Positions 1 to 62,248 of a stretch of DNA of 62,248 nucleotides are shown piece by piece. Position numbers and translations under genes: made by a program. The notes beneath the pieces are model-generated. The model was not told the DNA's origin. It searched no databases and saw only the letters and a program-made list of their open reading frames with translations. Origin of the DNA: Hyphomicrobiales bacterium. Lineage in GTDB: Bacteria > Pseudomonadota > Alphaproteobacteria > Rhizobiales > Beijerinckiaceae. The stretch covers positions 1 to 62,248 of the forward strand of contig CANGIS010000013.1 of the NCBI GenBank assembly GCA_947454055.1, in the 5' to 3' direction. The first letter of the stretch is position 1. Every line of letters begins with the position of its first letter.

Positions 1-941
1 CCCTGCCTCTTCTCGGCAAGCAGTGCCTCGAGCACAGCCTTAAGTTCCGCCTCGCGCTGCGCCTGTGCCTCCACCCAATCGCGGATCAGCTGTTGCTCGG
101 ACCGCATCGAGCCCACCAGCGACTGGATACCGGAAGCAAGGTTTTCAATGGCTGCGACATTGGCCGCCTGCCAGCCCGGCTCCGCTAACCCCGACGCCTC
201 GACGCCCGAGTTCAGCGGCACCGTCACGGAGGGGCCTGCGATGCCCGCGAGCCAGTTTTCCAGCTGCTCGTAAAACTGGTTTTGCGCTTGGCCTGCCTGC
301 AAATCGAGAAAGCCCAGAATCAGCGAGCCTGCCAGACCAAAGAGCGACGAGGAAAACGAAATGCCCATGCCGCCCAAAGGTGCTGCCAAGCCCGATTTCA
401 ATTCCTCGAACATCAGGGCCGCGTCCGACCCCGCTTTCATCGATTGAATGACCTTACCCACCGAACCGACGGTGTCGAGAAGGCCCCAAAACGTGCCCAA
501 AAGACCCAAAAACACCAAGAGACCCGTCAAATAGCGTCCCGTATCGCGCGCTTCATCAAGCCTCAAGCCAATCGTGTCCAGAATGGCGCGCAAGGAAAGC
601 GGCGACAGCGCCTCCCGCCTTTGGCGTCCGGCCAGCATTCGGGCCATCGGCAACAATAGAACCGGCTCGCGTTCCAGCACCACGCCGCTATCGCTATCCA
701 AAAACGCATTGGCCCAGCGGACTTCGCGAAACAGCCGGATCACCCCGCGAAAGGCGAGCACGATGCCGATCAGCAACACACCTAAAATCAGGGCATTGAG
801 CGGCGGATTGGCGTTAAACGCCTGAAGGATGGAGCGATAGAGGATAAAGGCAACAAAGGCGCCCAGCACCAGAAAGATCGCCATCCGAAAGAGATAGGCG
901 GTTGGCCGCATCAAAGGTTGAGCGTCACTGTTCCGAGCCAT
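1..941 (-). CDS. MotA/TolQ/ExbB-like proton-channel family protein (3' end outside window)
   Basis: The minus-strand frame from an ATG at 941 stays open to the window edge (about 313 codons visible). A GGGAGG ribosome site lies just upstream. Hydrophobic segments fall at about residues 20-35 and 48-64, with two more in the middle that carry small-residue and Gly-rich patterns (GLLVFLGLLGTFWGLLDTVG and a segment around GMGISFSSSLFGLAGSLILG). This four-helix layout is that of the MotA/TolQ/ExbB proton-channel family of the inner membrane. The last visible part is a Gln/Glu-rich helix that probably forms a coiled coil. Such proteins are usually followed by a MotB/OmpA-type partner, which would lie beyond position 1. 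The exact role (flagellar, Ton-like or envelope) cannot be decided here. Confidence 0.75.
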   Translation of the reverse strand, partial: MARNSDAQPLMRPTAYLFRMAIFLVLGAFVAFILYRSILQAFNANPPLNALILGVLLIGIVLAFRGVIRLFREVRWANAFLDSDSGVVLEREPVLLLPMARMLAGRQRREALSPLSLRAILDTIGLRLDEARDTGRYLTGLLVFLGLLGTFWGLLDTVGSVGKVIQSMKAGSDAALMFEELKSGLAAPLGGMGISFSSSLFGLAGSLILGFLDLQAGQAQNQFYEQLENWLAGIAGPSVTVPLNSGVEASGLAEPGWQAANVAAIENLASGIQSLVGSMRSEQQLIRDWVEAQAQREAELKAVLEALLAEKRQ

Positions 942-1021
942 GAAACCTCCCCATTGAATGGCCTGTAGTGTCGCCCGTCCCGCTCCGTCTTTCAAGGGCA
1001 AGGATGCCGCTGTGAACCGGA

Positions 1022-1819
1022 TTAAGCAGCGCGAGCGTCTTTAAGCGTTTTCACCAGCTGCCCATGGACCGACGCATTGGCCGCCAACAGCGAATTTCCG
1101 GCAATGGAATACTCGCTGCCCGCGACGTCCGAAATAAAGCCGCCGGCCTCACGCACCAGAATAACGCCCGCTGCGACATCCCAAGAGGCCAGCCCCGTTT
1201 CCCAGAAACCATCAAGCCTGCCGGCCGCGACATAGGCCAGATCAAGCGCCGCCGACCCCAAACGACGCACGCCCGCCGTTCTGGCCGTCACATGCGTCAA
1301 TTCTTTCATATAGACCGGCACATCGCGCTTGTTACCCGCAGGAATACCGGTACCGATCATGCATTCCATCAGATCGGTGCGGCCCGATACGCGCAGGCGG
1401 CGATTGTTCAAAAACGCGCCCTTGCCCTTCTCGGCGATGAACAGCTCGTCCTTGATCGGATCATAAACGACGCCGGCCACAATCTGCCCGTCGCGCTCAA
1501 GTCCAAGCGACACGGAGAAATGCGGCATGCCATGGAGAAAATTCAACGTGCCATCGAGCGGATCGATGTGCCAGCGATGCGACGTATCTTTACCTTCCAC
1601 AACGCCACCTTCTTCCATCACGAAGCCGAAATCGGGCCGCGACTTTAAAAGCGAGTCATGGAGAATAGCCTCGGCCTTATGATCTGCGGTGGAGACGAAA
1701 TCCCCCGGGCCTTTACTGGAAACCTGAAGGTTCTCGACCTCGCCAAAATCACGGCGGAGGCCTTTGGCTGCCCGCATGACGGCGTCGACCATCACGGTCA
1801 TCAAGGGAGAACGGATCAT
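1022..1819 (-). CDS. Inositol monophosphatase family protein
   Basis: A 265-residue soluble Mg-dependent phosphatase of the inositol monophosphatase/SuhB/CysQ superfamily. The metal-site motifs are visible: MEEGG, then HIDPLDGTLNF about 15 residues later, and near the C-terminus WDVAAG followed by REAGG. The ATG at 1819 is preferred over a TTG five codons upstream because an AAAGG site lies about 7 nt before it. The gene is the downstream member of a minus-strand run with the ThiE-like gene, fba and pgk. Substrate is not clear: inositol-1-phosphate, 3'-phosphoadenosine phosphate and sugar bisphosphates are all used in this superfamily, and the glycolytic neighbours make a sugar-phosphate role possible. 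Confidence 0.85.
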   Translation of the reverse strand: MIRSPLMTVMVDAVMRAAKGLRRDFGEVENLQVSSKGPGDFVSTADHKAEAILHDSLLKSRPDFGFVMEEGGVVEGKDTSHRWHIDPLDGTLNFLHGMPHFSVSLGLERDGQIVAGVVYDPIKDELFIAEKGKGAFLNNRRLRVSGRTDLMECMIGTGIPAGNKRDVPVYMKELTHVTARTAGVRRLGSAALDLAYVAAGRLDGFWETGLASWDVAAGVILVREAGGFISDVAGSEYSIAGNSLLAANASVHGQLVKTLKDARAA

Positions 1820-1920
1820 CTTCAGGCCTTTCAATCAGCAAAGACGGCGGACAAATGCCACCGGTTCAGGAGTAGGAGCATCAACAACGCCTGCATCGAG
1901 GCGTCAAGGATTGAATTAAA

Positions 1921-2562
1921 TTAGGGGCGCTGAGGAGCAGGTGTTTCGGCGATCAAAGCGAGCGCTTGGCGCACGGCTTCTTCCGGTCCCCGAGGATCGG
2001 CAAACACCACATCGCCTAGGCCTATAAACTCGGCACCGGTCGCCACCAGCGGCGCGATATGGGCCGTCTCGCTGGCAAAAGCGACGCAAGGCGTGTTGAA
2101 AAGTTCCGCCCACCATTCCGCGCGTTCCAGCACCATGTCCAACGTTGGCAATGAGCCATCGGGCCGAGGCTCGCCAAACATCACATAGTCGGCCCCCAAC
2201 TCGGCCACTTCCATCGCATCATGGCGGGCTTTGAGCCCGCCAATACCGGCGCTGCGATCAATCCGGTGCATGCCGTTGACCGCCTCGGTTGCCCGCGCCG
2301 AGGAAGAGAGATGGACGCCATCCGCCCCCGACCGCGCCACAAGTTCCAACGCGTCTTTCAGCAGGAAGGCCGCGCCCGCGCCTTGCACGATCGGCGCGAG
2401 CGCCTTGGCGAAATTGATTTGTTCCCGCTCGTCGGTTTCCGGCAGCGTCAGGATCACGGCGTCGATACGCCCGCCTGCGAAGGCTGCTTTCAACGCCGCT
2501 GACATAAGATCGATATCCCCTTCGCGCGGTGCGAAAAGGATAATGCGTGCCGTGTAACCCAT
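1921..2562 (-). CDS. Thiamine phosphate synthase-like (ThiE/TenI superfamily) protein
   Basis: A 213-residue TIM-barrel protein resembling the ThiE/TenI family. Visible pieces are AAFLLKDALELVARSGADGV followed by HLSSS, and LGADYVMFGEPRP, which correspond to the central strands and phosphate-binding loop of ThiE. A GGAGGG site precedes the ATG at 2562. It starts 24 bp after the fba stop, so it is probably cotranscribed with glycolytic genes rather than with thiamine genes. The classical ThiE loop (GxGPVFxTxTK) is not recognisable, so it may not make thiamine phosphate. Homologues occur next to fba in related genomes, but their job is not known to me. Confidence 0.7.
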   Translation of the reverse strand: MGYTARIILFAPREGDIDLMSAALKAAFAGGRIDAVILTLPETDEREQINFAKALAPIVQGAGAAFLLKDALELVARSGADGVHLSSSARATEAVNGMHRIDRSAGIGGLKARHDAMEVAELGADYVMFGEPRPDGSLPTLDMVLERAEWWAELFNTPCVAFASETAHIAPLVATGAEFIGLGDVVFADPRGPEEAVRQALALIAETPAPQRP

Positions 2563-2586
2563 GAACGTGCCCTCCAGGGCAAAAAC

Positions 2587-3654
2587 TTAGCCGAAGGTCG
2601 GATCAAGCTTGCCCGACGCGTAAAGCTTGGCCATTTCGGCCAGCGTATGAACCTTGCCGATTTTCGACGCCTTGCCAGCGGTACCGAACTCTTCAAAGCG
2701 CTGCTTGACGAGTTTGGTCATCGCATCCATCGCCGGCTTCAAATATTTGCGCGGATCGAATTCGCCAGGGTTTTCGGCAAATACTTTGCGGATCTGCCCG
2801 GTCATGGCCATGCGGTTATCGGTGTCGATATTCACCTTCCGCACGCCATTCTTGATGCCGCGCTGGATTTCTTCCACCGGCACGCCCCATGTCTGAGGCA
2901 TTTCACCGCCATAGGCGTTGATGATGTCCTGCAAATCCTGCGGCACGGAGGAGGAGCCGTGCATCACAAGATGCGTATTGGGCAGCAGGCGGTGAATTTC
3001 TTCAATCACATGCATGGCCAAAATCGCGCCGTCAGGCTTGCGGGTGAATTTATACGCGCCATGCGAGGTGCCCATGGCAATGGCTAAGGCATCGACCTTG
3101 GTGGCGCGGACGAAATCGACCGCTTCCTTCGGGTTCGTCAAAAGCTGGTCATGCGAGAGCGTGCCCTCAAACCCGTGCCCGTCTTCCTTCTCGCCCTGTC
3201 CGGTCTCGAGCGAACCCAAAACACCCAATTCACCTTCCACCGAAATACCGCCGAGATGGGCCATATCGGTGACCGTCTTGGTGACGCCGACATTGTAATC
3301 CCAATCGCCCGGCGTCTTGCCATCGTCTTTCAGCGAGCCATCCATCATCACCGAGGTGAAGCCGGCCTGAATCGCCGTCATGCAGGTGGCGGCATTATTG
3401 CCGTGGTCGAGATGCACGCAAATCGGGATTTGCGGATAAATTTCGGTCAAAGCATCCATCATGTGCTTGAGCATGATGTCATTGGCATAGGCCCGCGCGC
3501 CACGCGAGGCTTGGATGATGACCGGCGCGTCCACGGCAACGGCTGCGGCCATAACGGCCAGCGCGCCTTCCATATTGTTGATGTTGAAGGCCGGAACACC
3601 GTAGCTGTGCTCTGCAGCGTGATCCAGCAACTGTCTCATGGTAATGCGCGGCAT
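2587..3654 (-). CDS. fba: Class II fructose-1,6-bisphosphate aldolase
   Basis: A cytosolic zinc aldolase that interconverts fructose-1,6-bisphosphate with dihydroxyacetone phosphate and glyceraldehyde-3-phosphate. The 355-residue protein has the class II features: [13 protein letters not shown] near the N-terminus, CVHLDHGNN (zinc and catalytic region), [11 protein letters not shown] and LVMHGSSS (zinc His and phosphate binding), and [12 protein letters not shown]. Length and motifs fit the Calvin-type CbbA/Fba subgroup common in alphaproteobacteria. It lies 51 bp after pgk on the same strand and belongs to the tkt-gap-pgk-fba gluconeogenic/glycolytic block. No RuBisCO or phosphoribulokinase gene is visible, so a Calvin role is not implied. 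Confidence 0.96.
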
Positions 3655-3705
3655 CGTCCTCTGTCTCCCTCAAATCGTCATCAACACACCCGCTTGATGC
3701 GGAAC

Positions 3706-4899
3706 TTATGAACGCCGAAGCGCATCCACGCCCGGCAACGGCTTGCCCTCAAGCCATTCCAGAAAAGCACCACCTGCGGTTGAAACATAGGTGAAATCAT
3801 CCGCCGCGCCCGCATGGTTTAACGCCGAAACCGTATCGCCGCCACCGGCCACGGAGAGCAGTCTACCCGCTTTCGTCAGCCGAGCGGCTTCCTGTGCCAC
3901 CGCATTGGTGCCCGCATCAAAAGGCTCAAGTTCAAACGCACCAAACGGGCCGTTCCACACCAGTGTCTTGGCGGTCGCAAGCTTGGCCGCTACCGTCTTA
4001 ACCGACGCCGCACCAATATCGAGGATCATATCACCCGCACCGACCGCATCAACGGAAACGGTTTTGGACGCTGCATGGGCTTTAAATTCTGACGCCACGA
4101 CACCATCGACCGGCAGCACAATATCACAACCCGAAGCTTTGGCCGTTGCCAGCACGCTGCGCGCGGTATCGAGCAAATCGTGCTCGCAGAGCGATTTACC
4201 AACCGCTTTGCCCTGTGCCGCCAAAAACGTATTGGCCATCCCGCCGCCGATCACCAGAATATCGACCTTTTTGACGAGATTGCCGAGCAATTCGAGTTTG
4301 GAGGAGACTTTAGCCCCGCCCACAACGGCAAGCACCGGACGCTCCGGCTGCTCCAGCGCCTTGGCCAAAGCCTCGATCTCGGCCTGCATCGTGCGCCCCG
4401 CAAAAGCGGGCAATACGCGGGCCAGGCCTTCGGTTGACGCATGGGCGCGATGGGCCGCCGAGAAGGCGTCATTCACGAACACATCGCCATTGGCGGCCAA
4501 TGCCGCGACAAAAGCGGGATCGTTCTTCTCCTCTTCCTTATGGAAGCGGGTATTCTCAAGGCAGACAATGTCGCCCTTGTTCATGGCATCGACGGCCGTC
4601 TTTGCCGCCTCGCCAACGCAATCCGAGGCAAAGCCAACCGGACGACCAAGGCGCTTTGCAAGTTCCACCGCAACAGGTGCCAATGATTCCTTGGGGTCAA
4701 CGCCCTTTGGCCGACCAAAATGCGCCAGTAAAATCACCTTGCCGCCTTTATCCGCAATCTCGCGGATGGTCGGCAAAATGCGATCAATGCGGGTGGTATC
4801 GGAAACACGACCCTCCTCCATCGGCACGTTGAGATCGACCCGAACAAGCACGCGCTTGCCCGAAACGGATGCATCGTCGAGGGTGTTAAACAGGGTCAT
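3706..4899 (-). CDS. pgk: Phosphoglycerate kinase
   Basis: The enzyme transfers phosphate between 1,3-bisphosphoglycerate and ADP in the cytosol. Signature stretches are [16 protein letters not shown] near the N-terminus, [37 protein letters not shown] and [17 protein letters not shown], with [13 protein letters not shown] at the nucleotide site. The chosen ATG at 4899 gives 397 residues, normal for the family. A longer in-frame extension upstream has no similarity and runs into the preceding gene. The start codon overlaps the stop of the small upstream gene by 4 nt (ATGA), implying coupled translation. It is part of the gap-small genes-pgk-fba run. Confidence 0.97.
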
Positions 4900-5162
4900 T
4901 TGAAATACTTTATAACGGCTAATACAATTCCGGCACCGGCCATCCATGTGCTGATGACAACGGCAATAAGTTGAAGCCACGTAGGCGCCTGAGAAAGCTT
5001 CCCTTTTATCTCGGCCAGAGTGATCTCAATCGACTTAACGGATGCCTTAATTTCAGAAACATCCGCTTCAACACGCGCGACGCGCTGCTCCAGCATGGGA
5101 CCCTCCGGACCTGAACCTGAACCACTTCCGTCTTTAGATGGGAAAATATATAATTCAGCCAT
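4896..5162 (-). CDS. Small tail-anchored-like protein with coiled coil (unknown function)
   Basis: An 88-residue protein of unknown function. Residues about 25-55 form a likely amphipathic coiled coil ([20 protein letters not shown] onward), followed by one C-terminal membrane segment ([20 protein letters not shown]) and a short Lys-containing end. The layout resembles XhlA-like or other small phage/accessory membrane proteins, but similarity is weak. It overlaps the upstream zinc-ribbon gene by 8 nt and pgk by 4 nt, so it is translated from the same message as gap and pgk. It is real on the evidence of tight overlaps on both sides; the function is not known. Confidence 0.65.
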
Positions 5163-5421
5163 TAGAACCGTCGTCAGTTTTTTGGATCAAGTAGCCAATA
5201 TAATGCCGTTCAATCATACCACACGAGGAGCAAATAAATTCAGCTAATTGATTCCCTCTTTTGGTCGTTTCAATCATTTTAAGCGTGTCATCAGCAAAGA
5301 TTCTCAGGCCAAATGCTTCGTTACCGCACCGCAAGCATTTCATATTTGAAAAGCGCCTATTAATCGCCGCCTTCACCTCATCCAGTTCCTCGGTCCAATT
5401 GTCGAGCGCTTCGCTGGTCAC
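5155..5421 (-). CDS. Small zinc-ribbon protein (unknown function)
   Basis: An 88-residue protein with two CxxC knuckles (MKCLRCGNEAF and FICSSCGMIE) about 36 residues apart, the pattern of a zinc ribbon. The N-terminus is acidic and helical. The start used is a GTG at 5421, 15 bp after gap; a GAGGGG sequence lies upstream, slightly far from it, so the start is uncertain. Between gap and pgk the usual alphaproteobacterial order has no such gene. Together with the overlapping membrane protein downstream it forms a two-gene insertion in the glycolytic operon. Possible roles (regulator, RNA or membrane-complex partner) cannot be chosen from sequence alone. Confidence 0.6.
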   Translation of the reverse strand: MTSEALDNWTEELDEVKAAINRRFSNMKCLRCGNEAFGLRIFADDTLKMIETTKRGNQLAEFICSSCGMIERHYIGYLIQKTDDGSNG

Positions 5422-5436
5422 GGTTTAACATACCCC

Positions 5437-6444
5437 TCAGATCAGCTTGCCCATCGCAACAGCCGTGTCGGCCATACGGTTCGAGAAGCCCCACTCATTA
5501 TCATACCAAGTCAGGATCGACACGAAATTGCCATCCATCACCTTGGTCTGGTCCATGTGGAAGATCGAGGAATGCGGGTCATGGTTGAAGTCGATCGAGA
5601 CATTGGCTGCATTCGTGTAGCCCAAAATACCCTTCAAACGACCGTCCGCCGCAGCCTTGATCGCGGCATTGATCTCGTCCTTCGTGGTCGAACGCTTGGC
5701 GATGAACTTCAAATCCACCACCGACACATTCGGCGTCGGCACGCGGATGGCGGCACCGTCAAGCTTGCCATTCAGTTCCGGCAACACAAGGCCGACTGCC
5801 TTTGCAGCACCCGTCGAGGTCGGGATCATCGAGAGCGCTGCCGCACGGCCGCGATAGAGATCCTTATGCATCGTATCAAGCGTTGGCTGATCCCCTGTAT
5901 AGGAGTGGATCGTCGTCATCATGCCCTTCTCAATGCCAACCAGCTCGTTCAGAACCTGAGCCACTGGCGAAAGGCAGTTCGTCGTGCACGACGCGTTCGA
6001 GACAACGAGATGATCCTTGTTCAGCTTCTGATGGTTGACGCCGAAAACGACCGTCAGATCAGCGCCGTCAGCCGGTGCCGACACCAGCACGCGCTTGGCG
6101 CCTGCTGCCAGATGGGCCGAAGCCTTATCCTTGGAGGTAAAGATACCCGTGCATTCAAGCGCGATATCAATGCCGAGTTCCTTATGCGGCAGCTGCGCCG
6201 GATCGCGCACCGCGGTCACCTTGATCGGGCCGCGGCCGACATTGATCGTGTCGCCATCAACCGTCACGGTGTGAGGAAAGCGGCCATGCACCGAGTCAAA
6301 GCGTAAAAGATGCGCATTGGTTTCAACTGGGCCCAGATCATTGATCGCAACAACTTCGATATCGGTCCTGCCCGATTCGATGATGGCACGGAGCACATTG
6401 CGGCCGATACGGCCAAAGCCATTGATTGCGACGCGGACTGCCAT
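5437..6444 (-). CDS. gap: Glyceraldehyde-3-phosphate dehydrogenase (type I)
   Basis: NAD(P)-dependent enzyme that interconverts glyceraldehyde-3-phosphate and 1,3-bisphosphoglycerate. The Rossmann start is [16 protein letters not shown] and the catalytic-Cys signature is [13 protein letters not shown]. Further features are [20 protein letters not shown] and the C-terminal [15 protein letters not shown]. At 335 residues it is full length. A GGAG site precedes the ATG at 6444. It starts 49 bp after tkt ends, and two small unknown genes separate it from pgk. The dinucleotide preference cannot be fixed with confidence. Confidence 0.97.
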
Positions 6445-6493
6445 GGTAATCTCCTATTTCAAAGTCGGATTATCTATCGTAACGTTCAGTAGA

Positions 6494-8476
6494 TCAGCCC
6501 AACCGGGCCAGCGCCTTTTCAACCACAGCCTCAGCCGTAATGCCGAAATGCGCATAGAGTTCCTTATAAGGCGCGCTCGCCCCAAAGCTGCTCATGCCGA
6601 CAAAAATGCCGTCATGGCCGATCAGTGAATCCCAGCCTTGGCGAACGGCTGCTTCAACACCGACCTTAACCTTGGCATGGCCAATCACCGAGGCGCGATA
6701 GGCATCATCTTGCCGGGCGAACATCTCGAAGCTTGGCACGGAGACAACGCGGGCCTTGACGCCCTTGTTGGCCAGAGCCTTTTGCGCGGCAACCGCGATT
6801 TCCACTTCCGAACCGGTCGCAAAAATCGATACTTGCGCCTCGCCACCCGCGGATACCAGCTCGTAAGCGCCCCGCGCCGACTTATTCTCAGGCTGCGCGC
6901 CCAGACGAAGCTGCGGCAGATTCTGGCGGGTAAGCGCCAAAATGCTTGGCGTGCAGGTTTCCTTCAGCGCGATTTCCCAGCACTCCGCCGTCTCGACAAC
7001 GTCGGCGGGGCGGAAGACGTTCAAATTCGGCATCGCCCGCAAAGCGGCCAAATGCTCAACCGGCTGATGGGTCGGGCCATCTTCGCCCAAGCCAATCGAA
7101 TCATGCGTCATGACCTGGATGGTCCGGATCCCCATCAACGCCGCGAGGCGGATCGACGGGCGGCAATAATCGGTGAACACCATAAAGGTCGCGCCCGACG
7201 GAATAATGCCGCCATGCAGCGCCATACCGTTCATGGCCGCAGCCATGCCGTGCTCGCGAATGCCGTAATGGATATAACGACCGGCAAAATCGCCCGGCGA
7301 CATCGCCGAAATGTTTTTTGTCTTGGTGTTGTTGGAAGGCGTCAGATCGGCCGAACCGAGAACCAGCTCCGGCACCGCCTCGGTAATCGCCTCAAGCGCC
7401 AACTCGGACGCTTTGCGCGTCGCCACCGTCTGCGGCTCGGCGGCGAGCTTGGCCTTAAAGGCGGCAATCGCGGTATCCAAAGCAGGCGAAGCCTTGCCCG
7501 CCATCCGGCGCTCGAATTCGGCATGCTTTGGCGAGGCGGCCAGCCGCTTCTTCCATTCCGCATGCACGCCTTGCGACCGCTTGGCAGAAGTGCGCCACGC
7601 CTCAAGTACCTCGGCATCAACATGGAAAGGCTCAGTGGAAAGGCCCAAAGCGGCCTTGGCACCAGCGAGTTCTTCCGCACCTAAAGGCTCGCCATGGGCT
7701 TTAGACGTACCCGCGCGCTTAGGCGCACCAAACCCGATCACCGTCTTGCAGGCAATAAGTGTTGGACGATCCGATGTGTGCGCGGCTTCAACCGCCTTCG
7801 CAATCGCATCCTGATCATGGCCATCGACCGCAGCCGTTGCCCAGCCAGCGGATTCGAAGCGCTTGCGCTGGTCGACCGAGTCGGCGATCGAAAGCGGCCC
7901 GTCGATGGAAATGCCGTTATCGTCCCACAACACGATCAGCCGGTTGAGCTTCAAATGGCCCGCAAGCGCGATGGCTTCCTGCGAAATGCCTTCCATGAGG
8001 TCGCCATCGGATGCCAGCACATAGGTGTAATGGTCGACGAGATCGGAGGAGAATTCGGCATTCAGATGCCGCTCGGCAAGCGCGAAGCCGACCGAGGTGG
8101 CTAGTCCCTGGCCCAGCGGACCGGTGGTCATTTCCACGCCCGGCGTATGGCCCACTTCCGGATGACCCGGCGTTTTGGAGCCCCACTGGCGGAAATTCTT
8201 GAGCTCATCCAGCGTCATGCCGGTGGTGCCGGTCAGATATAGGATGGAATAAAGCAGCATCGAGCCATGGCCCGCCGACAGGATAAACCGGTCGCGATCC
8301 GCCCAATGGGTATCGGTGGGATCGAATTTCAGGAATTTCGTATAGATGACGGTGGCGATATCGGCTGCACCCATGGGCAGACCCGGATGACCGGACTTGG
8401 CCTTCTCGACCCCGTCCATCGAAAGCCCGCGAATGGCGTTGGCCATGCGGTGCGCAAGATCGCTCGAACCCATCAT
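6494..8476 (-). CDS. tkt: Transketolase
   Basis: A thiamine-diphosphate enzyme of the pentose-phosphate pathway. Visible motifs: [31 protein letters not shown], the TPP/metal segment [18 protein letters not shown] with [10 protein letters not shown], and the pyrimidine-domain [19 protein letters not shown] with [16 protein letters not shown]. Residues 1 to about 330 form the PP domain, then the Pyr domain, then the C-terminal domain. The ATG at 8476 (660 residues) is preferred over one 12 codons upstream because an AAGGA site lies 6 nt before it. It heads the minus-strand tkt-gap-pgk-fba run. In many Hyphomicrobiales tkt stands divergent from DUF4164-zapA; here those genes are 24 kb away. Confidence 0.96.
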
Positions 8477-8605
8477 GTAATCCTTATGTAGAATGCGGGG
8501 GACTGATAGCACCTCGTCCCCTCAAGTCAATGTGCAGGTGCAGCATAATGTCGTGAAACTGACGGAAAAAGCTGGAAAGGCGACCTTGCGGCCGCCCATC
8601 GCGTT

Positions 8606-9082
8606 TCACCGCTTCTTGAGCGCAATCCCCTGCCCGGCATCGTCGGGCATCGGCATCACGGCGTGGTCTTGCGCCATCGCTTCGATCCTTTGCCGCACCC
8701 CGTCCGGAAAAGCAGCGATTTTCGGCCCCGATTGATCAACCGACGCCAATAATTGCTCACAAGTGGCCAGCAAGGTGCCGTCTGTCCCATGGCGCAGCCA
8801 TTGATAGAGACGGATGCGCTTGGCATCCATCTCCAGAATCTGGCCCGTCACCGCCAAAGGCGCGCCTTCCTTCACCTCGTGGTGATAGCGCATCTGCATA
8901 GCCAGCGTAAAAATCGTGTGGTTGGTCTCAACCCGCCCCGCTTCATCAAGGCCGACCGTTCCCATAAAGGCATCAATCGCCCGTGAGAACGGGATCGCAT
9001 AGGCCGCATCGTTCATATGACCGTTATAATCGACCCAATCGGGTAGAACGGTCGCATCATAGAGATGAAGGGGCGCGGTCAT
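8606..9082 (-). CDS. Hot-dog thioesterase, probable betainyl-CoA or carnitinyl-CoA thioesterase
   Basis: A 158-residue hot-dog fold acyl-CoA thioesterase of the 4-hydroxybenzoyl-CoA thioesterase type. The active-site strand is WVDYNGHMNDAAYAIPFSRA, followed by TIFTLAMQMRYHHEVKEG and MDAKRIRLYQWLRH. Its ATG overlaps the stop of the carnitine dehydrogenase gene (TGATG), so the two are translationally coupled. In several proteobacteria the same two activities are fused or adjacent (cdhA-cdhB), where the thioesterase releases glycine betaine from betainyl-CoA. A second, longer relative lies at 17221-17784 beside the keto-acid cleavage enzyme, so the division of labour between the two is open. Confidence 0.75.
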   Translation of the reverse strand: MTAPLHLYDATVLPDWVDYNGHMNDAAYAIPFSRAIDAFMGTVGLDEAGRVETNHTIFTLAMQMRYHHEVKEGAPLAVTGQILEMDAKRIRLYQWLRHGTDGTLLATCEQLLASVDQSGPKIAAFPDGVRQRIEAMAQDHAVMPMPDDAGQGIALKKR

Positions 9083-10044
9083 CAGATGTGATCCGGGCGG
9101 CCTTCCGCCTCTGGCCAGTAGTTTTTCACGAGCTTCAGAAGATCATTCAGGAAGGCATCGCGGCGGCGCTCCAATTCCTTCACCGACCGGCCATTCGCCT
9201 GATGTTCGCAACCATCAACAATCTTGTCGATGATTTCCTCGGTCAGCTCGGGGGCGGGCGTGTAGGAATAAGGCATCTTCAGCGCCGGGCCGAACTGGTG
9301 CATGAAATGCCGCATACCCGCATCGCCGCCAGCCAGCTGGAAGGTGAGGAACGTCCCCATCAAAGACCAGCGCAGACCGCAGCCATACACCACCGCCGCA
9401 TCGATTTCCTCGGTTGTGGCGACATCTTCCTTGATCAGCCACAGTGCCTCGCGCCAGAGCGCTTCCATCAACCGGTCGGCAATAAAGCCCTCGATTTCCT
9501 TGCGCACATGCAGCGGACGCATGCCGATGCGGCGATAAAACGCCTTGGCGGCCTCAACCGAGGCCGGCGAGGTCTTTACCCCGGCCACGATCTCGACGAG
9601 CGGCAGCAAATAGACCGGATTGAACGGATGGCCGACCACGATCCTGTCGGGATTTTTGCACAGCGATTGCAGGCTGGTGGGCAATAGATAAGACGTCGAG
9701 GACGCAATCACGACACCGGGCCTGGCCGCCGCATCGATCTCGGCGAGAAGCTTTTGCTTCAATTCTTCGCGTTCAGGGGCATTTTCCTGCACGAAATCGG
9801 CCTCTTTCACCGCATCCGCCACCGAGGCCATAAAGGTCAGGCGCGACTGGCTGGCACCCGGCGCAAGGCCCGCCGTCTCAAGCGCGGGCCAGGCATTGGC
9901 CACCGCCGCGCGGATTTTGGCTTCGCCGTCAGGGGCCGGATCGAACGCCAACACATCAAGGCCATGGGCTAGACACCGCGCCGCCCAGCCGGAGCCGATA
10001 ACGCCCGAACCGATAATGGCGACCTTTTGGATGGATGATGACAT
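9082..10044 (-). CDS. lcdH: L-carnitine 3-dehydrogenase (3-hydroxyacyl-CoA dehydrogenase family)
   Basis: Predicted to oxidise L-carnitine to 3-dehydrocarnitine with NAD in the cytosol. The N-terminal Rossmann motif is VAIIGSGVIGSGWAARCLAH, followed by the family's catalytic region VIASSTSYLLPTSLQ and VVGHPFNPVYLLPLVEIV, then the helical C-terminal domain beginning at EIEGFIADRLMEALWREAL. At 320 residues it matches known carnitine dehydrogenases rather than fatty-acid enzymes fused to a hydratase. A GGAG site precedes the ATG. It is coupled to a thioesterase and lies in the same region as a CaiD-like hydratase, an acyl-CoA dehydrogenase, a beta-keto acid cleavage enzyme and a betaine transporter, which supports the assignment. 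Confidence 0.85.
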   Translation of the reverse strand: MSSSIQKVAIIGSGVIGSGWAARCLAHGLDVLAFDPAPDGEAKIRAAVANAWPALETAGLAPGASQSRLTFMASVADAVKEADFVQENAPEREELKQKLLAEIDAAARPGVVIASSTSYLLPTSLQSLCKNPDRIVVGHPFNPVYLLPLVEIVAGVKTSPASVEAAKAFYRRIGMRPLHVRKEIEGFIADRLMEALWREALWLIKEDVATTEEIDAAVVYGCGLRWSLMGTFLTFQLAGGDAGMRHFMHQFGPALKMPYSYTPAPELTEEIIDKIVDGCEHQANGRSVKELERRRDAFLNDLLKLVKNYWPEAEGRPDHI

Positions 10045-10273
10045 GACCTTGGCTCCCTGAGTCTGATGCTGTTAGATCCCAATAGAGCCGAAAGCGGGCG
10101 GAAGCGAAAGTCCCAGTCCGACCGCGAATGGACGCCCTGCGACAGGTTGTCCCCCAAAGGCCGAATGTCGCAGCGAAGCGCAGGCATGTCTTTTTAGCGC
10201 GCGCCAATGGCAAACGACTCACATTAGGGTTAGGCCATGCCATCCCCCGACAATACCCGCAAAGGTTGCCTTC

Positions 10274-11182
10274 ATGTCCGCCCTATCTGAAACGGCCCAC
10301 GACCTTGCCCATCGCAAAGCCCGCAGCAAGCGGTGGCGCGGCATCACCTATGTTGCGGTTGCGGCCTTGATGTGGAGCACGGCAGGCATTTGGGTGCGGT
10401 ATCTGACGCTCGATATCTGGACCATTCAAGCCGGCCGCGCGCTGTGCGGTTCGCTCTCGCTATTTGTCTATCTGCTGTTCAGCGAGCGGAGGGCGGTGGC
10501 GTCCTCCTTCGGCACCATCAATCTGGCGGGCTACATCATCGTGCCCATCAACGCACTGGGCATGGCCGCTTATATGATGGCGCTCAATTGGACCACCGTT
10601 GCCGATGTGATGATCGTCTACACCACGCTGCCTTTCGTGGTGGCCCTTGTCGGCTGGGTATGGATGCGCGAACGCGTCAAAATGCGCACCATGTTTGCCA
10701 GTGCCATCGCGCTTTCAGGCGTTACCTTCATGGTCGGCGGCTCGTATCAAACCGGCACGGTGAAGGGGGATTTGGCCGCCTTTGTAATGGTCGTCAGCTT
10801 TGCAGGCCTCGTCATCCTCTCGCGCCGCTACCCGAAAATGTCGATGCCCGCGCATTCGGTATTATCGGGGCTCGTCTGCTTCGCTGTCGCCTGGCCCATG
10901 GCCAATTTCGCCTCGGTGACGCTGAATGATGCGCTTCTGCTGCTGATTTTGGGGTCGATTACCATCGGCGTTGCCAATGTGCTCTATATGCGCGGCGTGG
11001 CCCTTATCCCGCCCGCCGAGGCGGGCTTGATCGGATTACTCGACACCATCATCGCACCAATCTGGGTGTTCTGGATTTTCAATGAACGCCCGGCGGACGG
11101 CGCTTTAATCGGCGGCGTAGTTGTGCTGGCAGCCGTCGTGTTCCAAATTCTGGGCGAAGGCAAAGCTAAGGCGCGCGATTAG
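10274..11182 (+). CDS. EamA/DMT-family membrane transporter
   Basis: A 302-residue inner-membrane protein with two EamA halves, about ten hydrophobic segments in all. The first half begins at [20 protein letters not shown] and holds the ANRV-like helix [20 protein letters not shown]. The second includes [20 protein letters not shown] and AALIGG-type C-terminal helices. The family exports amino acids and metabolites; the substrate is unknown. An AAAGG site lies about 8 nt before the ATG. It is divergent from carnitine dehydrogenase and overlaps the convergent hydratase gene by 4 nt. Its place suggests it may move a betaine-related metabolite, but this is inference. Confidence 0.85.
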
Positions 11183-11964
11183 CGCCCTTTCCACTCCGGC
11201 TTACGCTTCTCTGAAAACGCCAAAGGCCCTTCAAGCGCATCTTCCGAGCGGATCATCGCGTCATAAGGCGGAATGGCGCCTGATCGCATCAACGCATAGC
11301 CCGCCTTCACCTCCAGCGGCAGCGTCGCCTTGATCACGGCCTTGATGGCTTTGAGCGCCAAAGGTGCGTTGGCCGCCACGGTTTGAGCGAGCGCGCGGGC
11401 TTCCGTCATCAGATCGGCTTTGGCTACCACCTTGTTCACCAGCCCCCACTGCAACGCCTCATCGGCGCCCATACGGCGGGCGGTCATCAGCATTTCCATA
11501 GCAATCGGCAGTGGCAAGCGTTTGGGCAGGCGCAGCACACCACCCGCATCGGCCATAATGCCGAGCGTCACTTCGGTCAGCGCGAATTCCGCCGTATCGG
11601 CCGCCACGATGAGGTCAGCAGCGAGCGCCAGTTCGAACCCGCCCCCGAACGCCAAGCCATTCACCGCCGCAATCACCGGCTTGTCGAGATCCCACAATTC
11701 GGTCAGGCCCGCAAAACCGCCCGGGCCGTGATCGGCATCGACCGCCTCGCCTTCCGCGCCCGCTTTCAAATCCCAACCGGCCGAGAAAAAGCGGCCTTCG
11801 CCGCCTGTGAGAATGGCAACCGACAAAGCCGGATCATCCCGAAATTCGGCAAAGGCCGCATAAAGCGCCTGGCTTGTCGGCACATTGATCGCGTTGGCCT
11901 TTGGCCGATCCAGCGTGATTTCAAAAACCGCACCGTCGCGGCGAGTTGTAACGGGAGACGTCAT
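11179..11964 (-). CDS. Enoyl-CoA hydratase/isomerase, probable crotonobetainyl-CoA hydratase (CaiD-like)
   Basis: A 261-residue crotonase-fold protein. The oxyanion-hole segments are [15 protein letters not shown] and [20 protein letters not shown], and the catalytic-Glu region is [20 protein letters not shown]. The SAGWDLK form and the overall pattern resemble carnitinyl-CoA dehydratases (CaiD), which hydrate crotonobetainyl-CoA to L-carnitinyl-CoA. The gene overlaps the upstream acyl-CoA synthetase by 4 nt (ATGA). Ligase, hydratase and the nearby acyl-CoA dehydrogenase together fit a CoA-linked route from gamma-butyrobetaine to carnitine. Another short-chain enoyl-CoA substrate remains possible. 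Confidence 0.8.
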
Positions 11965-14018
11965 TGTGGTGCTCCATCAGCAAGGCGGATCATGGCATCA
12001 ACCGCCACTGCCCCCTGTTCGAGAATGAGAATGGGGTTGGCATCAAGCTCCAGCACATGATCCCGCTCGGCACTGGCATAGGCGGCCACCGCCATAATCG
12101 CGTCAATCGCCGCTGTGCGATCCCCCTTCGCCCGCCCGCGAAAACCCGTAACCAGATGGGCGAGTTTCAGCCCGTCAAAAGCGCGCTCGACTTCCGCACG
12201 ATGGGTGGGCAGCAAAACGGACGCGGCATCTTTTAGGAGCTCAACGAGAATACCGCCTGAGCCAAAGGTCAAAGTGGGGCCAAACAACGGATCGCGCGTC
12301 ACGCCCACAATCATCTCGGCCACAACACCGGTCTGCATCGCCTCCACCAACATCCGATCGGAAAGATGCGCCATCGCTTTTGCCGCCTCGATCACCGATG
12401 CGCGGTCCTTGAGGTTGAGCTTAACCGCCCCCGCCTCCGTTTTATGTGCAATGGTATCGGACACCGCTTTGACGACCACCGGATAGCCGATGGCATCCGC
12501 CGCATCGCCAACGTCTGACACAGCGACAACGCGGCTTTTCGGCACCGTCAACCCATGCTTGGCGAGCAACGCCTTGCCGGTCGGCTCATCGAGCATCCGA
12601 ACCTTGCTTCCAATCACCGCCGCCTTTTGCAAAGGCTGAGCCCTTGGCCGTGCCCGAACCGCGCCGATCTCGGCAGCAATACGGATGGCTTCCATGCACT
12701 CGCTGATCCCCTGCATCGGCGCGATCTGCGACGCGATCATGCGGGCACCCACAGACTCGGGCATGGATTCGGGCAGCGAGGACACCAAAGCCGCTTTGGC
12801 CCCTGTCGCCTGCTGCGCGGCTTCAAAGGCCTGTAATGTCGCGTCCCAACTTGAAGCATCGCAGCGGTCGGCGCGGGGAAAATCGAGCACCAGCAGGTTC
12901 ATGGCATAGCCCGAACCCAGCATCGCCGAAAACGTCGCGGTCGAGGCTTCGAGATTGCCCCAGATATACGTGTGATAATCCAGCGGATTGGCGAGCGGGA
13001 CTTTGGGACCAAGCGCGTCAAACAGTTTGACTTCAGACGCTTTGGGCAGCGGCGGCGTGGGCAAACCCGCGTCAGAGGCAAGATCGGCCACCAACCCCGC
13101 TTCACCGCCCGAGCAGCTCATCGACGATACCGTGTGGCCTGATAGCGGCCCATGCACATGCAGCAATTTCAGCGTTTCGAGAAAGACGGACACATCTTTC
13201 GCACGACCAATGCCAAAACGGGCAAACAGCGCGTCAAACAAAGCATCGGAACCGGCCAGCGACGAGGTATGGGACATCGTCAAAGCGGCGCCCGCCTCCG
13301 AGCGACCCGTCTTGATCGCCACAATCGGCACGCCCTTATCAAGCGCACGCAAGGCTGATTTGGAGAACCGCTCGATATCGTCGAGACCCTCGATATGCAA
13401 GCCGATGGCGGTAACGCGATCATCATCGAGCAGCGTCTCGATCATCTCGCCGAGATCGCCCTTGGCTTTGTTGCCCGCCGAGATCAAATAGGCAATCGGC
13501 AGACTGCGGGCCTGCATTGTCAGGTTCAGCCCGATATTGCCCGATTGCGTCACAATCGCCACGCCGCGGTCAACCGCCAAGCCGCCATGCTGATCGGGCC
13601 AGAGCGCCGCACCATCGAGATAGTTCAACAGACCGTAACAATTCGGGCCCAGCAAAGCGAGATCACCGGAAACCGCCACCAACTGCGCCTGAAGCTCCGC
13701 CCCCTCAGATCCGACTTCGGCAAAGCCCGAGGCGTAACATACCGCCCCGCCCGCCCCCATTTTCGCGAGTGCTGCCACCGCCTCAATGGTCGCTTCGCGC
13801 GGCACGGCGATGAAGGCGGCATCGGGCACGCCCGGCAAGTCGGCAAGCGAGGCAAAGGTTGTGCGACCCGCAATCTCGGGCCGCTTCGGGTTTACCGGCC
13901 AGATCTCGCCCGTAAAGCCGATGCGCTCGCACTGGCGGATCACTTCGGCGGCTTCCCGTCCACCCATCACGACGAGGGAACGGGGCGACAGCAGGCGGGC
14001 AAGATTGGAGCGGCTCAT
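11961..14018 (-). CDS. Acyl-CoA synthetase (NDP-forming; acetate-CoA ligase family)
   Basis: A 685-residue fused alpha/beta protein of the ADP-forming acyl-CoA synthetase family. It starts with a CoA-binding domain ([20 protein letters not shown]), then succinyl-CoA-synthetase-like domains with the phosphohistidine loop [15 protein letters not shown], and ends with an ATP-grasp domain ([20 protein letters not shown] and [10 protein letters not shown]). Starts at 14018 or 14027 are both plausible and neither has a strong ribosome site; a longer reading from 14090 adds a tail without family similarity. It is the upstream partner of the CaiD-like hydratase (4-nt overlap). Inferred role: activating gamma-butyrobetaine, carnitine or a related acid with CoA in place of an AMP-forming CaiC. 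Confidence 0.8.
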
Positions 14019-14208
14019 AAAGGGCATTTCCCGAAAGGACAATGGATCAGACCACCTTACTATCGCCTCGCGCTTTGAAAAGCGATGCATCCGAAGCGAC
14101 GATCATACCGCCACGCGCGACACGCAGCGAGCCTTGCTTGCGCCCATCAAAAACATAACGTAACGTCAATGATCGTTGTCGAAGCAGGGTGATCGATCGT
14201 CAGGACGC

Positions 14209-15102
14209 ATGAAATTACTCGTCGCCATCCCGCATTACTTCAAGCCCAAACCCAATTCCCGCCACTCTTCCACCGACGGCGCGCGGCGAGAGCAACGCGC
14301 GCGAGCCATCAAAGAGGTCATCCTCGCCTATCGCGGCCTGTTCGGCGGAACGTCAAAACTCAACATCAACACGCTTAAACTTGAACCGCATCTTGGGCCG
14401 GATATTGACGTTCAACTCGTTGTTTTGGTGCAGGGCAACGACCACGTCCTCGACACCGAATTCTGCAAAGCCCATCAGGTTTCTATCGTTCAAGTGCAGG
14501 TGTCCGACCCGCGCCTCTTGGGATTTGCCGCACAAAATCTATTGGCGGAGAACCGCTCGCGCTTCGATTATTTTGTGTTCTGTGAAGACGATTTGCGGAT
14601 CCATGACGCGTTATTTTTTCATAAATTGCAATGGTTTAACGCCCAATTCGGTTGGCGGCGCTTGCTTATGCCAAACCGCGTTGAATGGAATGCCAAAATT
14701 CCGACGGTAAAGACCTATATCGATGGCGAGTTACTGCCTCAACACATCCAGCATTTTCTCGATGCGATGCCGGATGAGGTGTTTTTACAAGCGACAGCCT
14801 TTTTGGAGCCGATCATTTTTGAGCAAACCCGCAATCCCCATGCCGGTTTTTACGCCCTTTCCGCTGAACAGCTTCGATATTGGATGCAACAGCCGCATTT
14901 CCGTGACGGCGATATGAGTTTTTTCACCCCGCTCGAAAGTTCAGCCACGCTCGGCGTGATGAAGACCTTTCCAATTTACAAAGCCTATGGACGAGATGCT
15001 GTATTTTTGGAGTTAGAGCATCTCGATGACCGTTATTCGGTTTACGGAATTCCCGCGCCATCAAACGCATCATCATCATCCAAAAACGGACCGCGAGCCT
15101 AA
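14209..15102 (+). CDS. Glycosyltransferase-like protein of unknown specificity
   Basis: A 297-residue protein with a GT-A-like look. The N-terminus MKLLVAIPHYFKP and a central FDYFVFCEDDLRIHDALFFH resemble a nucleotide-sugar glycosyltransferase with an acidic metal-binding motif (CEDD in place of DxD). The rest shows no family I can name. The ATG at 14209 has an AGGA site 5 nt upstream; a TTG 11 codons earlier is less likely. The 3' end overlaps the convergent homocysteine methyltransferase gene by 4 nt. It stands alone among amine-catabolism genes, far from the LPS genes at 58-62 kb, and its A+T content appears somewhat higher than its neighbours. Confidence 0.5.
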   Translation: MKLLVAIPHYFKPKPNSRHSSTDGARREQRARAIKEVILAYRGLFGGTSKLNINTLKLEPHLGPDIDVQLVVLVQGNDHVLDTEFCKAHQVSIVQVQVSDPRLLGFAAQNLLAENRSRFDYFVFCEDDLRIHDALFFHKLQWFNAQFGWRRLLMPNRVEWNAKIPTVKTYIDGELLPQHIQHFLDAMPDEVFLQATAFLEPIIFEQTRNPHAGFYALSAEQLRYWMQQPHFRDGDMSFFTPLESSATLGVMKTFPIYKAYGRDAVFLELEHLDDRYSVYGIPAPSNASSSSKNGPRA

Positions 15103-16040
15103 CGGCTTTGACGAAACTCTTCCGCTGCCCTTACCGCTTCCTCGATATGGGGCAGGCCAAGTCCGCAGCATCCGCCGAGCATCTGCACGCCGGACGCCAG
15201 CCATTGCCGGGCAAACACGCCATATTCATGCGGCGGAATAATATCGACAAAGCGCCAGCCCGGCATTTCGAAATAACCGGAGTCGGGATAGGCCATTAAT
15301 GGGCCACTGAAATGCTGCTTTAATTCTTCCAATGCGGTGCCGATGATCTCGGATCCCGTATGCATCAGGCCCGCAGCATCAATGCCGGTCTTGGGAATGA
15401 GAGAGGCAATATCGCTGATCAGCAAATCGTCGAAATGGTGGAAGCTGACGACTTTGCCCTCTTTGCTCCGCCGCGCGCTCATGCCGAAAAAGACCGGCAG
15501 GCCGGTCGATGTCGCCGCTTCAACCGCGAGTTTCACCCGCGCGGGCTCATACATCATTTCCAGCATGATGAGTTCAGCACCGGCCTTTTTGGCGGTATGC
15601 GCCAGCGCATGAAACGCATCGCTGATTTCTGTCGTAGACGGAATTTTCGCCGGATCAATCACCGCCGTCCCCGCCGACATCGGCACCATATGCGAGAGCG
15701 AAGCGGCCACCACCACTTCGGGCCGTCCCGATTGCGCGCGCGCTTTTAACGCCGCCTCAACCGCACGCTCGATAATTTCTTCCGAGCGATCCGCCAGACC
15801 CGCATCCTTCAGCATCAAACGCGAAGCCGCATAGGTGTTGGACGTCACAATATCCGATCCCGCACGGATATAATCGGAATGAATCTCGGTCAGGATATGA
15901 TCGTTTTCAAGCGTTGCCGGACCGCACCAACCGGCAGGATCCATCGGCGCGCCCCGCCGTTCAAGCTCGGTGCCGGTCGCCCCATCGAGAACGATGATAT
16001 CGCCGTCTGCAAGACGCTGCTTCAGTTTGGCATAGGCCAT
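15099..16040 (-). CDS. Homocysteine S-methyltransferase family protein (betaine-homocysteine type?)
   Basis: A 313-residue (beta/alpha)8 zinc methyltransferase that would move a methyl group to homocysteine. Visible parts are IIVLDGATGTELERRG, GSDIVTSNTYAASRLMLKDA and the C-terminal zinc pair in MLGGCCGLGLPHI (C291 and C292). The usual first zinc ligand in the GxNC loop appears to be His instead: the segment reads DAAGLMHTGSE (H227). The ATG at 16040 is chosen with GAGG upstream; a 39-codon in-frame extension overlaps the upstream gene and looks non-coding. It follows the acyl-CoA dehydrogenase by 20 bp. A role using glycine betaine or a related donor is inferred from the neighbours. Confidence 0.75.
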   Translation of the reverse strand: MAYAKLKQRLADGDIIVLDGATGTELERRGAPMDPAGWCGPATLENDHILTEIHSDYIRAGSDIVTSNTYAASRLMLKDAGLADRSEEIIERAVEAALKARAQSGRPEVVVAASLSHMVPMSAGTAVIDPAKIPSTTEISDAFHALAHTAKKAGAELIMLEMMYEPARVKLAVEAATSTGLPVFFGMSARRSKEGKVVSFHHFDDLLISDIASLIPKTGIDAAGLMHTGSEIIGTALEELKQHFSGPLMAYPDSGYFEMPGWRFVDIIPPHEYGVFARQWLASGVQMLGGCCGLGLPHIEEAVRAAEEFRQSR

Positions 16041-16060
16041 CAGAGGATCCTCAAAAAGGG

Positions 16061-17224
16061 TTACGCGCCGCGCGGACGCAGCAACGCGCGGGAAATAATA
16101 TGACGCTGAATTTCGCTCGTCCCATCCCAGATGCGCTCGACACGGGCATCGCGCCACCAGCGCTCGATTTTCAACGAGGACATCAAACCCATGCCGCCAT
16201 AAATCTGGATCGCTTTATCGGTCACGCGTGCCAGGGTTTCAGAGGCAAAGAGTTTCGCCATCGCGAAATCGGTGTCGGTCGACGTGCCCTTATCGAGCTT
16301 GTCGGCAGCCGCGAGCGTCAGCAAATCCGATGCCTCGATCTCGGTCAGCATATCGGCCAATTGAAACGACACGCCCTGAAACTTGCCGATCACTTCGCCA
16401 AATTGCTTGCGTTGCGACGCCCAGTCGAGCGCCGATTCCAGCACGCGGCGCGAACGGCCCACGCTGGTGGCAGCAACAGTCAGCCGCGTGGCGCCAAGCC
16501 ATTCGCCCATCAATTCAAAGCCCTTATGCTCCTCGCCGAGCAACTGGCTCTCGTGCACCACGCAATCGTCAAAGAACAATTCGCACTGGTGATAGCCCTT
16601 GTGCGACACGCAATGCGGCCCGCGCCGCATCGTGAAACCGGGCGTGCCCATATCCACCAGAAACGCGCTGATCTTGGCCTTCTTGCCTTTCGACGTTTCC
16701 TCGACGCCGGTCGCTGCCATCAAGATCACAAAATCGGATTTATCGGCATGACTGATGAAATGCTTCGAGCCATTGATGACATAGGTGTCACCCTTCTTTT
16801 CGGCCTTCGTTTTCATCGAGCGAACATCGGATCCTGCACCCGGCTCGGTCATCGCCAGACAATCATGCCGCAAGCCTTTGATCGAGGGAATGAGATAGCG
16901 CTCGATCTGATCCCCCTTGCAGCCCTGCAAAATATTCGACGGCCGCGCGATGCACATCTGCAAGCCATACGACGCCCGACCAAGCTCGCGCTCCAGCAAG
17001 GTCAGCGAGAGATTATCCAATCCACCGCCACCATATTGCTCCGGCATATTGGCGGCATAAAGCCCGAGCTCGATCGATTTTTTCTGGATGTCGGCAGCCA
17101 GATCCGCCGGCACATCATCGATTTCCTCGACCAGATCCTCATGCGGATACAGCTCGTTCTCCACAAAAGCGCGGACGGTATCAACGAGCATGCCCTGTTC
17201 TTCGGAAATCGGAAACCCGCTCAT
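16061..17224 (-). CDS. Acyl-CoA dehydrogenase, probable gamma-butyrobetainyl-CoA dehydrogenase
   Basis: A 387-residue FAD flavoprotein. The acyl-CoA dehydrogenase signatures are CLAMTEPGAGSDVRSMKTKA and the C-terminal QIYGGMGLMSSLKIERWWRD then RIWDGTSEIQRHIISR. A helical N-terminal domain (EEQGMLVDTVRAFVENELYP) and the FAD-binding middle are complete. Overlaps of 4 nt with the upstream thioesterase gene (ATGA) and a 20-bp gap to the homocysteine methyltransferase place it in one operon with the beta-keto acid cleavage enzyme. By analogy with CaiA-type enzymes it would oxidise gamma-butyrobetainyl-CoA to crotonobetainyl-CoA and pass electrons to ETF. Substrate is inferred from context. Confidence 0.85.
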   Translation of the reverse strand: MSGFPISEEQGMLVDTVRAFVENELYPHEDLVEEIDDVPADLAADIQKKSIELGLYAANMPEQYGGGGLDNLSLTLLERELGRASYGLQMCIARPSNILQGCKGDQIERYLIPSIKGLRHDCLAMTEPGAGSDVRSMKTKAEKKGDTYVINGSKHFISHADKSDFVILMAATGVEETSKGKKAKISAFLVDMGTPGFTMRRGPHCVSHKGYHQCELFFDDCVVHESQLLGEEHKGFELMGEWLGATRLTVAATSVGRSRRVLESALDWASQRKQFGEVIGKFQGVSFQLADMLTEIEASDLLTLAAADKLDKGTSTDTDFAMAKLFASETLARVTDKAIQIYGGMGLMSSLKIERWWRDARVERIWDGTSEIQRHIISRALLRPRGA

Positions 17225-17784
17225 GATGCTGAACCTTCTTTACGCTTGATGCCCAAAACCGTGCCCACCGTTTTAGGCTTGGGCAGAACAGCATGGGCCT
17301 TGAGAATGGCCGAAAGGCGATGAAACAGATCAGGCGGTAGGGGCGAAGATTTCCCCGCCTTCATATCGACATGCATCAGCAATTGTTCACCGGTCGCTAA
17401 CAGGTCGCCCGTCGCCTCATCATGCACTTCGTGAAAAATATGCAGTCTTTTGGCGTCGAGATCGAGCAAGCTGAGCGAAAAGCTCAACCGGTCGCCTTCC
17501 GAGCATTCGCGGTAATTATGGATACGCGTCTCGATCGTGTAGAGCGACGAGCCGCTCGCCCGATACGCCTCGTCAATACCGAAATAGCGGAAAAACGCAT
17601 CGGAATGATCGCCCATCACAAGCAGATAAACACTCTCGCTCATATGGCCGTTATAATCGGTCCATTCCGGCTTGACCGTGCAGGAATGGAGCTTCAACGG
17701 CGCAGGAACCGGCGCCGTCTCATCCCAACCCTTGAAGGGGATGCCTTCATAGGGCGCGATAATGCGTTTAACGTCAGTGGTCAT
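17221..17784 (-). CDS. Thioesterase family protein, probable betainyl-CoA or carnitinyl-CoA thioesterase
   Basis: A 187-residue hot-dog thioesterase. The catalytic strand is WTDYNGHMSESVYLLVMGDH, followed by TIETRIHNYRECSEGDR and LDAKRLHIFHEVHD, the same pattern as the 158-residue relative at 8606-9082 but with an N-terminal extension of about 35 residues. The ATG at 17784 lies 4 bp after the stop of the beta-keto acid cleavage enzyme. It overlaps the acyl-CoA dehydrogenase by 4 nt. Release of glycine betaine from the betainyl-CoA made by the upstream gene is the simplest role; carnitinyl-CoA hydrolysis is the alternative. Confidence 0.75.
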   Translation of the reverse strand: MTTDVKRIIAPYEGIPFKGWDETAPVPAPLKLHSCTVKPEWTDYNGHMSESVYLLVMGDHSDAFFRYFGIDEAYRASGSSLYTIETRIHNYRECSEGDRLSFSLSLLDLDAKRLHIFHEVHDEATGDLLATGEQLLMHVDMKAGKSSPLPPDLFHRLSAILKAHAVLPKPKTVGTVLGIKRKEGSAS

Positions 17785-17788
17785 CCGA

Positions 17789-18670
17789 TCAACGCTGCTT
17801 CTTGAGGCCAAGCTTGACGCGGGCCTCCGCTGGCGTCAGCGCACGGCCACCCATACGCTCAACGATTTCCTTGGCGCGGGTGACGAGCGAACCATTCGTC
17901 GCATAAACACCCTTATCGAGCCAGATATTGTCTTCCAAACCAACGCGGACATTGCCGCCAAGCAGCACGGCTTGGGCCACAAACGCCATCTGGTTGCGGC
18001 CAATGGCAAAGCCGGCCCAGTTGCACTCCGGTGGCAAATGATTGCGCATCGCAAGCATCGCCTCGGTCGTTGCTTCCGCGCCCCATGGAATACCGAGGCA
18101 AAGCTGGAACAAAGGCGGGTTGTCAATCAGGCCTTCCGCCATCAATTGCTTGGCGAGCCAGATATGGCCCAGTTCAAACGCCTCGATCTCGGGCTTCACG
18201 CCGCAAGCTTGGATACGCTTGGCCATATCGCGCAACAGATCAGCGGTGGCCAGAAACGCGCCATTGCCGAAATTGAGCGAGCCGCAATCCAGCGTGCAGA
18301 TTTCCGGCAGCAGCTCTTCGACATGGGCCACGCGCTCGGCGGCATCGGCGAGGTCGGAGCCAGGGCCGGGAATACCGGGGTTTTTCGGGTCATAGGCGTA
18401 ATCGCCACCCATACCGGCGGTCAGATTGATGACAACATCGACACCCGATTCGCGGATCAGCTTCACGGCTTCGCGGTAATGGGCAATCTCGCGCCCTGCT
18501 TTGCCGGTCTCGATATTGCGGACATGGAGATGGGCAATCGCCGCACCTGCCTGCGCTGCCTCAATTGCCGCGTCCGCTATCTGACGAGGCGTCACAGGAA
18601 TGGCCGGATGCTTGCCGACGGTGTCGCCCGCGCCCGTGACCGCGCAGCTGATGATGACTTCATTGTTCAT
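17789..18670 (-). CDS. Beta-keto acid cleavage enzyme (DUF849), probable 3-dehydrocarnitine:acetyl-CoA transferase-type
   Basis: A 293-residue zinc TIM-barrel enzyme of the BKACE (DUF849) family. These enzymes react a beta-keto acid with acetyl-CoA to give acetoacetate and a new CoA ester; with 3-dehydrocarnitine the products are acetoacetate and betainyl-CoA. Visible features are [20 protein letters not shown] at the start, the zinc His pair in [14 protein letters not shown], and [17 protein letters not shown] near the end. The start at 18670 fits the family length; about 100 upstream codons in frame look non-coding. The first gene of the operon with a thioesterase, an acyl-CoA dehydrogenase and a methyltransferase, it is the strongest marker of carnitine breakdown here after the dehydrogenase. 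Confidence 0.85.
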
Positions 18671-18824
18671 TGGTTTTTCCCATCCTTTGCAGGCATCTTC
18701 ACAAAATCTGATCCGATGATACGGTTTTAATCGCCGCTGTCGATTGGCTTTGGCCGACCCTCCCGCGTCTTTATGCGACGGGTCAAGATGAATTGGCGTC
18801 ATTTTAGGGAAAGGGAGAGCAAAA

Positions 18825-19043
18825 ATGAGCCTGACCACGCAAGAAAAAATAGGCCGCGACCGCCCTGTCACCTGCGAGCGCTGCGGCACCCCCTTCACCT
18901 GCACGCTGGGCGGGCCATGCTGGTGCTCGGGCGAGGATTTCAAACTCCCGCTGCCACCCCAAGGCGACATCAGCGATTGTCTGTGCCCGTCCTGTTTGAA
19001 GGTCTATGCGGCCGAATTGCGGGCGAAGGGCAAGGGGCCTTAG
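18825..19043 (+). CDS. Cysteine-rich CWC family protein
   Basis: A 72-residue protein rich in Cys: [18 protein letters not shown] then [11 protein letters not shown]. The CxxC pairs and the CWC trio are the mark of the small Cys_rich_CWC family (PF14375), probably metal-binding, of unknown function. A GGGAGAG ribosome site lies just before the ATG. It is divergent from the beta-keto acid cleavage enzyme across about 150 bp and is followed by a small regulator gene. Nothing links it to amine metabolism. Confidence 0.75.
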
Positions 19044-19087
19044 GCGCCGAACCGTCTCATTAAAATAGCATTTAGGAATTTATTTAT

Positions 19088-19100
19088 TAGCATTACGCTA
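19088..19100. promoter_or_regulatory. Short palindrome upstream of the XRE regulator (possible operator)
   Basis: TAGC-N5-GCTA forms a perfect 4+4 inverted repeat about 70 bp before the regulator's ATG in an A+T-rich stretch. The 12-nt string around it (GCATTACGCTAG) recurs at 19515-19526 inside the 3' end of the same gene. Autoregulation by the XRE protein is a guess. Confidence 0.25.
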
Positions 19101-19168
19101 GTGATGAAAGGAGCAAACGAGGGCAGATTACGGCACGCAAAAAGCCCTCAATCGAAGAGAGAACCTCA

Positions 19169-19543
19169 ATGAACCAGCAGATCATCACCACGCCCAAGGG
19201 CGAACGTATGGTTGTCCTGCCCGAGGCCGAATATGTGCGCCTGTTGGAAGCTCTCGAGGATATCGAAGACCGAAACGCCGTTCGCCAGTTCAAAGAGCGC
19301 CTTGCTGCAGGCGAAGAGGAACTTTCGCCTGCGGCCATGGTCGATGCGATTTTGGAGGGCGAAAGCCGTGTCCGCGTCTGGCGCGAGCACCGCGGCCTTA
19401 CCGCCGCAGCGCTGGCAAAAGCAGCAGGCATTGCCTCGCCCTATCTCTCCCAAATCGAAACGGGCAAGCGGGAAGGAACGGTTGAAACCTATCGCAAATT
19501 GGCGATTGCCTTGGGCATTACGCTAGACGATTTACTAGGCTGA
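19169..19543 (+). CDS. XRE-family helix-turn-helix regulator (antitoxin-like)
   Basis: A 124-residue DNA-binding protein. The N-terminal half (about residues 1-60) is acidic and resembles Phd/YefM-like or DUF-type antitoxin N-termini; the C-terminal half is a Cro/C1 helix-turn-helix (WREHRGLTAAALAKAAGIAS then YLSQIETGKREGT). No toxin-like gene lies directly upstream or downstream, so it looks like an orphan antitoxin or plain regulator. Its TGA abuts the convergent stop of the ABC ATPase gene with no space. The target is unknown. Confidence 0.75.
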   Translation: MNQQIITTPKGERMVVLPEAEYVRLLEALEDIEDRNAVRQFKERLAAGEEELSPAAMVDAILEGESRVRVWREHRGLTAAALAKAAGIASPYLSQIETGKREGTVETYRKLAIALGITLDDLLG

Positions 19544-20665
19544 TCAGTCCCGCTTCTGCCGGATCAAGCCACGATAAATATCCGCATCCGTGCAGACACC
19601 CACCAGTCGGCCACCCTCATCCACAATGCCGACGCCATGGCCGCTTTTTTGCCGAAGCGCGATGACATCCTTCAGCGTGGTTTGAGCGGAGGTGAGCTCG
19701 ATCGCGCTGCCTGCCTCGATCTGCGGCTTGCCCTGCCCATCCAGGCGAAGAGCTGCTTGACGGGAGGCATCCACGAACACGCGATCGCCGTCCCGTTCGC
19801 ATTGATCAACCGGTCGCATCAGCGAGCCCGCTTTGAGCACGTTGAGCGGGTTCATATGGGCAACAAATTCCGCCACATAGGCGTTGGCGGGCTTGAGGAT
19901 AATGTCCTCCGGTGTACCCCATTGCACAATCCGCCCGCCTTCCATGATCGCGATGCGGTTGCCGATTTTCATCGCCTCATCGAGATCGTGGCTGACAAAG
20001 AGGATGGTCTTTTTCAAATTCTTCTGCAGCGATAATAACTCGTCCTGCAATTTGGTGCGGATCAGCGGATCAAGAGCAGAGAACGGCTCATCCATCAACA
20101 AAAGCGAGGCATCGGTGGCAAAGGCGCGCGCCAGACCCACGCGTTGCTGCATGCCGCCCGAAAGCTCGTGGCCATATTTATCGGCCCATTGATCGAGCTG
20201 AACCATTTTCAGCTTCTCATCCACAATCCGGTCGCGCTCGGCTTTGGGCGTACCGCGCAGCTCCAGACCAAGGCCGACATTGTCGCGCACCGTCCGCCAG
20301 GGCAGCAACGCGAATTGCTGGAACACCATGGCGACACTCTCAGTCCGCACCGCGCGCAAGGTCGCCGCATCGATGGTGGCAATATTGACCATTTCCCCGC
20401 GATGGCGCAGCAAAACCTTGCCGCGTGACACGCCATTCAACCCGTTGGCGGAACGCAACAAAGTCGATTTGCCGGAGCCCGATAAGCCCATCAGCACGCA
20501 GATTTCGCCTTCTTCGACCTGCAAAGAGGCATCGGCCACGCCGATCACGGCATTGGTGGCCTTCAAAATATCGTCGCGCGTCTCGCCTTGATCGAGACGC
20601 GTCAGCGCTTCTTTTTTCGCACTGCCGAAAACAATATCCACATGGTCGAAAACGAGATGGCTCAT
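19544..20665 (-). CDS. choV: Choline/glycine betaine ABC transporter ATP-binding protein
   Basis: A 373-residue ATPase of the ProV/ChoV/OpuA type. Walker A is GLSGSGKST, the signature is LSGGMQQRVG and Walker B is LLLMDEPFSALD; the N-terminal extension (VFGSAKKEALTRLDQGETRD) is typical of quaternary-amine importers. A C-terminal CBS-like region (about residues 280-373) may sense ions or ligands. It overlaps the permease gene by 4 nt (ATGA), and the binding protein lies upstream. The complex imports choline, betaine or carnitine across the inner membrane. The symbol rests on family and on the choline dehydrogenase neighbour. Confidence 0.85.
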   Translation of the reverse strand: MSHLVFDHVDIVFGSAKKEALTRLDQGETRDDILKATNAVIGVADASLQVEEGEICVLMGLSGSGKSTLLRSANGLNGVSRGKVLLRHRGEMVNIATIDAATLRAVRTESVAMVFQQFALLPWRTVRDNVGLGLELRGTPKAERDRIVDEKLKMVQLDQWADKYGHELSGGMQQRVGLARAFATDASLLLMDEPFSALDPLIRTKLQDELLSLQKNLKKTILFVSHDLDEAMKIGNRIAIMEGGRIVQWGTPEDIILKPANAYVAEFVAHMNPLNVLKAGSLMRPVDQCERDGDRVFVDASRQAALRLDGQGKPQIEAGSAIELTSAQTTLKDVIALRQKSGHGVGIVDEGGRLVGVCTDADIYRGLIRQKRD

Positions 20666-21519
20666 GAGGCGCGCCCGCTGTGTTGGCGCTCTGGCAATTT
20701 GCAGACGCGGTCCAAAATGATCGCCAGAATGACGATGGCCAATCCGGCTTCAAACCCCATGCCGATATTCACCGAATTCAGCGCGCGCACCACCGGCTTG
20801 CCCAAGCCGCCGGCACCCACCAGCGCGGCAATCACCACCATCGACAGCGACAGCATGATGCATTGGGTGATTCCTGCCATGATGGTGGGCAGCGCGGAAG
20901 GCAACTCGATCTTCCACAACAATTGGCGCTTGGTGGCGCCAAACGCCTCGCCCGCTTCAATCAGATGTTTTGGCACCGCCGAAATACCGAGATGGGTGAG
21001 GCGGATCGGCGCCGGAATGGCAAAAATCACCGTTGAAATCAGCCCCGGCACCACGCCAAGGCCGAACAGGATCAGCGTTGGAATGAGATAAACAAAGGTC
21101 GGAATCGTCTGCATCAGATCAAGAATGGGCCGCAAAACCGTAAACAGCATCGGCCGATGCGCCGCCGCAATCCCGATCGGCACACCGATCACCACAGACA
21201 CGAGCGTGGCAGAAACAACGAGAGAAAGCGTCTCCATCGTCGCGTTCCAATAACCCAAATTCGCGATGAGCAGAAGCGATAGGGCGCTGCCGATGCTCAA
21301 CACCAATGAGCGGTGCAGCCAATAAACGCCCCCTGCAAAAACCACGATAAATGCCAAAGCGGGGATCGATTGCAAAAGCTCGGTCACGCTGTCGATGCTG
21401 GAGCCGACAACCGTCGAGATTGCATCAAACACATCCGCGCCCTGATCGGTCAGGTTCGAGACAAAGGCCTCAATCCAGCTGCCGAGCGGCAATTTGGTAG
21501 CGGTAATCCACTCGTCCAT
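20662..21519 (-). CDS. choW: Choline/glycine betaine ABC transporter permease
   Basis: A 285-residue inner-membrane permease with about six or seven helices. The N-terminal segment (WITATKLPLGSWIEAFVSNL) is the usual ProW-like leader, and the EAA loop is visible as HLIEAGEAFGATKRQLLWKI followed by ELPSALPTIMAGI. Family ProW/ChoW/OpuAB. It is coupled to the ATPase gene by a 4-nt overlap. A large hairpin element lies in the 174-bp gap between it and the upstream binding-protein gene and may set the ratio of the two products. Confidence 0.87.
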   Translation of the reverse strand: MDEWITATKLPLGSWIEAFVSNLTDQGADVFDAISTVVGSSIDSVTELLQSIPALAFIVVFAGGVYWLHRSLVLSIGSALSLLLIANLGYWNATMETLSLVVSATLVSVVIGVPIGIAAAHRPMLFTVLRPILDLMQTIPTFVYLIPTLILFGLGVVPGLISTVIFAIPAPIRLTHLGISAVPKHLIEAGEAFGATKRQLLWKIELPSALPTIMAGITQCIMLSLSMVVIAALVGAGGLGKPVVRALNSVNIGMGFEAGLAIVILAIILDRVCKLPERQHSGRAS

Positions 21520-21568
21520 CAGCGTGTGTGCCTTTTAAGAAAGGAGGCGGGAAAAGGTATAAAACGCC

Positions 21569-21684
21569 GTCATTGCGAACGTCAGTGAAGCAACCCAGTT
21601 GATCTTGTAGAAAGGGGTGTAACGGCAACGCTGCACCCCTTTAACAACCATCAACTGGTTTGCTTCGCTCTCGCCCGCAATGAC
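21569..21684. repeat. Large palindromic repeat element (REP-like hairpin) between choX and choW
   Basis: The outer arms are GTCATTGCG at 21569 and CGCAATGAC at 21676-21684. CCAGTTGAT (21595-21603) pairs perfectly with ATCAACTGG (21650-21658), and AAAGGGGTG (21611-21619) pairs perfectly with CACCCCTTT (21634-21642). The whole folds into one long interrupted hairpin of about 116 nt in the mRNA between the binding protein and the permease. A related half-copy with GTCATTGCGAGGAGCGAAGC occurs at 44791. This family of elements is widespread in alphaproteobacterial intergenic regions. Confidence 0.8.
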
Positions 21685-21693
21685 GAATACGTC

Positions 21694-22641
21694 TTACAGT
21701 CCCAGCGCGGTCTTGACCGCGGCCAGACCTGGCTTGCCGTCGAGCGTGGTTACGCCGTTCAGCCACTTATCCAGCATATCCGGATGCGCCTTCAACCATG
21801 CGGCGGCAGCCTTGTCGGCATCCTGCTTGTCGAACAAGATCGAACCCATGATCTCGTTTTCCATCGTCAGCGTGAAGGTCAGATTTTTTAGCAACGCGCC
21901 GACATTCGGGCAATCCTTGGAATAGCCTGACCGAGTGTTGGTGTAGATCGTCGCACCGCCGAGATTGGGGCCGAACACGTCATCGCCGCCTTCAAGATAT
22001 TTCATCTTGAATTTGGTGTTCATCGGATGCGGCTCCCAGCCCAAGAAAACGAGGTCTTCGTTCTTCTTGGTCGCGCGCTCAACTTCAGCCAACATGCCCT
22101 GCTCGCTCGACTCGACGAGCTCAAAACCCTTCAACTCGAACTTGTTGTCCTTGATCATGTCGAGGATCAGGCGGTTGCCGTCATTGCCCGGCTCGATGCC
22201 ATAAAGCTTGCCCTGCAACTTGTCCTTGAACTTGGCAATATCGGCGAAGGTCTTGAGGCCCGCGTCATAGGTATAGGCCGGCACAGCCAGCGTATATTTT
22301 GCGCCTTCGAGATTGACGCCGATCACTTCGATCTGCTTCTTGTCGAGGTAAGGCTTGCGATCGGCTTCCATCGTCGGCATCCAATTGCCGAGGAAAACAT
22401 CGATCTTTTTGTTCTTCATCGAGGTGAACGTCACCGGAACCGAGAGAACTTCGGTTTTGGGCGTATAGCCGAGACCCTTGAGCACTTCGGAGGTCGCAGC
22501 CGTCGTAGCCGTAATATCCGTCCAGCCCACATCGGAGAACCGCACCGTTTTGCACGAGCCCGCATCTTTGGCGAGGGCAAGACCAGGCAGGATGGCCAGC
22601 ATGGCAGCCGCGGAAAGTGCTGATTTAACAATAGATTTCAT
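21694..22641 (-). CDS. choX: Choline/betaine ABC transporter substrate-binding protein
   Basis: A 315-residue periplasmic binding protein. The start at 22641 (MKSIVKSALSAAAMLAILPG) gives a classic Sec signal peptide with likely cleavage after ALA near residue 22, and GGGGAG lies 8 nt upstream. The mature part has the OpuAC/ChoX features VRFSDVGWTDITATTA, VFLGNWMPTMEADRKPY and YGIEPGNDGNRLILDMI, with Trp and Tyr residues suited to an aromatic box for a trimethylammonium group. First gene of the transporter operon, divergent from choline dehydrogenase. Choline or glycine betaine are the likeliest ligands; carnitine cannot be excluded. Confidence 0.85.
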   Translation of the reverse strand: MKSIVKSALSAAAMLAILPGLALAKDAGSCKTVRFSDVGWTDITATTAATSEVLKGLGYTPKTEVLSVPVTFTSMKNKKIDVFLGNWMPTMEADRKPYLDKKQIEVIGVNLEGAKYTLAVPAYTYDAGLKTFADIAKFKDKLQGKLYGIEPGNDGNRLILDMIKDNKFELKGFELVESSEQGMLAEVERATKKNEDLVFLGWEPHPMNTKFKMKYLEGGDDVFGPNLGGATIYTNTRSGYSKDCPNVGALLKNLTFTLTMENEIMGSILFDKQDADKAAAAWLKAHPDMLDKWLNGVTTLDGKPGLAAVKTALGL

Positions 22642-22808
22642 AAAGTTCTCCCCATTATTACGCGTTGTTGGCAACGGCACCGGATATGAAACGCTCCGAC
22701 CGCAGAATGTAATCATAGCAAAATTGGCTACCCTTTTCACCCCTTGTCGCTTTATCAAACAGTCTTGTCAGGTTTTTGTCATCCACTTTGTTACCATCGA
22801 CGCATTAG

Positions 22809-22832
22809 GCCAAAATCGTGTCGCATTTTGGC
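22809..22832. promoter_or_regulatory. Perfect inverted repeat in the choX-betA divergent region
   Basis: GCCAAAAT, 8-nt spacer, ATTTTGGC: a perfect 8+8 dyad about 70 bp before the betA start and 170 bp before choX. Position between two divergent choline genes suggests a regulator site. No BetI-type regulator gene is visible in the window. Confidence 0.35.
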
Positions 22833-22900
22833 ATGGCTCGTCTCCGAGGCGATGTCTTTCTCGCTCGATACCCTGAAATGCGTATGGAGGCGGCCGGTCG

Positions 22901-24562
22901 ATGACCACGGATAGTTTCGATTATGTGATTGTCGGCGCAGGTTCCGCCGGTTGCGTGCTGGCCAACCGGCTTTCGGAGGACGGCAAATTCACCGTCGCGG
23001 TTCTGGAAGCGGGTGGCGGCGACACCTCCGTCTTTATCCAGATGCCGACGGCGCTCTCCATTCCCATGGGCATGGACAAATATAATTGGGGCTACCACAC
23101 CGAGCCCGAGCCGCACCTTGATGGCCGGCGGATGGATCTGCCGCGCGGCAAAGTGATCGGCGGCGGCTCATCGGTCAACGGCATGGTCTATATCCGCGGC
23201 AATGCGATGGATTATGAGGGCTGGGAGGCGCTCGGCGCCAAAGGCTGGGGCTACCGCAATGTGCTGCCCTATTTCCGCAAGGCCGAGACGCGCAACGAGG
23301 GCGGCGATGCCTATCGCGGCGAAAACGGCCCGCTTCACACCAGCTACGGCCCGATGAAAAATCCGCTCTATTCCGTCTTTGTCGAGGCCGCCAAACAGGC
23401 AGGCTACGCCGCGACCGATGACGTCAACGGCTACCGGCAGGAAGGCTTCGGCCGCATGGATCGCACGATCCACAAAGGCCGGCGCTGGAGCGCGGCATCC
23501 GCCTATCTCAAACCCGCCATGAGCCGGAAAAACCTCTTGGTGCTCACCGGCGTCCGCGCGACGAAAATTGATCTCGAAGGCAAACGCGCCGTGGCCGTCC
23601 GCTATCTCAAGGGTGGGGTCGAGCATGTCGTCCGCGCCCGCCGCGAGATCATTCTGGCCGGCGGTCCGATCAATTCGCCACAATTGCTGAAGCTTTCCGG
23701 CATCGGGCAAGCCGAGGAACTCAAGGCGCACGGCATTACGCCTTTGCACCATTTGCCGGGCGTCGGCGAGAATTTGCAGGATCATCTGGAATTCTATTTC
23801 CAGCAGGCCTGTACCAAGCCGATCACGCTCTATTCGTCGATGAACCTCTTCGCCAAAGCGCTTATCGGCGCGCAGTGGATCTTGTTCAAAAACGGGTTGG
23901 GCGCGACCAATCATTTCGAAAGCTGCGGCTTTATCCGGTCGCGGCCCGGTGTGCCCTATGCCGATATCCAGTATCATTTCCTGCCCGCAGCCATTGCCTA
24001 TGATGGCAGCGTCAAAGCCGAAGCCCACGGCTTTCAGGCCCATGTCGGCCCGATGCGCTCGAAAAGCCGCGGCTGGGTTCGCTTGGCGTCCGGCAACCCG
24101 CTTGAGGCACCAAAGGTTCGGTTCAACTATATGAGCCATGAGGAAGACCGCATCGAAATGCGGGCCTGCGTGCGCCTGACCCGCGAAATCTTTGGCCAGG
24201 ATGCCTTTGCACCCTATCGCGGCGAGGAATTGCAGCCCGGACCCGATGTCGTGACCGACGACCAGATCGACGCCTTTGCACGCCGCAAGGTCGAGAGCGC
24301 CTATCACCCTTGCGGGACCTGCAAAATGGGCGATCCTTCCGATCCGATGGCGGTGGTCGATACCGATACGCGCGTGATCGGCCTTGAGGGACTGCGCGTG
24401 GTGGACACCTCGATCATGCCTCGGATTACGACCGGCAATCTGAACGCCCCCGCCATCATGATCGGCGAAAAGGCGTCCGACGCCATTTTGGGCCGCGATC
24501 CGCTACCCGCGTCCAACGCGCCGTATTATCAAGCGCAAGCATGGGAAACCAGCCAACGCTAA
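22901..24562 (+). CDS. betA: Choline dehydrogenase-like GMC oxidoreductase
   Basis: A 553-residue FAD enzyme that would oxidise choline to betaine aldehyde. The FAD-binding start is YVIVGAGSAGCVLANRLSED with VAVLEAGGGD; GMC signatures are GKVIGGGSSVNGMVYIRGN and GGPINSPQLLKLSGIG. The catalytic end is ESAYHPCGTCKMG and GNLNAPAIMIGEKASD. GGAGG lies upstream of the ATG. It is divergent from the ABC transporter operon. No betaine aldehyde dehydrogenase (betB) is seen in the window, so that step must be elsewhere or done by this enzyme. Other GMC alcohol substrates are possible, but the transporter supports choline. Confidence 0.8.
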   Translation: MTTDSFDYVIVGAGSAGCVLANRLSEDGKFTVAVLEAGGGDTSVFIQMPTALSIPMGMDKYNWGYHTEPEPHLDGRRMDLPRGKVIGGGSSVNGMVYIRGNAMDYEGWEALGAKGWGYRNVLPYFRKAETRNEGGDAYRGENGPLHTSYGPMKNPLYSVFVEAAKQAGYAATDDVNGYRQEGFGRMDRTIHKGRRWSAASAYLKPAMSRKNLLVLTGVRATKIDLEGKRAVAVRYLKGGVEHVVRARREIILAGGPINSPQLLKLSGIGQAEELKAHGITPLHHLPGVGENLQDHLEFYFQQACTKPITLYSSMNLFAKALIGAQWILFKNGLGATNHFESCGFIRSRPGVPYADIQYHFLPAAIAYDGSVKAEAHGFQAHVGPMRSKSRGWVRLASGNPLEAPKVRFNYMSHEEDRIEMRACVRLTREIFGQDAFAPYRGEELQPGPDVVTDDQIDAFARRKVESAYHPCGTCKMGDPSDPMAVVDTDTRVIGLEGLRVVDTSIMPRITTGNLNAPAIMIGEKASDAILGRDPLPASNAPYYQAQAWETSQR

Positions 24563-24586
24563 GCAGGATAAATGCAAATTCGCCAG

Positions 24587-24603
24587 TTTAGAAAAGATAT
24601 AAA
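24587..24603. promoter_or_regulatory. Possible Irr-type iron-control box before the Ftr1 permease gene
   Basis: TTTAGAA-AAG-ATATAAA matches the rhizobial ICE pattern TTTAGAA-N3-TTCTAAA at 12 of 14 half-site positions. It lies about 105 bp upstream of the iron-permease start in a markedly A+T-rich stretch (24565-24650). Suggestive only. Confidence 0.35.
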
Positions 24604-24708
24604 CTACTGAAATATCAAGTTTTTTTGCTTTCAACTTAGAAACGCGAATGGTAGAAGAGTTTCCTCGGCAGCGACGCCTTGAACGTCGTGATGCAGAAGG
24701 ATCTCGTT

Positions 24709-25524
24709 ATGGTGTTGGAAATTTCGTGGGGCATTTTTGCCCAATCGGTTTCTATTTTAATGCGCGAGGGCCTCGAAGCCCTCCTCGTTCTGGCGGCCTT
24801 GGTGGCCTATCTCAACAAGTCGGGCGCGGGTTCGCGCATCTGGGCGGTCTTTGCGGGCGCTGCTGGCGGCGTTGCTTTGAGCATTTTGGCCGCTGTTTTA
24901 TTGGAACTGTTTTTTGAAGGCGAGAACAGCAATGTTCTCCAAGGCGCCAGCTTTCTAATCGCGGCCGGCCTGTTGCTCTACGTCAGTGGCTGGCTCTTTA
25001 TCCGGCAGGATCCGCGTGCCTGGCAAGCCTATCTGCGCAACCATGCCGAACAGGCCCTAACCTCCGGCAATGTGATCTGGGCGATTGGCCTTTTGTCCTG
25101 CCTCTCGGTCTTGCGCGAAGGCGCCGAAACCGCACTGTTCTACCATGCCCTGGCCCGCTCGGAGAATGGCTGGTCGATCTCGATCTTCGGCGGCATCGGC
25201 TCGGCGGTTGTTCTGCTCGGCCTCTTGTTTGCCATCATGCAGGCCGTCTCGGTACGCGTGCCATTGCGCCCGCTCTTTATCGTCACCTCGGCCTTTTTAT
25301 TGGTGATCGCCCTGAAATTCATCGGCAACGGCCTGACCGAACTTCAGGAAATCGACATCGTGTCCAATAATCTCGCCCATCTGCCGGAGTGGTGGCAGAA
25401 TATTGGCCTCAATCCGAGTTGGGAAGCCTTGGGCACTCAAGCGGTTGTGTTGCTGGGCGTGGTTGCGACCTTTGCCGTTTTGCATCTCAAATCCAGCCAG
25501 GAGCCCGTTTCAGGACGTCGTTAA
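24709..25524 (+). CDS. Ftr1-family high-affinity iron permease
   Basis: A 271-residue inner-membrane protein with about seven helices. The two REGxE iron-binding motifs of the Ftr1/EfeU family are present: SILMREGLEALLVLAAL near the N-terminus and LSVLREGAETALFYHALA in the middle. The ATG at 24709 follows AAGGAT by 7 nt; longer readings from 24679 or 24691 lack ribosome sites. It would import ferric or ferrous iron, but no EfeO/EfeB or multicopper-oxidase partner is nearby. It stands alone between betA and the first MttB gene. Iron for the flavo-iron-sulfur and [4Fe-4S] enzymes nearby is a possible but unproven link. Confidence 0.87.
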   Translation: MVLEISWGIFAQSVSILMREGLEALLVLAALVAYLNKSGAGSRIWAVFAGAAGGVALSILAAVLLELFFEGENSNVLQGASFLIAAGLLLYVSGWLFIRQDPRAWQAYLRNHAEQALTSGNVIWAIGLLSCLSVLREGAETALFYHALARSENGWSISIFGGIGSAVVLLGLLFAIMQAVSVRVPLRPLFIVTSAFLLVIALKFIGNGLTELQEIDIVSNNLAHLPEWWQNIGLNPSWEALGTQAVVLLGVVATFAVLHLKSSQEPVSGRR

Positions 25525-25572
25525 TCGGGTGAATTAGGTCGGCTCAGGCCTTTGCATTTCCTGCATTTCTCG

Positions 25573-25599
25573 GTTTAACTGCTGGCAAAACAGTTAAAC
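25573..25599 (+). promoter_or_regulatory. Perfect 9-9-9 dyad directly before the first mttB ribosome site
   Basis: GTTTAACTG, 9-nt spacer CTGGCAAAA, CAGTTAAAC. The right arm ends 3 nt before GGAGG of the MttB gene. It may be an operator or an mRNA hairpin that controls ribosome access. The same sequence was not seen before the other MttB genes. Confidence 0.5.
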
Positions 25600-25614
25600 G
25601 TGGAGGAAATGGGG

Positions 25615-27162
25615 ATGAACACCGAAGAAGCAAACGGCCAACGCCGGACCCGTACCGGCGGCCGTGACGCCCGCCAGCGCAGCCGGTCCGGCCCCCAGGC
25701 TCCGGCCTATATCACCCGCGTCATACCGCCTTACGAGATGGTATCGGAAGCGGGCCTAGTGGCGCTCGAGAACGAAGCTGACCGGATTTTGGAAGACGTC
25801 GGCTTTGAAATCAGGGGCGACGACGAGGCACTTGCGCTCTTCAAGGCGGCTGGTGCGGATGTGAAGGGCCAGCGGATCATATTCCCCCGCGGGCTTGTCC
25901 GCTCGATCATTCAGGCCACAACCCCGCGCGAATTCACCCAATACGCCCGCAATCCGGCCCGCAATGTCGTGATCGGCGGCAACAATACGGTCTTCTCGCC
26001 CGCCTATGGCTCGCCTTTCGTCACCGACATCGACAAAGGCCGCCGTTACGGCACGATTGAGGATTTCCGCAATTTCATCAAACTCGCTTATTCGACGCCC
26101 TATCTGCATCATTCGGGCGGCACGGTGTGCGAGCCGGTCGATCTGCCGGTCAACAAGCGCCATCTGGAAATGGTCTATTCGCACATCAAATATTCCGACA
26201 AGGCCTTTATGGGCTCGGTGACAACGGCACCGCGCGCAGCCGAATCCATCGAGCTGTGCCGTGTGCTGTTTGGCGCCGATTTTGTCGATCGGCATTGCGT
26301 GATTTTGGGCAATGTGAACGTCAATTCTCCGCTCGTGCTGGATGGCGAGGCCAGCCGCGTCATCCGCACCTATGCGGCCGCCAATCAGGCCGCGGTCTGC
26401 GTGCCCTTTATCTTGAGCGGCGCCATGGGACCGGTGACAACCGCCGGCGCGCTGGCGCAATGCTTTGCGGAAGCGATGGTCTGCGTCGCGCTCACCCAAT
26501 TGGAACGCCCCGGCGCTCCCGCCATTTTAGGTAATTTTCTCTCCTCCATGTCGCTGAAGACGGGGGCACCAACCTTTGGCACGCCGGAGCCCGCGCTGGG
26601 ATATTTTGCCATCGGCCAATTGGCTCGGCGTCTTGGTGTGCCGTTACGGTGCGGCGGCAATCTCTGCGCATCGAAAATTCCCGATGCCCAGGCGGCCTAT
26701 GAGAGCGCCAACTCGATGTGGCCCGCTTTTCTGTGCGGCGCGAATTTCATCCTGCACGCGGCAGGCTGGGCGGAAGGCGCGCTGTCGATGAGTTACGAAA
26801 AATTCATCATGGACACCGAGCAATGCGGCGCGTTCCATGTGATCGGTGGCGGTTTGCCGACGGATGAAAACGCGTTGGCCCATGATGCGTTTTTGGAAGT
26901 CGAACCCGGCAAGCATTTCCTGGGCTCGGCCCACACGATGAAAAATTACGAGACGGCGTTTTACGACTTCGAAACCTCGGATAATAATTCCTTCGAGCAA
27001 TGGCAGGACGAAGGCTCCCTTGACATTCAGGTGCGGGCTAACCGCAAATGGAAGAAGATCTTGGCCGATTACGTTTCGCCAGCACTTGACGAGGCCAAGG
27101 ACGAGGAATTGCGCGCTGTGATTGATGCAAAAATGGCAGCTGTGCCCGATGCGTGGTATTGA
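25615..27162 (+). CDS. Trimethylamine methyltransferase (MttB) family protein, copy 1
   Basis: A 515-residue corrinoid-dependent methyltransferase of the MttB superfamily. The reading frame has no internal amber codon, so it is a non-pyrrolysine member like the glycine betaine methyltransferase MtgB. Family segments include NPARNVVIGGNNTVFSPAYG, HHSGGTVCEPVDLPVNKRH and GAPTFGTPEPALGYFAIGQL. The first 24 residues are Arg-rich (seven Arg between residues 10 and 24) before the barrel. Start 25615 has GGAGG 8 nt upstream. It is followed 7 bp later by a demethylase-like flavoprotein, so a methylated amine (glycine betaine, proline betaine or similar) is the probable donor and the corrinoid protein at 37142 the acceptor. 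Confidence 0.88.
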   Translation: MNTEEANGQRRTRTGGRDARQRSRSGPQAPAYITRVIPPYEMVSEAGLVALENEADRILEDVGFEIRGDDEALALFKAAGADVKGQRIIFPRGLVRSIIQATTPREFTQYARNPARNVVIGGNNTVFSPAYGSPFVTDIDKGRRYGTIEDFRNFIKLAYSTPYLHHSGGTVCEPVDLPVNKRHLEMVYSHIKYSDKAFMGSVTTAPRAAESIELCRVLFGADFVDRHCVILGNVNVNSPLVLDGEASRVIRTYAAANQAAVCVPFILSGAMGPVTTAGALAQCFAEAMVCVALTQLERPGAPAILGNFLSSMSLKTGAPTFGTPEPALGYFAIGQLARRLGVPLRCGGNLCASKIPDAQAAYESANSMWPAFLCGANFILHAAGWAEGALSMSYEKFIMDTEQCGAFHVIGGGLPTDENALAHDAFLEVEPGKHFLGSAHTMKNYETAFYDFETSDNNSFEQWQDEGSLDIQVRANRKWKKILADYVSPALDEAKDEELRAVIDAKMAAVPDAWY

Positions 27163-27169
27163 GGTTAAA

Positions 27170-29224
27170 ATGACGAGAGAAGCATCCTCCACCGACCCGC
27201 TCCTCCAACCCTTCACCCTCAAGCACCTCACGCTGAAAAACCGCTTCATGTCGACGGCGCATGAGCCGGCCTATACCGATGAGGGGATGCCGAAAGAGCG
27301 CTATCGGCTTTATCACGAAGAAAAGGCAAAGGGCGGCATCGCGCTGACCATGATCGGCGGCTCGTCCGTGGTCTCCCAAGACAGCCCGCAGGCGTTCGGC
27401 AATATCGAGCTGTTCCGTGACGAGGTCGTCCCGCATCTCAAAGCCTTGGCCGATGCGGTCCATGCCCATGGCGCGGCGGTGATGATCCAGATCACGCATT
27501 TGGGCCGCCGCACCGGCTGGAACAAGAAAGAATGGCTGCCCGTTTTGGCGCCCTCCGCGGTACGCGAACAAGCCCACCGCGCCTTTCCCAAAGCCATTGA
27601 GGATTGGGACATCGAGCGCATCATCCGCGATTATGCGGATGCGGCGGAGCGCTGCAAAGCCGGTGGCATGGATGGCATCGAGTTCGAAATGTATGGCCAT
27701 CTGATCGACCAGTTCTGGTCGCCCGCCACCAATAAGCGTGACGACACTTACGGTGGCTCGCTGGAAAACCGCACGCGGTTTGCGCGAGAGGTTCTGCAAG
27801 CGGTACGAAACCGTATCGGCCCCGATTTCATTCTCGGTGCGCGTCTTGTGTGCGACGAGGATTGGGAAATCGGCCTGACGCGAGAGGACGGTATCGCAAT
27901 CACGCAATCCCTTGTCGGCACCGGCCATATCGACTTTCTCAACATTATTCGCGGCCATATCGATACGGACGAAGCGCTTTCGCACATCATTCCCGGCATG
28001 GGCACGCCGTCTGCTCCCAGCCTCGATTTTGCGGGCGAAATTCGCGCAATTACAAAATTCCCGGTCTTCCACGCCGCCCGCATCCAGGATGTCGCCACAG
28101 CCCGCCATGCGGTCGCCACCGGCAAGCTCGACATGGTGGGCATGACGCGCGCGCACATGGCCGATCCGCATATTGCGAAAAAGGTGATCGAAGGCCGCGA
28201 GCACGAAATCCGCCCCTGCGTCGGCATGGGCTATTGCATCGACCGGATTTATTTCGGCGGCGAAGCCTTGTGCATCCATAACCCCGCCACGGGCCGCGAA
28301 GCGACAATGCCGCATATCGTGCCGAAAAGTTCGGGGCCTGCCAAACAGGTCGTCGTCATCGGCGCGGGTCCTGCGGGCTTAGAGGCGGCGCGTGTCGCCT
28401 CGGCGCGGGGCCATGCCGTCACCGTGCTCGAAGCCGCAGACAAAGCGGGCGGGCAGGTACTCGTCACCGCCGGCCTGAAACGCCGCCGTGAGATCATGGG
28501 AATTATCGATTGGCGGATGGCGGAGTGCGAACGTCAAGGCGTTCAATTCCGCTTCAACACCTATGCCGAAGCCGACGATGTTTTGGCGCTTCAGCCCGAG
28601 ATCGTGATTGTCGCCACCGGTGGTCTGCCCAACACCTCCTTCCTCACCTCCGGCGAAGACCTTGTCACCACAACATGGGACATCCTTTCGGGCGCTGCGA
28701 AGCCGGGCGAAAACGTCCTGCTCTATGACGACAACGGCAATCATCCGGGCTTCACGGCGGCCGAATTTTTGGCCGGCGCGGGATCAAAACTCGAAATCGC
28801 CACGCCCGAGCGCACGCTGGCGCCCGAAGTGGGCGGCACCAATTACCCGCTCTATTTCAAGGCAATCCACAAGGCGAATGCCACGATCAGCCTCAATCTG
28901 CGGCTCGAAAGCGTGCGGCGCGATGGCAACACGCTGGTGGCCACGCTGCTGAACGATTATGACCGTTCCCGCGTCGAGCGCCGGGTAGATCAAGTCGTGG
29001 TCGAGCACGGCACATTGGCCAATGAAGAGCTTTATTATGCGCTGAAGCCGATGTCGCGGAATGGCGGCGAGGTGGATTACAGGGCGCTGGATGCAGGTCA
29101 ACCGCAAACGGTCACGCGTCATCCCGACGGAGCGTTTACGCTGTTCCGCATCGGCGACGCGGTCGCCTCCCGCAACATCCACGCGGCCATTTATGACGCG
29201 CTCAGGCTGGTGAAGGATCTGTAG
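27170..29224 (+). CDS. NADH:flavin oxidoreductase, N-methylproline/dimethylglycine demethylase-like
   Basis: A 684-residue protein of the trimethylamine dehydrogenase/2,4-dienoyl-CoA reductase type: an FMN barrel (PFTLKHLTLKNRFMSTAHEP at the start, FILGARLVCDEDWEIGL), an Fe-S segment, and a C-terminal FAD/NAD module (VVVIGAGPAGLEAARVASAR). The Fe-S segment reads CVGMGYCIDRIYF then LCIHNPATG, giving C350, C356 and C368; the second of the usual four Cys is Met353. That form resembles StcD/DgcA-type N-methylproline and dimethylglycine demethylases. It starts 7 bp after MttB copy 1, so the pair may remove successive methyl groups, one by corrinoid and the next by oxidation to formaldehyde. Confidence 0.8.
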   Translation: MTREASSTDPLLQPFTLKHLTLKNRFMSTAHEPAYTDEGMPKERYRLYHEEKAKGGIALTMIGGSSVVSQDSPQAFGNIELFRDEVVPHLKALADAVHAHGAAVMIQITHLGRRTGWNKKEWLPVLAPSAVREQAHRAFPKAIEDWDIERIIRDYADAAERCKAGGMDGIEFEMYGHLIDQFWSPATNKRDDTYGGSLENRTRFAREVLQAVRNRIGPDFILGARLVCDEDWEIGLTREDGIAITQSLVGTGHIDFLNIIRGHIDTDEALSHIIPGMGTPSAPSLDFAGEIRAITKFPVFHAARIQDVATARHAVATGKLDMVGMTRAHMADPHIAKKVIEGREHEIRPCVGMGYCIDRIYFGGEALCIHNPATGREATMPHIVPKSSGPAKQVVVIGAGPAGLEAARVASARGHAVTVLEAADKAGGQVLVTAGLKRRREIMGIIDWRMAECERQGVQFRFNTYAEADDVLALQPEIVIVATGGLPNTSFLTSGEDLVTTTWDILSGAAKPGENVLLYDDNGNHPGFTAAEFLAGAGSKLEIATPERTLAPEVGGTNYPLYFKAIHKANATISLNLRLESVRRDGNTLVATLLNDYDRSRVERRVDQVVVEHGTLANEELYYALKPMSRNGGEVDYRALDAGQPQTVTRHPDGAFTLFRIGDAVASRNIHAAIYDALRLVKDL

Positions 29225-29287
29225 CCGAGACGTTCTTGAATGACAGAGTATAGGGTGTTACATGTAACATCTGATGGAGGGCGTACC

Positions 29288-29497
29288 ATGGCAAGTTCAG
29301 CCGAACGGGTCCGACAGCATCGGGCAGGTTTGAAGTTGGCGGGGCTAAGGCCCGTTCAGCTCTGGGTTCCCGATACGCGCAAGCCGGAATTTGCCGAAGA
29401 ATGCAAAAAGCAGTCACGCCTTTTGCGTCTCGATCCGAAAGAGACCGAGATTCTGGATTGGGCTGACCTGGCCGCGGATCGTACAGGATGGAATTAA
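29288..29497 (+). CDS. MazE-like antitoxin (DUF3018)
   Basis: A 69-residue protein with the DUF3018/antitoxin MazE-family pattern: ERVRQHRAGLKLAGLRPVQL then WVPDTRKPEFAEECKKQSRL, a predicted ribbon-helix-helix-type DNA-binding start followed by a toxin-binding tail. GGAGG precedes the ATG at 29288. Its 3' end overlaps the toxin gene by 10 nt, the usual coupling for this module. Confidence 0.85.
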   Translation: MASSAERVRQHRAGLKLAGLRPVQLWVPDTRKPEFAEECKKQSRLLRLDPKETEILDWADLAADRTGWN

Positions 29498-29817
29498 GGC
29501 GCGGTGATATTGTCACGATTGCGCTGCAAGGGGACTACGGCAAGCCAAGGCCTGCTCTGATCATCCAGAGTGATTTTTTCAACGAGCATCCCTCATTGAC
29601 GATTCTGCCCATTACCAGTGACGTGCGCCAAACTCCCCTTTTCAGAATTGCGATTGAGCCCACAAGCGACAATGGCCTTCGGAATTCATCCGAAATCATG
29701 GTCGATAAGGCACAGACAATTGCTTCTGACAAAATTGGCCGTCTCATCGGGCGCGCCGATGAACGGACGCTCTCGCTCGTAAATCAAGCTTTGGCTGTTT
29801 TTTTAGGCTTGGTTTAG
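29488..29817 (+). CDS. mazF: MazF/PemK-type toxin (endoribonuclease)
   Basis: A 109-residue toxin of the MazF/PemK/Kid fold. Conserved pieces are MELRRGDIVTIALQGDYGKP, RPALIIQSD, LTILPITSD and EIMVDKAQTIASDKIGRLIG. Family members cleave mRNA at short motifs when not held by the antitoxin. Full length with no frameshift, so the module looks intact. It sits between two catabolic genes on the same strand. Confidence 0.9.
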   Translation: MELRRGDIVTIALQGDYGKPRPALIIQSDFFNEHPSLTILPITSDVRQTPLFRIAIEPTSDNGLRNSSEIMVDKAQTIASDKIGRLIGRADERTLSLVNQALAVFLGLV

Positions 29818-29918
29818 CCCCCCCGTAAGCTCGCCTTGGCCGAAAGGTTGAACGCGATGGCGATTGAAAGAGATACAATAGCCCGTTACCACTAAGCCTG
29901 TCTTGGGAGGAAGCGGCG

Positions 29919-31547
29919 ATGGTGTCTTCGATATATGATCGTGATCTGGATAAGAACCGGGCCAATTATCGCCCGTTGACGCCGACCGCCTTTCTGGAGC
30001 GGACGGCGGATGTATTCCCCGATCATATTGCCATCATTCACGGCCCGATGCGCCGCACCTACCGCGATTTCCATCGGCGCTCGAAGAAATTGGCCTCGGC
30101 ATTAGCAAAGCGCGGTATCGGGCGGGGTGATACGGTGGCGGTCTTGCTCGCCAATACGCCTGCGATGCTCGAATGCCATTACGGCGTGCCGATGACGGGC
30201 GCGGTGCTCAACACGCTCAATACACGCTTGGACGCTACCATTCTGGCTTTTTCGCTCGATCATGGCGAGGCCAAGATTGTGATTGTGGATCGCGAGTTTT
30301 CAAAGGTGATGAAAGAAGCTTTGGCGCAATGCGAAGCCAGGCCGCTCGTCATCGATTATGACGACCCCGAATATACCAGCGCGGGTGAGCGCATCGGCTC
30401 GCTCGAATACGAGGAATTTGTCGACGAAGGAAGCGAGGATTATGCCCGCGCAGCGCCCGATGACGAATGGGATGCAATCTCGCTGAACTATACTTCTGGC
30501 ACGACAGGTAATCCGAAAGGTGTCGTCTATCACCATCGCGGCGCGTATTTGCTGGCACAGGGCAATGTGCTGACGTGCAATATGGGCAAGCATCCCGTCT
30601 ATCTTTGGACGTTGCCGATGTTTCATTGCAATGGCTGGTGCTTTCCCTGGTCCATCTCGGTTGCGGCGGGCACGCATGTCTGCTTACGCCAAGTGCGCGC
30701 CAGACTGATGTATGACGCGATTGCCGAGCATAAGGTTACGCATCTGTGCGGGGCGCCGATTGTTATGTCGACTTTGCTCAATGCACCTGACGACGAGAAA
30801 AAGCCGCTGCCGCATGTGGTGGAATTTTTCACCGCCGCCGCTCCACCTCCCGCTGCCGTGCTCGGCGCGATGAAAGTAGCAGGCTTCAACGTCACCCATC
30901 TCTACGGGCTCACCGAAACCTACGGTCCGGCGGTTGTGAACGATTGGCAATCGGATTGGGATGCGCTTGAGCCTGTTGCCCAAGCCGCCAAAAAGTCACG
31001 TCAGGGGGTGCGCTATACCGCGCTCGAAGACCTCGACATCATCGATCCAGAGACGATGCAGCCCGTGCCCAAGGATGGCGAGACGATGGGCGAAGCCATG
31101 TTTGCCGGCAATGTTGTGATGAAGGGGTACCTCAAAAACAAAAAGGCCACGGACGAAGCCTTTGCCGGCGGCTGGTTCCATTCCGGCGATCTCGGCGTGC
31201 GCCATCCCGATGGCTATATCCAGCTCAAAGACCGCTCGAAGGACATCATCATTTCAGGCGGCGAGAATATCTCGTCGATTGAGGTGGAAGATGCGCTGTT
31301 CAAGCATCCGTCCGTGCAAGCCGCCGCCGTCGTGGCGCGTGCCGATGATAAATGGGGCGAAACGCCGTGTGCGTTTGTCGAATTAAAGCCCGGCAAAACC
31401 GCGACCGCTGAGGAGCTAATGGCTTGGTGCCGCACGCATCTCGCCGCCTTCAAATGCCCGCGCACCATTGTGTTTGAGGATTTGCCCAAAACATCGACGG
31501 GGAAGATACAGAAATTTGTGCTGCGGGAACGCGCTAAGGGGATGTGA
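29919..31547 (+). CDS. AMP-binding acyl-CoA synthetase
   Basis: A 542-residue AMP-forming CoA ligase. The phosphate-binding loop is LNYTSGTTGNPKGVVYHHRG, the adenylate motif GLTETYGPAVV, the hinge/ATP motif WFHSGDLGVRHPDGYIQLKD with RSKDIIISGGENISS, and the catalytic Lys lies in PKTSTGKIQKFVLRERAKGM. GGGAGGAAG lies before the ATG. Close in form to fatty-acyl-CoA synthases that act on short or medium-chain acids (DmdB-like). It may activate a carnitine- or methyl-amine-derived acid, but it is separated from the other CoA enzymes of the window and the substrate is unknown. Confidence 0.88.
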   Translation: MVSSIYDRDLDKNRANYRPLTPTAFLERTADVFPDHIAIIHGPMRRTYRDFHRRSKKLASALAKRGIGRGDTVAVLLANTPAMLECHYGVPMTGAVLNTLNTRLDATILAFSLDHGEAKIVIVDREFSKVMKEALAQCEARPLVIDYDDPEYTSAGERIGSLEYEEFVDEGSEDYARAAPDDEWDAISLNYTSGTTGNPKGVVYHHRGAYLLAQGNVLTCNMGKHPVYLWTLPMFHCNGWCFPWSISVAAGTHVCLRQVRARLMYDAIAEHKVTHLCGAPIVMSTLLNAPDDEKKPLPHVVEFFTAAAPPPAAVLGAMKVAGFNVTHLYGLTETYGPAVVNDWQSDWDALEPVAQAAKKSRQGVRYTALEDLDIIDPETMQPVPKDGETMGEAMFAGNVVMKGYLKNKKATDEAFAGGWFHSGDLGVRHPDGYIQLKDRSKDIIISGGENISSIEVEDALFKHPSVQAAAVVARADDKWGETPCAFVELKPGKTATAEELMAWCRTHLAAFKCPRTIVFEDLPKTSTGKIQKFVLRERAKGM

Positions 31548-31552
31548 GGTTT

Positions 31553-31789
31553 ATGACGGAGTGAGACACGCGTTACGCTGTCGTGATTGAAAAAGGCGAG
31601 CGGAATTATTCTGCCTATGTGCCCGATCTGCCGGGCTTCGTTTCATTTGGTGACACGCTGGACGAGGTTAAATCGGAAAATAGCCAAGCAATTGTCTTTC
31701 ATCTCGATGGCATAGGGGCGGATGGCGAAATTCCACCGCTCCCGTTAAGCCGAGCGGACTATATTGAGATCGACGATCAAGCAGCTTAA
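31553..31789 (+). pseudogene. hicB: HicB-like antitoxin with an early stop codon, no HicA
   Basis: Translation of this frame gives the HicB pattern RYAVVIEKGERNYSAYVPDL, PGFVSFGDTLDEVKSENSQA and ADYIEI. The start expected for the family is the ATG at 31553, which has GAGG upstream, but codon 4 is TGA (31562-31564): ATG ACG GAG TGA. The first start after the stop is a GTG at 31583 with no clear ribosome site, which would yield 68 residues missing the first strand. No HicA toxin gene is adjacent. Most likely a decaying antitoxin left from a lost module; expression from the GTG is possible. Confidence 0.65.
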
Positions 31790-31841
31790 CACAGCGATAC
31801 CCGTCATTGCTTCGCTTATCACTCGCAAGCACGGCAAAAAA

Positions 31842-32207
31842 TTACTCGCCCGCCGCGCCCAGCCTTTTGGCGATCTCTTCGATCCGCGCTGCGGCGCTGA
31901 CGATGGCCAGCGCGATCTCGCTCTCGGTTTTGCTGTTGGACTGCTCGATCACCGCGCGGTCTTCTTTCAGATTGGCCAAATCCGCCGTCATTGCCGCGAG
32001 CCGTGTTTTGATCTCTTCGCGCTCGTCCATGAAGGTAATCGCGGCCATCACGGTTAACCGGCTATCGCCAATTTCACCGAATGCCTGACGCATCTCGTTG
32101 ATTTTCTTGTCCAATTCGGCGGCAAGCCGGATAAGATGCGCTTCTTGCCCGTCATTGCACGCAATGCGGTAGATTTTTTCGGCGACGGTGACGGTGACCT
32201 GACCCAT
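31842..32207 (-). CDS. zapA: Cell division protein ZapA
   Basis: A 121-residue FtsZ-ring-associated protein. The N-terminal beta-hairpin domain reads VTVTVAEKIYRIACNDGQEA and HLIRLAAELDKKI; the rest is a long coiled coil through DEREEIKTRLAAMTADLANL. ZapA crosslinks FtsZ filaments at midcell. It lies 8 bp after a DUF4164 gene on the same strand, an order typical of Hyphomicrobiales. In relatives the pair is beside tkt and is followed by the 6S RNA and the 5-formyl-THF cyclo-ligase gene; neither follows here. Confidence 0.9.
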   Translation of the reverse strand: MGQVTVTVAEKIYRIACNDGQEAHLIRLAAELDKKINEMRQAFGEIGDSRLTVMAAITFMDEREEIKTRLAAMTADLANLKEDRAVIEQSNSKTESEIALAIVSAAARIEEIAKRLGAAGE

Positions 32208-32215
32208 ATCCGCCC

Positions 32216-32509
32216 CTATTCCCGCGATCCAAGATCGCCAAGGACCTCGCGCACCATGGTTGTGGCGCGGTCTACCCGGCGGCCGAGTTCACCTGTCACC
32301 GCATCAAGGCGGGCGGCTTTGGCCATCGCGTCATCGAGATCAAGCGCGATTTGCGCCCGATCATCCTGCATCACGGCCAGTTCTTTCTTGAGCGTTTCGA
32401 CGGAGCGGTCATCCTGCGCACGGCGTGCAACAACACCCTCAAGCGCGGCAACCGCGTTCCTGAGCTGGCCTAAAGCCTGCGTAATGGCTGGAGAAACCGC
32501 CTTCGCCAT
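32216..32509 (-). CDS. DUF4164 coiled-coil protein
   Basis: A 97-residue, almost wholly helical protein with heptad pattern (LGQLRNAVAALEGVVARRAQ, then ELAVMQDDRAQIALDLDDAM). It matches the alphaproteobacterial DUF4164 family, which nearly always precedes zapA and may work with it in division. 8 bp separate the two genes. The ATG at 32509 follows a 150-bp gap holding its likely promoter. Confidence 0.8.
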   Translation of the reverse strand: MAKAVSPAITQALGQLRNAVAALEGVVARRAQDDRSVETLKKELAVMQDDRAQIALDLDDAMAKAARLDAVTGELGRRVDRATTMVREVLGDLGSRE

Positions 32510-32632
32510 ATCCTCGCTTCACACCTTGACCAAAAATGCCCTGAAAGCCGAGCCATGCCGGAATCATAAAGCTAATTCAGCGCATTTGAAGCAAGACCTT
32601 AGGTGAAAAATGAACGGCGCGTCAATTGTGGG

Positions 32633-32656
32633 AAACGCCCTGCCAACAGGGCATTT
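32633..32656 (-). terminator. Probable intrinsic terminator after MttB copy 2
   Basis: GCCCTG-4 nt-CAGGGC hairpin (32637-32652) flanked by AAA/TTT that extend the stem. On the minus strand it starts 8 bp after the MttB stop. The T run on that strand is only three, so strength is doubtful. Confidence 0.5.
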
Positions 32657-32659
32657 CAC

Positions 32660-34204
32660 TCAATAGGCGGCATCGGGCATGGAAGCCTTCTTGCGCTCGA
32701 TATAGTCGCGGAGCGCTTCATCGACACCCGGATCAATGGCTGGCGCCTCATATTCCGTGAGCATCCGCTTCCAAATCGCGTTGGCGCGCTGGGAATGGTC
32801 CTTGCGGCCTTCCGCATCCCATTGCTCGAAGGAATTGTTGTCGGCCACCGGCGAACGGTAGAACGCGTTCTCAAAATTGGCCTGCGTATGGGCCGAGCCC
32901 AAGAAATGCCCGCCGGGGGGCACTTCGCGGAACGCATCCATCGCCTGGCCGTTTTCCGACATATCGATGCCCTTGGCGAGCACATGCATGGCGCCGAGCT
33001 GGTCCATATCCATGATCAGCTTTTCATAGGAAGAGGCCAAGCCGCCTTCCATCCACCCTGCCGAATGGAGCACGAAATTGGTGCCCGCCAGCAAGGTCGG
33101 CATCAAAGTATTGGCGCTTTCATAGGCGGCTTGCGCGTCCGGAAGCTTGGAGGCGCAGAGCGAACCACCGGTGCGGAACGGCATTTTCATGCGGCGGGCA
33201 AGCTGGGCCGCGCCGAAAATGGCAAGCGAGCCTTCCGGCGTACCAAAGGTCGGCGCGCCCGATTGCATGGACAGCGTCGAAACAAAGGTGCCGAAAATCA
33301 CCGGAGCACCGGGGCGGATCAGCTGCACAAAGGAGGTACCGGCCCACACTTCGGCCAAAACCTGCGTCAGCGTACCGGCAATCGTCACCGGGCTCATGGC
33401 GCCCGAGAGAATAAACGGCGTGATGATGCAGGCCTGATTGTTGCGGGCATACACTTCGGCAGCCCCCAACATCGTATTGTCCCACACCATCGGGGAATTG
33501 GCGTTGATCAGCGAGGTGCAGACCGTGTTATTGTCCAAAAAGTCCTCGCCGAAGAGGATTTTCGACATATTGACCGTGTCTTGCGCGCGATCCGGATGGG
33601 TCACCGAGCCCATATAGGCTTTGTCGGAATAGCGCATATGCGCGTAGACCATCTCAAGATGGCGCTTATTGACCGGCAAATCGACCGGCTCGCACACCGT
33701 ACCACCCGAATGATGCATATTCGGGCTCATATAAGCGAGCTTCACGAAATTCTGGAAATCCTCGATCGTGCCATAGCGGCGGCCTTTGTCGAGGTCATGC
33801 ACGAAGGGCGAGCCGTAAACGGGGGCAAAAACCGTGTTCTTGCCGCCAATTTGAACATTGCGGGCGGAATTCCGCGCATGCTGGGTATATTCCGACGGCA
33901 CGGTTGAAATCAGCTTTTTGGCCAGTCCACGCGGAAAGCGCACGCGTTCGCCTTGAATGTCGCAGCCTGCATCTTTTAATAGCTTCAAAGCGCTCGGATA
34001 ATCGCGAAACTCGATGCCGATCTCTTCGAGCAGCGTTTCCGCATTATGCTCGATGATCTGCAAGGCTTCCTCGGACAAAAACTCCACAATGGGACTGTTG
34101 CGCGTAATATAAGGAATGGAGATACCGCCCCGCGTGGCGCGGGCCGAACGGCGCGCTTCGCGGCCACGGCGCTCATGGTGCACTTCTGGAATTGTATCGT
34201 TCAT
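32660..34204 (-). CDS. Trimethylamine methyltransferase (MttB) family protein, copy 2
   Basis: A 514-residue non-pyrrolysine MttB-family methyltransferase, no internal amber codon. Shared segments with copy 1 are NSARNVQIGGKNTVFAPVYG, HHSGGTVCEPVDLPVNKRHL and GAPTFGTPEGSLAIFGAAQL, so the two are clear paralogues. The N-terminus is Arg-rich (seven Arg in residues 12-25, ERRGREARRSARATRG). The ATG at 34204 has GGGGGA about 7 nt upstream. It stands alone on the minus strand, divergent from the FAD-GcvT/corrinoid operon across 306 bp, so the two are likely co-regulated. Donor may be glycine betaine or another quaternary amine. Confidence 0.87.
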   Translation of the reverse strand: MNDTIPEVHHERRGREARRSARATRGGISIPYITRNSPIVEFLSEEALQIIEHNAETLLEEIGIEFRDYPSALKLLKDAGCDIQGERVRFPRGLAKKLISTVPSEYTQHARNSARNVQIGGKNTVFAPVYGSPFVHDLDKGRRYGTIEDFQNFVKLAYMSPNMHHSGGTVCEPVDLPVNKRHLEMVYAHMRYSDKAYMGSVTHPDRAQDTVNMSKILFGEDFLDNNTVCTSLINANSPMVWDNTMLGAAEVYARNNQACIITPFILSGAMSPVTIAGTLTQVLAEVWAGTSFVQLIRPGAPVIFGTFVSTLSMQSGAPTFGTPEGSLAIFGAAQLARRMKMPFRTGGSLCASKLPDAQAAYESANTLMPTLLAGTNFVLHSAGWMEGGLASSYEKLIMDMDQLGAMHVLAKGIDMSENGQAMDAFREVPPGGHFLGSAHTQANFENAFYRSPVADNNSFEQWDAEGRKDHSQRANAIWKRMLTEYEAPAIDPGVDEALRDYIERKKASMPDAAY

Positions 34205-34369
34205 TGCCATTCCCCCAACCGGACGCGTTTTCACGTCAGTAAGCCTGTGATGCTGTTTTATCCTCCGGCGGACGGCATGACTGCTTTAATCGCGTCATTT
34301 CTTGCCGAAGACCGTCACCGAGGTGAATGTCATTCATGTTGGGCATGAGCTAATCCGATTTTTGTGTTC

Positions 34370-34440
34370 CACGGACCAAGGTGACGCGGGCGGAACATCG
34401 GGCGTCGAAAAGCCGGTAGCACAAAGTCCGCCGATCCGTG
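34370..34440 (+). promoter_or_regulatory. Candidate structured leader RNA before the FAD-GcvT operon
   Basis: The 306-bp divergent gap 34205-34510 holds no gene. Within it, three nested helices stack: CACGGA (34370-34375) with TCCGTG (34435-34440); GGCGGA (34389-34394) with TCCGCC (34427-34432); ATC-bulge-GGC (34397-34403) with GCCGGT (34412-34417), one G-U pair. Side loops are 13 and 2 nt, the hairpin loop 8 nt. This looks more ordered than the rest of the gap and could be a riboswitch-like aptamer. I do not recognise a known class; helices also exist on the opposite strand. Confidence 0.4.
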
Positions 34441-34459
34441 ACTTTGCATCCAACATCAG

Positions 34460-34488
34460 GTGGCCTTAAATGGTCACGGTCCCTTTTT
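34460..34488 (+). promoter_or_regulatory. Terminator-like hairpin with U run between the leader structure and the start codon
   Basis: GTGGCC (34460-34465), loop TTAAAT, GGTCAC (34472-34477), one G-U pair, then GGTCCC and TTTTT (34484-34488). It lies 23 bp before the FAD-GcvT start. It could serve as the expression platform of the structure just upstream, though the six bases between stem and U run make it an imperfect terminator. Confidence 0.35.
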
Positions 34489-34510
34489 ATGCCAGCAGGA
34501 GCGCTTTGCC

Positions 34511-37021
34511 ATGAAATCTACAGCACGGGTCGTTGTCATTGGCGGAGGCGTGGTCGGCGTCGGAACGCTCTATCATCTGGCCAAAAAAGGCTGGACCGAT
34601 GTCGCCCTGATCGAACGCAAGGAGCTGACGTCCGGTTCCACCTGGCACGCCGCAGGCCTGCTACCCCTTTTTAATATGAGTTATTCGGTTGGCCAGCTCC
34701 ACAAATATTCGGTCAATCTCTATGGCAGCCTTGAGGCCGAGACCGGACAATCGGTCGGCTTCAAGAAAGTCTCCAATATCCGCCTCGCCCGCACCAAGGA
34801 CCGGTGGGACGAGTTCATGTATTATGCGGGTGTTGCTGAAACCATCGGCGTCAAGGTCAACCGGCTCACCCCCGCTCAGGTCAAGGAAATCTGGCCGCTG
34901 TGCGAAACCGACGGCCTGTTGGGCGCGATCCAGCATCCCGATGACGGCTATATCCAGCCCGCCGATCTGACGCAGGCTTTTGCCAAAGGCGCGCGCAACC
35001 GGGGTGCGGAGATCTACCGCAACACCACCGTGATCGCGATTGAACGCACCAGCTCCGGCGAATGGCTGGTTAAAACCGACCAGGGCGACATCACCTGCGA
35101 GCACATTGTCTCGGCTTCCGGCAATTTCGCCCGCCAGACCGGCAAAATGCTCGGCATTGATATTCCGGTCATCCCGGTCGAGCATCAATATATCGTCACC
35201 GAGCCGCATCCTCTGGTGCAGGAGCGTCACCGCTTGGGCCTGCCCGAAATGGGCGTGCTGCGCGAAGCCGATTCGTCCTGGTATCTCCGCGAAGAAGCCG
35301 GCGGCTTCATTCTTGGCCCTTACGAGAAGGGCGCTCCGGCTTGCTATGTCGATGGTCCGGCCAAAGAGAGCGAGTACGAGCTGTTCCAGGAAGACCTTGA
35401 TCGCTTGGCCCCGCATATCGAAGCGGCCATTGCCCGCGTTCCGGCGTTCGGCGAAGTCGGCGTCAAAAAAGTCTATAACGGCGCCATCGCCTACACGCCC
35501 GACGGCAACCCGATTGTCGGCCCCGCTTGGGATCTGCCGAATGTCTGGCTGAACGAAGGCCACAGCTTCGGCATCACGGCCGCTGGCGGCGCAGGTTGGC
35601 AGCTCGCGGAATGGATTGTCGATGGCGAGTCGACCGTCGATATGATGGGCGTCGATCCACGCCGCTTTGGGCCTTATGCCGGTCGCGGCTACCTTCGGGA
35701 AAAAAACGAAGAGGCCTATGCCAACGTCTTTACCCCGCATTATCCGGATGAAGAGCGCGTCGCCGCCCGCCCGCTTCGCCAGACGCCGTGCTACGACCGC
35801 ATGAAGGCGCTGGGTGCCGTATTCGGCTCCGTTTATGGTTGGGAGCGCCCGAACTGGTTCGCCCCTCCCGGCTATGAAGTCTCAAAAGAAGAGCTCGATA
35901 CGCCCGATGTGTTGACCAACGAGAACCACGCCCCTCCAGCCGAGGACGGCAAGATCAAGGAAAAGTGGAGCTTCCGCCGCTCGAACTATTTCCCCTTTGT
36001 CGGCGAAGAGTGCAAAGCAGTTTCATCCGGCGTCGGTTTGCAGGACATGTCGGCTTTCGCCAAATGCCTGATCACCGGTCCGGGCGCACGCGCATGGCTT
36101 GACAGCATTCTGGCCAACCGCATTCCGAAAGTGCGGGGCCGCATCGCGCTCAGCCATCTTCTGTCGAAAAATGGCGGCGTGCGGGCGGAGTTCACGGTGT
36201 ATGAAAACGCACCCAACAGCTTCTATCTCGTCTCCGCCGGTGCGTTCGAGCGCCACGATCACGACACGTTGAAAAAGCTGTTGCCGAAGGATGGCAGCGT
36301 CCGCTTCACGCCGATCACGACCGCCTATGGCGTGTTGGTGTTGGCGGGGCCTAAATCCCGCGAAGTGCTGCAATCCCTCACCGATGCCGATTTGTCGAAC
36401 GCTGCCTTCCCCTGGTTGACCGGTCAACGCATCTCGGTGGGTGCGGTGCAATGCGACGTATTACGCGTCAACTTCATCGGCGAATTGGGCTACGAGTTCC
36501 ATCACCCGATCGAGATGCAGAACCATCTGTTCGATCTCTTGATGAAGGCCGGCGCTAAATTCGGCATCCGTCCGTTCGGTATTCGCGCGATGACCTCGAT
36601 GGCATTGGAAAAGTCCTATCGTCTGGTCGGCCGCGAAATGTCGATCGAATATTCGGCCTTTGAATCAGGCCTGCAGCGCTTCGTTCACCCGAACAAAGGC
36701 GACTTTATCGGCCGCGATGCCTTGGTCGCCTGGCAGCAAAAGGGCTTCAAAAACGCTTTCGTCACCATGGAAGTGCATGATGTCGAGGATTGCGACGCCC
36801 GCGGATCGGAAGCCATTTTGAAAAAGGGCAAGATTGTCGGACGCTGCACGTCCGGTGGCTTCGGCTGGCGGAGCAACAAATCCCTCGCTTTAGGCATGGT
36901 TGCACCTGAATTCTCGGCAGTCGGAACCGAACTCGACGTGGTAATTCTCGGAAAAACCTTCCGCGCGACGGTTATTCCTGAATCACCGTTCGATCCGGAA
37001 AACGAACGGCTTCGGGCCTAA
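34511..37021 (+). CDS. FAD-dependent dimethylglycine/sarcosine dehydrogenase with GcvT domain, copy 1
   Basis: An 836-residue flavoprotein that would demethylate dimethylglycine or sarcosine and pass the one-carbon unit to THF. The N-terminal DAO domain begins VVVIGGGVVGVGTLYHLAKK; GSTWHAAGL holds H46, the position of covalent FAD attachment in DMGDH/SARDH. From about residue 430 to the end is a GcvT-like folate-binding domain (VLVLAGPKSREVLQSLTDAD, then FIGELGYEFHHPIE). The start at 34511 has AGGAG about 10 nt upstream. Probable first gene of the operon running to 44784. Choice between dimethylglycine, sarcosine or another N-methyl amino acid is open. Confidence 0.85.
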   Translation: MKSTARVVVIGGGVVGVGTLYHLAKKGWTDVALIERKELTSGSTWHAAGLLPLFNMSYSVGQLHKYSVNLYGSLEAETGQSVGFKKVSNIRLARTKDRWDEFMYYAGVAETIGVKVNRLTPAQVKEIWPLCETDGLLGAIQHPDDGYIQPADLTQAFAKGARNRGAEIYRNTTVIAIERTSSGEWLVKTDQGDITCEHIVSASGNFARQTGKMLGIDIPVIPVEHQYIVTEPHPLVQERHRLGLPEMGVLREADSSWYLREEAGGFILGPYEKGAPACYVDGPAKESEYELFQEDLDRLAPHIEAAIARVPAFGEVGVKKVYNGAIAYTPDGNPIVGPAWDLPNVWLNEGHSFGITAAGGAGWQLAEWIVDGESTVDMMGVDPRRFGPYAGRGYLREKNEEAYANVFTPHYPDEERVAARPLRQTPCYDRMKALGAVFGSVYGWERPNWFAPPGYEVSKEELDTPDVLTNENHAPPAEDGKIKEKWSFRRSNYFPFVGEECKAVSSGVGLQDMSAFAKCLITGPGARAWLDSILANRIPKVRGRIALSHLLSKNGGVRAEFTVYENAPNSFYLVSAGAFERHDHDTLKKLLPKDGSVRFTPITTAYGVLVLAGPKSREVLQSLTDADLSNAAFPWLTGQRISVGAVQCDVLRVNFIGELGYEFHHPIEMQNHLFDLLMKAGAKFGIRPFGIRAMTSMALEKSYRLVGREMSIEYSAFESGLQRFVHPNKGDFIGRDALVAWQQKGFKNAFVTMEVHDVEDCDARGSEAILKKGKIVGRCTSGGFGWRSNKSLALGMVAPEFSAVGTELDVVILGKTFRATVIPESPFDPENERLRA

Positions 37022-37032
37022 CCGATGCGAGG

Positions 37033-37071
37033 CTGTCGGAATTGGGGCAACGCACGTCCCAAATCCGACAG
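37033..37071 (+). promoter_or_regulatory. Strong hairpin between the FAD-GcvT gene and the corrinoid protein gene
   Basis: CTGTCGGA-A-TTGGG (37033-37046) pairs with CCCAA-A-TCCGACAG (37058-37071): 13 pairs with one A-A mismatch and an 11-nt loop. No T run follows, so it is more likely an mRNA-stabilising or processing element than a terminator. It would protect the 3' end of the first message or set a level step before the corrinoid gene. Confidence 0.6.
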
Positions 37072-37141
37072 ATATCTCGACGGATGGGTTCTATTCGGAT
37101 AGTAAGACTTAAAAGATCGACCCTTTAAAGGATGAAACGGC

Positions 37142-37831
37142 ATGGCTGACGGCGATTTTGATCTCAACACGCTCTCTGATGACGAACTCGTCGAACAGAT
37201 GCATGACGATTTGTATGACGGCCTTGGCGAGGAAATCGTCGAGAGCGTCAACATCCTCTTGAGCCGCAACTGGACCCCTTACGACATCCTGACCAAGGCG
37301 CTCGTCGAAGGCATGCGCATTGTCGGCGTCGATTTCCGCGACGGCATTCTGTTTGTGCCGGAAGTGCTGATGTCGGCTAACGCGATGAAGGCTGGCATGG
37401 TCCTGCTTCGTCCGCTGTTGGCCGAGACCGGCGCACCGAAGGTGGGCAAGATGGTCATCGGCACCGTGAAGGGCGACATTCACGACATTGGCAAAAACCT
37501 CGTCTGCATGATGATGGAAGGCGCCGGCTTCGAAGTGATCGATCTCGGCATCAACAATCCGGTCGAGAAATATCTCGAGGCCATTGAAGAGCATAAGCCC
37601 GACATTCTCGGCATGTCCGCGCTGCTCACCACAACCATGCCTTACATGAAGGTCGTGATCGACACGCTCAAGGAAAAGGGCATGCGCAACGACTATCTCG
37701 TGCTCGTTGGTGGCGCACCCTTGAACGAAGCCTTTGCCGAAGCCGTTGGCGCCGACGCCTATTGCCGCGACGCGGCAGTGGCGGTGGAAACCGCCAAGGC
37801 GCTTTTGTCGCAGCGCACCATTCGCGCCTGA
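37142..37831 (+). CDS. Corrinoid (methyl-carrier) protein, MtbC/MtgC-like
   Basis: A 229-residue cobalamin-binding methyl carrier. Residues about 5-90 form the helical cap domain; the Rossmann-like B12 domain holds GTVKGDIHDIGKNLV with the cobalt-ligand H114, then GMSALLTTTMPYMKVVIDTL and LVLVGGAPLNEAF. It is the only corrinoid carrier in the window, so it should serve all three MttB proteins. Its first 35 residues contain 13 Asp/Glu and no Lys or Arg, opposite in charge to the Arg-rich tails of the MttB, methyl-THF methyltransferase and activator proteins. No cobalamin riboswitch was recognised in the 120 bp before it. Confidence 0.9.
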   Translation: MADGDFDLNTLSDDELVEQMHDDLYDGLGEEIVESVNILLSRNWTPYDILTKALVEGMRIVGVDFRDGILFVPEVLMSANAMKAGMVLLRPLLAETGAPKVGKMVIGTVKGDIHDIGKNLVCMMMEGAGFEVIDLGINNPVEKYLEAIEEHKPDILGMSALLTTTMPYMKVVIDTLKEKGMRNDYLVLVGGAPLNEAFAEAVGADAYCRDAAVAVETAKALLSQRTIRA

Positions 37832-37880
37832 TCGGAAGATCACAGCGCCAAACAACACGATAAGAGAGGGAGGACGCCTT

Positions 37881-38537
37881 ATGGCCAGTGCCGTTAAGCC
37901 TCCCCTCAAAACCCTTCTCATCGCCTGCGGCGCGCTTGCGCGCGAAGTGCTCGATGCCAAGCGGCTCAACGGGCTCGATTTTCTGGATGTGACCTGCTTG
38001 CCGGCCATCTGGCATAACCACCCCGAAAAGATCCCTGAAGGCGTGCGCGGCAAAATACGCCGCAACCGCAAGAAATATGACCGGATTTTGTGCCTTTACG
38101 GCGATTGCGGCACCGGCGGCATGCTGGACAAAATGCTGGAAGAGGAAGGTGTCGAGCGGATCGAGGGCGATCATTGCTACGCGTTCTATTCCAAACCGGG
38201 CGAATTCGATGCTTTGATGGAAGAGGAAATCGGCACCTTCTTTCTCACCGATTATCTCGTGCGCCATTTCGACCGGCTGATCATTCAAGGGTTGGGGATT
38301 GATCGCCACGCCCAGCTGATGGGGGTCTATTTCGGCAACTACAAGCGCATCGTCTATCTGGCGCAAATGCCCGATGCAGCGCTCGAGAAAAAGGCGCGCT
38401 CGGCAGCTGAGCGGCTGGGCCTTGAATATGAAATGCGGATCACCGGCCTTGGTGGTCTTGAAAACTTCGTCACCGGCAAAGGGCGTTCCCATGTCGGTGG
38501 CACATCGCTCATTCCATCCATGATCGCTAGGAGCTAA
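37881..38537 (+). CDS. DUF1638 protein
   Basis: A 218-residue protein of the DUF1638 family, of unknown biochemical function but often found beside corrinoid methyltransferase genes. Visible parts are KTLLIACGALAREVLDAKRL, a Cys/Gly-rich RILCLYGDCGTGGMLDKML, and HCYAFYSKPGEFDALMEEE. Cys residues in CGAL, CLYGDCG and HCY could bind a metal or iron-sulfur cluster. GGGAGG precedes the ATG at 37881. It lies 49 bp after the corrinoid gene and 7 bp before the next. A role in corrinoid loading, reactivation or methyl transfer is possible. Confidence 0.8.
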   Translation: MASAVKPPLKTLLIACGALAREVLDAKRLNGLDFLDVTCLPAIWHNHPEKIPEGVRGKIRRNRKKYDRILCLYGDCGTGGMLDKMLEEEGVERIEGDHCYAFYSKPGEFDALMEEEIGTFFLTDYLVRHFDRLIIQGLGIDRHAQLMGVYFGNYKRIVYLAQMPDAALEKKARSAAERLGLEYEMRITGLGGLENFVTGKGRSHVGGTSLIPSMIARS

Positions 38538-38544
38538 CGTCACA

Positions 38545-38850
38545 ATGGCCAATCTCACCATCGTCTATTGGCGCGATATTCCCGCGCAGGTCATCGTCAA
38601 GCAGGGCCGCACCGCCGCCAAGCGTGAATTGCCGGAGCGTTTCGTAACCTCCATTGACGCCGCCGCCATGAAGGCCGGCGCGCGCGATACCGACAGCTAT
38701 CTCGCCGATTGGCGCCGGGCCGATCCTGTGTCCGTGGGCGATGATCTCGAAGCCGAAGCACAAGCTTGGGCTGAAAAGCTTGAAGCCGATTACCCGCAAG
38801 ACCGGCTTGTCGCTTTGGCGAAGGCTGGCGGCTATGAGGAGGCAAAATAA
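38545..38850 (+). CDS. PF13769 'virulence factor' family small protein
   Basis: A 101-residue protein that matches the family named virulence factor (PF13769): LTIVYWRDIPAQVIVKQGRT at the start, then ELPERFVTSIDAAAMKAG and DWRRADPV. The family name says nothing about function here. It is embedded between DUF1638 and a MetV-like gene with a 1-nt overlap (TAATG) to the latter, so it is a true operon member. It is likely an accessory factor of the corrinoid methyl-transfer module; no catalytic motif is visible. Confidence 0.75.
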   Translation: MANLTIVYWRDIPAQVIVKQGRTAAKRELPERFVTSIDAAAMKAGARDTDSYLADWRRADPVSVGDDLEAEAQAWAEKLEADYPQDRLVALAKAGGYEEAK

Positions 38851-39353
38851 TGTCACGCGTTCCGTTTGCTTTTGAAGCCTCCACCAAATCGCCAAGGGAT
38901 GGCGCCAAATTCGCGCTCCGTTTCTGGTCGAACGCCCATTCGCGCGGCATGGAAAAAACCTATGCGGCGTTGGAAAAATTTCTGCGCTTCGCCGCCCCTT
39001 TGTTCAAAGCCATCGGCTATGAGCGGATGGAAAAGCCGATGGTTGCGATCGAGAAAACCATCAAAGGCGCCCTGTTTGATTGCCGCATGTGCGGCCAGTG
39101 CATCTTGTCCTCGACCGGCATGTCCTGCCCGATGAACTGCCCGAAAAATCTGCGCAATGGCCCCTGCGGCGGCGTTCGCGCCAATGGCAATTGCGAGGTC
39201 TATGCCGAAATGCCCTGTGTCTGGGTCAAGGCATGGGAAGGCAGCAAGGCCATGGACGAAGGCAACAAGATTATGACGGTTCAACCCGCCATCGACCACC
39301 GCCTCAAAGGCCGTTCCAGCTGGCTGGCGGTTTCCCGTGGCGCGCATGAGTGA
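38850..39353 (+). CDS. MetV-like methylenetetrahydrofolate reductase C-terminal domain protein
   Basis: A 167-residue protein with an eight-Cys cluster FDCRMCGQCILSSTGMSCPM, NCPKNLRNGPCGGVRANGNC and EMPCVWVKAW. This is the MTHFR C-terminal/MetV family (PF12225), the iron-sulfur or zinc partner of MetF in acetogens. Residues before the cluster are helical. It starts on the stop codon of the previous gene (TAATG) and overlaps the metF gene by 8 nt. In this operon it probably forms a MetV-MetF complex that oxidises methyl-THF to methylene-THF. Presence of an acetogen-type partner in an apparently aerobic lineage is notable. Confidence 0.82.
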   Translation: MSRVPFAFEASTKSPRDGAKFALRFWSNAHSRGMEKTYAALEKFLRFAAPLFKAIGYERMEKPMVAIEKTIKGALFDCRMCGQCILSSTGMSCPMNCPKNLRNGPCGGVRANGNCEVYAEMPCVWVKAWEGSKAMDEGNKIMTVQPAIDHRLKGRSSWLAVSRGAHE

Positions 39354-40434
39354 GATCGAAACCATGAACACCCCCCTCATTCACCCGCATGATTTGGGCC
39401 CTACCCCCGCAGCCCCTTTGCCCGAATTGCCCGATCATTCCTCGCGCGGCCGTTTGGAGCGCGTGTTGCGCCGCGGCGAATTCGCCATCACCGCCGAATT
39501 GAACCCGCCCGACAGCGCTAATCCGGACGATGTCTATGAGCGCGTGGCGCATTTTGACGGCTGGGTCGACGGCATCAACGCCACCGACGGATCGGGCGCC
39601 AATTGCCATATGTCGAGCGTCGCCATCTGCGCGTTGCTGACGCGCGTCGGCTATTCGCCGATCCTCCAGATTTCCTGCCGCGATTACAACCGCATCGCCA
39701 TTCAGGGCAATGTGCTGGGCGCAGCCGCCCTTGGCGTGTGCAATGTCTTGGCGTTGACAGGTGATGGCGTGCAGGGGGGCGATCATCCCGAAGCCAAGCC
39801 GGTGTTTGATTTCGACTCGACCTCGCTGCTTGCCACCATGAAGAAAATGCGGGACGAGCGTGCCTTCCTGTCAGGCCGCAAGATCACCGATCCGCCCCGC
39901 CTGTTCTTGGGTGCGGCCGAAAACCCGTTCGCGCCGCCTTATGATTGGCGTCCGCTGCGCTTGGCCAAAAAAATCGCGGCTGGCGCGCAATATTTCCAGA
40001 CGCAATATTGCTACGATATTCCACTGCTCAAAACCTTCATGCAGAAGGTCCGCGATATGGGCCTCGACAAGCAGGCCTATATTTTGATCGGCGTCGGCCC
40101 GCTGCCATCGGCCAAGACCGCCAAATGGATGCGGTCCAATGTCGCGGGCGTGCATATTCCGGATTCGGTGATCAAACGTCTGGAAGGAGCCGAGAACCAG
40201 AAGGCCGAGGGCATCAAGCTCTGCATCGACCTTATTCAGGAAATCCATGAGATCGCAGGCGTCGCCGGCGTGCACATCATGGCCTACCGGCAGGAGGAGA
40301 GCGTCGGGCATATTGTCAGCGAGTCGGGCATTTTGAAGGGGCGTCAGCCCTTCCGTCGGGCCTTTGCCACCGCCGCCGATAGCGAGATGCCGCCGTCGAC
40401 GGTCGGAATGGGACAAGTACTGACACCCGCTTGA
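39346..40434 (+). CDS. metF: Methylenetetrahydrofolate reductase (MetF family)
   Basis: A 362-residue TIM-barrel flavoprotein. Visible MetF pieces are FAITAELNPPDSANPDDVYE, LLTRVGYSPILQISCRDYNR, GVCNVLALTGDGVQGGDHPE and GAQYFQTQYCYDIPLLKTFM. The ATG at 39346 overlaps the MetV-like gene by 8 nt; an alternative ATG lies at 39364. The C-terminal region after residue 300 differs from housekeeping MetF. Given methyl-THF produced by the next gene's enzyme, it likely works in the oxidising direction with the MetV-like partner. A separate housekeeping metF is expected elsewhere in the genome. Confidence 0.88.
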   Translation: MSEIETMNTPLIHPHDLGPTPAAPLPELPDHSSRGRLERVLRRGEFAITAELNPPDSANPDDVYERVAHFDGWVDGINATDGSGANCHMSSVAICALLTRVGYSPILQISCRDYNRIAIQGNVLGAAALGVCNVLALTGDGVQGGDHPEAKPVFDFDSTSLLATMKKMRDERAFLSGRKITDPPRLFLGAAENPFAPPYDWRPLRLAKKIAAGAQYFQTQYCYDIPLLKTFMQKVRDMGLDKQAYILIGVGPLPSAKTAKWMRSNVAGVHIPDSVIKRLEGAENQKAEGIKLCIDLIQEIHEIAGVAGVHIMAYRQEESVGHIVSESGILKGRQPFRRAFATAADSEMPPSTVGMGQVLTPA

Positions 40435-40484
40435 CGCTATCAGACAACAGAAACAACAATTCCATACGATCCAAGGGAAATGCC

Positions 40485-41399
40485 ATGACCGATACGGTAC
40501 TCAGTTCGCATAAAAAGGAAGTCATCATCGGCTTCGAGCGCCGCTTCGTCATGATTGGCGAACGCATCAACCCGACGGGCCGCAAATTGCTGGCCGCCGA
40601 AATGGCCGCTGGCGATTACAGCCGCGTCATTTCGGATGCTTTGGCGCAGGTCGAAGCCGGCGCGCAGATGCTCGACGTCAATGCCGGTATTCCGCTCGCC
40701 GATGAGCCCGCCATTTTGGCCGAGGCGATCCGCCGCGTGCAGGAAGTCGTCGACGTGCCCCTGTCGATCGACAGCTCGATTGTTGCAGCGCTTGAAGCCG
40801 GCCTTGCCGTTTATAAGGGCAAGGCGCTGGTCAATTCGGTAACGGGCGAAGAAGATCGCCTCGAAACCGTTCTGCCGCTGGTCAAGAAATATGGTGCAGC
40901 CGTTGTCGCCATCTCGAACGACGAGACCGGCATTTCGGAAGATCCCGATGAGCGCTTCAAAATTGCCAAGAAGATTGTCGAACGCGCCGCCGATTATGGC
41001 ATTCCGCGTTCCGACGTCGTTGTCGACCCGCTGGTGATGCCGGTGGGTGCGTTGAACGATGCGGGTGCCAAGCTGATGCACCTGCTCCGCCGTTTGCGCG
41101 AAGAGCTGAAGGTCAACACCACCTGCGGCGCCTCAAACTTCTCGTTCGGCCTGCCGAACCGTCGCGGCTTGGCAGCCGCCTTCATGCCGATGGCGATTGG
41201 TGCCGGCATGACCTCCGCCATCATGAACCCGCTGCACGCCGAAGACATTCAGGCCATTCTGGGTGCCGACGTGATGATGGGCCATGATCCGAATTGCGCC
41301 AACTGGATTCGCAAATATCGCGAGCCTACGCCTGAGGGTGCCGAAGGCGGCGCCGGAGACCGTCGCGGCCGCGAAGGCCGTCGTCGCAGCCGCGAATAG
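40485..41399 (+). CDS. Methyltetrahydrofolate:corrinoid methyltransferase (pterin-binding family)
   Basis: A 304-residue pterin-binding TIM barrel (MtrH/AcsE/dihydropteroate-synthase-like). It begins with FVMIGERINPTGRKLLAAEM, has GAQMLDVNAGIPLADEPAIL and VPLSIDSSIVAALEAGL, and later TTCGASNFSFGLPNRRGLAA, all family marks. It would move the methyl group between methyl-Co(III) corrinoid and THF. The ATG at 40485 follows AAGGGA. The last 12 residues are Arg-rich (RRGREGRRRSRE, seven Arg), nearly the same string as the N-terminal Arg block of MttB copy 2 (ERRGREARRSAR); such a tail is not part of the family fold. Confidence 0.88.
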   Translation: MTDTVLSSHKKEVIIGFERRFVMIGERINPTGRKLLAAEMAAGDYSRVISDALAQVEAGAQMLDVNAGIPLADEPAILAEAIRRVQEVVDVPLSIDSSIVAALEAGLAVYKGKALVNSVTGEEDRLETVLPLVKKYGAAVVAISNDETGISEDPDERFKIAKKIVERAADYGIPRSDVVVDPLVMPVGALNDAGAKLMHLLRRLREELKVNTTCGASNFSFGLPNRRGLAAAFMPMAIGAGMTSAIMNPLHAEDIQAILGADVMMGHDPNCANWIRKYREPTPEGAEGGAGDRRGREGRRRSRE

Positions 41400-41407
41400 G
41401 ATCAACC

Positions 41408-43417
41408 GTGACCGATACCCACCGGATCGTCTTTACCCCCTCGGGCAAGCGCGGCGATTTTGCCGATGGCACCTCTGTGCTTGAAGCAGCCCGCCAGCTT
41501 GGCGTCGATGTCGATAGTGTTTGCGGCGGCCGCGGGATTTGCGGACGCTGTCAAATTCTCGTGGCGGAAGGCGATTTTGCCAAACACGGCATTCAATCGG
41601 CAGAAAGCCATCTGACCGAATGGAATTCGGTTGAAGCCCGCTATACGTCCAAACGCGGCGAGCTGGGCCCGCATCGGCGCTTGGGCTGTCAGGCCAAGCT
41701 TTGCGGTGATGTCGTTATCGACGTGCCGCCCGAGAGCCAGGTCCATCGCCAAGTCGTGCGCAAAAAGGCCGAGACGCGGGCGATTACGCTCGAACCCGTT
41801 GTGCGGCTCTATTTCGTCGAAGTAGCCGAGCCCGATATTGATAGCCCGTCCTCCGATTTCACCCGCCTGATCGAGGCGCTGAAAACGCAGTGGAACATCG
41901 ATGCCGGCATGCCCGACCTCGCCGTATTGCGTGGGCTACAAAAAACGCTCCGCAAGGGCGAATGGAAAGTCACGGTCGCAGTGCGTAAAGGCCACGACAT
42001 TGTCGCGATCTATCCTGGCCTGATCGAGACGGCCTATGGCGTCGCGGTTGATATTGGCTCCACCACCATCGCGGCGCATCTCTCCGATCTCTATAATGGC
42101 GAGACGCTCGCGTCCGCCGGTCTCATGAACCCGCAGATCCGTTTCGGCGAAGATCTGATGAGCCGCGTCTCCTATGTGATGATGAATCCGGGTGGCGAAA
42201 TCGAGATGACCGACGCTGTGCGTGCGGCGCTGGATGATCTCATCGGCGAAGTCGTCAAAGAAGCGGGCATTACGCGCGAGGGTATTGTCGAGATGACGGT
42301 GGTCGGTAACCCGATCATGCATCATCTGTTCTTGGGCCTCGATCCGGTCGAACTCGGCGGCGCCCCTTTCGCGCTGACGCTTGACAAGGGTCAGGACGTG
42401 AAAGCCCGCGAAGTGGGGCTCACGATTGCGCCAGGCGCGTTTGTGTATCTGTTGCCCTGCATTGCAGGCCATGTCGGCGCCGACACCGCAGGTGTGGTGC
42501 TTTCCGAGGCACCCCATCTGAACGACGAAGTCACCCTTGTGGTCGATGTTGGCACCAATGCTGAAATCGTGCTCGGCAATAAGAAGCGTCTGCTCGCGTG
42601 CTCGTCACCAACAGGCCCCGCCTTTGAAGGCGCGCAGCTCTCCTCCGGCCAACGCGCAGCCCCCGGCGCCATCGAACGCGTTCGGATCGACCACGAAACC
42701 CTGGAACCTAAATTCAAGATCATCGGTTCCGATCTCTGGTCGAATGAAGAAGGCTTCTGGGAAGAGGCTGCTAAAACGGGCGTCAACGGCATTTGCGGTT
42801 CCGGCATCATCGAGGCAATTGCCGAGATGTATCTCGCGGGCGTGATTACGCAGGACGGCGTCATCGACGGCGATTTGCAGGCGCGTACCCCGCGCATCAT
42901 CAATGAAGGCCGCACCTTTACCTATGTGTTAAACGATGGCGAACCCCGCATCACCATCACACAGGCCGATGTGCGCGCCATCCAGCTCGGCAAGGCGGCG
43001 CTTTATGCGGGCGTCAAGCTGCTGCTCGATCATTACGGCGTCGATCATGTCGACCGCATCACGCTGGCAGGTGCCTTTGGCAGTCATATTGACGTCAAAT
43101 ACGCGATGGTGCTGGGGCTGATTCCCGATTGCGATCTGGCTAAAGTCGGCTCGGCAGGGAATGCCGCCGGCACCGGTGCGCGTATTGCGCTTTTGAACGA
43201 AACCGCACGCGGCGAAATTGAATCGGTGGTCGGAAAAATCGAAAAAATCGAAACCGCGATGGAACCGAAATTCCAGACGCATTTCGTGAGTGCGATGGCG
43301 ATCCCGAACAAGGTCGATTTCTTTGCTAACCTCGCCAAGGTCGTCACTTTGCCGCCGCCAAAAGTACACGCCGAGCCTGTCGAGGGCGATGGCGGAAGAC
43401 GCAGGCGCAGGGGATGA
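41408..43417 (+). CDS. Corrinoid activation protein (2Fe-2S ferredoxin plus ASKHA/DUF4445 domain, RACo-like)
   Basis: A 669-residue reductive activator of corrinoid proteins. The N-terminus is a plant-type [2Fe-2S] domain with C39, C45 and C48 in VCGGRGICGRCQ and C94 in RRLGCQAKLCG. The rest is the ATPase fold of DUF4445: YGVAVDIGSTTIAAHLSDLY, ETVVGNPIMHHLFLGLDP-like text around MTVVGNPIMHHLFLGLDPVE, and TLVVDVGTNAEIVLGNKKRL. It would use ATP and low-potential electrons to rescue Co(II) corrinoid to Co(I), which must be frequent in air. GTG start at 41408. The C-terminus ends in five consecutive Arg ([10 protein letters not shown]), like the tails of other corrinoid partners here. Confidence 0.88.
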   Translation: MTDTHRIVFTPSGKRGDFADGTSVLEAARQLGVDVDSVCGGRGICGRCQILVAEGDFAKHGIQSAESHLTEWNSVEARYTSKRGELGPHRRLGCQAKLCGDVVIDVPPESQVHRQVVRKKAETRAITLEPVVRLYFVEVAEPDIDSPSSDFTRLIEALKTQWNIDAGMPDLAVLRGLQKTLRKGEWKVTVAVRKGHDIVAIYPGLIETAYGVAVDIGSTTIAAHLSDLYNGETLASAGLMNPQIRFGEDLMSRVSYVMMNPGGEIEMTDAVRAALDDLIGEVVKEAGITREGIVEMTVVGNPIMHHLFLGLDPVELGGAPFALTLDKGQDVKAREVGLTIAPGAFVYLLPCIAGHVGADTAGVVLSEAPHLNDEVTLVVDVGTNAEIVLGNKKRLLACSSPTGPAFEGAQLSSGQRAAPGAIERVRIDHETLEPKFKIIGSDLWSNEEGFWEEAAKTGVNGICGSGIIEAIAEMYLAGVITQDGVIDGDLQARTPRIINEGRTFTYVLNDGEPRITITQADVRAIQLGKAALYAGVKLLLDHYGVDHVDRITLAGAFGSHIDVKYAMVLGLIPDCDLAKVGSAGNAAGTGARIALLNETARGEIESVVGKIEKIETAMEPKFQTHFVSAMAIPNKVDFFANLAKVVTLPPPKVHAEPVEGDGGRRRRRG

Positions 43418-44784
43418 TCAGCGTCTTCGATCTGTTCAAAATCGGCATCGGCCCGTCGAGCTCGCACACGGTTGGGCCGATGGTGGCCGCCCATCGGTTT
43501 GTGGCGATGCTCAATGACACGGTGGGCCTTGGCCGCATCGGCCGCATCAAGACCGAGCTGTTCGGCTCGCTCGCCTGGACCGCCAAAGGCCACGGCACCG
43601 AAACCGCGATCCTGCTCGGCCTGTCGGGCTATCTGCCGGCCGAAGTCGACCCCGATCAGGTGGAGGAGATGATTGCCTCGATCACGCGCAACGGCTCGCT
43701 TGAACTGGGCGGCGTGCGCGCCATGCCTTTTACGCTCGAAGACGATCTGGTCCCCAATAAAAAAGAACTGATGAAGCGGCACTCCAACGCGATGCGGTTT
43801 CAGGCCTTCAGCCCCGAGGGCGGGCTGGTGACCGAGAAGGCCTATTACTCCATTGGCGGCGGCTTTGTGGTCACCGACGAGGAGGAGGCATCGGGTGGCA
43901 CAGGCGGGCCGGATCTGCCCTATAAATTCACCCATGCAACAGAATTGCTCGACCTTTGCCGCACCACCGGCAAAACCATGGCACAAGTGCAGCGTGACAA
44001 TGAGCGCGTGACGAAAAGCGATGACGAAATCAACGCTACGCTCGATAAAATCCGCGATGTGATGTTTGCTTGCATTGATCGCGGTTGCCGCCAGGAAGGC
44101 ATTTTGCCGGGTGGCTTGAAGGTCAAGCGCCGCGCCAAATCCATCCATGCCCAGCTTGAAGCCTCCAAGGGCGCCAATATCCGCCCCGCGCATGAGGTGA
44201 TGGATTATATCAGCCTCTACGCCATCGCGGTGAACGAGGAAAACGCTGCGGGCGGGCGCGTGGTGACGGCGCCCACCAATGGCGCTGCCGGTATCATTCC
44301 CGCCGTCTTGCGCTACGCGAAAGAATTCTGCCCCGAATATTCCATCGACGCCGGACGGGATTATCTGTTGACCGCCGCCGCCGTCGGCTCGCTCATCAAG
44401 CAGAATGCGTCGATCTCGGGAGCGGAAGTCGGCTGTCAGGGCGAGGTGGGCTCGGCTTCGGCGATGGCAGCAGGCGGCCTATGCGCACTGCTCGGCGGCA
44501 CGCCGGAGCAGGTCGAGAACGCCGCAGAAATCGCGCTGGAACACCATCTCGGCATGACGTGTGATCCCATTGGCGGCCTCGTGCAAATCCCCTGCATCGA
44601 GCGCAACGCTTTCGGCGCGAACAAGGCGATTGTGGCCGCTTCGCTTTCGTTGCGCGGCGACGGCACGCATCGCGTCTCGCTCGACGAAGTGATCGAAACC
44701 ATGCGTCAGACTGGCCTTGATATGCTCGTGAAATATAAAGAAACCGCGCAAGGCGGCTTAGCGGTGAATGTCGCGGATTGCTAA
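43414..44784 (+). CDS. sdaA: L-serine ammonia-lyase (single-chain, iron-sulfur)
   Basis: A 456-residue serine dehydratase converting L-serine to pyruvate and ammonia. The beta domain opens with [20 protein letters not shown]; the alpha domain holds [40 protein letters not shown] and [20 protein letters not shown], with the three Cys that bind the [4Fe-4S] cluster. Its ATG overlaps the activator stop by 4 nt, making it the last gene of the corrinoid operon. It fits as outlet: glycine plus methylene-THF make serine, then pyruvate. The oxygen-sensitive cluster is a second sign that this operon needs low oxygen or protection. Confidence 0.93.
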
Positions 44785-44790
44785 TCACCC

Positions 44791-44827
44791 GTCATTGCGA
44801 GGAGCGAAGCGACGCGGCAACCCAGTT
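44791..44827. repeat. Half-copy of the GTCATTGCGA palindromic repeat
   Basis: GTCATTGCGAGGAGCGAAGC followed by GACGCGGCAACCCAGTT lies in the 93-bp gap between the convergent serine dehydratase and ScfR-type genes. It shares its ends (GTCATTGCGA and AACCCAGTT) with the 5' arm of the element at 21569-21684, but the mirror arm is missing. Confidence 0.65.
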
Positions 44828-44877
44828 CTTGGTAGTCCGCGCTAGCTAGTTACTTCTCACCGCCCCCCCGTCGGCGG

Positions 44878-46308
44878 TTAGCGGTCAAAACTAAACGGCG
44901 ACACACCCCGCACACTCTCGTCCACCCGCAATTTTCGCGTCATCGGCGGGGCGGCGCGTTGGGCGCAATTTTCTCTTTCGCATAGCCTGCAATTCACCCC
45001 GATGGGCGTTGCAGGAGCGTGTTTCAAATCGAATTTCCGCGCATAAACCAGCCTGTTCGCGTATTTGAACTCGCAGCCCAGGCCGATCGCGAATTGTCCC
45101 TCGGCCCCGCCATAAACGGAGGCCGCGCGACGCACCGTGCGGGCGATCGAGAACCATCTTCCGCCATCGGGCAATTCGACGATTTCCGTCATAAAAGCGC
45201 CGGGGCTGGAAAAGGTTTCGTGCAGGCTCCAGAGCGGACAGGTGCCGCCAAAGCGCGAGAAGGGGAAATTACCCGCCGCAAACCGCTTCGAAACATTGCC
45301 CGCGGTGTCGATGCGAATGAGGAAAAACGGCACGCCGCGCGCGTTTTGGCGGTTGAGCGTGGTCAGCCGATGTGCCACCTGCTCGAAACTCGCCTGAAAG
45401 CGCGCGCCCAGCACGTCAATATCATAGGAAAGCGCTTCCGCCGCATCGAGAAAGCGCTGATAGGGCATCATCAAGGCCGCAGCCGCATAATTGGCGAGGC
45501 TGACGCGCAACAGCGATTTGGCGGGCCCCGTCTCGGGCTCGATCCGGTTGGCAATCGCATCAATCGTCTCGCGCCACTCGATCAAAGCGAGTTGGTAGGC
45601 GGCCTGAAACGTCCGCCCCGAGGCGTCGACCAGTTCCGAGATCATCAAACGCCGCCGGTGATGGTCGAACCGCCGCAAGGAGCCCGGCATCACATCGACG
45701 GGCAGAATTTGCACGCGAATACCATGCGTGTCCTTCAACCGCGCGGTGAGCGCCGATAAAAGATCGCCGCCGGATTTGGCCAGATCCTCCGCGAGCGCCT
45801 CGGCTTGCGCTTCCAGTTCCGGAAAATGATTGGCTGCCGATTGAATGAGATCGCGCACGCGGTCCACCGGATGATTGGCGGATGCCCCCTCGCCGCGGTC
45901 ACCATCCAGCGCATCGTCAAGACCCGCGCCACCCTCTTTCAGATCGAGATAGGCGGCGTAGAGCCGCTGCACCGCTTCGGCGATGGAAGGCGCAAGGCTT
46001 GTCAATTCGCGAAGCTCGTCTTTCGCCACCGGCTGGCTACGAAACAGCGGATCGGTGAAGACCTCATCGAGCTCGCCTTGCAACCGCGCTTCTTCCTCAC
46101 GCGCAAAAGAGCGCGGATCGACATTGAAGGCTTCCGCCATGCGGATCAGCACCTGCGCCGTCACCGGCCGCTGGTTGCGCTCCATCAAATTGAGATAGCT
46201 CGCCGAAATGCCAAGCTCGCTCGCCATGCCCGATTGCGAAAGGCCAAGCTCACGGCGGAGCCTGCGCACCCGCGCACCGGCTAAAATCTTGCGTCCTGCC
46301 TCGGCCAT
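44878..46308 (-). CDS. XRE/IrrE-type regulator of the short-chain fatty acyl-CoA regulator (ScfR/RamB) family
   Basis: A 476-residue regulator with an N-terminal helix-turn-helix (ARVRRLRRELGLSQSGMASE then LNLMERNQRPVTAQVL), a central IrrE/ImmA-like domain (LALIEWRETIDAIANRIEPE, in which the zinc HExxH motif is absent), and a Cys-containing C-terminal domain (NCRLCERENCAQR). This layout is that of RamB/ScfR regulators that sense acyl-CoA esters and control glyoxylate-cycle or propionate genes. It is divergent from isocitrate lyase across 228 bp, so it very likely controls that gene and itself. Confidence 0.85.
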   Translation of the reverse strand: MAEAGRKILAGARVRRLRRELGLSQSGMASELGISASYLNLMERNQRPVTAQVLIRMAEAFNVDPRSFAREEEARLQGELDEVFTDPLFRSQPVAKDELRELTSLAPSIAEAVQRLYAAYLDLKEGGAGLDDALDGDRGEGASANHPVDRVRDLIQSAANHFPELEAQAEALAEDLAKSGGDLLSALTARLKDTHGIRVQILPVDVMPGSLRRFDHHRRRLMISELVDASGRTFQAAYQLALIEWRETIDAIANRIEPETGPAKSLLRVSLANYAAAALMMPYQRFLDAAEALSYDIDVLGARFQASFEQVAHRLTTLNRQNARGVPFFLIRIDTAGNVSKRFAAGNFPFSRFGGTCPLWSLHETFSSPGAFMTEIVELPDGGRWFSIARTVRRAASVYGGAEGQFAIGLGCEFKYANRLVYARKFDLKHAPATPIGVNCRLCERENCAQRAAPPMTRKLRVDESVRGVSPFSFDR

Positions 46309-46339
46309 GATGATCTCCTATGGGTAAATCATACAAAAA

Positions 46340-46366
46340 TTTACATTGTTACAGATTTACAATTGT
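46340..46366. promoter_or_regulatory. Direct repeat and palindrome between the ScfR-type gene and aceA (candidate operator)
   Basis: TTTACATTGT (46340-46349) recurs as TTTACAATTGT (46356-46366), start to start 16 bp. The second copy contains the perfect 8-bp palindrome ACAATTGT. They lie in the A+T-rich part close to the regulator's own start, which suits autoregulation. Confidence 0.45.
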
Positions 46367-46536
46367 CACTTTTAAACTGCACGACCTTTCGCGTCAATTG
46401 TCCGTCTGGTGCAGTGCAATATCCCTGTCTTATAGTCGTTTCAAGGCCGAACGAGGTTGTGACACCGTCACCCTTCACCGGCATCCCGCTTTGTAAAGAC
46501 CTGTCACACACGATACCAACCTGACTGGAGACTGCT

Positions 46537-47832
46537 ATGACCAAGACCACTTTCGCCGATCTCGTGCCGAACACGCCGAAGGGCCGTTTCGATGGCATCA
46601 ACCGCCCCTATTCGCCGGAAGAGGTCGTCCGTCTGCGCGGATCTTTCCCGATTGCCCAAACCCTCGCCGAGCGCGGTGCCAACAAGCTTTGGGAATTGTT
46701 GAAGAGCGAAGACTATATCAACGCGCTGGGCGCGGTGACCGGCAACCAGGCCATGCAGATGGCGCGCGCAGGTCTCAAAGCCATCTATCTCTCCGGCTGG
46801 CAGGTGGCAGCTGATGCCAACACGGCGGGCGCGATGTATCCTGACCAATCGCTCTATCCCGCCAATGCGGGGCCGGAACTCTGCCGCCGCATCAACCGCA
46901 CCTTGAAGCGCGCTGATGAGATCGAGCATTCGGAAGGTGGCGCCAAGCGCGACTGGTTCGTGCCGATTGTGGCCGATGCCGAGGCAGGCTTTGGCGGCCC
47001 GCTGAATTCCTACGAGATCATGAAGGCCTATATCGAAGCAGGCGCGGCTGGCGTGCATTTCGAGGATCAGCTGGCGTCTGAAAAGAAATGCGGCCATCTC
47101 GGCGGCAAAGTTCTGATCCCGACCGCAGCGCATGAGCGCAACCTTGTGGCCGCCCGCTTGGCCGCCGATGTGATGGGCGTACCCACCCTCACGGTTGCCC
47201 GCACGGATGCCGAGTCGGCCAAGCTGATCACGTCGGATGTCGACGAGCGCGATCGTCCTTTCATCGAGGAAAACTCGCGCACACCGGAGGGCTTCTATCG
47301 CCTGAAGGACGGCACGGGGCTTGATCATTGCATCTCGCGCGGTCTGGCCTTTGCCGATATCGCCGATCTGATCTGGTGGGAAACCTCGCATCCGGATTTG
47401 GCGGACGCGAAGAAATTCGCCGAAGCTTTACAGAAAAAGCATCCGGGCAAGATGATGGCCTATAATTGCTCGCCGAGCTTCAACTGGAAGGCCAAGCTGG
47501 ACGAGGCCACGATTGCCAAGTTCCAGCGCGAATTGGGCGCAATGGGCTACAAGTTCCAGTTCGTGACGCTTGCAGGCTTCCACGCGCTCAACCACGGCAT
47601 GTTCGAGCTGGCCCTTGGCTACAAAGATCGCGGCATGGCAGCCTATTCCGAACTGCAACAGGCGGAATTTGCCTCGGAAGCCCAAGGCTACACTGCCACC
47701 CGCCACCAGCGCGAAGTCGGCACCGGCTATTTCGATCGGGTCGCGACCACGATCTCATCCGGCCAATCATCGACCACGGCGATGGGTGAATCAACCGAAA
47801 GCGCGCAGTTCCACAAGCACGCGGCTGAGTGA
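46537..47832 (+). CDS. aceA: Isocitrate lyase
   Basis: A 431-residue enzyme that splits isocitrate into glyoxylate and succinate in the glyoxylate shunt. The active-site signature is [13 protein letters not shown] with catalytic C185; other marks are [40 protein letters not shown] and [12 protein letters not shown], plus [18 protein letters not shown]. The ATG lies after CTGGAG. It is controlled by the divergent ScfR-type gene. The shunt would handle acetyl-CoA that comes, for example, from the acetoacetate released in carnitine breakdown. Confidence 0.97.
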
Positions 47833-47908
47833 GGGAGTAGGGATTAGGGCGTAGGGAGTAGGGTTTCACTTCCCTCGCCTTACACCCTACCCCCTACACC
47901 CTACCCCC
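47833..47908. repeat. Intergenic hairpin of period-7 repeats (set A)
   Basis: The 5' arm (47833-47863) is four near-copies of a GAGTAGG-type heptamer; the 3' arm (about 47880-47908) is four copies of CCCTACM. The arms are largely complementary. It starts at the aceA stop and ends 24 bp before the next gene; a run of nine A follows. Confidence 0.75.
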
Positions 47909-47931
47909 AAAAAAAAACTAAGGAGACACAA

Positions 47932-48168
47932 ATGACCCGAACCCACGTCAAAGAACGCACCGAAGAACTCACCAGCGAAATGGATGAAGCTCAGAAAAGC
48001 GCCATCCGCATTCTCGCCAACGATCTGCACCGGCTCAATCAAGCAGTGATGAAAGCGGTTGAAACCGGCCTGTCGGTTGAGTTGCAACGCACCGCTCGCC
48101 ACCATTCGGATGGCGGCTACTGGGGTGATTTGCTAATGCCGATCATCGTGAAACAAAAATCGGCTTGA
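47932..48168 (+). CDS. Small protein of unknown function downstream of aceA
   Basis: A 78-residue, mostly helical, charged protein (KERTEELTSEMDEAQKSAIR, then LANDLHRLNQAVMKAVETGL) ending in a Trp/Gly patch (SDGGYWGDLLMPIIVKQKSA). No membrane segment or known domain. The start is supported by AAGGAGACACAA directly upstream of the ATG, and the gene is closed by a strong intrinsic terminator. It may be cotranscribed with isocitrate lyase through a repeat hairpin. Function unknown. Confidence 0.7.
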   Translation: MTRTHVKERTEELTSEMDEAQKSAIRILANDLHRLNQAVMKAVETGLSVELQRTARHHSDGGYWGDLLMPIIVKQKSA

Positions 48169-48195
48169 ACCGATACATTCTAGGAAACGTCCCCG

Positions 48196-48238
48196 CTTAG
48201 GATCAGGCATGTCCCCGCAAGCCCGATCCTAAGTTTTT
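48196..48238 (+). terminator. Strong Rho-independent terminator
   Basis: CTTAGGATC (48196-48204) pairs perfectly with GATCCTAAG (48225-48233), extended inside by GGC/GCC after an A-C mismatch, and is followed by TTTTT (48234-48238). It ends the aceA-small gene transcript before the convergent hydrolase gene. Confidence 0.9.
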
Positions 48239-48259
48239 GTGCCGACGGTCCCGATCAAC

Positions 48260-50284
48260 TCACACCAGATCGCGCGCCACCTTGTCGTCCCATTCGCGCA
48301 CCAGATGCGAGACGCCGTTCTCGAACACTTCCGTCCTTGCTCGAACGTAGAAATCGGTGAGCGTCGAGGTCATCTCCAGCCGCGTTTCTGAGCGGGTCAT
48401 CCAGCCTTCGCGGCCCATTTCATAGGCTTGCGTTATGACATAGCGGGCGCAAAGCGGGTCATCCGCCGAGATCGTCAGCTCACGGTTCAGATCATGCCGC
48501 AGCGAGGTGCCTGTCTCGTCAAAGCGCAACACGCCTTCGCCGAACACGCCGCCCTCGCCGACCGTGCGATAGGTCGCGCTGCCATTGAAGAGATCAAACT
48601 CGACCGTGCGTTCGGCATGGCCCTCACGCAACAGAGTGGTCGGCGCGCGCGGCGCACTCAAGGCTGGCTCGAAATGGACTTTGGCATCCTCCGGTGAAGC
48701 GGGTCGAACGGGCAAGGTCAAAGCCGAACTACCGGTGCGAAGCGTCAGGGTTGCCGCTTCCGGCGAAGGCCAGATCAGGGGCCAATAGGCTGACGAGAGG
48801 GCGAGCCGGATTTTGCTGCCCTTTTTGAACACATGGCCGCAGGCATTCAGTGTCAGCGTGACGGTGTAAAAATGCCCCGGCTTTAAAGCTTCCGGATGCT
48901 CATGCGAGTCGCGATGCGTGAGGTTCAAAACGGCATAGGACACGCGATGCGAGGCGCCATCCGCCCGCACATGGCAGAGCCGTGCGGCGATCTGCGCGAT
49001 CGGCTTGTCGGATGCGATCTCGAAACGGAATTCGGGCGCTCCCAGAACCGCAATATCCTCGTCGAGCGGTGCCGTGTCAAAACACAGGCTCAACCCGTCA
49101 TCCACGCGCTGGTCGGCGGGTTGCTCGCCGGCAACGCCGGTGCCCATCCATTCGCCGCAGCCCATGCCCGCCCATTGCGGCGAGCGAAACGCGATATCGC
49201 GCGAAGGAGACGAGGCCCCGCCCAGCACGCCATCGCCGAGCGAAAACACCTTCGGCGTGATGCGCGGCGAAGGCCACACGCGCTCCGCCGCCCAATAGCC
49301 CTGGCGATGATCGGCCCATTTTCCGGCACCCGCTTCGTCTTCGATATAGGCGCGCAGCATCGGCTCGTTCATGATGCCGGTGTCTTCACCCTTCAGCCAA
49401 TGGTTCCACCAGCGTTGCGCTTCTTGTAGAAAGCCGATCGCTGGGCCGGGTGTGCCATCTTGCGGATAAATATGCGCCCAGGGCCCCAATATGCCCAAGC
49501 GCGGCACCTTTAGACCCTCGAGCAGACGCGGCAGCGTATTGGTGTAGGCATCTGCCCACCCGCCCGTCACCATCACGGGAATGTTGATCGCGCTCCAATC
49601 CTCGCAGACCGAGCCATGCTTCCAATAGGCATCGCGGTGCTGGTGGTGCATCCAGAGCATCGGCCAATTCGGCATGGCTTTGACGCGCTTCAACCATTCC
49701 TCGCGCCAGCGCTCGCCGACAATCGCGGGATCCAGCGGGCGCGCCTGATAGGCGTGCATGATTGCGCCCCACCAGAGATTATCGTTCAGCAAACAGCCGC
49801 CCGAATAATGAATGTCATCCGAATAACGATCATCCGTCGAGCAGACCGAAATGATCGCCTTCAACGCGGGCGGGCGGCGCATGGCGACTTGCAGGCAGTT
49901 AAACCCGCCCCAGCTTTTTCCCATCATGCCGACCGAGCCCGTGCACCAGTTCTGCTCGGCAATCCACGCGATCACTTCCATCGCATCATCTTGCTCTTGC
50001 AGCAGATATTCATCCTCCATCAACCCGTCGGATTCGCCAGAGCCGCGCTGATCGACCCGAATGGCGGCGGTGCCATGGCGCGCGAACCAACCATGCATCG
50101 GCTCGTCGCGCCCCCGCGTGCCATCGCTTTTGCGATAGGGGATGTATTCGAGCACACAGGGGACAGGCTTTTGATCCGCCTCAACGGGCAGCCACAAGCG
50201 CGCAGCGAGCTTGGTGCCATCTTTAAGAGGAATGAAAATATTTTCGATGACGCGCACGCCATCCGCCACTGTATCGCCCATCAT
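48260..50284 (-). CDS. CocE/NonD family hydrolase (X-Pro dipeptidyl-peptidase-like)
   Basis: A 674-residue alpha/beta hydrolase. The N-terminal catalytic domain holds LPVEADQKPVPCVLEYIPYR and the nucleophile elbow SVGMMGKSWGGFNCLQVAMR (GKSWGG). The C-terminal half is the jelly-roll X-Pro dipeptidyl-peptidase C-domain (PGHFYTVTLTLNACGHVFKK). No signal peptide is seen, so it is likely cytosolic. The ATG at 50284 has GGAGG 8 nt upstream. Family members split esters, amides or Xaa-Pro bonds. It lies next to a LysR regulator on the same strand; a role in releasing a betaine or amine from a conjugate is only a guess. Confidence 0.82.
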   Translation of the reverse strand: MMGDTVADGVRVIENIFIPLKDGTKLAARLWLPVEADQKPVPCVLEYIPYRKSDGTRGRDEPMHGWFARHGTAAIRVDQRGSGESDGLMEDEYLLQEQDDAMEVIAWIAEQNWCTGSVGMMGKSWGGFNCLQVAMRRPPALKAIISVCSTDDRYSDDIHYSGGCLLNDNLWWGAIMHAYQARPLDPAIVGERWREEWLKRVKAMPNWPMLWMHHQHRDAYWKHGSVCEDWSAINIPVMVTGGWADAYTNTLPRLLEGLKVPRLGILGPWAHIYPQDGTPGPAIGFLQEAQRWWNHWLKGEDTGIMNEPMLRAYIEDEAGAGKWADHRQGYWAAERVWPSPRITPKVFSLGDGVLGGASSPSRDIAFRSPQWAGMGCGEWMGTGVAGEQPADQRVDDGLSLCFDTAPLDEDIAVLGAPEFRFEIASDKPIAQIAARLCHVRADGASHRVSYAVLNLTHRDSHEHPEALKPGHFYTVTLTLNACGHVFKKGSKIRLALSSAYWPLIWPSPEAATLTLRTGSSALTLPVRPASPEDAKVHFEPALSAPRAPTTLLREGHAERTVEFDLFNGSATYRTVGEGGVFGEGVLRFDETGTSLRHDLNRELTISADDPLCARYVITQAYEMGREGWMTRSETRLEMTSTLTDFYVRARTEVFENGVSHLVREWDDKVARDLV

Positions 50285-50341
50285 CAACCGATCCTCCAAA
50301 ATATGCTTTTTCCTGATTGTCGCGGGGTTGCCCTCCGCCTG

Positions 50342-51277
50342 TCAACGCTTCTGCATGGCGGCAACTTCGCCCAGCAACCAGAACCTGAAGCGGGAAATCG
50401 CCGGTTCATCCGCCCGATCCTGCCGCGAAACGAGATACCAGCGCGCCGGTTGCGACACCGAATGGGCAATCGGTTCGATCAACCGTCCCGCGGCAATATC
50501 TTGCGCGGCGAGAAAATCGGGGACAACCGCAATGCCCTGCCCGTCACACGCCGCCTCCAGCGCCAGAAGGTAGGAGTCAAACCGGATCGTCGCCGCCTCG
50601 CCAAGGCCCGAAACACCCGCAGCACTCAGCCATACGTCCCAATCGCGCCCAGCAGTATAGACCTGCAAACTCGTGTACCCCATCACATCCTGCGGGCTAA
50701 CAAGCGGCGGGCCCTTCTCCAACAATTTGGGGCTGCACACCGCCACCAGCCGCGATTCGAACAGAGGCGTGTAGGAAAAACCGGGCCGGTTTGGCTCGGT
50801 GGTTGAAATCAGCCCGACATCGGCGTGGCGCGGGTCAAATTCCCAATCCATCTGGCTGGCGTTGAAACGCACCAGCAGATCGGGACAGGCTTGTTGCAGC
50901 GCGGAGAGCCGCCCCATCATCCAGCGTGCAGCAACCGTCACATACAGCTGAACGGTCAATTCCTGCTGCGCGGGCCGCGAAACCAATTGCGTGCCGACAT
51001 CAATTTTCTCGAAAGCCTCGCGCAAATACGGAAAGTAAAGCCGCCCAGCATCGGTCAACTCGACCTTGCGACCCGTGCGACGAAACAGATCCTTCCCCAG
51101 CCATTTTTCCAGATGCGCGATCTGATGGCTCACCGCGGACTGCGTGATATTGAGTTCTTCCGCCGCCAGTCGAAAGCTTTCATGCCGCGCCGCCGCTTCG
51201 AAAGCGCGCAGCGCCGTTAGCGGTGGCAAGGACAGGGGACGGGCATGGGCGGGTATCAGAGATTTAATATTGTTCAT
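50342..51277 (-). CDS. LysR-family transcriptional regulator (GcvA-like)
   Basis: About 311 residues. The winged helix is ALRAFEAAARHESFRLAAEE, then LNITQSAVSHQIAHLEKWLG and KDLFRRTGRKVELTDAG; the C-terminal ligand domain has the GcvA-like ADVGLISTTEPNRPGF. Starts at 51277 or 51295 are both possible; neither has a clear ribosome site and the longer one would overlap the palindromes upstream. It is divergent from MttB copy 3 and its demethylase, which it probably controls, with the palindromes at 51282-51306 as its site. The effector is unknown. Confidence 0.87.
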   Translation of the reverse strand: MNNIKSLIPAHARPLSLPPLTALRAFEAAARHESFRLAAEELNITQSAVSHQIAHLEKWLGKDLFRRTGRKVELTDAGRLYFPYLREAFEKIDVGTQLVSRPAQQELTVQLYVTVAARWMMGRLSALQQACPDLLVRFNASQMDWEFDPRHADVGLISTTEPNRPGFSYTPLFESRLVAVCSPKLLEKGPPLVSPQDVMGYTSLQVYTAGRDWDVWLSAAGVSGLGEAATIRFDSYLLALEAACDGQGIAVVPDFLAAQDIAAGRLIEPIAHSVSQPARWYLVSRQDRADEPAISRFRFWLLGEVAAMQKR

Positions 51278-51281
51278 GAGT

Positions 51282-51306
51282 TGAATTAAATTCATCTCAA
51301 GATGAA
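51282..51306. promoter_or_regulatory. Two overlapping palindromes, probable LysR binding site
   Basis: TGAATT-A-AATTCA (51282-51294) and TTCATCT-CA-AGATGAA (51291-51306) are both perfect inverted repeats and share four bases. The first has the T-N11-A form expected of LysR-type sites. Place: directly at the regulator's start and about 75 bp before MttB copy 3. Confidence 0.6.
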
Positions 51307-51380
51307 AATCAATCTCTTGACGATCCAGCCCGCGCGACCTCTTGATCAATCAAAGAGTGTATGACGAGGGAGAGACGACG

Positions 51381-52961
51381 ATGACGATGGAAACTCCAGA
51401 AGGCAGTGCGCCCGATTCAGGCCGTCGTGGTGGCCGAGATGCCCGTCGCGCGGCGCGCGCGCGTCCGCTCTCCGATCAGGATCGGCCCATCTGGCCCGGC
51501 ATGCCCGGCGGCAAATATCAGGTCCTCACACCGGAAGACATGCAGAAGATCCACCACAAGATTCTGGATGTGCTGGAGCAAATCGGCTTTGCCGACGCGA
51601 TCCCGTCCACGATCGAATACATGACCAAAGTCGGCGCTGTGATGGGCTCGGATGGCCGCATGCGCTTTCCGCGTGCGCTGGTCGAAGACACGATTGCCAA
51701 AGCCGCGCGTCGTTTCCCGCTTTATGCCCAAGACCCGCGCTATGACATGGATCCATGGGGCAAGAACGTTTATTACGGCACCGCCGGCGCTGCCGTGAAC
51801 GTGGTCGAACCGCTCACTGGCGATTACCGCGAGTCGACCGTGGTCGATCTTTATGATTGCGCGCGGATCGTCGATCATTGCGATAATATCCACTTCTTCC
51901 AGCGCACCAATGTATGCCGCGAACTGCCGAGCCCGCGTGATCTCGACATCAACACGGCCTATGCCAGTGTGGTCGGCACCACCAAACATGTCGGCACCGG
52001 CATGACGCATCCAGATCACGTCACCGAAGTGCTCGAAATGCTGCATATGATTGCAGGCGGCGAGGATAAATGGCGCGAACGTCCGTTTGTCAGCCAGTCG
52101 AACTGCTTCGTCGTGCCGCCTTTGAAATTCGCCGAAGACGCCTGCAAATGCTTGGAAGTCGCCGTCCTCGGCGGCATGCCGGTTCTGCTGCTCTCGGCAG
52201 GTCAGGCGGGCGCTACCGCTCCGGCTTCCCTTGCCGGCACGGTTGTGCAGGCGGTGGCCGAGTGCCTTGTCGGCCTCATCTATGTCAACGCGATCAAGCC
52301 CGGCGCGCCCTATATTTTCGGCACCTGGCCCTTCGTGTCCGATCTTCGCACCGGCGCCATGTCGGGCGGCTCGCCGGAGCAGGCTTTGTTGTCGTCGGCT
52401 TGCGGCCAGATGGCGAATTTTTATGATCTCAATGGCGGCACGGGTGCCGGCATGTGCGATTCCAAGGTCATCGATTTTCAAGCGGGCTACGAGAAGGCCT
52501 ATAATCTCACCCTCGTCGGCAATGCAGGCACAAACCTGATCTATGAAGCGGCCGGCATGCACGCCTCGCTGCTCGGCATCTGCAAGGAAACGCTGGTGGC
52601 CGACAACGACATCATTGCCGCTGCCCAACGCACCATGCGCGGCATTGATACGTCGGATGAAGCGCTCGACATCGACACCATCCGCAATGTCTGCATTGGC
52701 GGCCCCGGCCATTATCTGGGCTCCGACCAGACGCTGCATCTGATGCAGCGCGATTACGTCTACCCCTCGATCGGCGACCGCTGGAGCCCGAACGAGTGGA
52801 ACGAGCGGGGACGTCCGACCTATGTCGATCGCGCCGTGAAAAAGACGGCGGAAATTTTAAAGAACCATCACCCCAAGCACATCAGCCGCGAGGTCGATGA
52901 CGCCATCCGCGCGAAGTTCCCGATCAAGCTTGATCGCAAAGATATGGGTGAGGTGGCGTAA
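51381..52961 (+). CDS. Trimethylamine methyltransferase (MttB) family protein, copy 3
   Basis: A 526-residue MttB-family methyltransferase without an internal amber codon. It is more distant from copies 1 and 2: segments are GKYQVLTPEDMQKIHHKILD, VYYGTAGAAVNVVEPLTGDY and ALLSSACGQMANFYDLNGGT. The N-terminus has seven Arg between residues 15 and 28 (RRGGRDARRAARAR). The ATG at 51381 follows GAGGGAGAG. Divergent from the LysR gene and followed by a FAD-GcvT demethylase, so it has its own regulation and probably its own donor, but no corrinoid protein of its own; the one at 37142 must serve it. Confidence 0.87.
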   Translation: MTMETPEGSAPDSGRRGGRDARRAARARPLSDQDRPIWPGMPGGKYQVLTPEDMQKIHHKILDVLEQIGFADAIPSTIEYMTKVGAVMGSDGRMRFPRALVEDTIAKAARRFPLYAQDPRYDMDPWGKNVYYGTAGAAVNVVEPLTGDYRESTVVDLYDCARIVDHCDNIHFFQRTNVCRELPSPRDLDINTAYASVVGTTKHVGTGMTHPDHVTEVLEMLHMIAGGEDKWRERPFVSQSNCFVVPPLKFAEDACKCLEVAVLGGMPVLLLSAGQAGATAPASLAGTVVQAVAECLVGLIYVNAIKPGAPYIFGTWPFVSDLRTGAMSGGSPEQALLSSACGQMANFYDLNGGTGAGMCDSKVIDFQAGYEKAYNLTLVGNAGTNLIYEAAGMHASLLGICKETLVADNDIIAAAQRTMRGIDTSDEALDIDTIRNVCIGGPGHYLGSDQTLHLMQRDYVYPSIGDRWSPNEWNERGRPTYVDRAVKKTAEILKNHHPKHISREVDDAIRAKFPIKLDRKDMGEVA

Positions 52962-52988
52962 AAGGTGCGGTTAGAGCATATGGAAAGA

Positions 52989-53059
52989 CGGCAATCGGTA
53001 TTCGGCAGTCGGCAATCGAAAAGGACGAACCGACAACCGACAACCGACTGCCGAAAAAG
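52989..53059. repeat. Intergenic hairpin of period-7 repeats (set B)
   Basis: The 5' arm (52989-53018) is CGGCAAT-type heptamers in four copies; the 3' arm (about 53026-53059) is CCGACAA/CCGACTG heptamers. Arms are complementary with some G-U or mismatched positions. It separates MttB copy 3 from the downstream demethylase gene. Confidence 0.75.
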
Positions 53060-53106
53060 CTGGATTGCTGAGCTAAAGCTCGAAACGAAATAAAAGGAAA
53101 CACCCC

Positions 53107-55551
53107 ATGGCTGCTCTGCCCTCACACGCTTCTGTTGTTATCGTGGGAGGCGGCATTGTGGGCTGCTCCACCGCCTATCATCTGGGCAAGCTCGGCGTGA
53201 AAGACGTCGTGCTCTTGGAGCGCAAGCGGTTGACCAGTGGCACCACATGGCATGCAGCGGGGCTTGTGCGCTCCTCGCTCTACACGCAAAACCTGACCCG
53301 GCTCGCAAAATACACGGTCGATCTCTACACCAATCTGGAGAAGGAGACCGGCCAAGCCACCGGCTTCGTGCAGCCCGGCTCGATCTCGATCGCCACCAAT
53401 CCGGAGCGCTGGCAGGAGCTTTCCCGCGCAGCCTCCATGCTGCGCACCTTCGATGTCGAAGCCCACGAGATTACGGCCAAGGAAGCCCAAGCCAAATGGC
53501 CGCTGATGAATGTCGACGATGTGGTCGCCGCCGTCTGGTATCCGTCGGATGGCAAGTGCAACCCAATTGATACAACGATGGCGCTCGCCAAGGGCGCGCG
53601 CATGGGTGGCGTGGCCATTCACGAGAACACGCTCGTCACCAAAATCATCGTCGAGAACGGCCGCGCCACGGGTGTGGAAACCGCAGAAGGCATCATCAAA
53701 GCCGACAAGGTGGTGATCGCCGGCGGCATGTGGACACGCGACTTCGCCCGCACCATCGGCGTCGATGTGCCGCTGCAGGCTTGCGAGCATTTCTACATCG
53801 TCACCGATCCGATGGACGGCATGACGCCCGATCTCCCCGTCATGCGCGACATGGACCATTGCGCCTATTACAAAGAAGACGCGGGCAAGCTGCTGCTCGG
53901 TGCCTTTGAACCCAAGGCCAAGCCATGGGCGCTCGATGGCATCCCTGCCGATTTCGAATTCGGCGAATTGCCCGAAGATTTCGATCACTTTGCGCCGATC
54001 TTGGAAGACGCGATGAAGCGTATTCCGTCGCTTGAAAAAGTCGGCATCCGCAAATTCTTCAACGGACCCGAAAGTTTCACCGCCGACCAGCGCTATATTT
54101 TGGGACCGGCACCGGAAGTGAAGGATGTATTCGTTGCCGCAGGCTTCAACTCCATCGGCATCCAGTCGGGTGGCGGCGCGGGCATGGCGCTCGCCCATTG
54201 GATCACGGAAGGCGAGCCACCGTTTGACCTGTGGGACGTCGATATCGCCCGCCTCTATCCGCACCAGAACACCAAGCATTTCTTGATCCCGCGCGTGTCG
54301 GAAGCCTTGGGCCTGCTCTACGCGATGCATTGGCCGTTCAAACAATACGAGACGTCGCGCGGCGTCCGCAAAACCGCGCTGCATGACCGCATTGCCAATG
54401 CAGGCGCGTGCTTTGGCGAAGTCGCAGGCTGGGAGCGCCCCAACTGGTTCGCAAAACCAGGCCAGGAGCCGAAATACGAATACACTTTCGGCAAACCCAA
54501 CTGGTTTGAAAACTCACGCGACGAATGCAAAGCCGTACGCGAAACGGTGGGCCTGTTCGATCAAAGCGCGTTTGCCAAATTCACGGTCAAAGGCCGCGAC
54601 GCGATGCAGCTTTTGAATCGTGTTTCTGTGAATGAAATGGATGTCGCCAACGGTAAGGTCGTCTACACGCAATGGTGCAACGAGAAGGGCGGCATCGAGG
54701 CCGATCTGACCGCCACCCGCATTGCCCAAAACGAGTATCTCGTTGTCACAGCAGCGATGACGCAATTGCATGATCTGCGTCATCTCGAAAACGCCATCCG
54801 CGACGATGAAGCGGTATCCGTCGTCGATGTGACGTCCGGCACCTCGACCATCGGCCTGATGGGCCCGAATGCCCGCGCGCTTCTGCAATCGCTTACACCC
54901 GATGATGTGTCGAATGCCGCCTTCCCGTTTGGCACCAGCCAGATGATTGAAGTAGGCCCCGCCCGCATCCGCGTCACCCGCATCACCTATGTCGGCGAGC
55001 TGGGATACGAGCTTTATATCCCGAGCGAATTTGCCCCCGGCGTGTTTGATTTTATTATGGCAAACGGCGCGCCCTTCGGCTTGAAACTCGCCGGCTATCA
55101 CGCGATGAACAGCCTGCGCATTGAGAAGGCCTATCGCCATTGGAGCCATGATATTACGCCCGAAGACACGCCGCTCGAAGCGGGCCTTGGTTTCTGCATT
55201 GCGTGGAACAAAAAGGGCGGCTTTATCGGTCGCGAAGCTTTGCTACGCCAGAAAGAGCACGGCATCACGCGTCGCTTGGCGCAGTTCGTGATCACGGATC
55301 CTGATGTCATGCTCTACCATGACGAGCCGATCTGGCTGAACGGCAAAATCATCTCGCGCCTCACCTCGGCCATGTATGGCTACACGCTCGGCGGCGCCGT
55401 TGGCTTAGGCTATGTCGGCACCGAATTTGCCGCAACGCCCGAGGATGTGCTGGCGGGTACCTACGAAATCGAAGTCGCCGGAAAACGCATTCCAGCCAAG
55501 GTATCGCTCAAGCCGATGTATGATCCGACCTCGGCGCGGATAAAGATTTAA
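53107..55551 (+). CDS. FAD-dependent dimethylglycine/sarcosine dehydrogenase with GcvT domain, copy 2
   Basis: An 814-residue paralogue of the protein at 34511. The DAO domain begins VVIVGGGIVGCSTAYHLGKL, and SGTTWHAAGLV holds H49, the expected site of covalent FAD. The GcvT-like half has TSTIGLMGPNARALLQSLTP, YVGELGYELYIPSEFA and GAVGLGYVGTEFA. AGGAAA precedes the ATG. It follows MttB copy 3, separated by a period-7 hairpin, so the two would act in turn: first methyl by corrinoid, later ones to THF as methylene. Substrate uncertain, for example dimethylglycine or an N-methyl cyclic amino acid. Confidence 0.85.
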   Translation: MAALPSHASVVIVGGGIVGCSTAYHLGKLGVKDVVLLERKRLTSGTTWHAAGLVRSSLYTQNLTRLAKYTVDLYTNLEKETGQATGFVQPGSISIATNPERWQELSRAASMLRTFDVEAHEITAKEAQAKWPLMNVDDVVAAVWYPSDGKCNPIDTTMALAKGARMGGVAIHENTLVTKIIVENGRATGVETAEGIIKADKVVIAGGMWTRDFARTIGVDVPLQACEHFYIVTDPMDGMTPDLPVMRDMDHCAYYKEDAGKLLLGAFEPKAKPWALDGIPADFEFGELPEDFDHFAPILEDAMKRIPSLEKVGIRKFFNGPESFTADQRYILGPAPEVKDVFVAAGFNSIGIQSGGGAGMALAHWITEGEPPFDLWDVDIARLYPHQNTKHFLIPRVSEALGLLYAMHWPFKQYETSRGVRKTALHDRIANAGACFGEVAGWERPNWFAKPGQEPKYEYTFGKPNWFENSRDECKAVRETVGLFDQSAFAKFTVKGRDAMQLLNRVSVNEMDVANGKVVYTQWCNEKGGIEADLTATRIAQNEYLVVTAAMTQLHDLRHLENAIRDDEAVSVVDVTSGTSTIGLMGPNARALLQSLTPDDVSNAAFPFGTSQMIEVGPARIRVTRITYVGELGYELYIPSEFAPGVFDFIMANGAPFGLKLAGYHAMNSLRIEKAYRHWSHDITPEDTPLEAGLGFCIAWNKKGGFIGREALLRQKEHGITRRLAQFVITDPDVMLYHDEPIWLNGKIISRLTSAMYGYTLGGAVGLGYVGTEFAATPEDVLAGTYEIEVAGKRIPAKVSLKPMYDPTSARIKI

Positions 55552-55553
55552 GA

Positions 55554-55639
55554 GGCGAGTAGCGAATGGCGAATAGCGAATAGGGAGCGGCGCATTATTG
55601 CATCAGCCTATATTCGCCACTCACCACTCGCCATTCGCG
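55554..55639. repeat. Intergenic hairpin of period-7 repeats (set C)
   Basis: The 5' arm (55554-55584) is four copies of CGAATAG/CGAATGG-type heptamers; the 3' arm (55607-55639) is four ATTCGCC/ACTCGCC heptamers, complementary to it. It fills the gap between the demethylase stop and the enolase-superfamily gene. Confidence 0.8.
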
Positions 55640-55661
55640 TTTTTCCGAAGGAAAACTAAAA

Positions 55662-56864
55662 ATGAAAATCCAGGACCTCGAAGTCTTCATCGTCGGCAAT
55701 CCGCCCCCTACCTTTGGCGGGCGTTATTTTATTTTCGTGAAGCTCACCACCGATAACGGCATCACCGGTATCGGCGAGGTCTATGATGCGGCCTTCAGCG
55801 CCAAAGCGATGAAGGTGATGATCGAGGATGTGTTTGAAACGCATATCCAGGGCATGGATCCGTTCCATCTCGAAAAGATGTTCAAGAACGTTTATGGCCG
55901 CGGCTATTCGCAACGCCCGAACCCGACGCTCACCGCCGTTATCGCCGGTTTTGAAATCGCGATGTGGGACATCAAGGGCAAAGCACTCAACAAGCCCGTC
56001 TATGAACTTCTGGGCGGCAAGGTGCATGAGAAACTTCGTTCCTACACCTATCTCTATCCCAAGGGCGGCGACGCCTATGTGGACACCGATGTCTATTACA
56101 ACCCCGATGTCGCAGCCGAACGTGCGGTTGATTATCTGAAACTCGGCTTCACGGCGTTGAAATTTGATCCGGTTCCGTTTGGCACGTTTGATCCACGCCA
56201 ACCGAGCTTGGAAATGATGGAGCGCTCCGAGCAATTCTGCAAAAAATTGCGCGAAGTGTGCGGCACAAAGGCGGATCTTTTATTCGGCACGCATGGCCAG
56301 TTCACCACCTCGGGCGCCATCCGCCTCGCGCGGCGTCTCGAGGCCTATGATCCGCTGTGGTTCGAAGAGCCAACGCCGCCCGAAATGCCGGAAGAAATGG
56401 CGCTTGTGGCCCGCCAAACCACCATTCCGATTGCGACCGGCGAGCGGCTTTCGACCAAATACGAATTCAAGCGGGTGCTGGAATTACGCGCTGCCCACAT
56501 TCTGCAAATGGCGATCAGCCGCGTTGGCGGCATCATGGAAACAAAAAAGATCGCGGCGATGGCCGAAACCTACTACGCGCAAATCGCGCCGCATCTTTAT
56601 TGCGGTCCGGTGGAAGCGGCGGCCAACATCCAGCTTGCAGCCTCGGTGCCCAATTTCTTAGTCCTCGAAAGTATCGAAACCTTCGGCGGTTTTTATGGCG
56701 CTCTCGTGAAAAACAAAATCAAATGGGAAGCGGGCTATGTCATCCCGTCCAACGAGCCGGGCCTCGGCATCGAGCTTGATGAAGAGCTCGCCCGCGCCCA
56801 CCCCTATACCGGCAAAGCGCTCCATCTCGTGCCCGTCTATGATCCGATGAATTTGCCGAATTAA
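55662..56864 (+). CDS. Mandelate racemase/muconate lactonizing (enolase superfamily) protein with altered active site
   Basis: A 400-residue enolase-superfamily protein: N-terminal capping domain (YFIFVKLTTDNGITGIGEVY), then a barrel. Metal-ligand positions E235/E236 in WFEEPTPPE and E261 in IATGERL are present. The usual first metal ligand Asp, in the strand LLFGTHGQF, is Gly209, and the Asp of the His-Asp dyad, in LQMAISRVGG, is Ala284; H311 (APHLYCGP) is present. The form is nearest to galactonate-dehydratase-like members. It sits in the MttB copy 3 gene run and may act on a betaine or a by-product. Activity uncertain. Confidence 0.78.
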   Translation: MKIQDLEVFIVGNPPPTFGGRYFIFVKLTTDNGITGIGEVYDAAFSAKAMKVMIEDVFETHIQGMDPFHLEKMFKNVYGRGYSQRPNPTLTAVIAGFEIAMWDIKGKALNKPVYELLGGKVHEKLRSYTYLYPKGGDAYVDTDVYYNPDVAAERAVDYLKLGFTALKFDPVPFGTFDPRQPSLEMMERSEQFCKKLREVCGTKADLLFGTHGQFTTSGAIRLARRLEAYDPLWFEEPTPPEMPEEMALVARQTTIPIATGERLSTKYEFKRVLELRAAHILQMAISRVGGIMETKKIAAMAETYYAQIAPHLYCGPVEAAANIQLAASVPNFLVLESIETFGGFYGALVKNKIKWEAGYVIPSNEPGLGIELDEELARAHPYTGKALHLVPVYDPMNLPN

Positions 56865-56867
56865 AAG

Positions 56868-57023
56868 AGGCGAATAGCGAATGGCGAGTAGCGAATAGGG
56901 AGTAAGTTGTCTTTCGGACCACGCGTCTCTTGGACAGCGCATGGAATGCGAGCCGGAGGCTCGCGGTCCGATCATTAGCCGCTATTCGCCATTCGCCATT
57001 CGCCATTCGCCATTCGCTACCAC
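56868..57023. repeat. Composite repeat: period-7 hairpin (set D) with an inner GC-rich palindrome
   Basis: Outer arms are CGAATAG/CGAATGG heptamers (56868-56901) and ATTCGCC heptamers (56980-57023). Between them lies a different element (56915-56970): GCGAGCC-GGA-GGCTCGC (56948-56964), a perfect 7-bp hairpin, flanked by CGGACC and GGTCCG. The inner piece resembles a common alphaproteobacterial REP-type palindrome inserted in the loop of the outer one. Confidence 0.8.
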
Positions 57024-57053
57024 CTATCCACCCCAACAAAAGGACCCACCCCC

Positions 57054-57965
57054 ATGCTACGCTACGGCTATATCGGCTTAGGCCATCTCGGCGCCAATCT
57101 CGCGATGAATCTTGTGAAGGCGGGCTATCAGGTCACCGTCACGGATCTCAACAAAGACAACGCCCAAAAGCTGATCGCGGCCGGTGCGATCTGGGCGGAT
57201 ACGCCAAAGGGCGTGGCAGAAAATTCCGACGCCGTCATCACCTGCCTGCCCTCGCCCAAGGTTTCGATGGCGGTGCTCACCGGCAAAGACGGTATTCTCG
57301 CGGGCCTCAAAAAAGGCGGCACCTGGATCGAGAATTCCACTAATGGCAAGGAAGAGATCGAGGCCATGGCCAAGATCGCGGCCGAGCATGGCGTCAACAC
57401 GCTGGAAGCCCCTGTTACGGGCGGCGTCCACAAAGCGGCGCAAGGCACCATCACCGTATTGGTGGGCGGCGATAAAGCGCTGTTCGAAACCCATCTTCCC
57501 GCGCTCCAAAAGCTCGGCGGCGAGATTTTCCATATGGGCGATATCGGCGCGGCCTCGGTCATCAAGGTTATCACCAATATGCTGGCCTTCATCCACCTCG
57601 TGGCGTGCGGCGAAGCCCTGATGCTGGCCAAGCGCGGCGGCCTAGATCTCGCCCAAGCGTTCCACGCGATCAAAGCCAGCTCCGGCAACAGCTTTGTTCA
57701 CGAGACCGAAGGTCAGGTGATTTTGAACGGCAGCTACAACATCAATTTCACGATGGATCTGGCCTGCAAGGATTTGGGCTTTGCTACCGGTTTCGGCCGT
57801 GAATTCGGCGTGCCCTTGAAGCTCGCGGGTCTGACCGAGCAAATCTTCGTCGAAGGTCGCCAGGCCTATGGTGGTCAGGCCTGGTCGTCGCAGATCGTGA
57901 AGCTCTTGGAAGACGCGCTCCACACCGATTTGCGCGCTCCGGGCTTTCCGGCGGAATTGGAATAA
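57054..57965 (+). CDS. NAD(P)-dependent beta-hydroxyacid dehydrogenase (3-hydroxyisobutyrate dehydrogenase family)
   Basis: A 303-residue dehydrogenase. The Rossmann motif is YGYIGLGHLGANLAMNLVKA, the substrate-binding signature is TLEAPVTGGVHKAAQGTITV, and the catalytic Lys lies in GAASVIKVITNMLAFIHLVA. Family members oxidise hydroxyisobutyrate, tartronate semialdehyde or related acids. It is the last gene of the MttB copy 3 run, with a composite repeat before it, and its TAA abuts the convergent glycosyltransferase stop. It may work on the product of the enolase-superfamily protein; substrate unknown. Confidence 0.85.
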   Translation: MLRYGYIGLGHLGANLAMNLVKAGYQVTVTDLNKDNAQKLIAAGAIWADTPKGVAENSDAVITCLPSPKVSMAVLTGKDGILAGLKKGGTWIENSTNGKEEIEAMAKIAAEHGVNTLEAPVTGGVHKAAQGTITVLVGGDKALFETHLPALQKLGGEIFHMGDIGAASVIKVITNMLAFIHLVACGEALMLAKRGGLDLAQAFHAIKASSGNSFVHETEGQVILNGSYNINFTMDLACKDLGFATGFGREFGVPLKLAGLTEQIFVEGRQAYGGQAWSSQIVKLLEDALHTDLRAPGFPAELE

Positions 57966-58991
57966 TCAGGGGTGCGGGCGCGAAAGCGTATCGAGCGCCG
58001 ACGTTAAAAGCGCGGCGACAGCCTCCCGGCTAAACCGCGCTTTCACATCCCTTTGGCCCGACGCTCCCATACGGGCAGCGTCGGCCTTGTTTCCAAGTGC
58101 AGCCGAAACAGCGCGGGCCAACCGCTCCGGATCCTCGCGTGGCACGATCAGCCCCGTCTCTGTGTCTTTGACAATGACGGAAGGACCATCGGTATCGGTC
58201 ACCACCACGGGAAGTCCTTCCGCCATCGCCTCGATCAGGACAATACCGAAAGGCTCCTCGCGCGAGGGGAGCACGAAAAGATCCAGCGCCTCGAAAAACG
58301 CGTGTCGATCCGAAACCCACCCCGTAAAGCAAACGCGATCCGTCAGCCCCAAGCGCTCGACCTGCGCTTCAAGGCGTCCCCGCTCGGGGCCGTCGCCGCC
58401 CAGCACGCAGCGCCAAGGCTGCCCGCTGAGCATCGGCGAAGCGAGCGCCTCCAATAGCCCGTCAAAGCCCTTGTTCGGATGCAGTCGACCCAGCGAGCCG
58501 ATCACGGGCGGATCGCGAAACGGCGGCCTTCCCTCGCCATCCCCGACACGAACCATATTCGGTACGATCTCGATGGGCTTAGCCGGAAACTGTATTGCCG
58601 CCGCCTCGGCCACACGCGGTGACACGGCGATAAAGCCATCCATCCTGGCCATCTCCGGCTTGAAGCGCGTATTGTGCAGGACGCCAATTTTCAGCACTCC
58701 CGAAAGCCGTCCCGCATAGCGCATGGCGCGCGTGCCATGGGCGAGCACCAGATCGGGCCGAAGCGTTGCAACAGCCCGGCGCAACCGCCAAGCCGCAATC
58801 GGATCATAATCGGTCACACATTGCAGCGGCCTGAAGCCAAGCCGCGGCGATAAAGTGCGCCGCATCCACCCCGACGGATGACCGAAGCTGATGGTATCAA
58901 CGCCCTGCACGTCCAGCATCTCGGCATAATCGATTGCGGCTTGCTCAAGCCCGCCATGCGCCCGCCCGACCATGAGATTGAAAACGCGCAT
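57966..58991 (-). CDS. Glycosyltransferase family 4 protein
   Basis: A 341-residue GT-B glycosyltransferase. The C-terminal GT4 motif is LPSREEPFGIVLIEAMAEGL followed by PVVVTDTDGPSVIVKDTETG, and the mid-section has VIGSLGRLHPNKGFDGLLEA. The acceptor-side N-terminus MRVFNLMVGRAHGGLEQAAI is typical. It begins the LPS/O-antigen gene group at the right end of the window. The sugar is unknown. Confidence 0.88.
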   Translation of the reverse strand: MRVFNLMVGRAHGGLEQAAIDYAEMLDVQGVDTISFGHPSGWMRRTLSPRLGFRPLQCVTDYDPIAAWRLRRAVATLRPDLVLAHGTRAMRYAGRLSGVLKIGVLHNTRFKPEMARMDGFIAVSPRVAEAAAIQFPAKPIEIVPNMVRVGDGEGRPPFRDPPVIGSLGRLHPNKGFDGLLEALASPMLSGQPWRCVLGGDGPERGRLEAQVERLGLTDRVCFTGWVSDRHAFFEALDLFVLPSREEPFGIVLIEAMAEGLPVVVTDTDGPSVIVKDTETGLIVPREDPERLARAVSAALGNKADAARMGASGQRDVKARFSREAVAALLTSALDTLSRPHP

Positions 58992-59127
58992 CCAAAGCCG
59001 CCCCCCAAGACGGAGCGACCTTCGCTAAAGCCGCCAAATTTGGCAATAGACAAGTGCCTCGAACTTCAGCCACAAGGAGGTTTATCCGCCTTCTTGCCGC
59101 CGTCCCCGTTCGAAGGGTCCACATCGC

Positions 59128-60060
59128 ATGTCCGCCCGTCAGAAAATTCTTGTGATCCGCCTCGGTGCTTTCGGAGATGTTCTGCAAAGCGAAGGGGCGA
59201 TCCACGATATTCGCCTCGCCCATCCCGGGAGCGAGCTCACTTTATTGACGACAAAACCCTTTCGCCGCCTCTTCGAGCGCTGCCCGTGGGTGGACCGGAT
59301 CCTGATCGATCCGCGTGCGCCGCGCCTTCACCTTCTTTCTCTCCTGAAACTCCGCCGCACGCTGCGGGACGAACGCTTCGACGCGATCTATGATTTACAA
59401 AACTCGAACCGGACGCTGATGTACCGCAATTGGCTCGAGGCGGCGTGGAGCCAAAAGGACGAGGCTTTTCTGGCGGTACAATCGCGCCGCCTGGGCCGCA
59501 GGCTTTCCATCCTCGAGCGCCTCCGGCTCCAACTCGAGCAAGCCGGAATTGCAACGAACCACACGCTCCATCCGAACGTGGACTGGATGGCCGACGATGC
59601 CGCAGCCCTGATGGCCGCAAACGGATTAAAGCCGGGCTTTATCCTGCTTTTTCCGGGCAGTTCCTTGCGGCATCCGCAAAAGCGCTGGCCCTTTTACGGA
59701 TCGCTCGCCGACAGCCTTCAAAAAAGCGGCCACACCGTCGTAACGGCACCCGGCCCCGACGAAATGGAGCTCTGCCAAGCCTTGCCCTGTCCCGCTCTGT
59801 TGGACAACGGGAAGCCTATATCGTTTAACGCGCTTGCAGGCCTCATCCAACAGGCAAGCCTCGTAATTGGCAATGATACGGGCCCCATCCATCTGTCCGC
59901 CTATCTCGGCGCCAGCGGGATCGCCCTGTTCGGCCCGCATACCAGCGCGCGCGCCACAGGCCTTGATGCGTTCCTGGAGATTATCGAAGTCGCGGCGCTT
60001 GATACCCTCAAGCCCGAAACCGTGATGGCGCGATTTGCGCAGTTAACCGCCCGACGTTAA
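59128..60060 (+). CDS. Glycosyltransferase family 9 (heptosyltransferase-like) protein
   Basis: A 310-residue GT9 enzyme. The start KILVIRLGAFGDVLQSEGAI and the donor-site part FILLFPGSSLRHPQKRWPFY, with LVIGNDTGPIHLSAYLGASG near the end, are the heptosyltransferase marks. It would add heptose or a related sugar to the LPS core on the inner face of the inner membrane. Divergent from the GT4 gene; its 3' end overlaps the convergent DUF6165 gene by 4 nt. Confidence 0.9.
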   Translation: MSARQKILVIRLGAFGDVLQSEGAIHDIRLAHPGSELTLLTTKPFRRLFERCPWVDRILIDPRAPRLHLLSLLKLRRTLRDERFDAIYDLQNSNRTLMYRNWLEAAWSQKDEAFLAVQSRRLGRRLSILERLRLQLEQAGIATNHTLHPNVDWMADDAAALMAANGLKPGFILLFPGSSLRHPQKRWPFYGSLADSLQKSGHTVVTAPGPDEMELCQALPCPALLDNGKPISFNALAGLIQQASLVIGNDTGPIHLSAYLGASGIALFGPHTSARATGLDAFLEIIEVAALDTLKPETVMARFAQLTARR

Positions 60061-60464
60061 AATCCGTGATAGGATTTTTCTTCGACAATACGGGCTTCGC
60101 ATAAAAGATTGATCTTCTTTTTAAGCTCCGCCCGCGTGTCATTGCGGATATAGACCGAGCGGGCCAGCTCGATGAAAACGGGGCCAAAATCCTTTCGGCT
60201 CTCGCAGGCGCGGATGTCGTCCTCGATCACCCACAACGAATCATTGACCGCCTTCAACTCGGCTTCAAGGTCCTCGACGCCCGAATAGCGTTGAACCAGA
60301 CGTTGCCGTGCAGGAGCCAACGCGTCCATCTCGAGCCGGATATTGGCGAGCTTGGCGGGATCCGAAATCTTCTCGGTTTTGATAGCCAGAATCGTCATTT
60401 TGTCGATCAGTTCGCCGGCGCCAACTTCGACAAAGATTTTGGAAGGATCGGAGGGATCAAGCAT
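60057..60464 (-). CDS. DUF6165 family protein
   Basis: A 135-residue helical protein that resembles the DUF6165 family found with LPS and capsule genes in alphaproteobacteria: FVEVGAGELIDKMTILAIKT, then ALAPARQRLVQRYSGVEDLE and SVYIRNDTRAELKKKINLLC. No catalytic motif is known. It is convergent with the GT9 gene (4-nt overlap) and divergent from the O-antigen ligase gene. A GGAGG sequence precedes the ATG. Confidence 0.75.
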   Translation of the reverse strand: MLDPSDPSKIFVEVGAGELIDKMTILAIKTEKISDPAKLANIRLEMDALAPARQRLVQRYSGVEDLEAELKAVNDSLWVIEDDIRACESRKDFGPVFIELARSVYIRNDTRAELKKKINLLCEARIVEEKSYHGF

Positions 60465-60693
60465 TCGAATTCACACACGAGAAGTTTCGGTACCCGATCT
60501 TAATCGAGACCGTCGAAAACCGCGAGATGAATTTAAACGATCTCCATCCATCCTGTCGTCTCCTCAACGGTCTTGCGGCATCACGCCATGTCGTTGCGGA
60601 AGCCATCAAACTAGCCTAAGAAAAGCGCAGCTTGGGCCAAGACGCTTGTCGACGAAAATTAAACTGCCCCCCGATCGGACCGGAGAATGTGAC

Positions 60694-61947
60694 GTGACCG
60701 TTGTTGAAACAGGCCGGGAAGACGTGCGGGACAAGATCTTGCTTGCCCTTGTTACCCTTTTGCCGATGTTTGCGCTTATCGGCAACGCAGTCGCCGATAT
60801 CGGCCTTAATCTGGTGACGCTTGGCTTTATCATGACCTCAAGCGCTCACCTCAAAACCTTCCTCCGCTCGCGCTTTCTCCTGATCTGCGTGGCGTTTTGG
60901 GTGTGGATTTTATGCTGTTCCGCCCTTTCGGATTTTCCGCAAAACTCCTTTCGAGACAGCCTGCCTTGGATAAGGTTTCCCCTCTACGCGTTCGCCCTTT
61001 CGCATCTGCTTGGGCGCCGAAACGGGCTCTATATCCGCTACCTGATCGGAGCCGCCATCGGCGGAACGCTGATTGAAATAGCCTTCCTGCTTTACGAATA
61101 TATATTTCTGCGCGGTGAATTGGCGCGCCTCCACGGTACCTATGGCAAACTGATCGCGGGCTGGTACCTCGCAGGGTTCAGCCTGCTGGCCGTTTTATGG
61201 AGCTTTGAAAAACTCAGAAAAGAGGCGGTCGGCCTCCCGCAGCGGCTGCTGATCATCGCCTTTGCAGGGGTGACAAGTTTTGGCATCATCATCACCGGCG
61301 AGGTGATGAACACCTTATTTTTTGCCGGTACGCTTTTTCTCTATTTTGTCATCCGGAAATCTTATTCTCTCCAAACCATCGGCTTGATCGTCGCAGGCGT
61401 CGGCGTCGTCCTTGCCCTTGGCGTTGCCGCCAGCTTTCTCGATCCGCTCCTGCAGGAGCGTCTGATCCATTCGATCACCACACGCCTGCCTTGGATGACC
61501 AGCAGCGACTATTACATTCCCTTCAAGATGGGACTTGAAACCGCCTGGCAAAATCTTGGTTTGGGCGTTGGCCCCAAAAATTCCAACGCCTATTGCATGG
61601 CCTTGCTGAAGGCAGGACAGCTCATCGCCACGCTGGATATTGATACCTGCTATTGGCACCCACATAATTTATATATCCAGATCGCCGCCGAAACCGGCCT
61701 GATCGGCCTTGTGATGTTTATCGGTCTGGCGGGGTATGTCCTGCTCGAAGCGATCAAGGACTTTGCAGATCCCAAAAACGACAGCAATCTGGCAATCTTG
61801 CTGGCTTTCGCGCTCTTTTTTCCGATCCAGACCTATTTTCAGGCCTTTGGACAATTCAAGAATTTCTACTTCTGGTCTCTGCTGGGCGTGGTGCTATTTA
61901 TGATACGTGACCGGAAAAAGGCGGACGATCAGGCGATGAGGCTCTGA
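60694..61947 (+). CDS. O-antigen ligase (WaaL/RfaL-like) family protein
   Basis: A 417-residue inner-membrane protein with about ten to twelve helices, of the Wzy_C/O-antigen ligase type that joins polysaccharide to lipid A-core in the periplasm. Visible parts are ILLALVTLLPMFALIGNAVA, a large periplasmic loop, then GLGVGPKNSNAYCMALLKAG and WHPHNLYIQIAAETGLIGLV, the latter matching the HNxxLxxxxExG signature. The GTG at 60694 has GGAG 8 nt upstream. A longer frame from 60343 runs over the opposite-strand DUF6165 gene and is not believed. Confidence 0.85.
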   Translation: MTVVETGREDVRDKILLALVTLLPMFALIGNAVADIGLNLVTLGFIMTSSAHLKTFLRSRFLLICVAFWVWILCCSALSDFPQNSFRDSLPWIRFPLYAFALSHLLGRRNGLYIRYLIGAAIGGTLIEIAFLLYEYIFLRGELARLHGTYGKLIAGWYLAGFSLLAVLWSFEKLRKEAVGLPQRLLIIAFAGVTSFGIIITGEVMNTLFFAGTLFLYFVIRKSYSLQTIGLIVAGVGVVLALGVAASFLDPLLQERLIHSITTRLPWMTSSDYYIPFKMGLETAWQNLGLGVGPKNSNAYCMALLKAGQLIATLDIDTCYWHPHNLYIQIAAETGLIGLVMFIGLAGYVLLEAIKDFADPKNDSNLAILLAFALFFPIQTYFQAFGQFKNFYFWSLLGVVLFMIRDRKKADDQAMRL

Positions 61948-61962
61948 TGTTTCTTGGCGTCC

Positions 61963-62248
61963 CTATCCGTAAAATTGAGCTATTTTTTCAACTGCTGTGT
62001 CCAAACTGAACAAAGCCACATTGTAAGCGGTCCGACCTTTGCCCCGCCGATAGGCTTGTGTGAGAGAGTGGGCAAGACCGCCAACATCATTCACCTCGGA
62101 CCAAAGGACCGACGCTTCGGAGGCCAGAAACTCCTGCGGACCTATGGTTCTCGTCAGAACAAGCGGGCATCCGGATGCCATGGCTTCCAAAATGGTTAAA
62201 CCGAAGGGCTCAAATTTCGACGCACTGACATACACATCCACGCCGCCA
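61963..62248 (-). CDS. Glycosyltransferase family 4, C-terminal part (5' end outside window)
   Basis: The minus-strand frame is open at the window edge; 94 codons plus a stop are seen. They hold the GT4 donor-binding motif VYVSASKFEPFGLTILEAMA followed by SGCPLVLTRTIGPQEFLASE. Same family as the protein at 57966-58991. Convergent with the O-antigen ligase gene, 15 bp apart. Confidence 0.85.
   Translation of the reverse strand, partial: GGVDVYVSASKFEPFGLTILEAMASGCPLVLTRTIGPQEFLASEASVLWSEVNDVGGLAHSLTQAYRRGKGRTAYNVALFSLDTAVEKIAQFYG

Follow-up and report, generated by a model that had tools for sequence, protein, structure and literature searches.

Split B12 methyltransferases pose the question of how a single corrinoid protein can be shared by several competing enzymes. 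A stretch of 62,248 nucleotides from a Hyphomicrobiales bacterium (GCA_947454055.1, contig CANGIS010000013.1; the window) encodes a corrinoid carrier among the following proteins:

15102..16157, minus strand: PF02574 paralogue without an Arg tail, ending in EEFRQSR
25600..27162, plus strand: MttB/MtgB-family methyltransferase copy 1 (MttB1), PF06253, ATG at 25615
32660..34234, minus strand: MttB/MtgB-family methyltransferase copy 2 (MttB2), PF06253
37142..37831, plus strand: MtgC, corrinoid (B12) methyl carrier, PF02607 cap and PF02310
37875..38537, plus strand: DUF1638 protein, no tail
38545..38850, plus strand: PF13769 protein, no tail
38850..39353, plus strand: MetV-like protein, PF12225, no tail
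39337..40434, plus strand: MetF-like methylene-THF reductase, no tail
40485..41399, plus strand: MtgD, methyl-THF:corrinoid methyltransferase, PF00809
41408..43417, plus strand: RamA/RACo-type ATP-dependent corrinoid activator, PF14574, PF17651, PF17650 and PF00111
51342..52961, plus strand: MttB/MtgB-family methyltransferase copy 3 (MttB3), PF06253, divergent

The locus belongs to the aerobic MtgBCDE/RamA system, which is already known. The host genome contains the full gene set, i.e. a stand-alone MtgC that combines PF02607 and PF02310 in one corrinoid protein, MtgD, MtgE, PF06253 proteins, a RamA-like activator and DUF1638, and it agrees in protein families, gene set and carrier role with the MtgBCDE/split methionine synthase described together with RamA and DUF1638 (Mausz et al. 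2025, PMC12478193; Price et al. 2018, PMC5764234). There, a single MtgC carrier serves both betaine demethylation and the split methionine synthase (PMC12478193, PMC5764234), and the route is reported to be highly expressed in the global ocean (PMC12478193). The system is needed for betaine growth and methionine synthesis in R. pomeroyi and, according to passages of PMC5764234, for methionine synthesis in P. inhibens. The pyrrolysine MttB, i.e. the trimethylamine methyltransferase proper, was rejected as an identity of the three MttB copies, which score 231.5, 264.8 and 350.7 bits with TIGR02369 against a cut-off of 525. The enzymes are known. Of their Arg-rich tails, our literature searches found no mention: the main text of PMC12478193 (without supplements) contains none of the words "arginine", "tail", "N-terminal" or "electrostatic", and that of PMC5764234 (without supplements) lacks "arginine-rich".

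Arginine-rich termini in the window and in the host genome

The following segments of the window proteins are rich in Arg:

25642..25686, plus strand: N-terminal Arg block of MttB1, RRTRTGGRDARQRSR
34130..34171, minus strand: N-terminal Arg block of MttB2, RRGREARRSARATR
41361..41396, plus strand: C-terminal Arg tail of MtgD, RRGREGRRRSRE, predicted to be disordered
43397..43411, plus strand: C-terminal Arg block of RamA, RRRRR
51423..51464, plus strand: N-terminal Arg block of MttB3, RRGGRDARRAARAR

Every residue that the first-pass annotation had reported for these termini is present in the translations. Seven Arg residues are found in residues 10-24 of MttB1 (counted from the ATG at 25615), in residues 12-25 of MttB2 (counted from the ATG that is codon 11 of the longest frame), in residues 15-28 of MttB3 (counted from the ATG two codons upstream of METPEG) and in the last 12 residues of MtgD, whose tail has pLDDT below 50 in the AlphaFold2 model, which indicates disorder; RamA ends in GGRRRRRG. 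The tail is C-terminal in MtgD, MtgE and RamA, and N-terminal in MttB. The tailed proteins had initially been assigned to three unrelated folds; MttB and MtgD indeed belong to different Pfam families, but both are TIM-barrel enzymes, and "unrelated families" is therefore the better wording. The DUF1638, PF13769, MetV and MetF proteins of the window have no such tails, as had been noted.

A genome-wide search of the host identified one PF02607 match only, namely MtgC, so that the description of a single corrinoid protein holds across the genome. As its partners we counted five MttB (PF06253), two RamA-like activators, one MtgD (the window copy) and one MtgE, and all nine (9/9) have Arg-rich termini. 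The tail of MtgE was predicted from the pathway before it was found in the host genome: this stand-alone PF02574 protein, encoded on another contig (C28:25884-26897), carries the tail GGERRGRRRH, in contrast to the PF02574 paralogue in the window. The second RamA and two further MttB, also on other contigs, are Arg-tailed as well. The observation is therefore real and wider than first noted, as it includes MtgE, the second RamA and two more MttB.

Distribution of the tails among homologues

For a count across homologues, a terminus was regarded as tailed if a 12-residue window contained at least five Arg and at most one hydrophobic residue, a threshold set after the tails were known. C-terminal counts omit frames with an incomplete C-terminus, alignments that stop short of 75-80% of the query and one fused MtgE. 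For the N-terminal counts, we left out frames truncated on the 5' side, frames in which letters close to the N-terminus were unread, weak alignments and a single MttB that lacked a start. The second, tailed activator of the host genome was kept as a class of its own and left out of the RamA count. Gene calls are longest open frames rather than the output of a gene finder, which makes the starts of MttB and of untailed carriers uncertain.

Distinct homologues pass this test in 114 of 117 cases for MtgD, 112 of 117 for RamA, 54 of 61 for MtgE and 77 of 94 for MttB, the remaining 17 MttB showing a split Arg block by eye; as the tails are inherited, members of one family do not count independently. 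Absence of tails in close relatives, which the first-pass annotation had named as an outcome that would speak against its idea, is thus not what is seen in these four families. Among the best 80 named MtgD loci, 78 have a complete C-terminus, and an Arg block is visible by eye in all of them (78/78). The tails are conserved across records whose titles name Alpha-, Beta- or Gammaproteobacteria. Two of the 61 MtgE (L212 and L215) are tailless, though their genomes (G231 and G209) possess a RamA of this kind.

The controls from the same operons behave differently, with 1/117 for DUF1638, 0/95 for PF13769, 0/83 for MetV and 3/100 for MetF, and the C-termini of MtgC yield 0/119. An Arg signal at the N-terminus of MetF (15/63 with the furthest start) disappears when the nearest ATG is used (0/69). 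In 360 kb of the host genome, where the last 30 and first 50 residues of 337 called genes were scanned, three genes pass at the C-terminus and seven at the N-terminus; similar tails, whose abundance in the same genome had been another anticipated objection, are thus rare, and the C-terminal background disfavours chance as their origin. When 1,686 genes called in MtgC neighbourhoods were clustered, 24 clusters had at least six members, and the only majority-tailed ones among them were MtgD (59/61), RamA (92/96) and MttB (28/39). No Arg tails were found on the activators and methyl-THF enzymes adjoining six divergent carriers. Among the tested families, the tails are confined to partners of MtgC.

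In the class, PF06253 proteins occur in 58/58 genomes with a RamA of at least 50% identity versus 4/231 others (hand count). Of the four MttB-positive genomes without a close RamA, G274 has MtgC, G212 has a completeness of 68%, and only split or partial MttB frames were obtained from G224 and G393, so that no clean MttB set lacking MtgC was found in the class. The sole DUF1638 match to the tail test is at L235, and the three MetF matches are at L392, L113 and L143.

The acidic carrier and possible roles of the tails

On the side of the carrier, the relevant feature is:

37142..37246, plus strand: acidic N-terminal 35 residues of MtgC, a short extension and the first cap helix (residues 13-25)

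As claimed originally, these residues comprise 13 Asp/Glu and no Lys/Arg. Among 113 distinct homologues the net charge of the N-terminus ranges from -7 to -17, and 96 are free of Lys/Arg. MtgC alone has a strongly acidic N-terminus among the window proteins compared for charge, and one genome thus combines basic tails on several partners with an acidic segment on the carrier that they share. In the AlphaFold2 model, residues 13-25 are helical, pLDDT is 96 in blocks 11-20 and 21-30, and values below 50 are confined to residues 1-4, so that the acidic stretch is predicted to be largely the first helix of the folded cap rather than a wholly free tail; the best 28 Foldseek matches of the model are all corrinoid proteins and MetH. 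In part, such acidity is usual for corrinoid cap helices: the first 35 residues of six untailed contrast carriers (with uncertain starts) contain 6-10 acidic and 1-4 basic residues. With kinship ignored, the acidity of MtgC correlates with tail strength in MtgD (Spearman -0.35, p=0.005, n=61) but hardly in RamA (-0.16, p=0.19, n=69), so that the quantitative relationship anticipated in the first-pass annotation is weak.

We consider it rather probable that the Arg tails are electrostatic docking motifs for the MtgC cap that substitute for the linkers of MetH, with an effect on binding and kinetics that we infer. One MtgC would visit separate enzymes: the MttB/MtgB donors, MtgD for the folate step, MtgE for the homocysteine step and RamA for reductive activation. 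Their tails would serve as short motifs for docking onto the first helix of the cap and the acidic extension in front of it, raising the local concentration of the carrier near its partners and allowing quick partner exchange, and noncovalent docking would replace the covalent linkers of one-chain MetH. To the broader proposal, that a short Arg-rich docking code, placed N- or C-terminally in four unrelated enzyme families, forms a reconfigurable noncovalent B12 methyl-transfer machine around an acidic carrier, we would give an even chance. The common code suggested at the outset is supported in part: conservation of the tails, their rarity in the background and their extension to MtgE argue for it, the weak charge correlation and the largely folded state of the acidic part against it. 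According to passages of PMC9842639, the cap contacts the partner in known corrinoid complexes, and the N-terminal domain of MtaC fits into a groove of MtaB. A counterpoint to docking is that DUF1638, linked to reactivation by genetics according to passages of PMC5764234, is itself tailless.

The ligand of the tails could be any polyanion. Being Arg-rich and poor in hydrophobic residues, they might resemble RG/RGG polycations and bind RNA, polyphosphate or a membrane, so that the enzymes would collect on a surface or in a condensate, to which MtgC would be recruited through its negative charge or through ordinary folded interfaces. RG motifs favour Arg over Lys, and so do the tails, even in a low-GC genome; yet this reading, which we regard as unlikely, leaves aside the confinement of the tails to MtgC partners in the tested families, their lack in same-operon neighbours and the uniqueness of the acidic MtgC terminus among the window proteins compared. 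Somewhat less likely still is that the tails connect the partners with one another or with a scaffold other than MtgC, for example DUF1638 or PF13769, or that they determine how oligomers pack, as might be suggested by DUF1638 adjoining MtgC in most loci examined, by an MtgE-MttB fusion in G084 and by the N-terminal strands of methanogen MttB, which stabilise dimers and their trimer according to passages of PMC9842639. Against such scaffolds, DUF1638 of the window is nearly uncharged (net +1), PF13769 has a net charge of -4, and PF13769 was not found next to MtgC in some loci (e.g. L067 and L318).

It is very improbable that the tails are by-products of GC-driven Arg codons or of a ribosome-binding site of the next gene lying within the C-terminal codons. 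The genomes are mostly high-GC and MtgD lies directly upstream of RamA in the window, but in the low-GC genome G210 (genes of 36-39% GC) the tails are kept, with 19 Arg to 3 Lys versus 48 to 82 in the cores (p=1.4e-5), which disfavours GC bias. A ribosome-binding site is disfavoured by the codons, as AGG accounts for 3-6% of the Arg codons in the tails, most of which are CGN; moreover, the tails of MttB are N-terminal, MtgE of the host lies on another contig, and the operon neighbours are tailless. Targeting to a microcompartment is also disfavoured, as the host genome has no match to the BMC shell domain PF00936.

If the docking code is true, the tail is a concrete, deletable element that could help to single out further MtgC partners from the numerous MttB paralogues, and a newly arising MttB would enter the MtgC carrier pool as soon as it had a tail.

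Comparison with known systems

MetH possesses the same homocysteine, folate, cap and B12 modules, but in one chain with covalent linkers. In split MetH of 11 chosen genomes, no Arg tails were found on the stand-alone homocysteine modules, unlike in MtgE. A possible analogy is the acyl carrier protein, a mobile carrier whose acidic helix is read by many enzymes; in its partners the basic part is a patch of the folded structure, whereas here it would be a terminal tail. The anaerobic MtgB structures 2QNE and 9YCE, which we take to be from Desulfitobacterium hafniense, and the MttB-MttC complex (7XCN) represent homologous enzymes and the same carrier fold. MtgB of 9YCE has no comparable Arg tail: its alignment begins at residue 6, which leaves no space for one of this kind. 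According to passages of PMC9842639, MttB-MttC uses one salt bridge to the catalytic subunit and a dimerisation loop. In 4YYC, another MTTB-family chain, an Arg block is present.

Gene set and known pathway

The open reading frames that the first-pass annotation named are all present in the window as described. By Pfam and NCBIfam their products are three MTTB-family proteins, a corrinoid protein (the methyl carrier MtgC), a methyl-THF:corrinoid methyltransferase (MtgD), a RACo/AcsV-type activator (RamA), and DUF1638, PF13769, MetV-like and MetF-like proteins, a set that matches the MtgBCDE system with RamA and DUF1638. The main text of Mausz et al. (PMC12478193) reports that in Ruegeria pomeroyi mutants betaine demethylation and methionine synthesis both require MtgC and MtgD, and in Phaeobacter inhibens Price et al. 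(PMC5764234) found methionine synthase to be split and accompanied by RamA-like and DUF1638 proteins. The MTTB (PF06253) matches in the window are as follows.

PF06253 matches in the window (Pfam)
25651-27144, match 1
32675-34171, match 2
51423-52913, match 3

In a profile search all three proteins score far under the pyrrolysine MttB cut-off, and we therefore infer that they are MtgB-like, non-pyrrolysine members. The Pfam MTTB model begins within their Arg block, at residues 18, 22 and 28 (aligned to profile position 1-2), and the family profile thus already includes part of the MttB tail. Searches of the main texts of papers, few of them from subscription journals, turned up no mention of Arg tails of this kind, and the words "arginine" and "tail" are absent from the main text of PMC12478193 (2025).

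Arg-rich tails in relatives and controls

Relatives were drawn from 149 genomes of the family, 289 of the class and 398 of the phylum; in this last set the MtgC query passed the strict cut-off in 42 genomes, of which 41 belong to the same class. A named-genome sample queried with MtgD supplied the best 80 of at least 535 relatives. A tail was scored where a 12-residue window inside the last 30 residues held at least 5 Arg and at most one hydrophobic residue. By this test the tails are kept in 114 of 117 distinct MtgD, 112 of 117 RamA and 54 of 61 sequences of the homocysteine enzyme MtgE, within-family counts that represent related sequences and not independent events. The three failing MtgD (L367, L424, L429) have the Arg block followed by extra residues, and the same holds for L122 and L138 among the five RamA that fail; among the seven MtgE misses, L212 and L215 are fully tail-less and five have a shorter tail. 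At the N-terminus of MttB, 77/94 pass and 89/94 have at least 4 Arg, the block being split, by reading, in 17 of 17 misses. Among the best 80 of at least 535 MtgD relatives, 78 have a complete C-terminus and all 78 carry the block by reading, with RGRREGGxRRR as a recurrent motif; the record titles of these 80 include Alsobacter, Labrys, Thalassobaculum and Dongia and, for beta-/gammaproteobacterial MAGs, Thauera, Rhodoferax, Comamonadaceae and Woeseia. An alignment of 29 MtgD shows no exception at two Arg positions of the tail, despite a preceding linker of variable length. In G210, whose GC content is low, Arg outnumbers Lys by 19 to 3 over the final 22 residues of MtgD, RamA and MtgE, whereas their cores contain 48 Arg and 82 Lys (Fisher p = 1.4e-5). 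AGG, which could reflect a ribosome site, accounts for 3-6% of tail Arg codons.

The other operon members, previously described as tail-less, are almost always so in relatives (C-terminal passes: DUF1638 1/117, PF13769 0/95, MetV 0/83, MetF 3/100), as do MtgC (0/119), GcvT-like proteins (0/18) and SdaA (0/3). An N-terminal Arg signal in 15/63 MetF was rejected as an artefact of start choice, the nearest ATG giving 0/69. Similar tails are also rare in the background sample of the same genome (3/337, C-terminal test). When the 1,686 genes called in MtgC neighbourhoods were clustered, 3 of 24 clusters had tails in most members: MtgD (59/61), RamA (92/96) and MttB (28/39). Other methyl-THF enzymes pass in 0/5 cases and other activators in 1/10, the exception (L032) coming from a same-genus genome and adjoining a tailed MttB. 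Other homocysteine enzymes pass in 1/14, the exception (L214, 41% identity) being taken for an MtgE orthologue, and 11 stand-alone homocysteine modules chosen as split-MetH type have no tail (0/11). Where the corrinoid carrier is divergent (L074, L075, L142-L145), Arg tails are missing from the activators and from such methyl-THF enzymes as were found. RamA at 50% identity or more occurs in 58/289 class genomes, and PF06253 proteins, counted by hand, in 58/58 of these (the RamA of G155 being only a fragment) and in 4 of the other 231.

Partners of the single carrier

The genome of the window (2.67 Mb, 64 contigs, completeness listed as 100%) contains one PF02607 match, the window MtgC; the carrier is thus single, as proposed, and by this test the genome has no MetH. 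It encodes five PF06253 proteins, two RACo-like activators and two PF02574 proteins, one of them tailed. A tail on MtgE was predicted from knowledge of the pathway, and the PF02574 protein of contig 28, which adjoins the second activator and a fourth MttB, ends GGERRGRRRH. The other (window 15102-16157) ends EEFRQSR, without a tail. The second activator has the C-terminal end ARGRRTDRRSRV, and the two off-window MttB have the N-termini MTQEGRGGGRKGRAGR and MSEGGRRRAGRAERAG. Arg-rich ends are thus present on 9/9 partners found (five MttB, two activators, the window MtgD and MtgE), the contig-21 MttB being the weakest of the five with 4 Arg in 12, under the scoring threshold. The second activator (L055, C28:24226-25962), with its Arg tail kept, aligns to RamA only from about residue 130 and so seems to be without the [2Fe-2S] domain.

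The acidic end of MtgC, the reading of the tails and unusual gene sets

The window MtgC has 17 net negative charges, and 13 of these fall within its first 35 residues. Measured up to the LYDGL motif, the N-terminal segments of 113 distinct MtgC have a net charge of -7 to -17, and 96 of them are free of Lys and Arg. Since the first 35 residues of six divergent carriers (starts uncertain) include 6-10 that are acidic and 1-4 that are basic, the contrast in acidity is one of degree. In the AlphaFold2 model of MtgC (mean pLDDT 89) residues 13-25 form the first cap helix and only residues 1-4 fall below 50, and in that of MtgD (mean pLDDT 84) residues 283-304 are below 50; thus the putative socket would combine an acidic face of the folded cap with a short extension, and the putative plug would be a disordered tail. 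Parts of PMC9842639 describe related complexes in which the carrier's cap faces the partner, and MtaBC, where an additional N-terminal domain of the carrier sits in a groove.

Judged from its distribution among these proteins, the function of the tails, whatever it is, is tied to working with MtgC. The simplest reading is that they would dock on its acidic cap, a form of the electrostatic docking that the first-pass annotation had suggested. Tail strength correlates weakly with MtgC charge, both in MtgD (rho -0.35, p 0.005, n 61) and in RamA (rho -0.16, p 0.19, n 69), in values uncorrected for relatedness. It is possible that the ligand of the tails is instead a polyanion such as RNA, or that a condensate is involved.

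In G084 (L182 / L333, C1:2820931-2823453) MtgE and an MttB-family domain share one open frame of 912 residues, whose linker has two Arg-rich stretches at the would-be junction of the MtgE C-tail and the MttB N-tail; G019, another genome of that family, carries the two genes side by side. The G084 frame would put homocysteine methylation and quaternary-amine demethylation on one chain. These two genomes and G027, G095, G079, G043, G106 and G129 have MtgC, RamA, MtgE and MttB, and the search for MtgD in all eight matched long MetH-type frames only; here MtgC may pass methyl directly from quaternary amine to homocysteine. G520 (L318) has MtgC and DUF1638 with no PF06253 match, and perhaps uses MtgC for methionine synthesis only. 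G357 carries two mtgC genes close together (L124:2071-2757 and L124:5150-5836), both with acidic N-termini.
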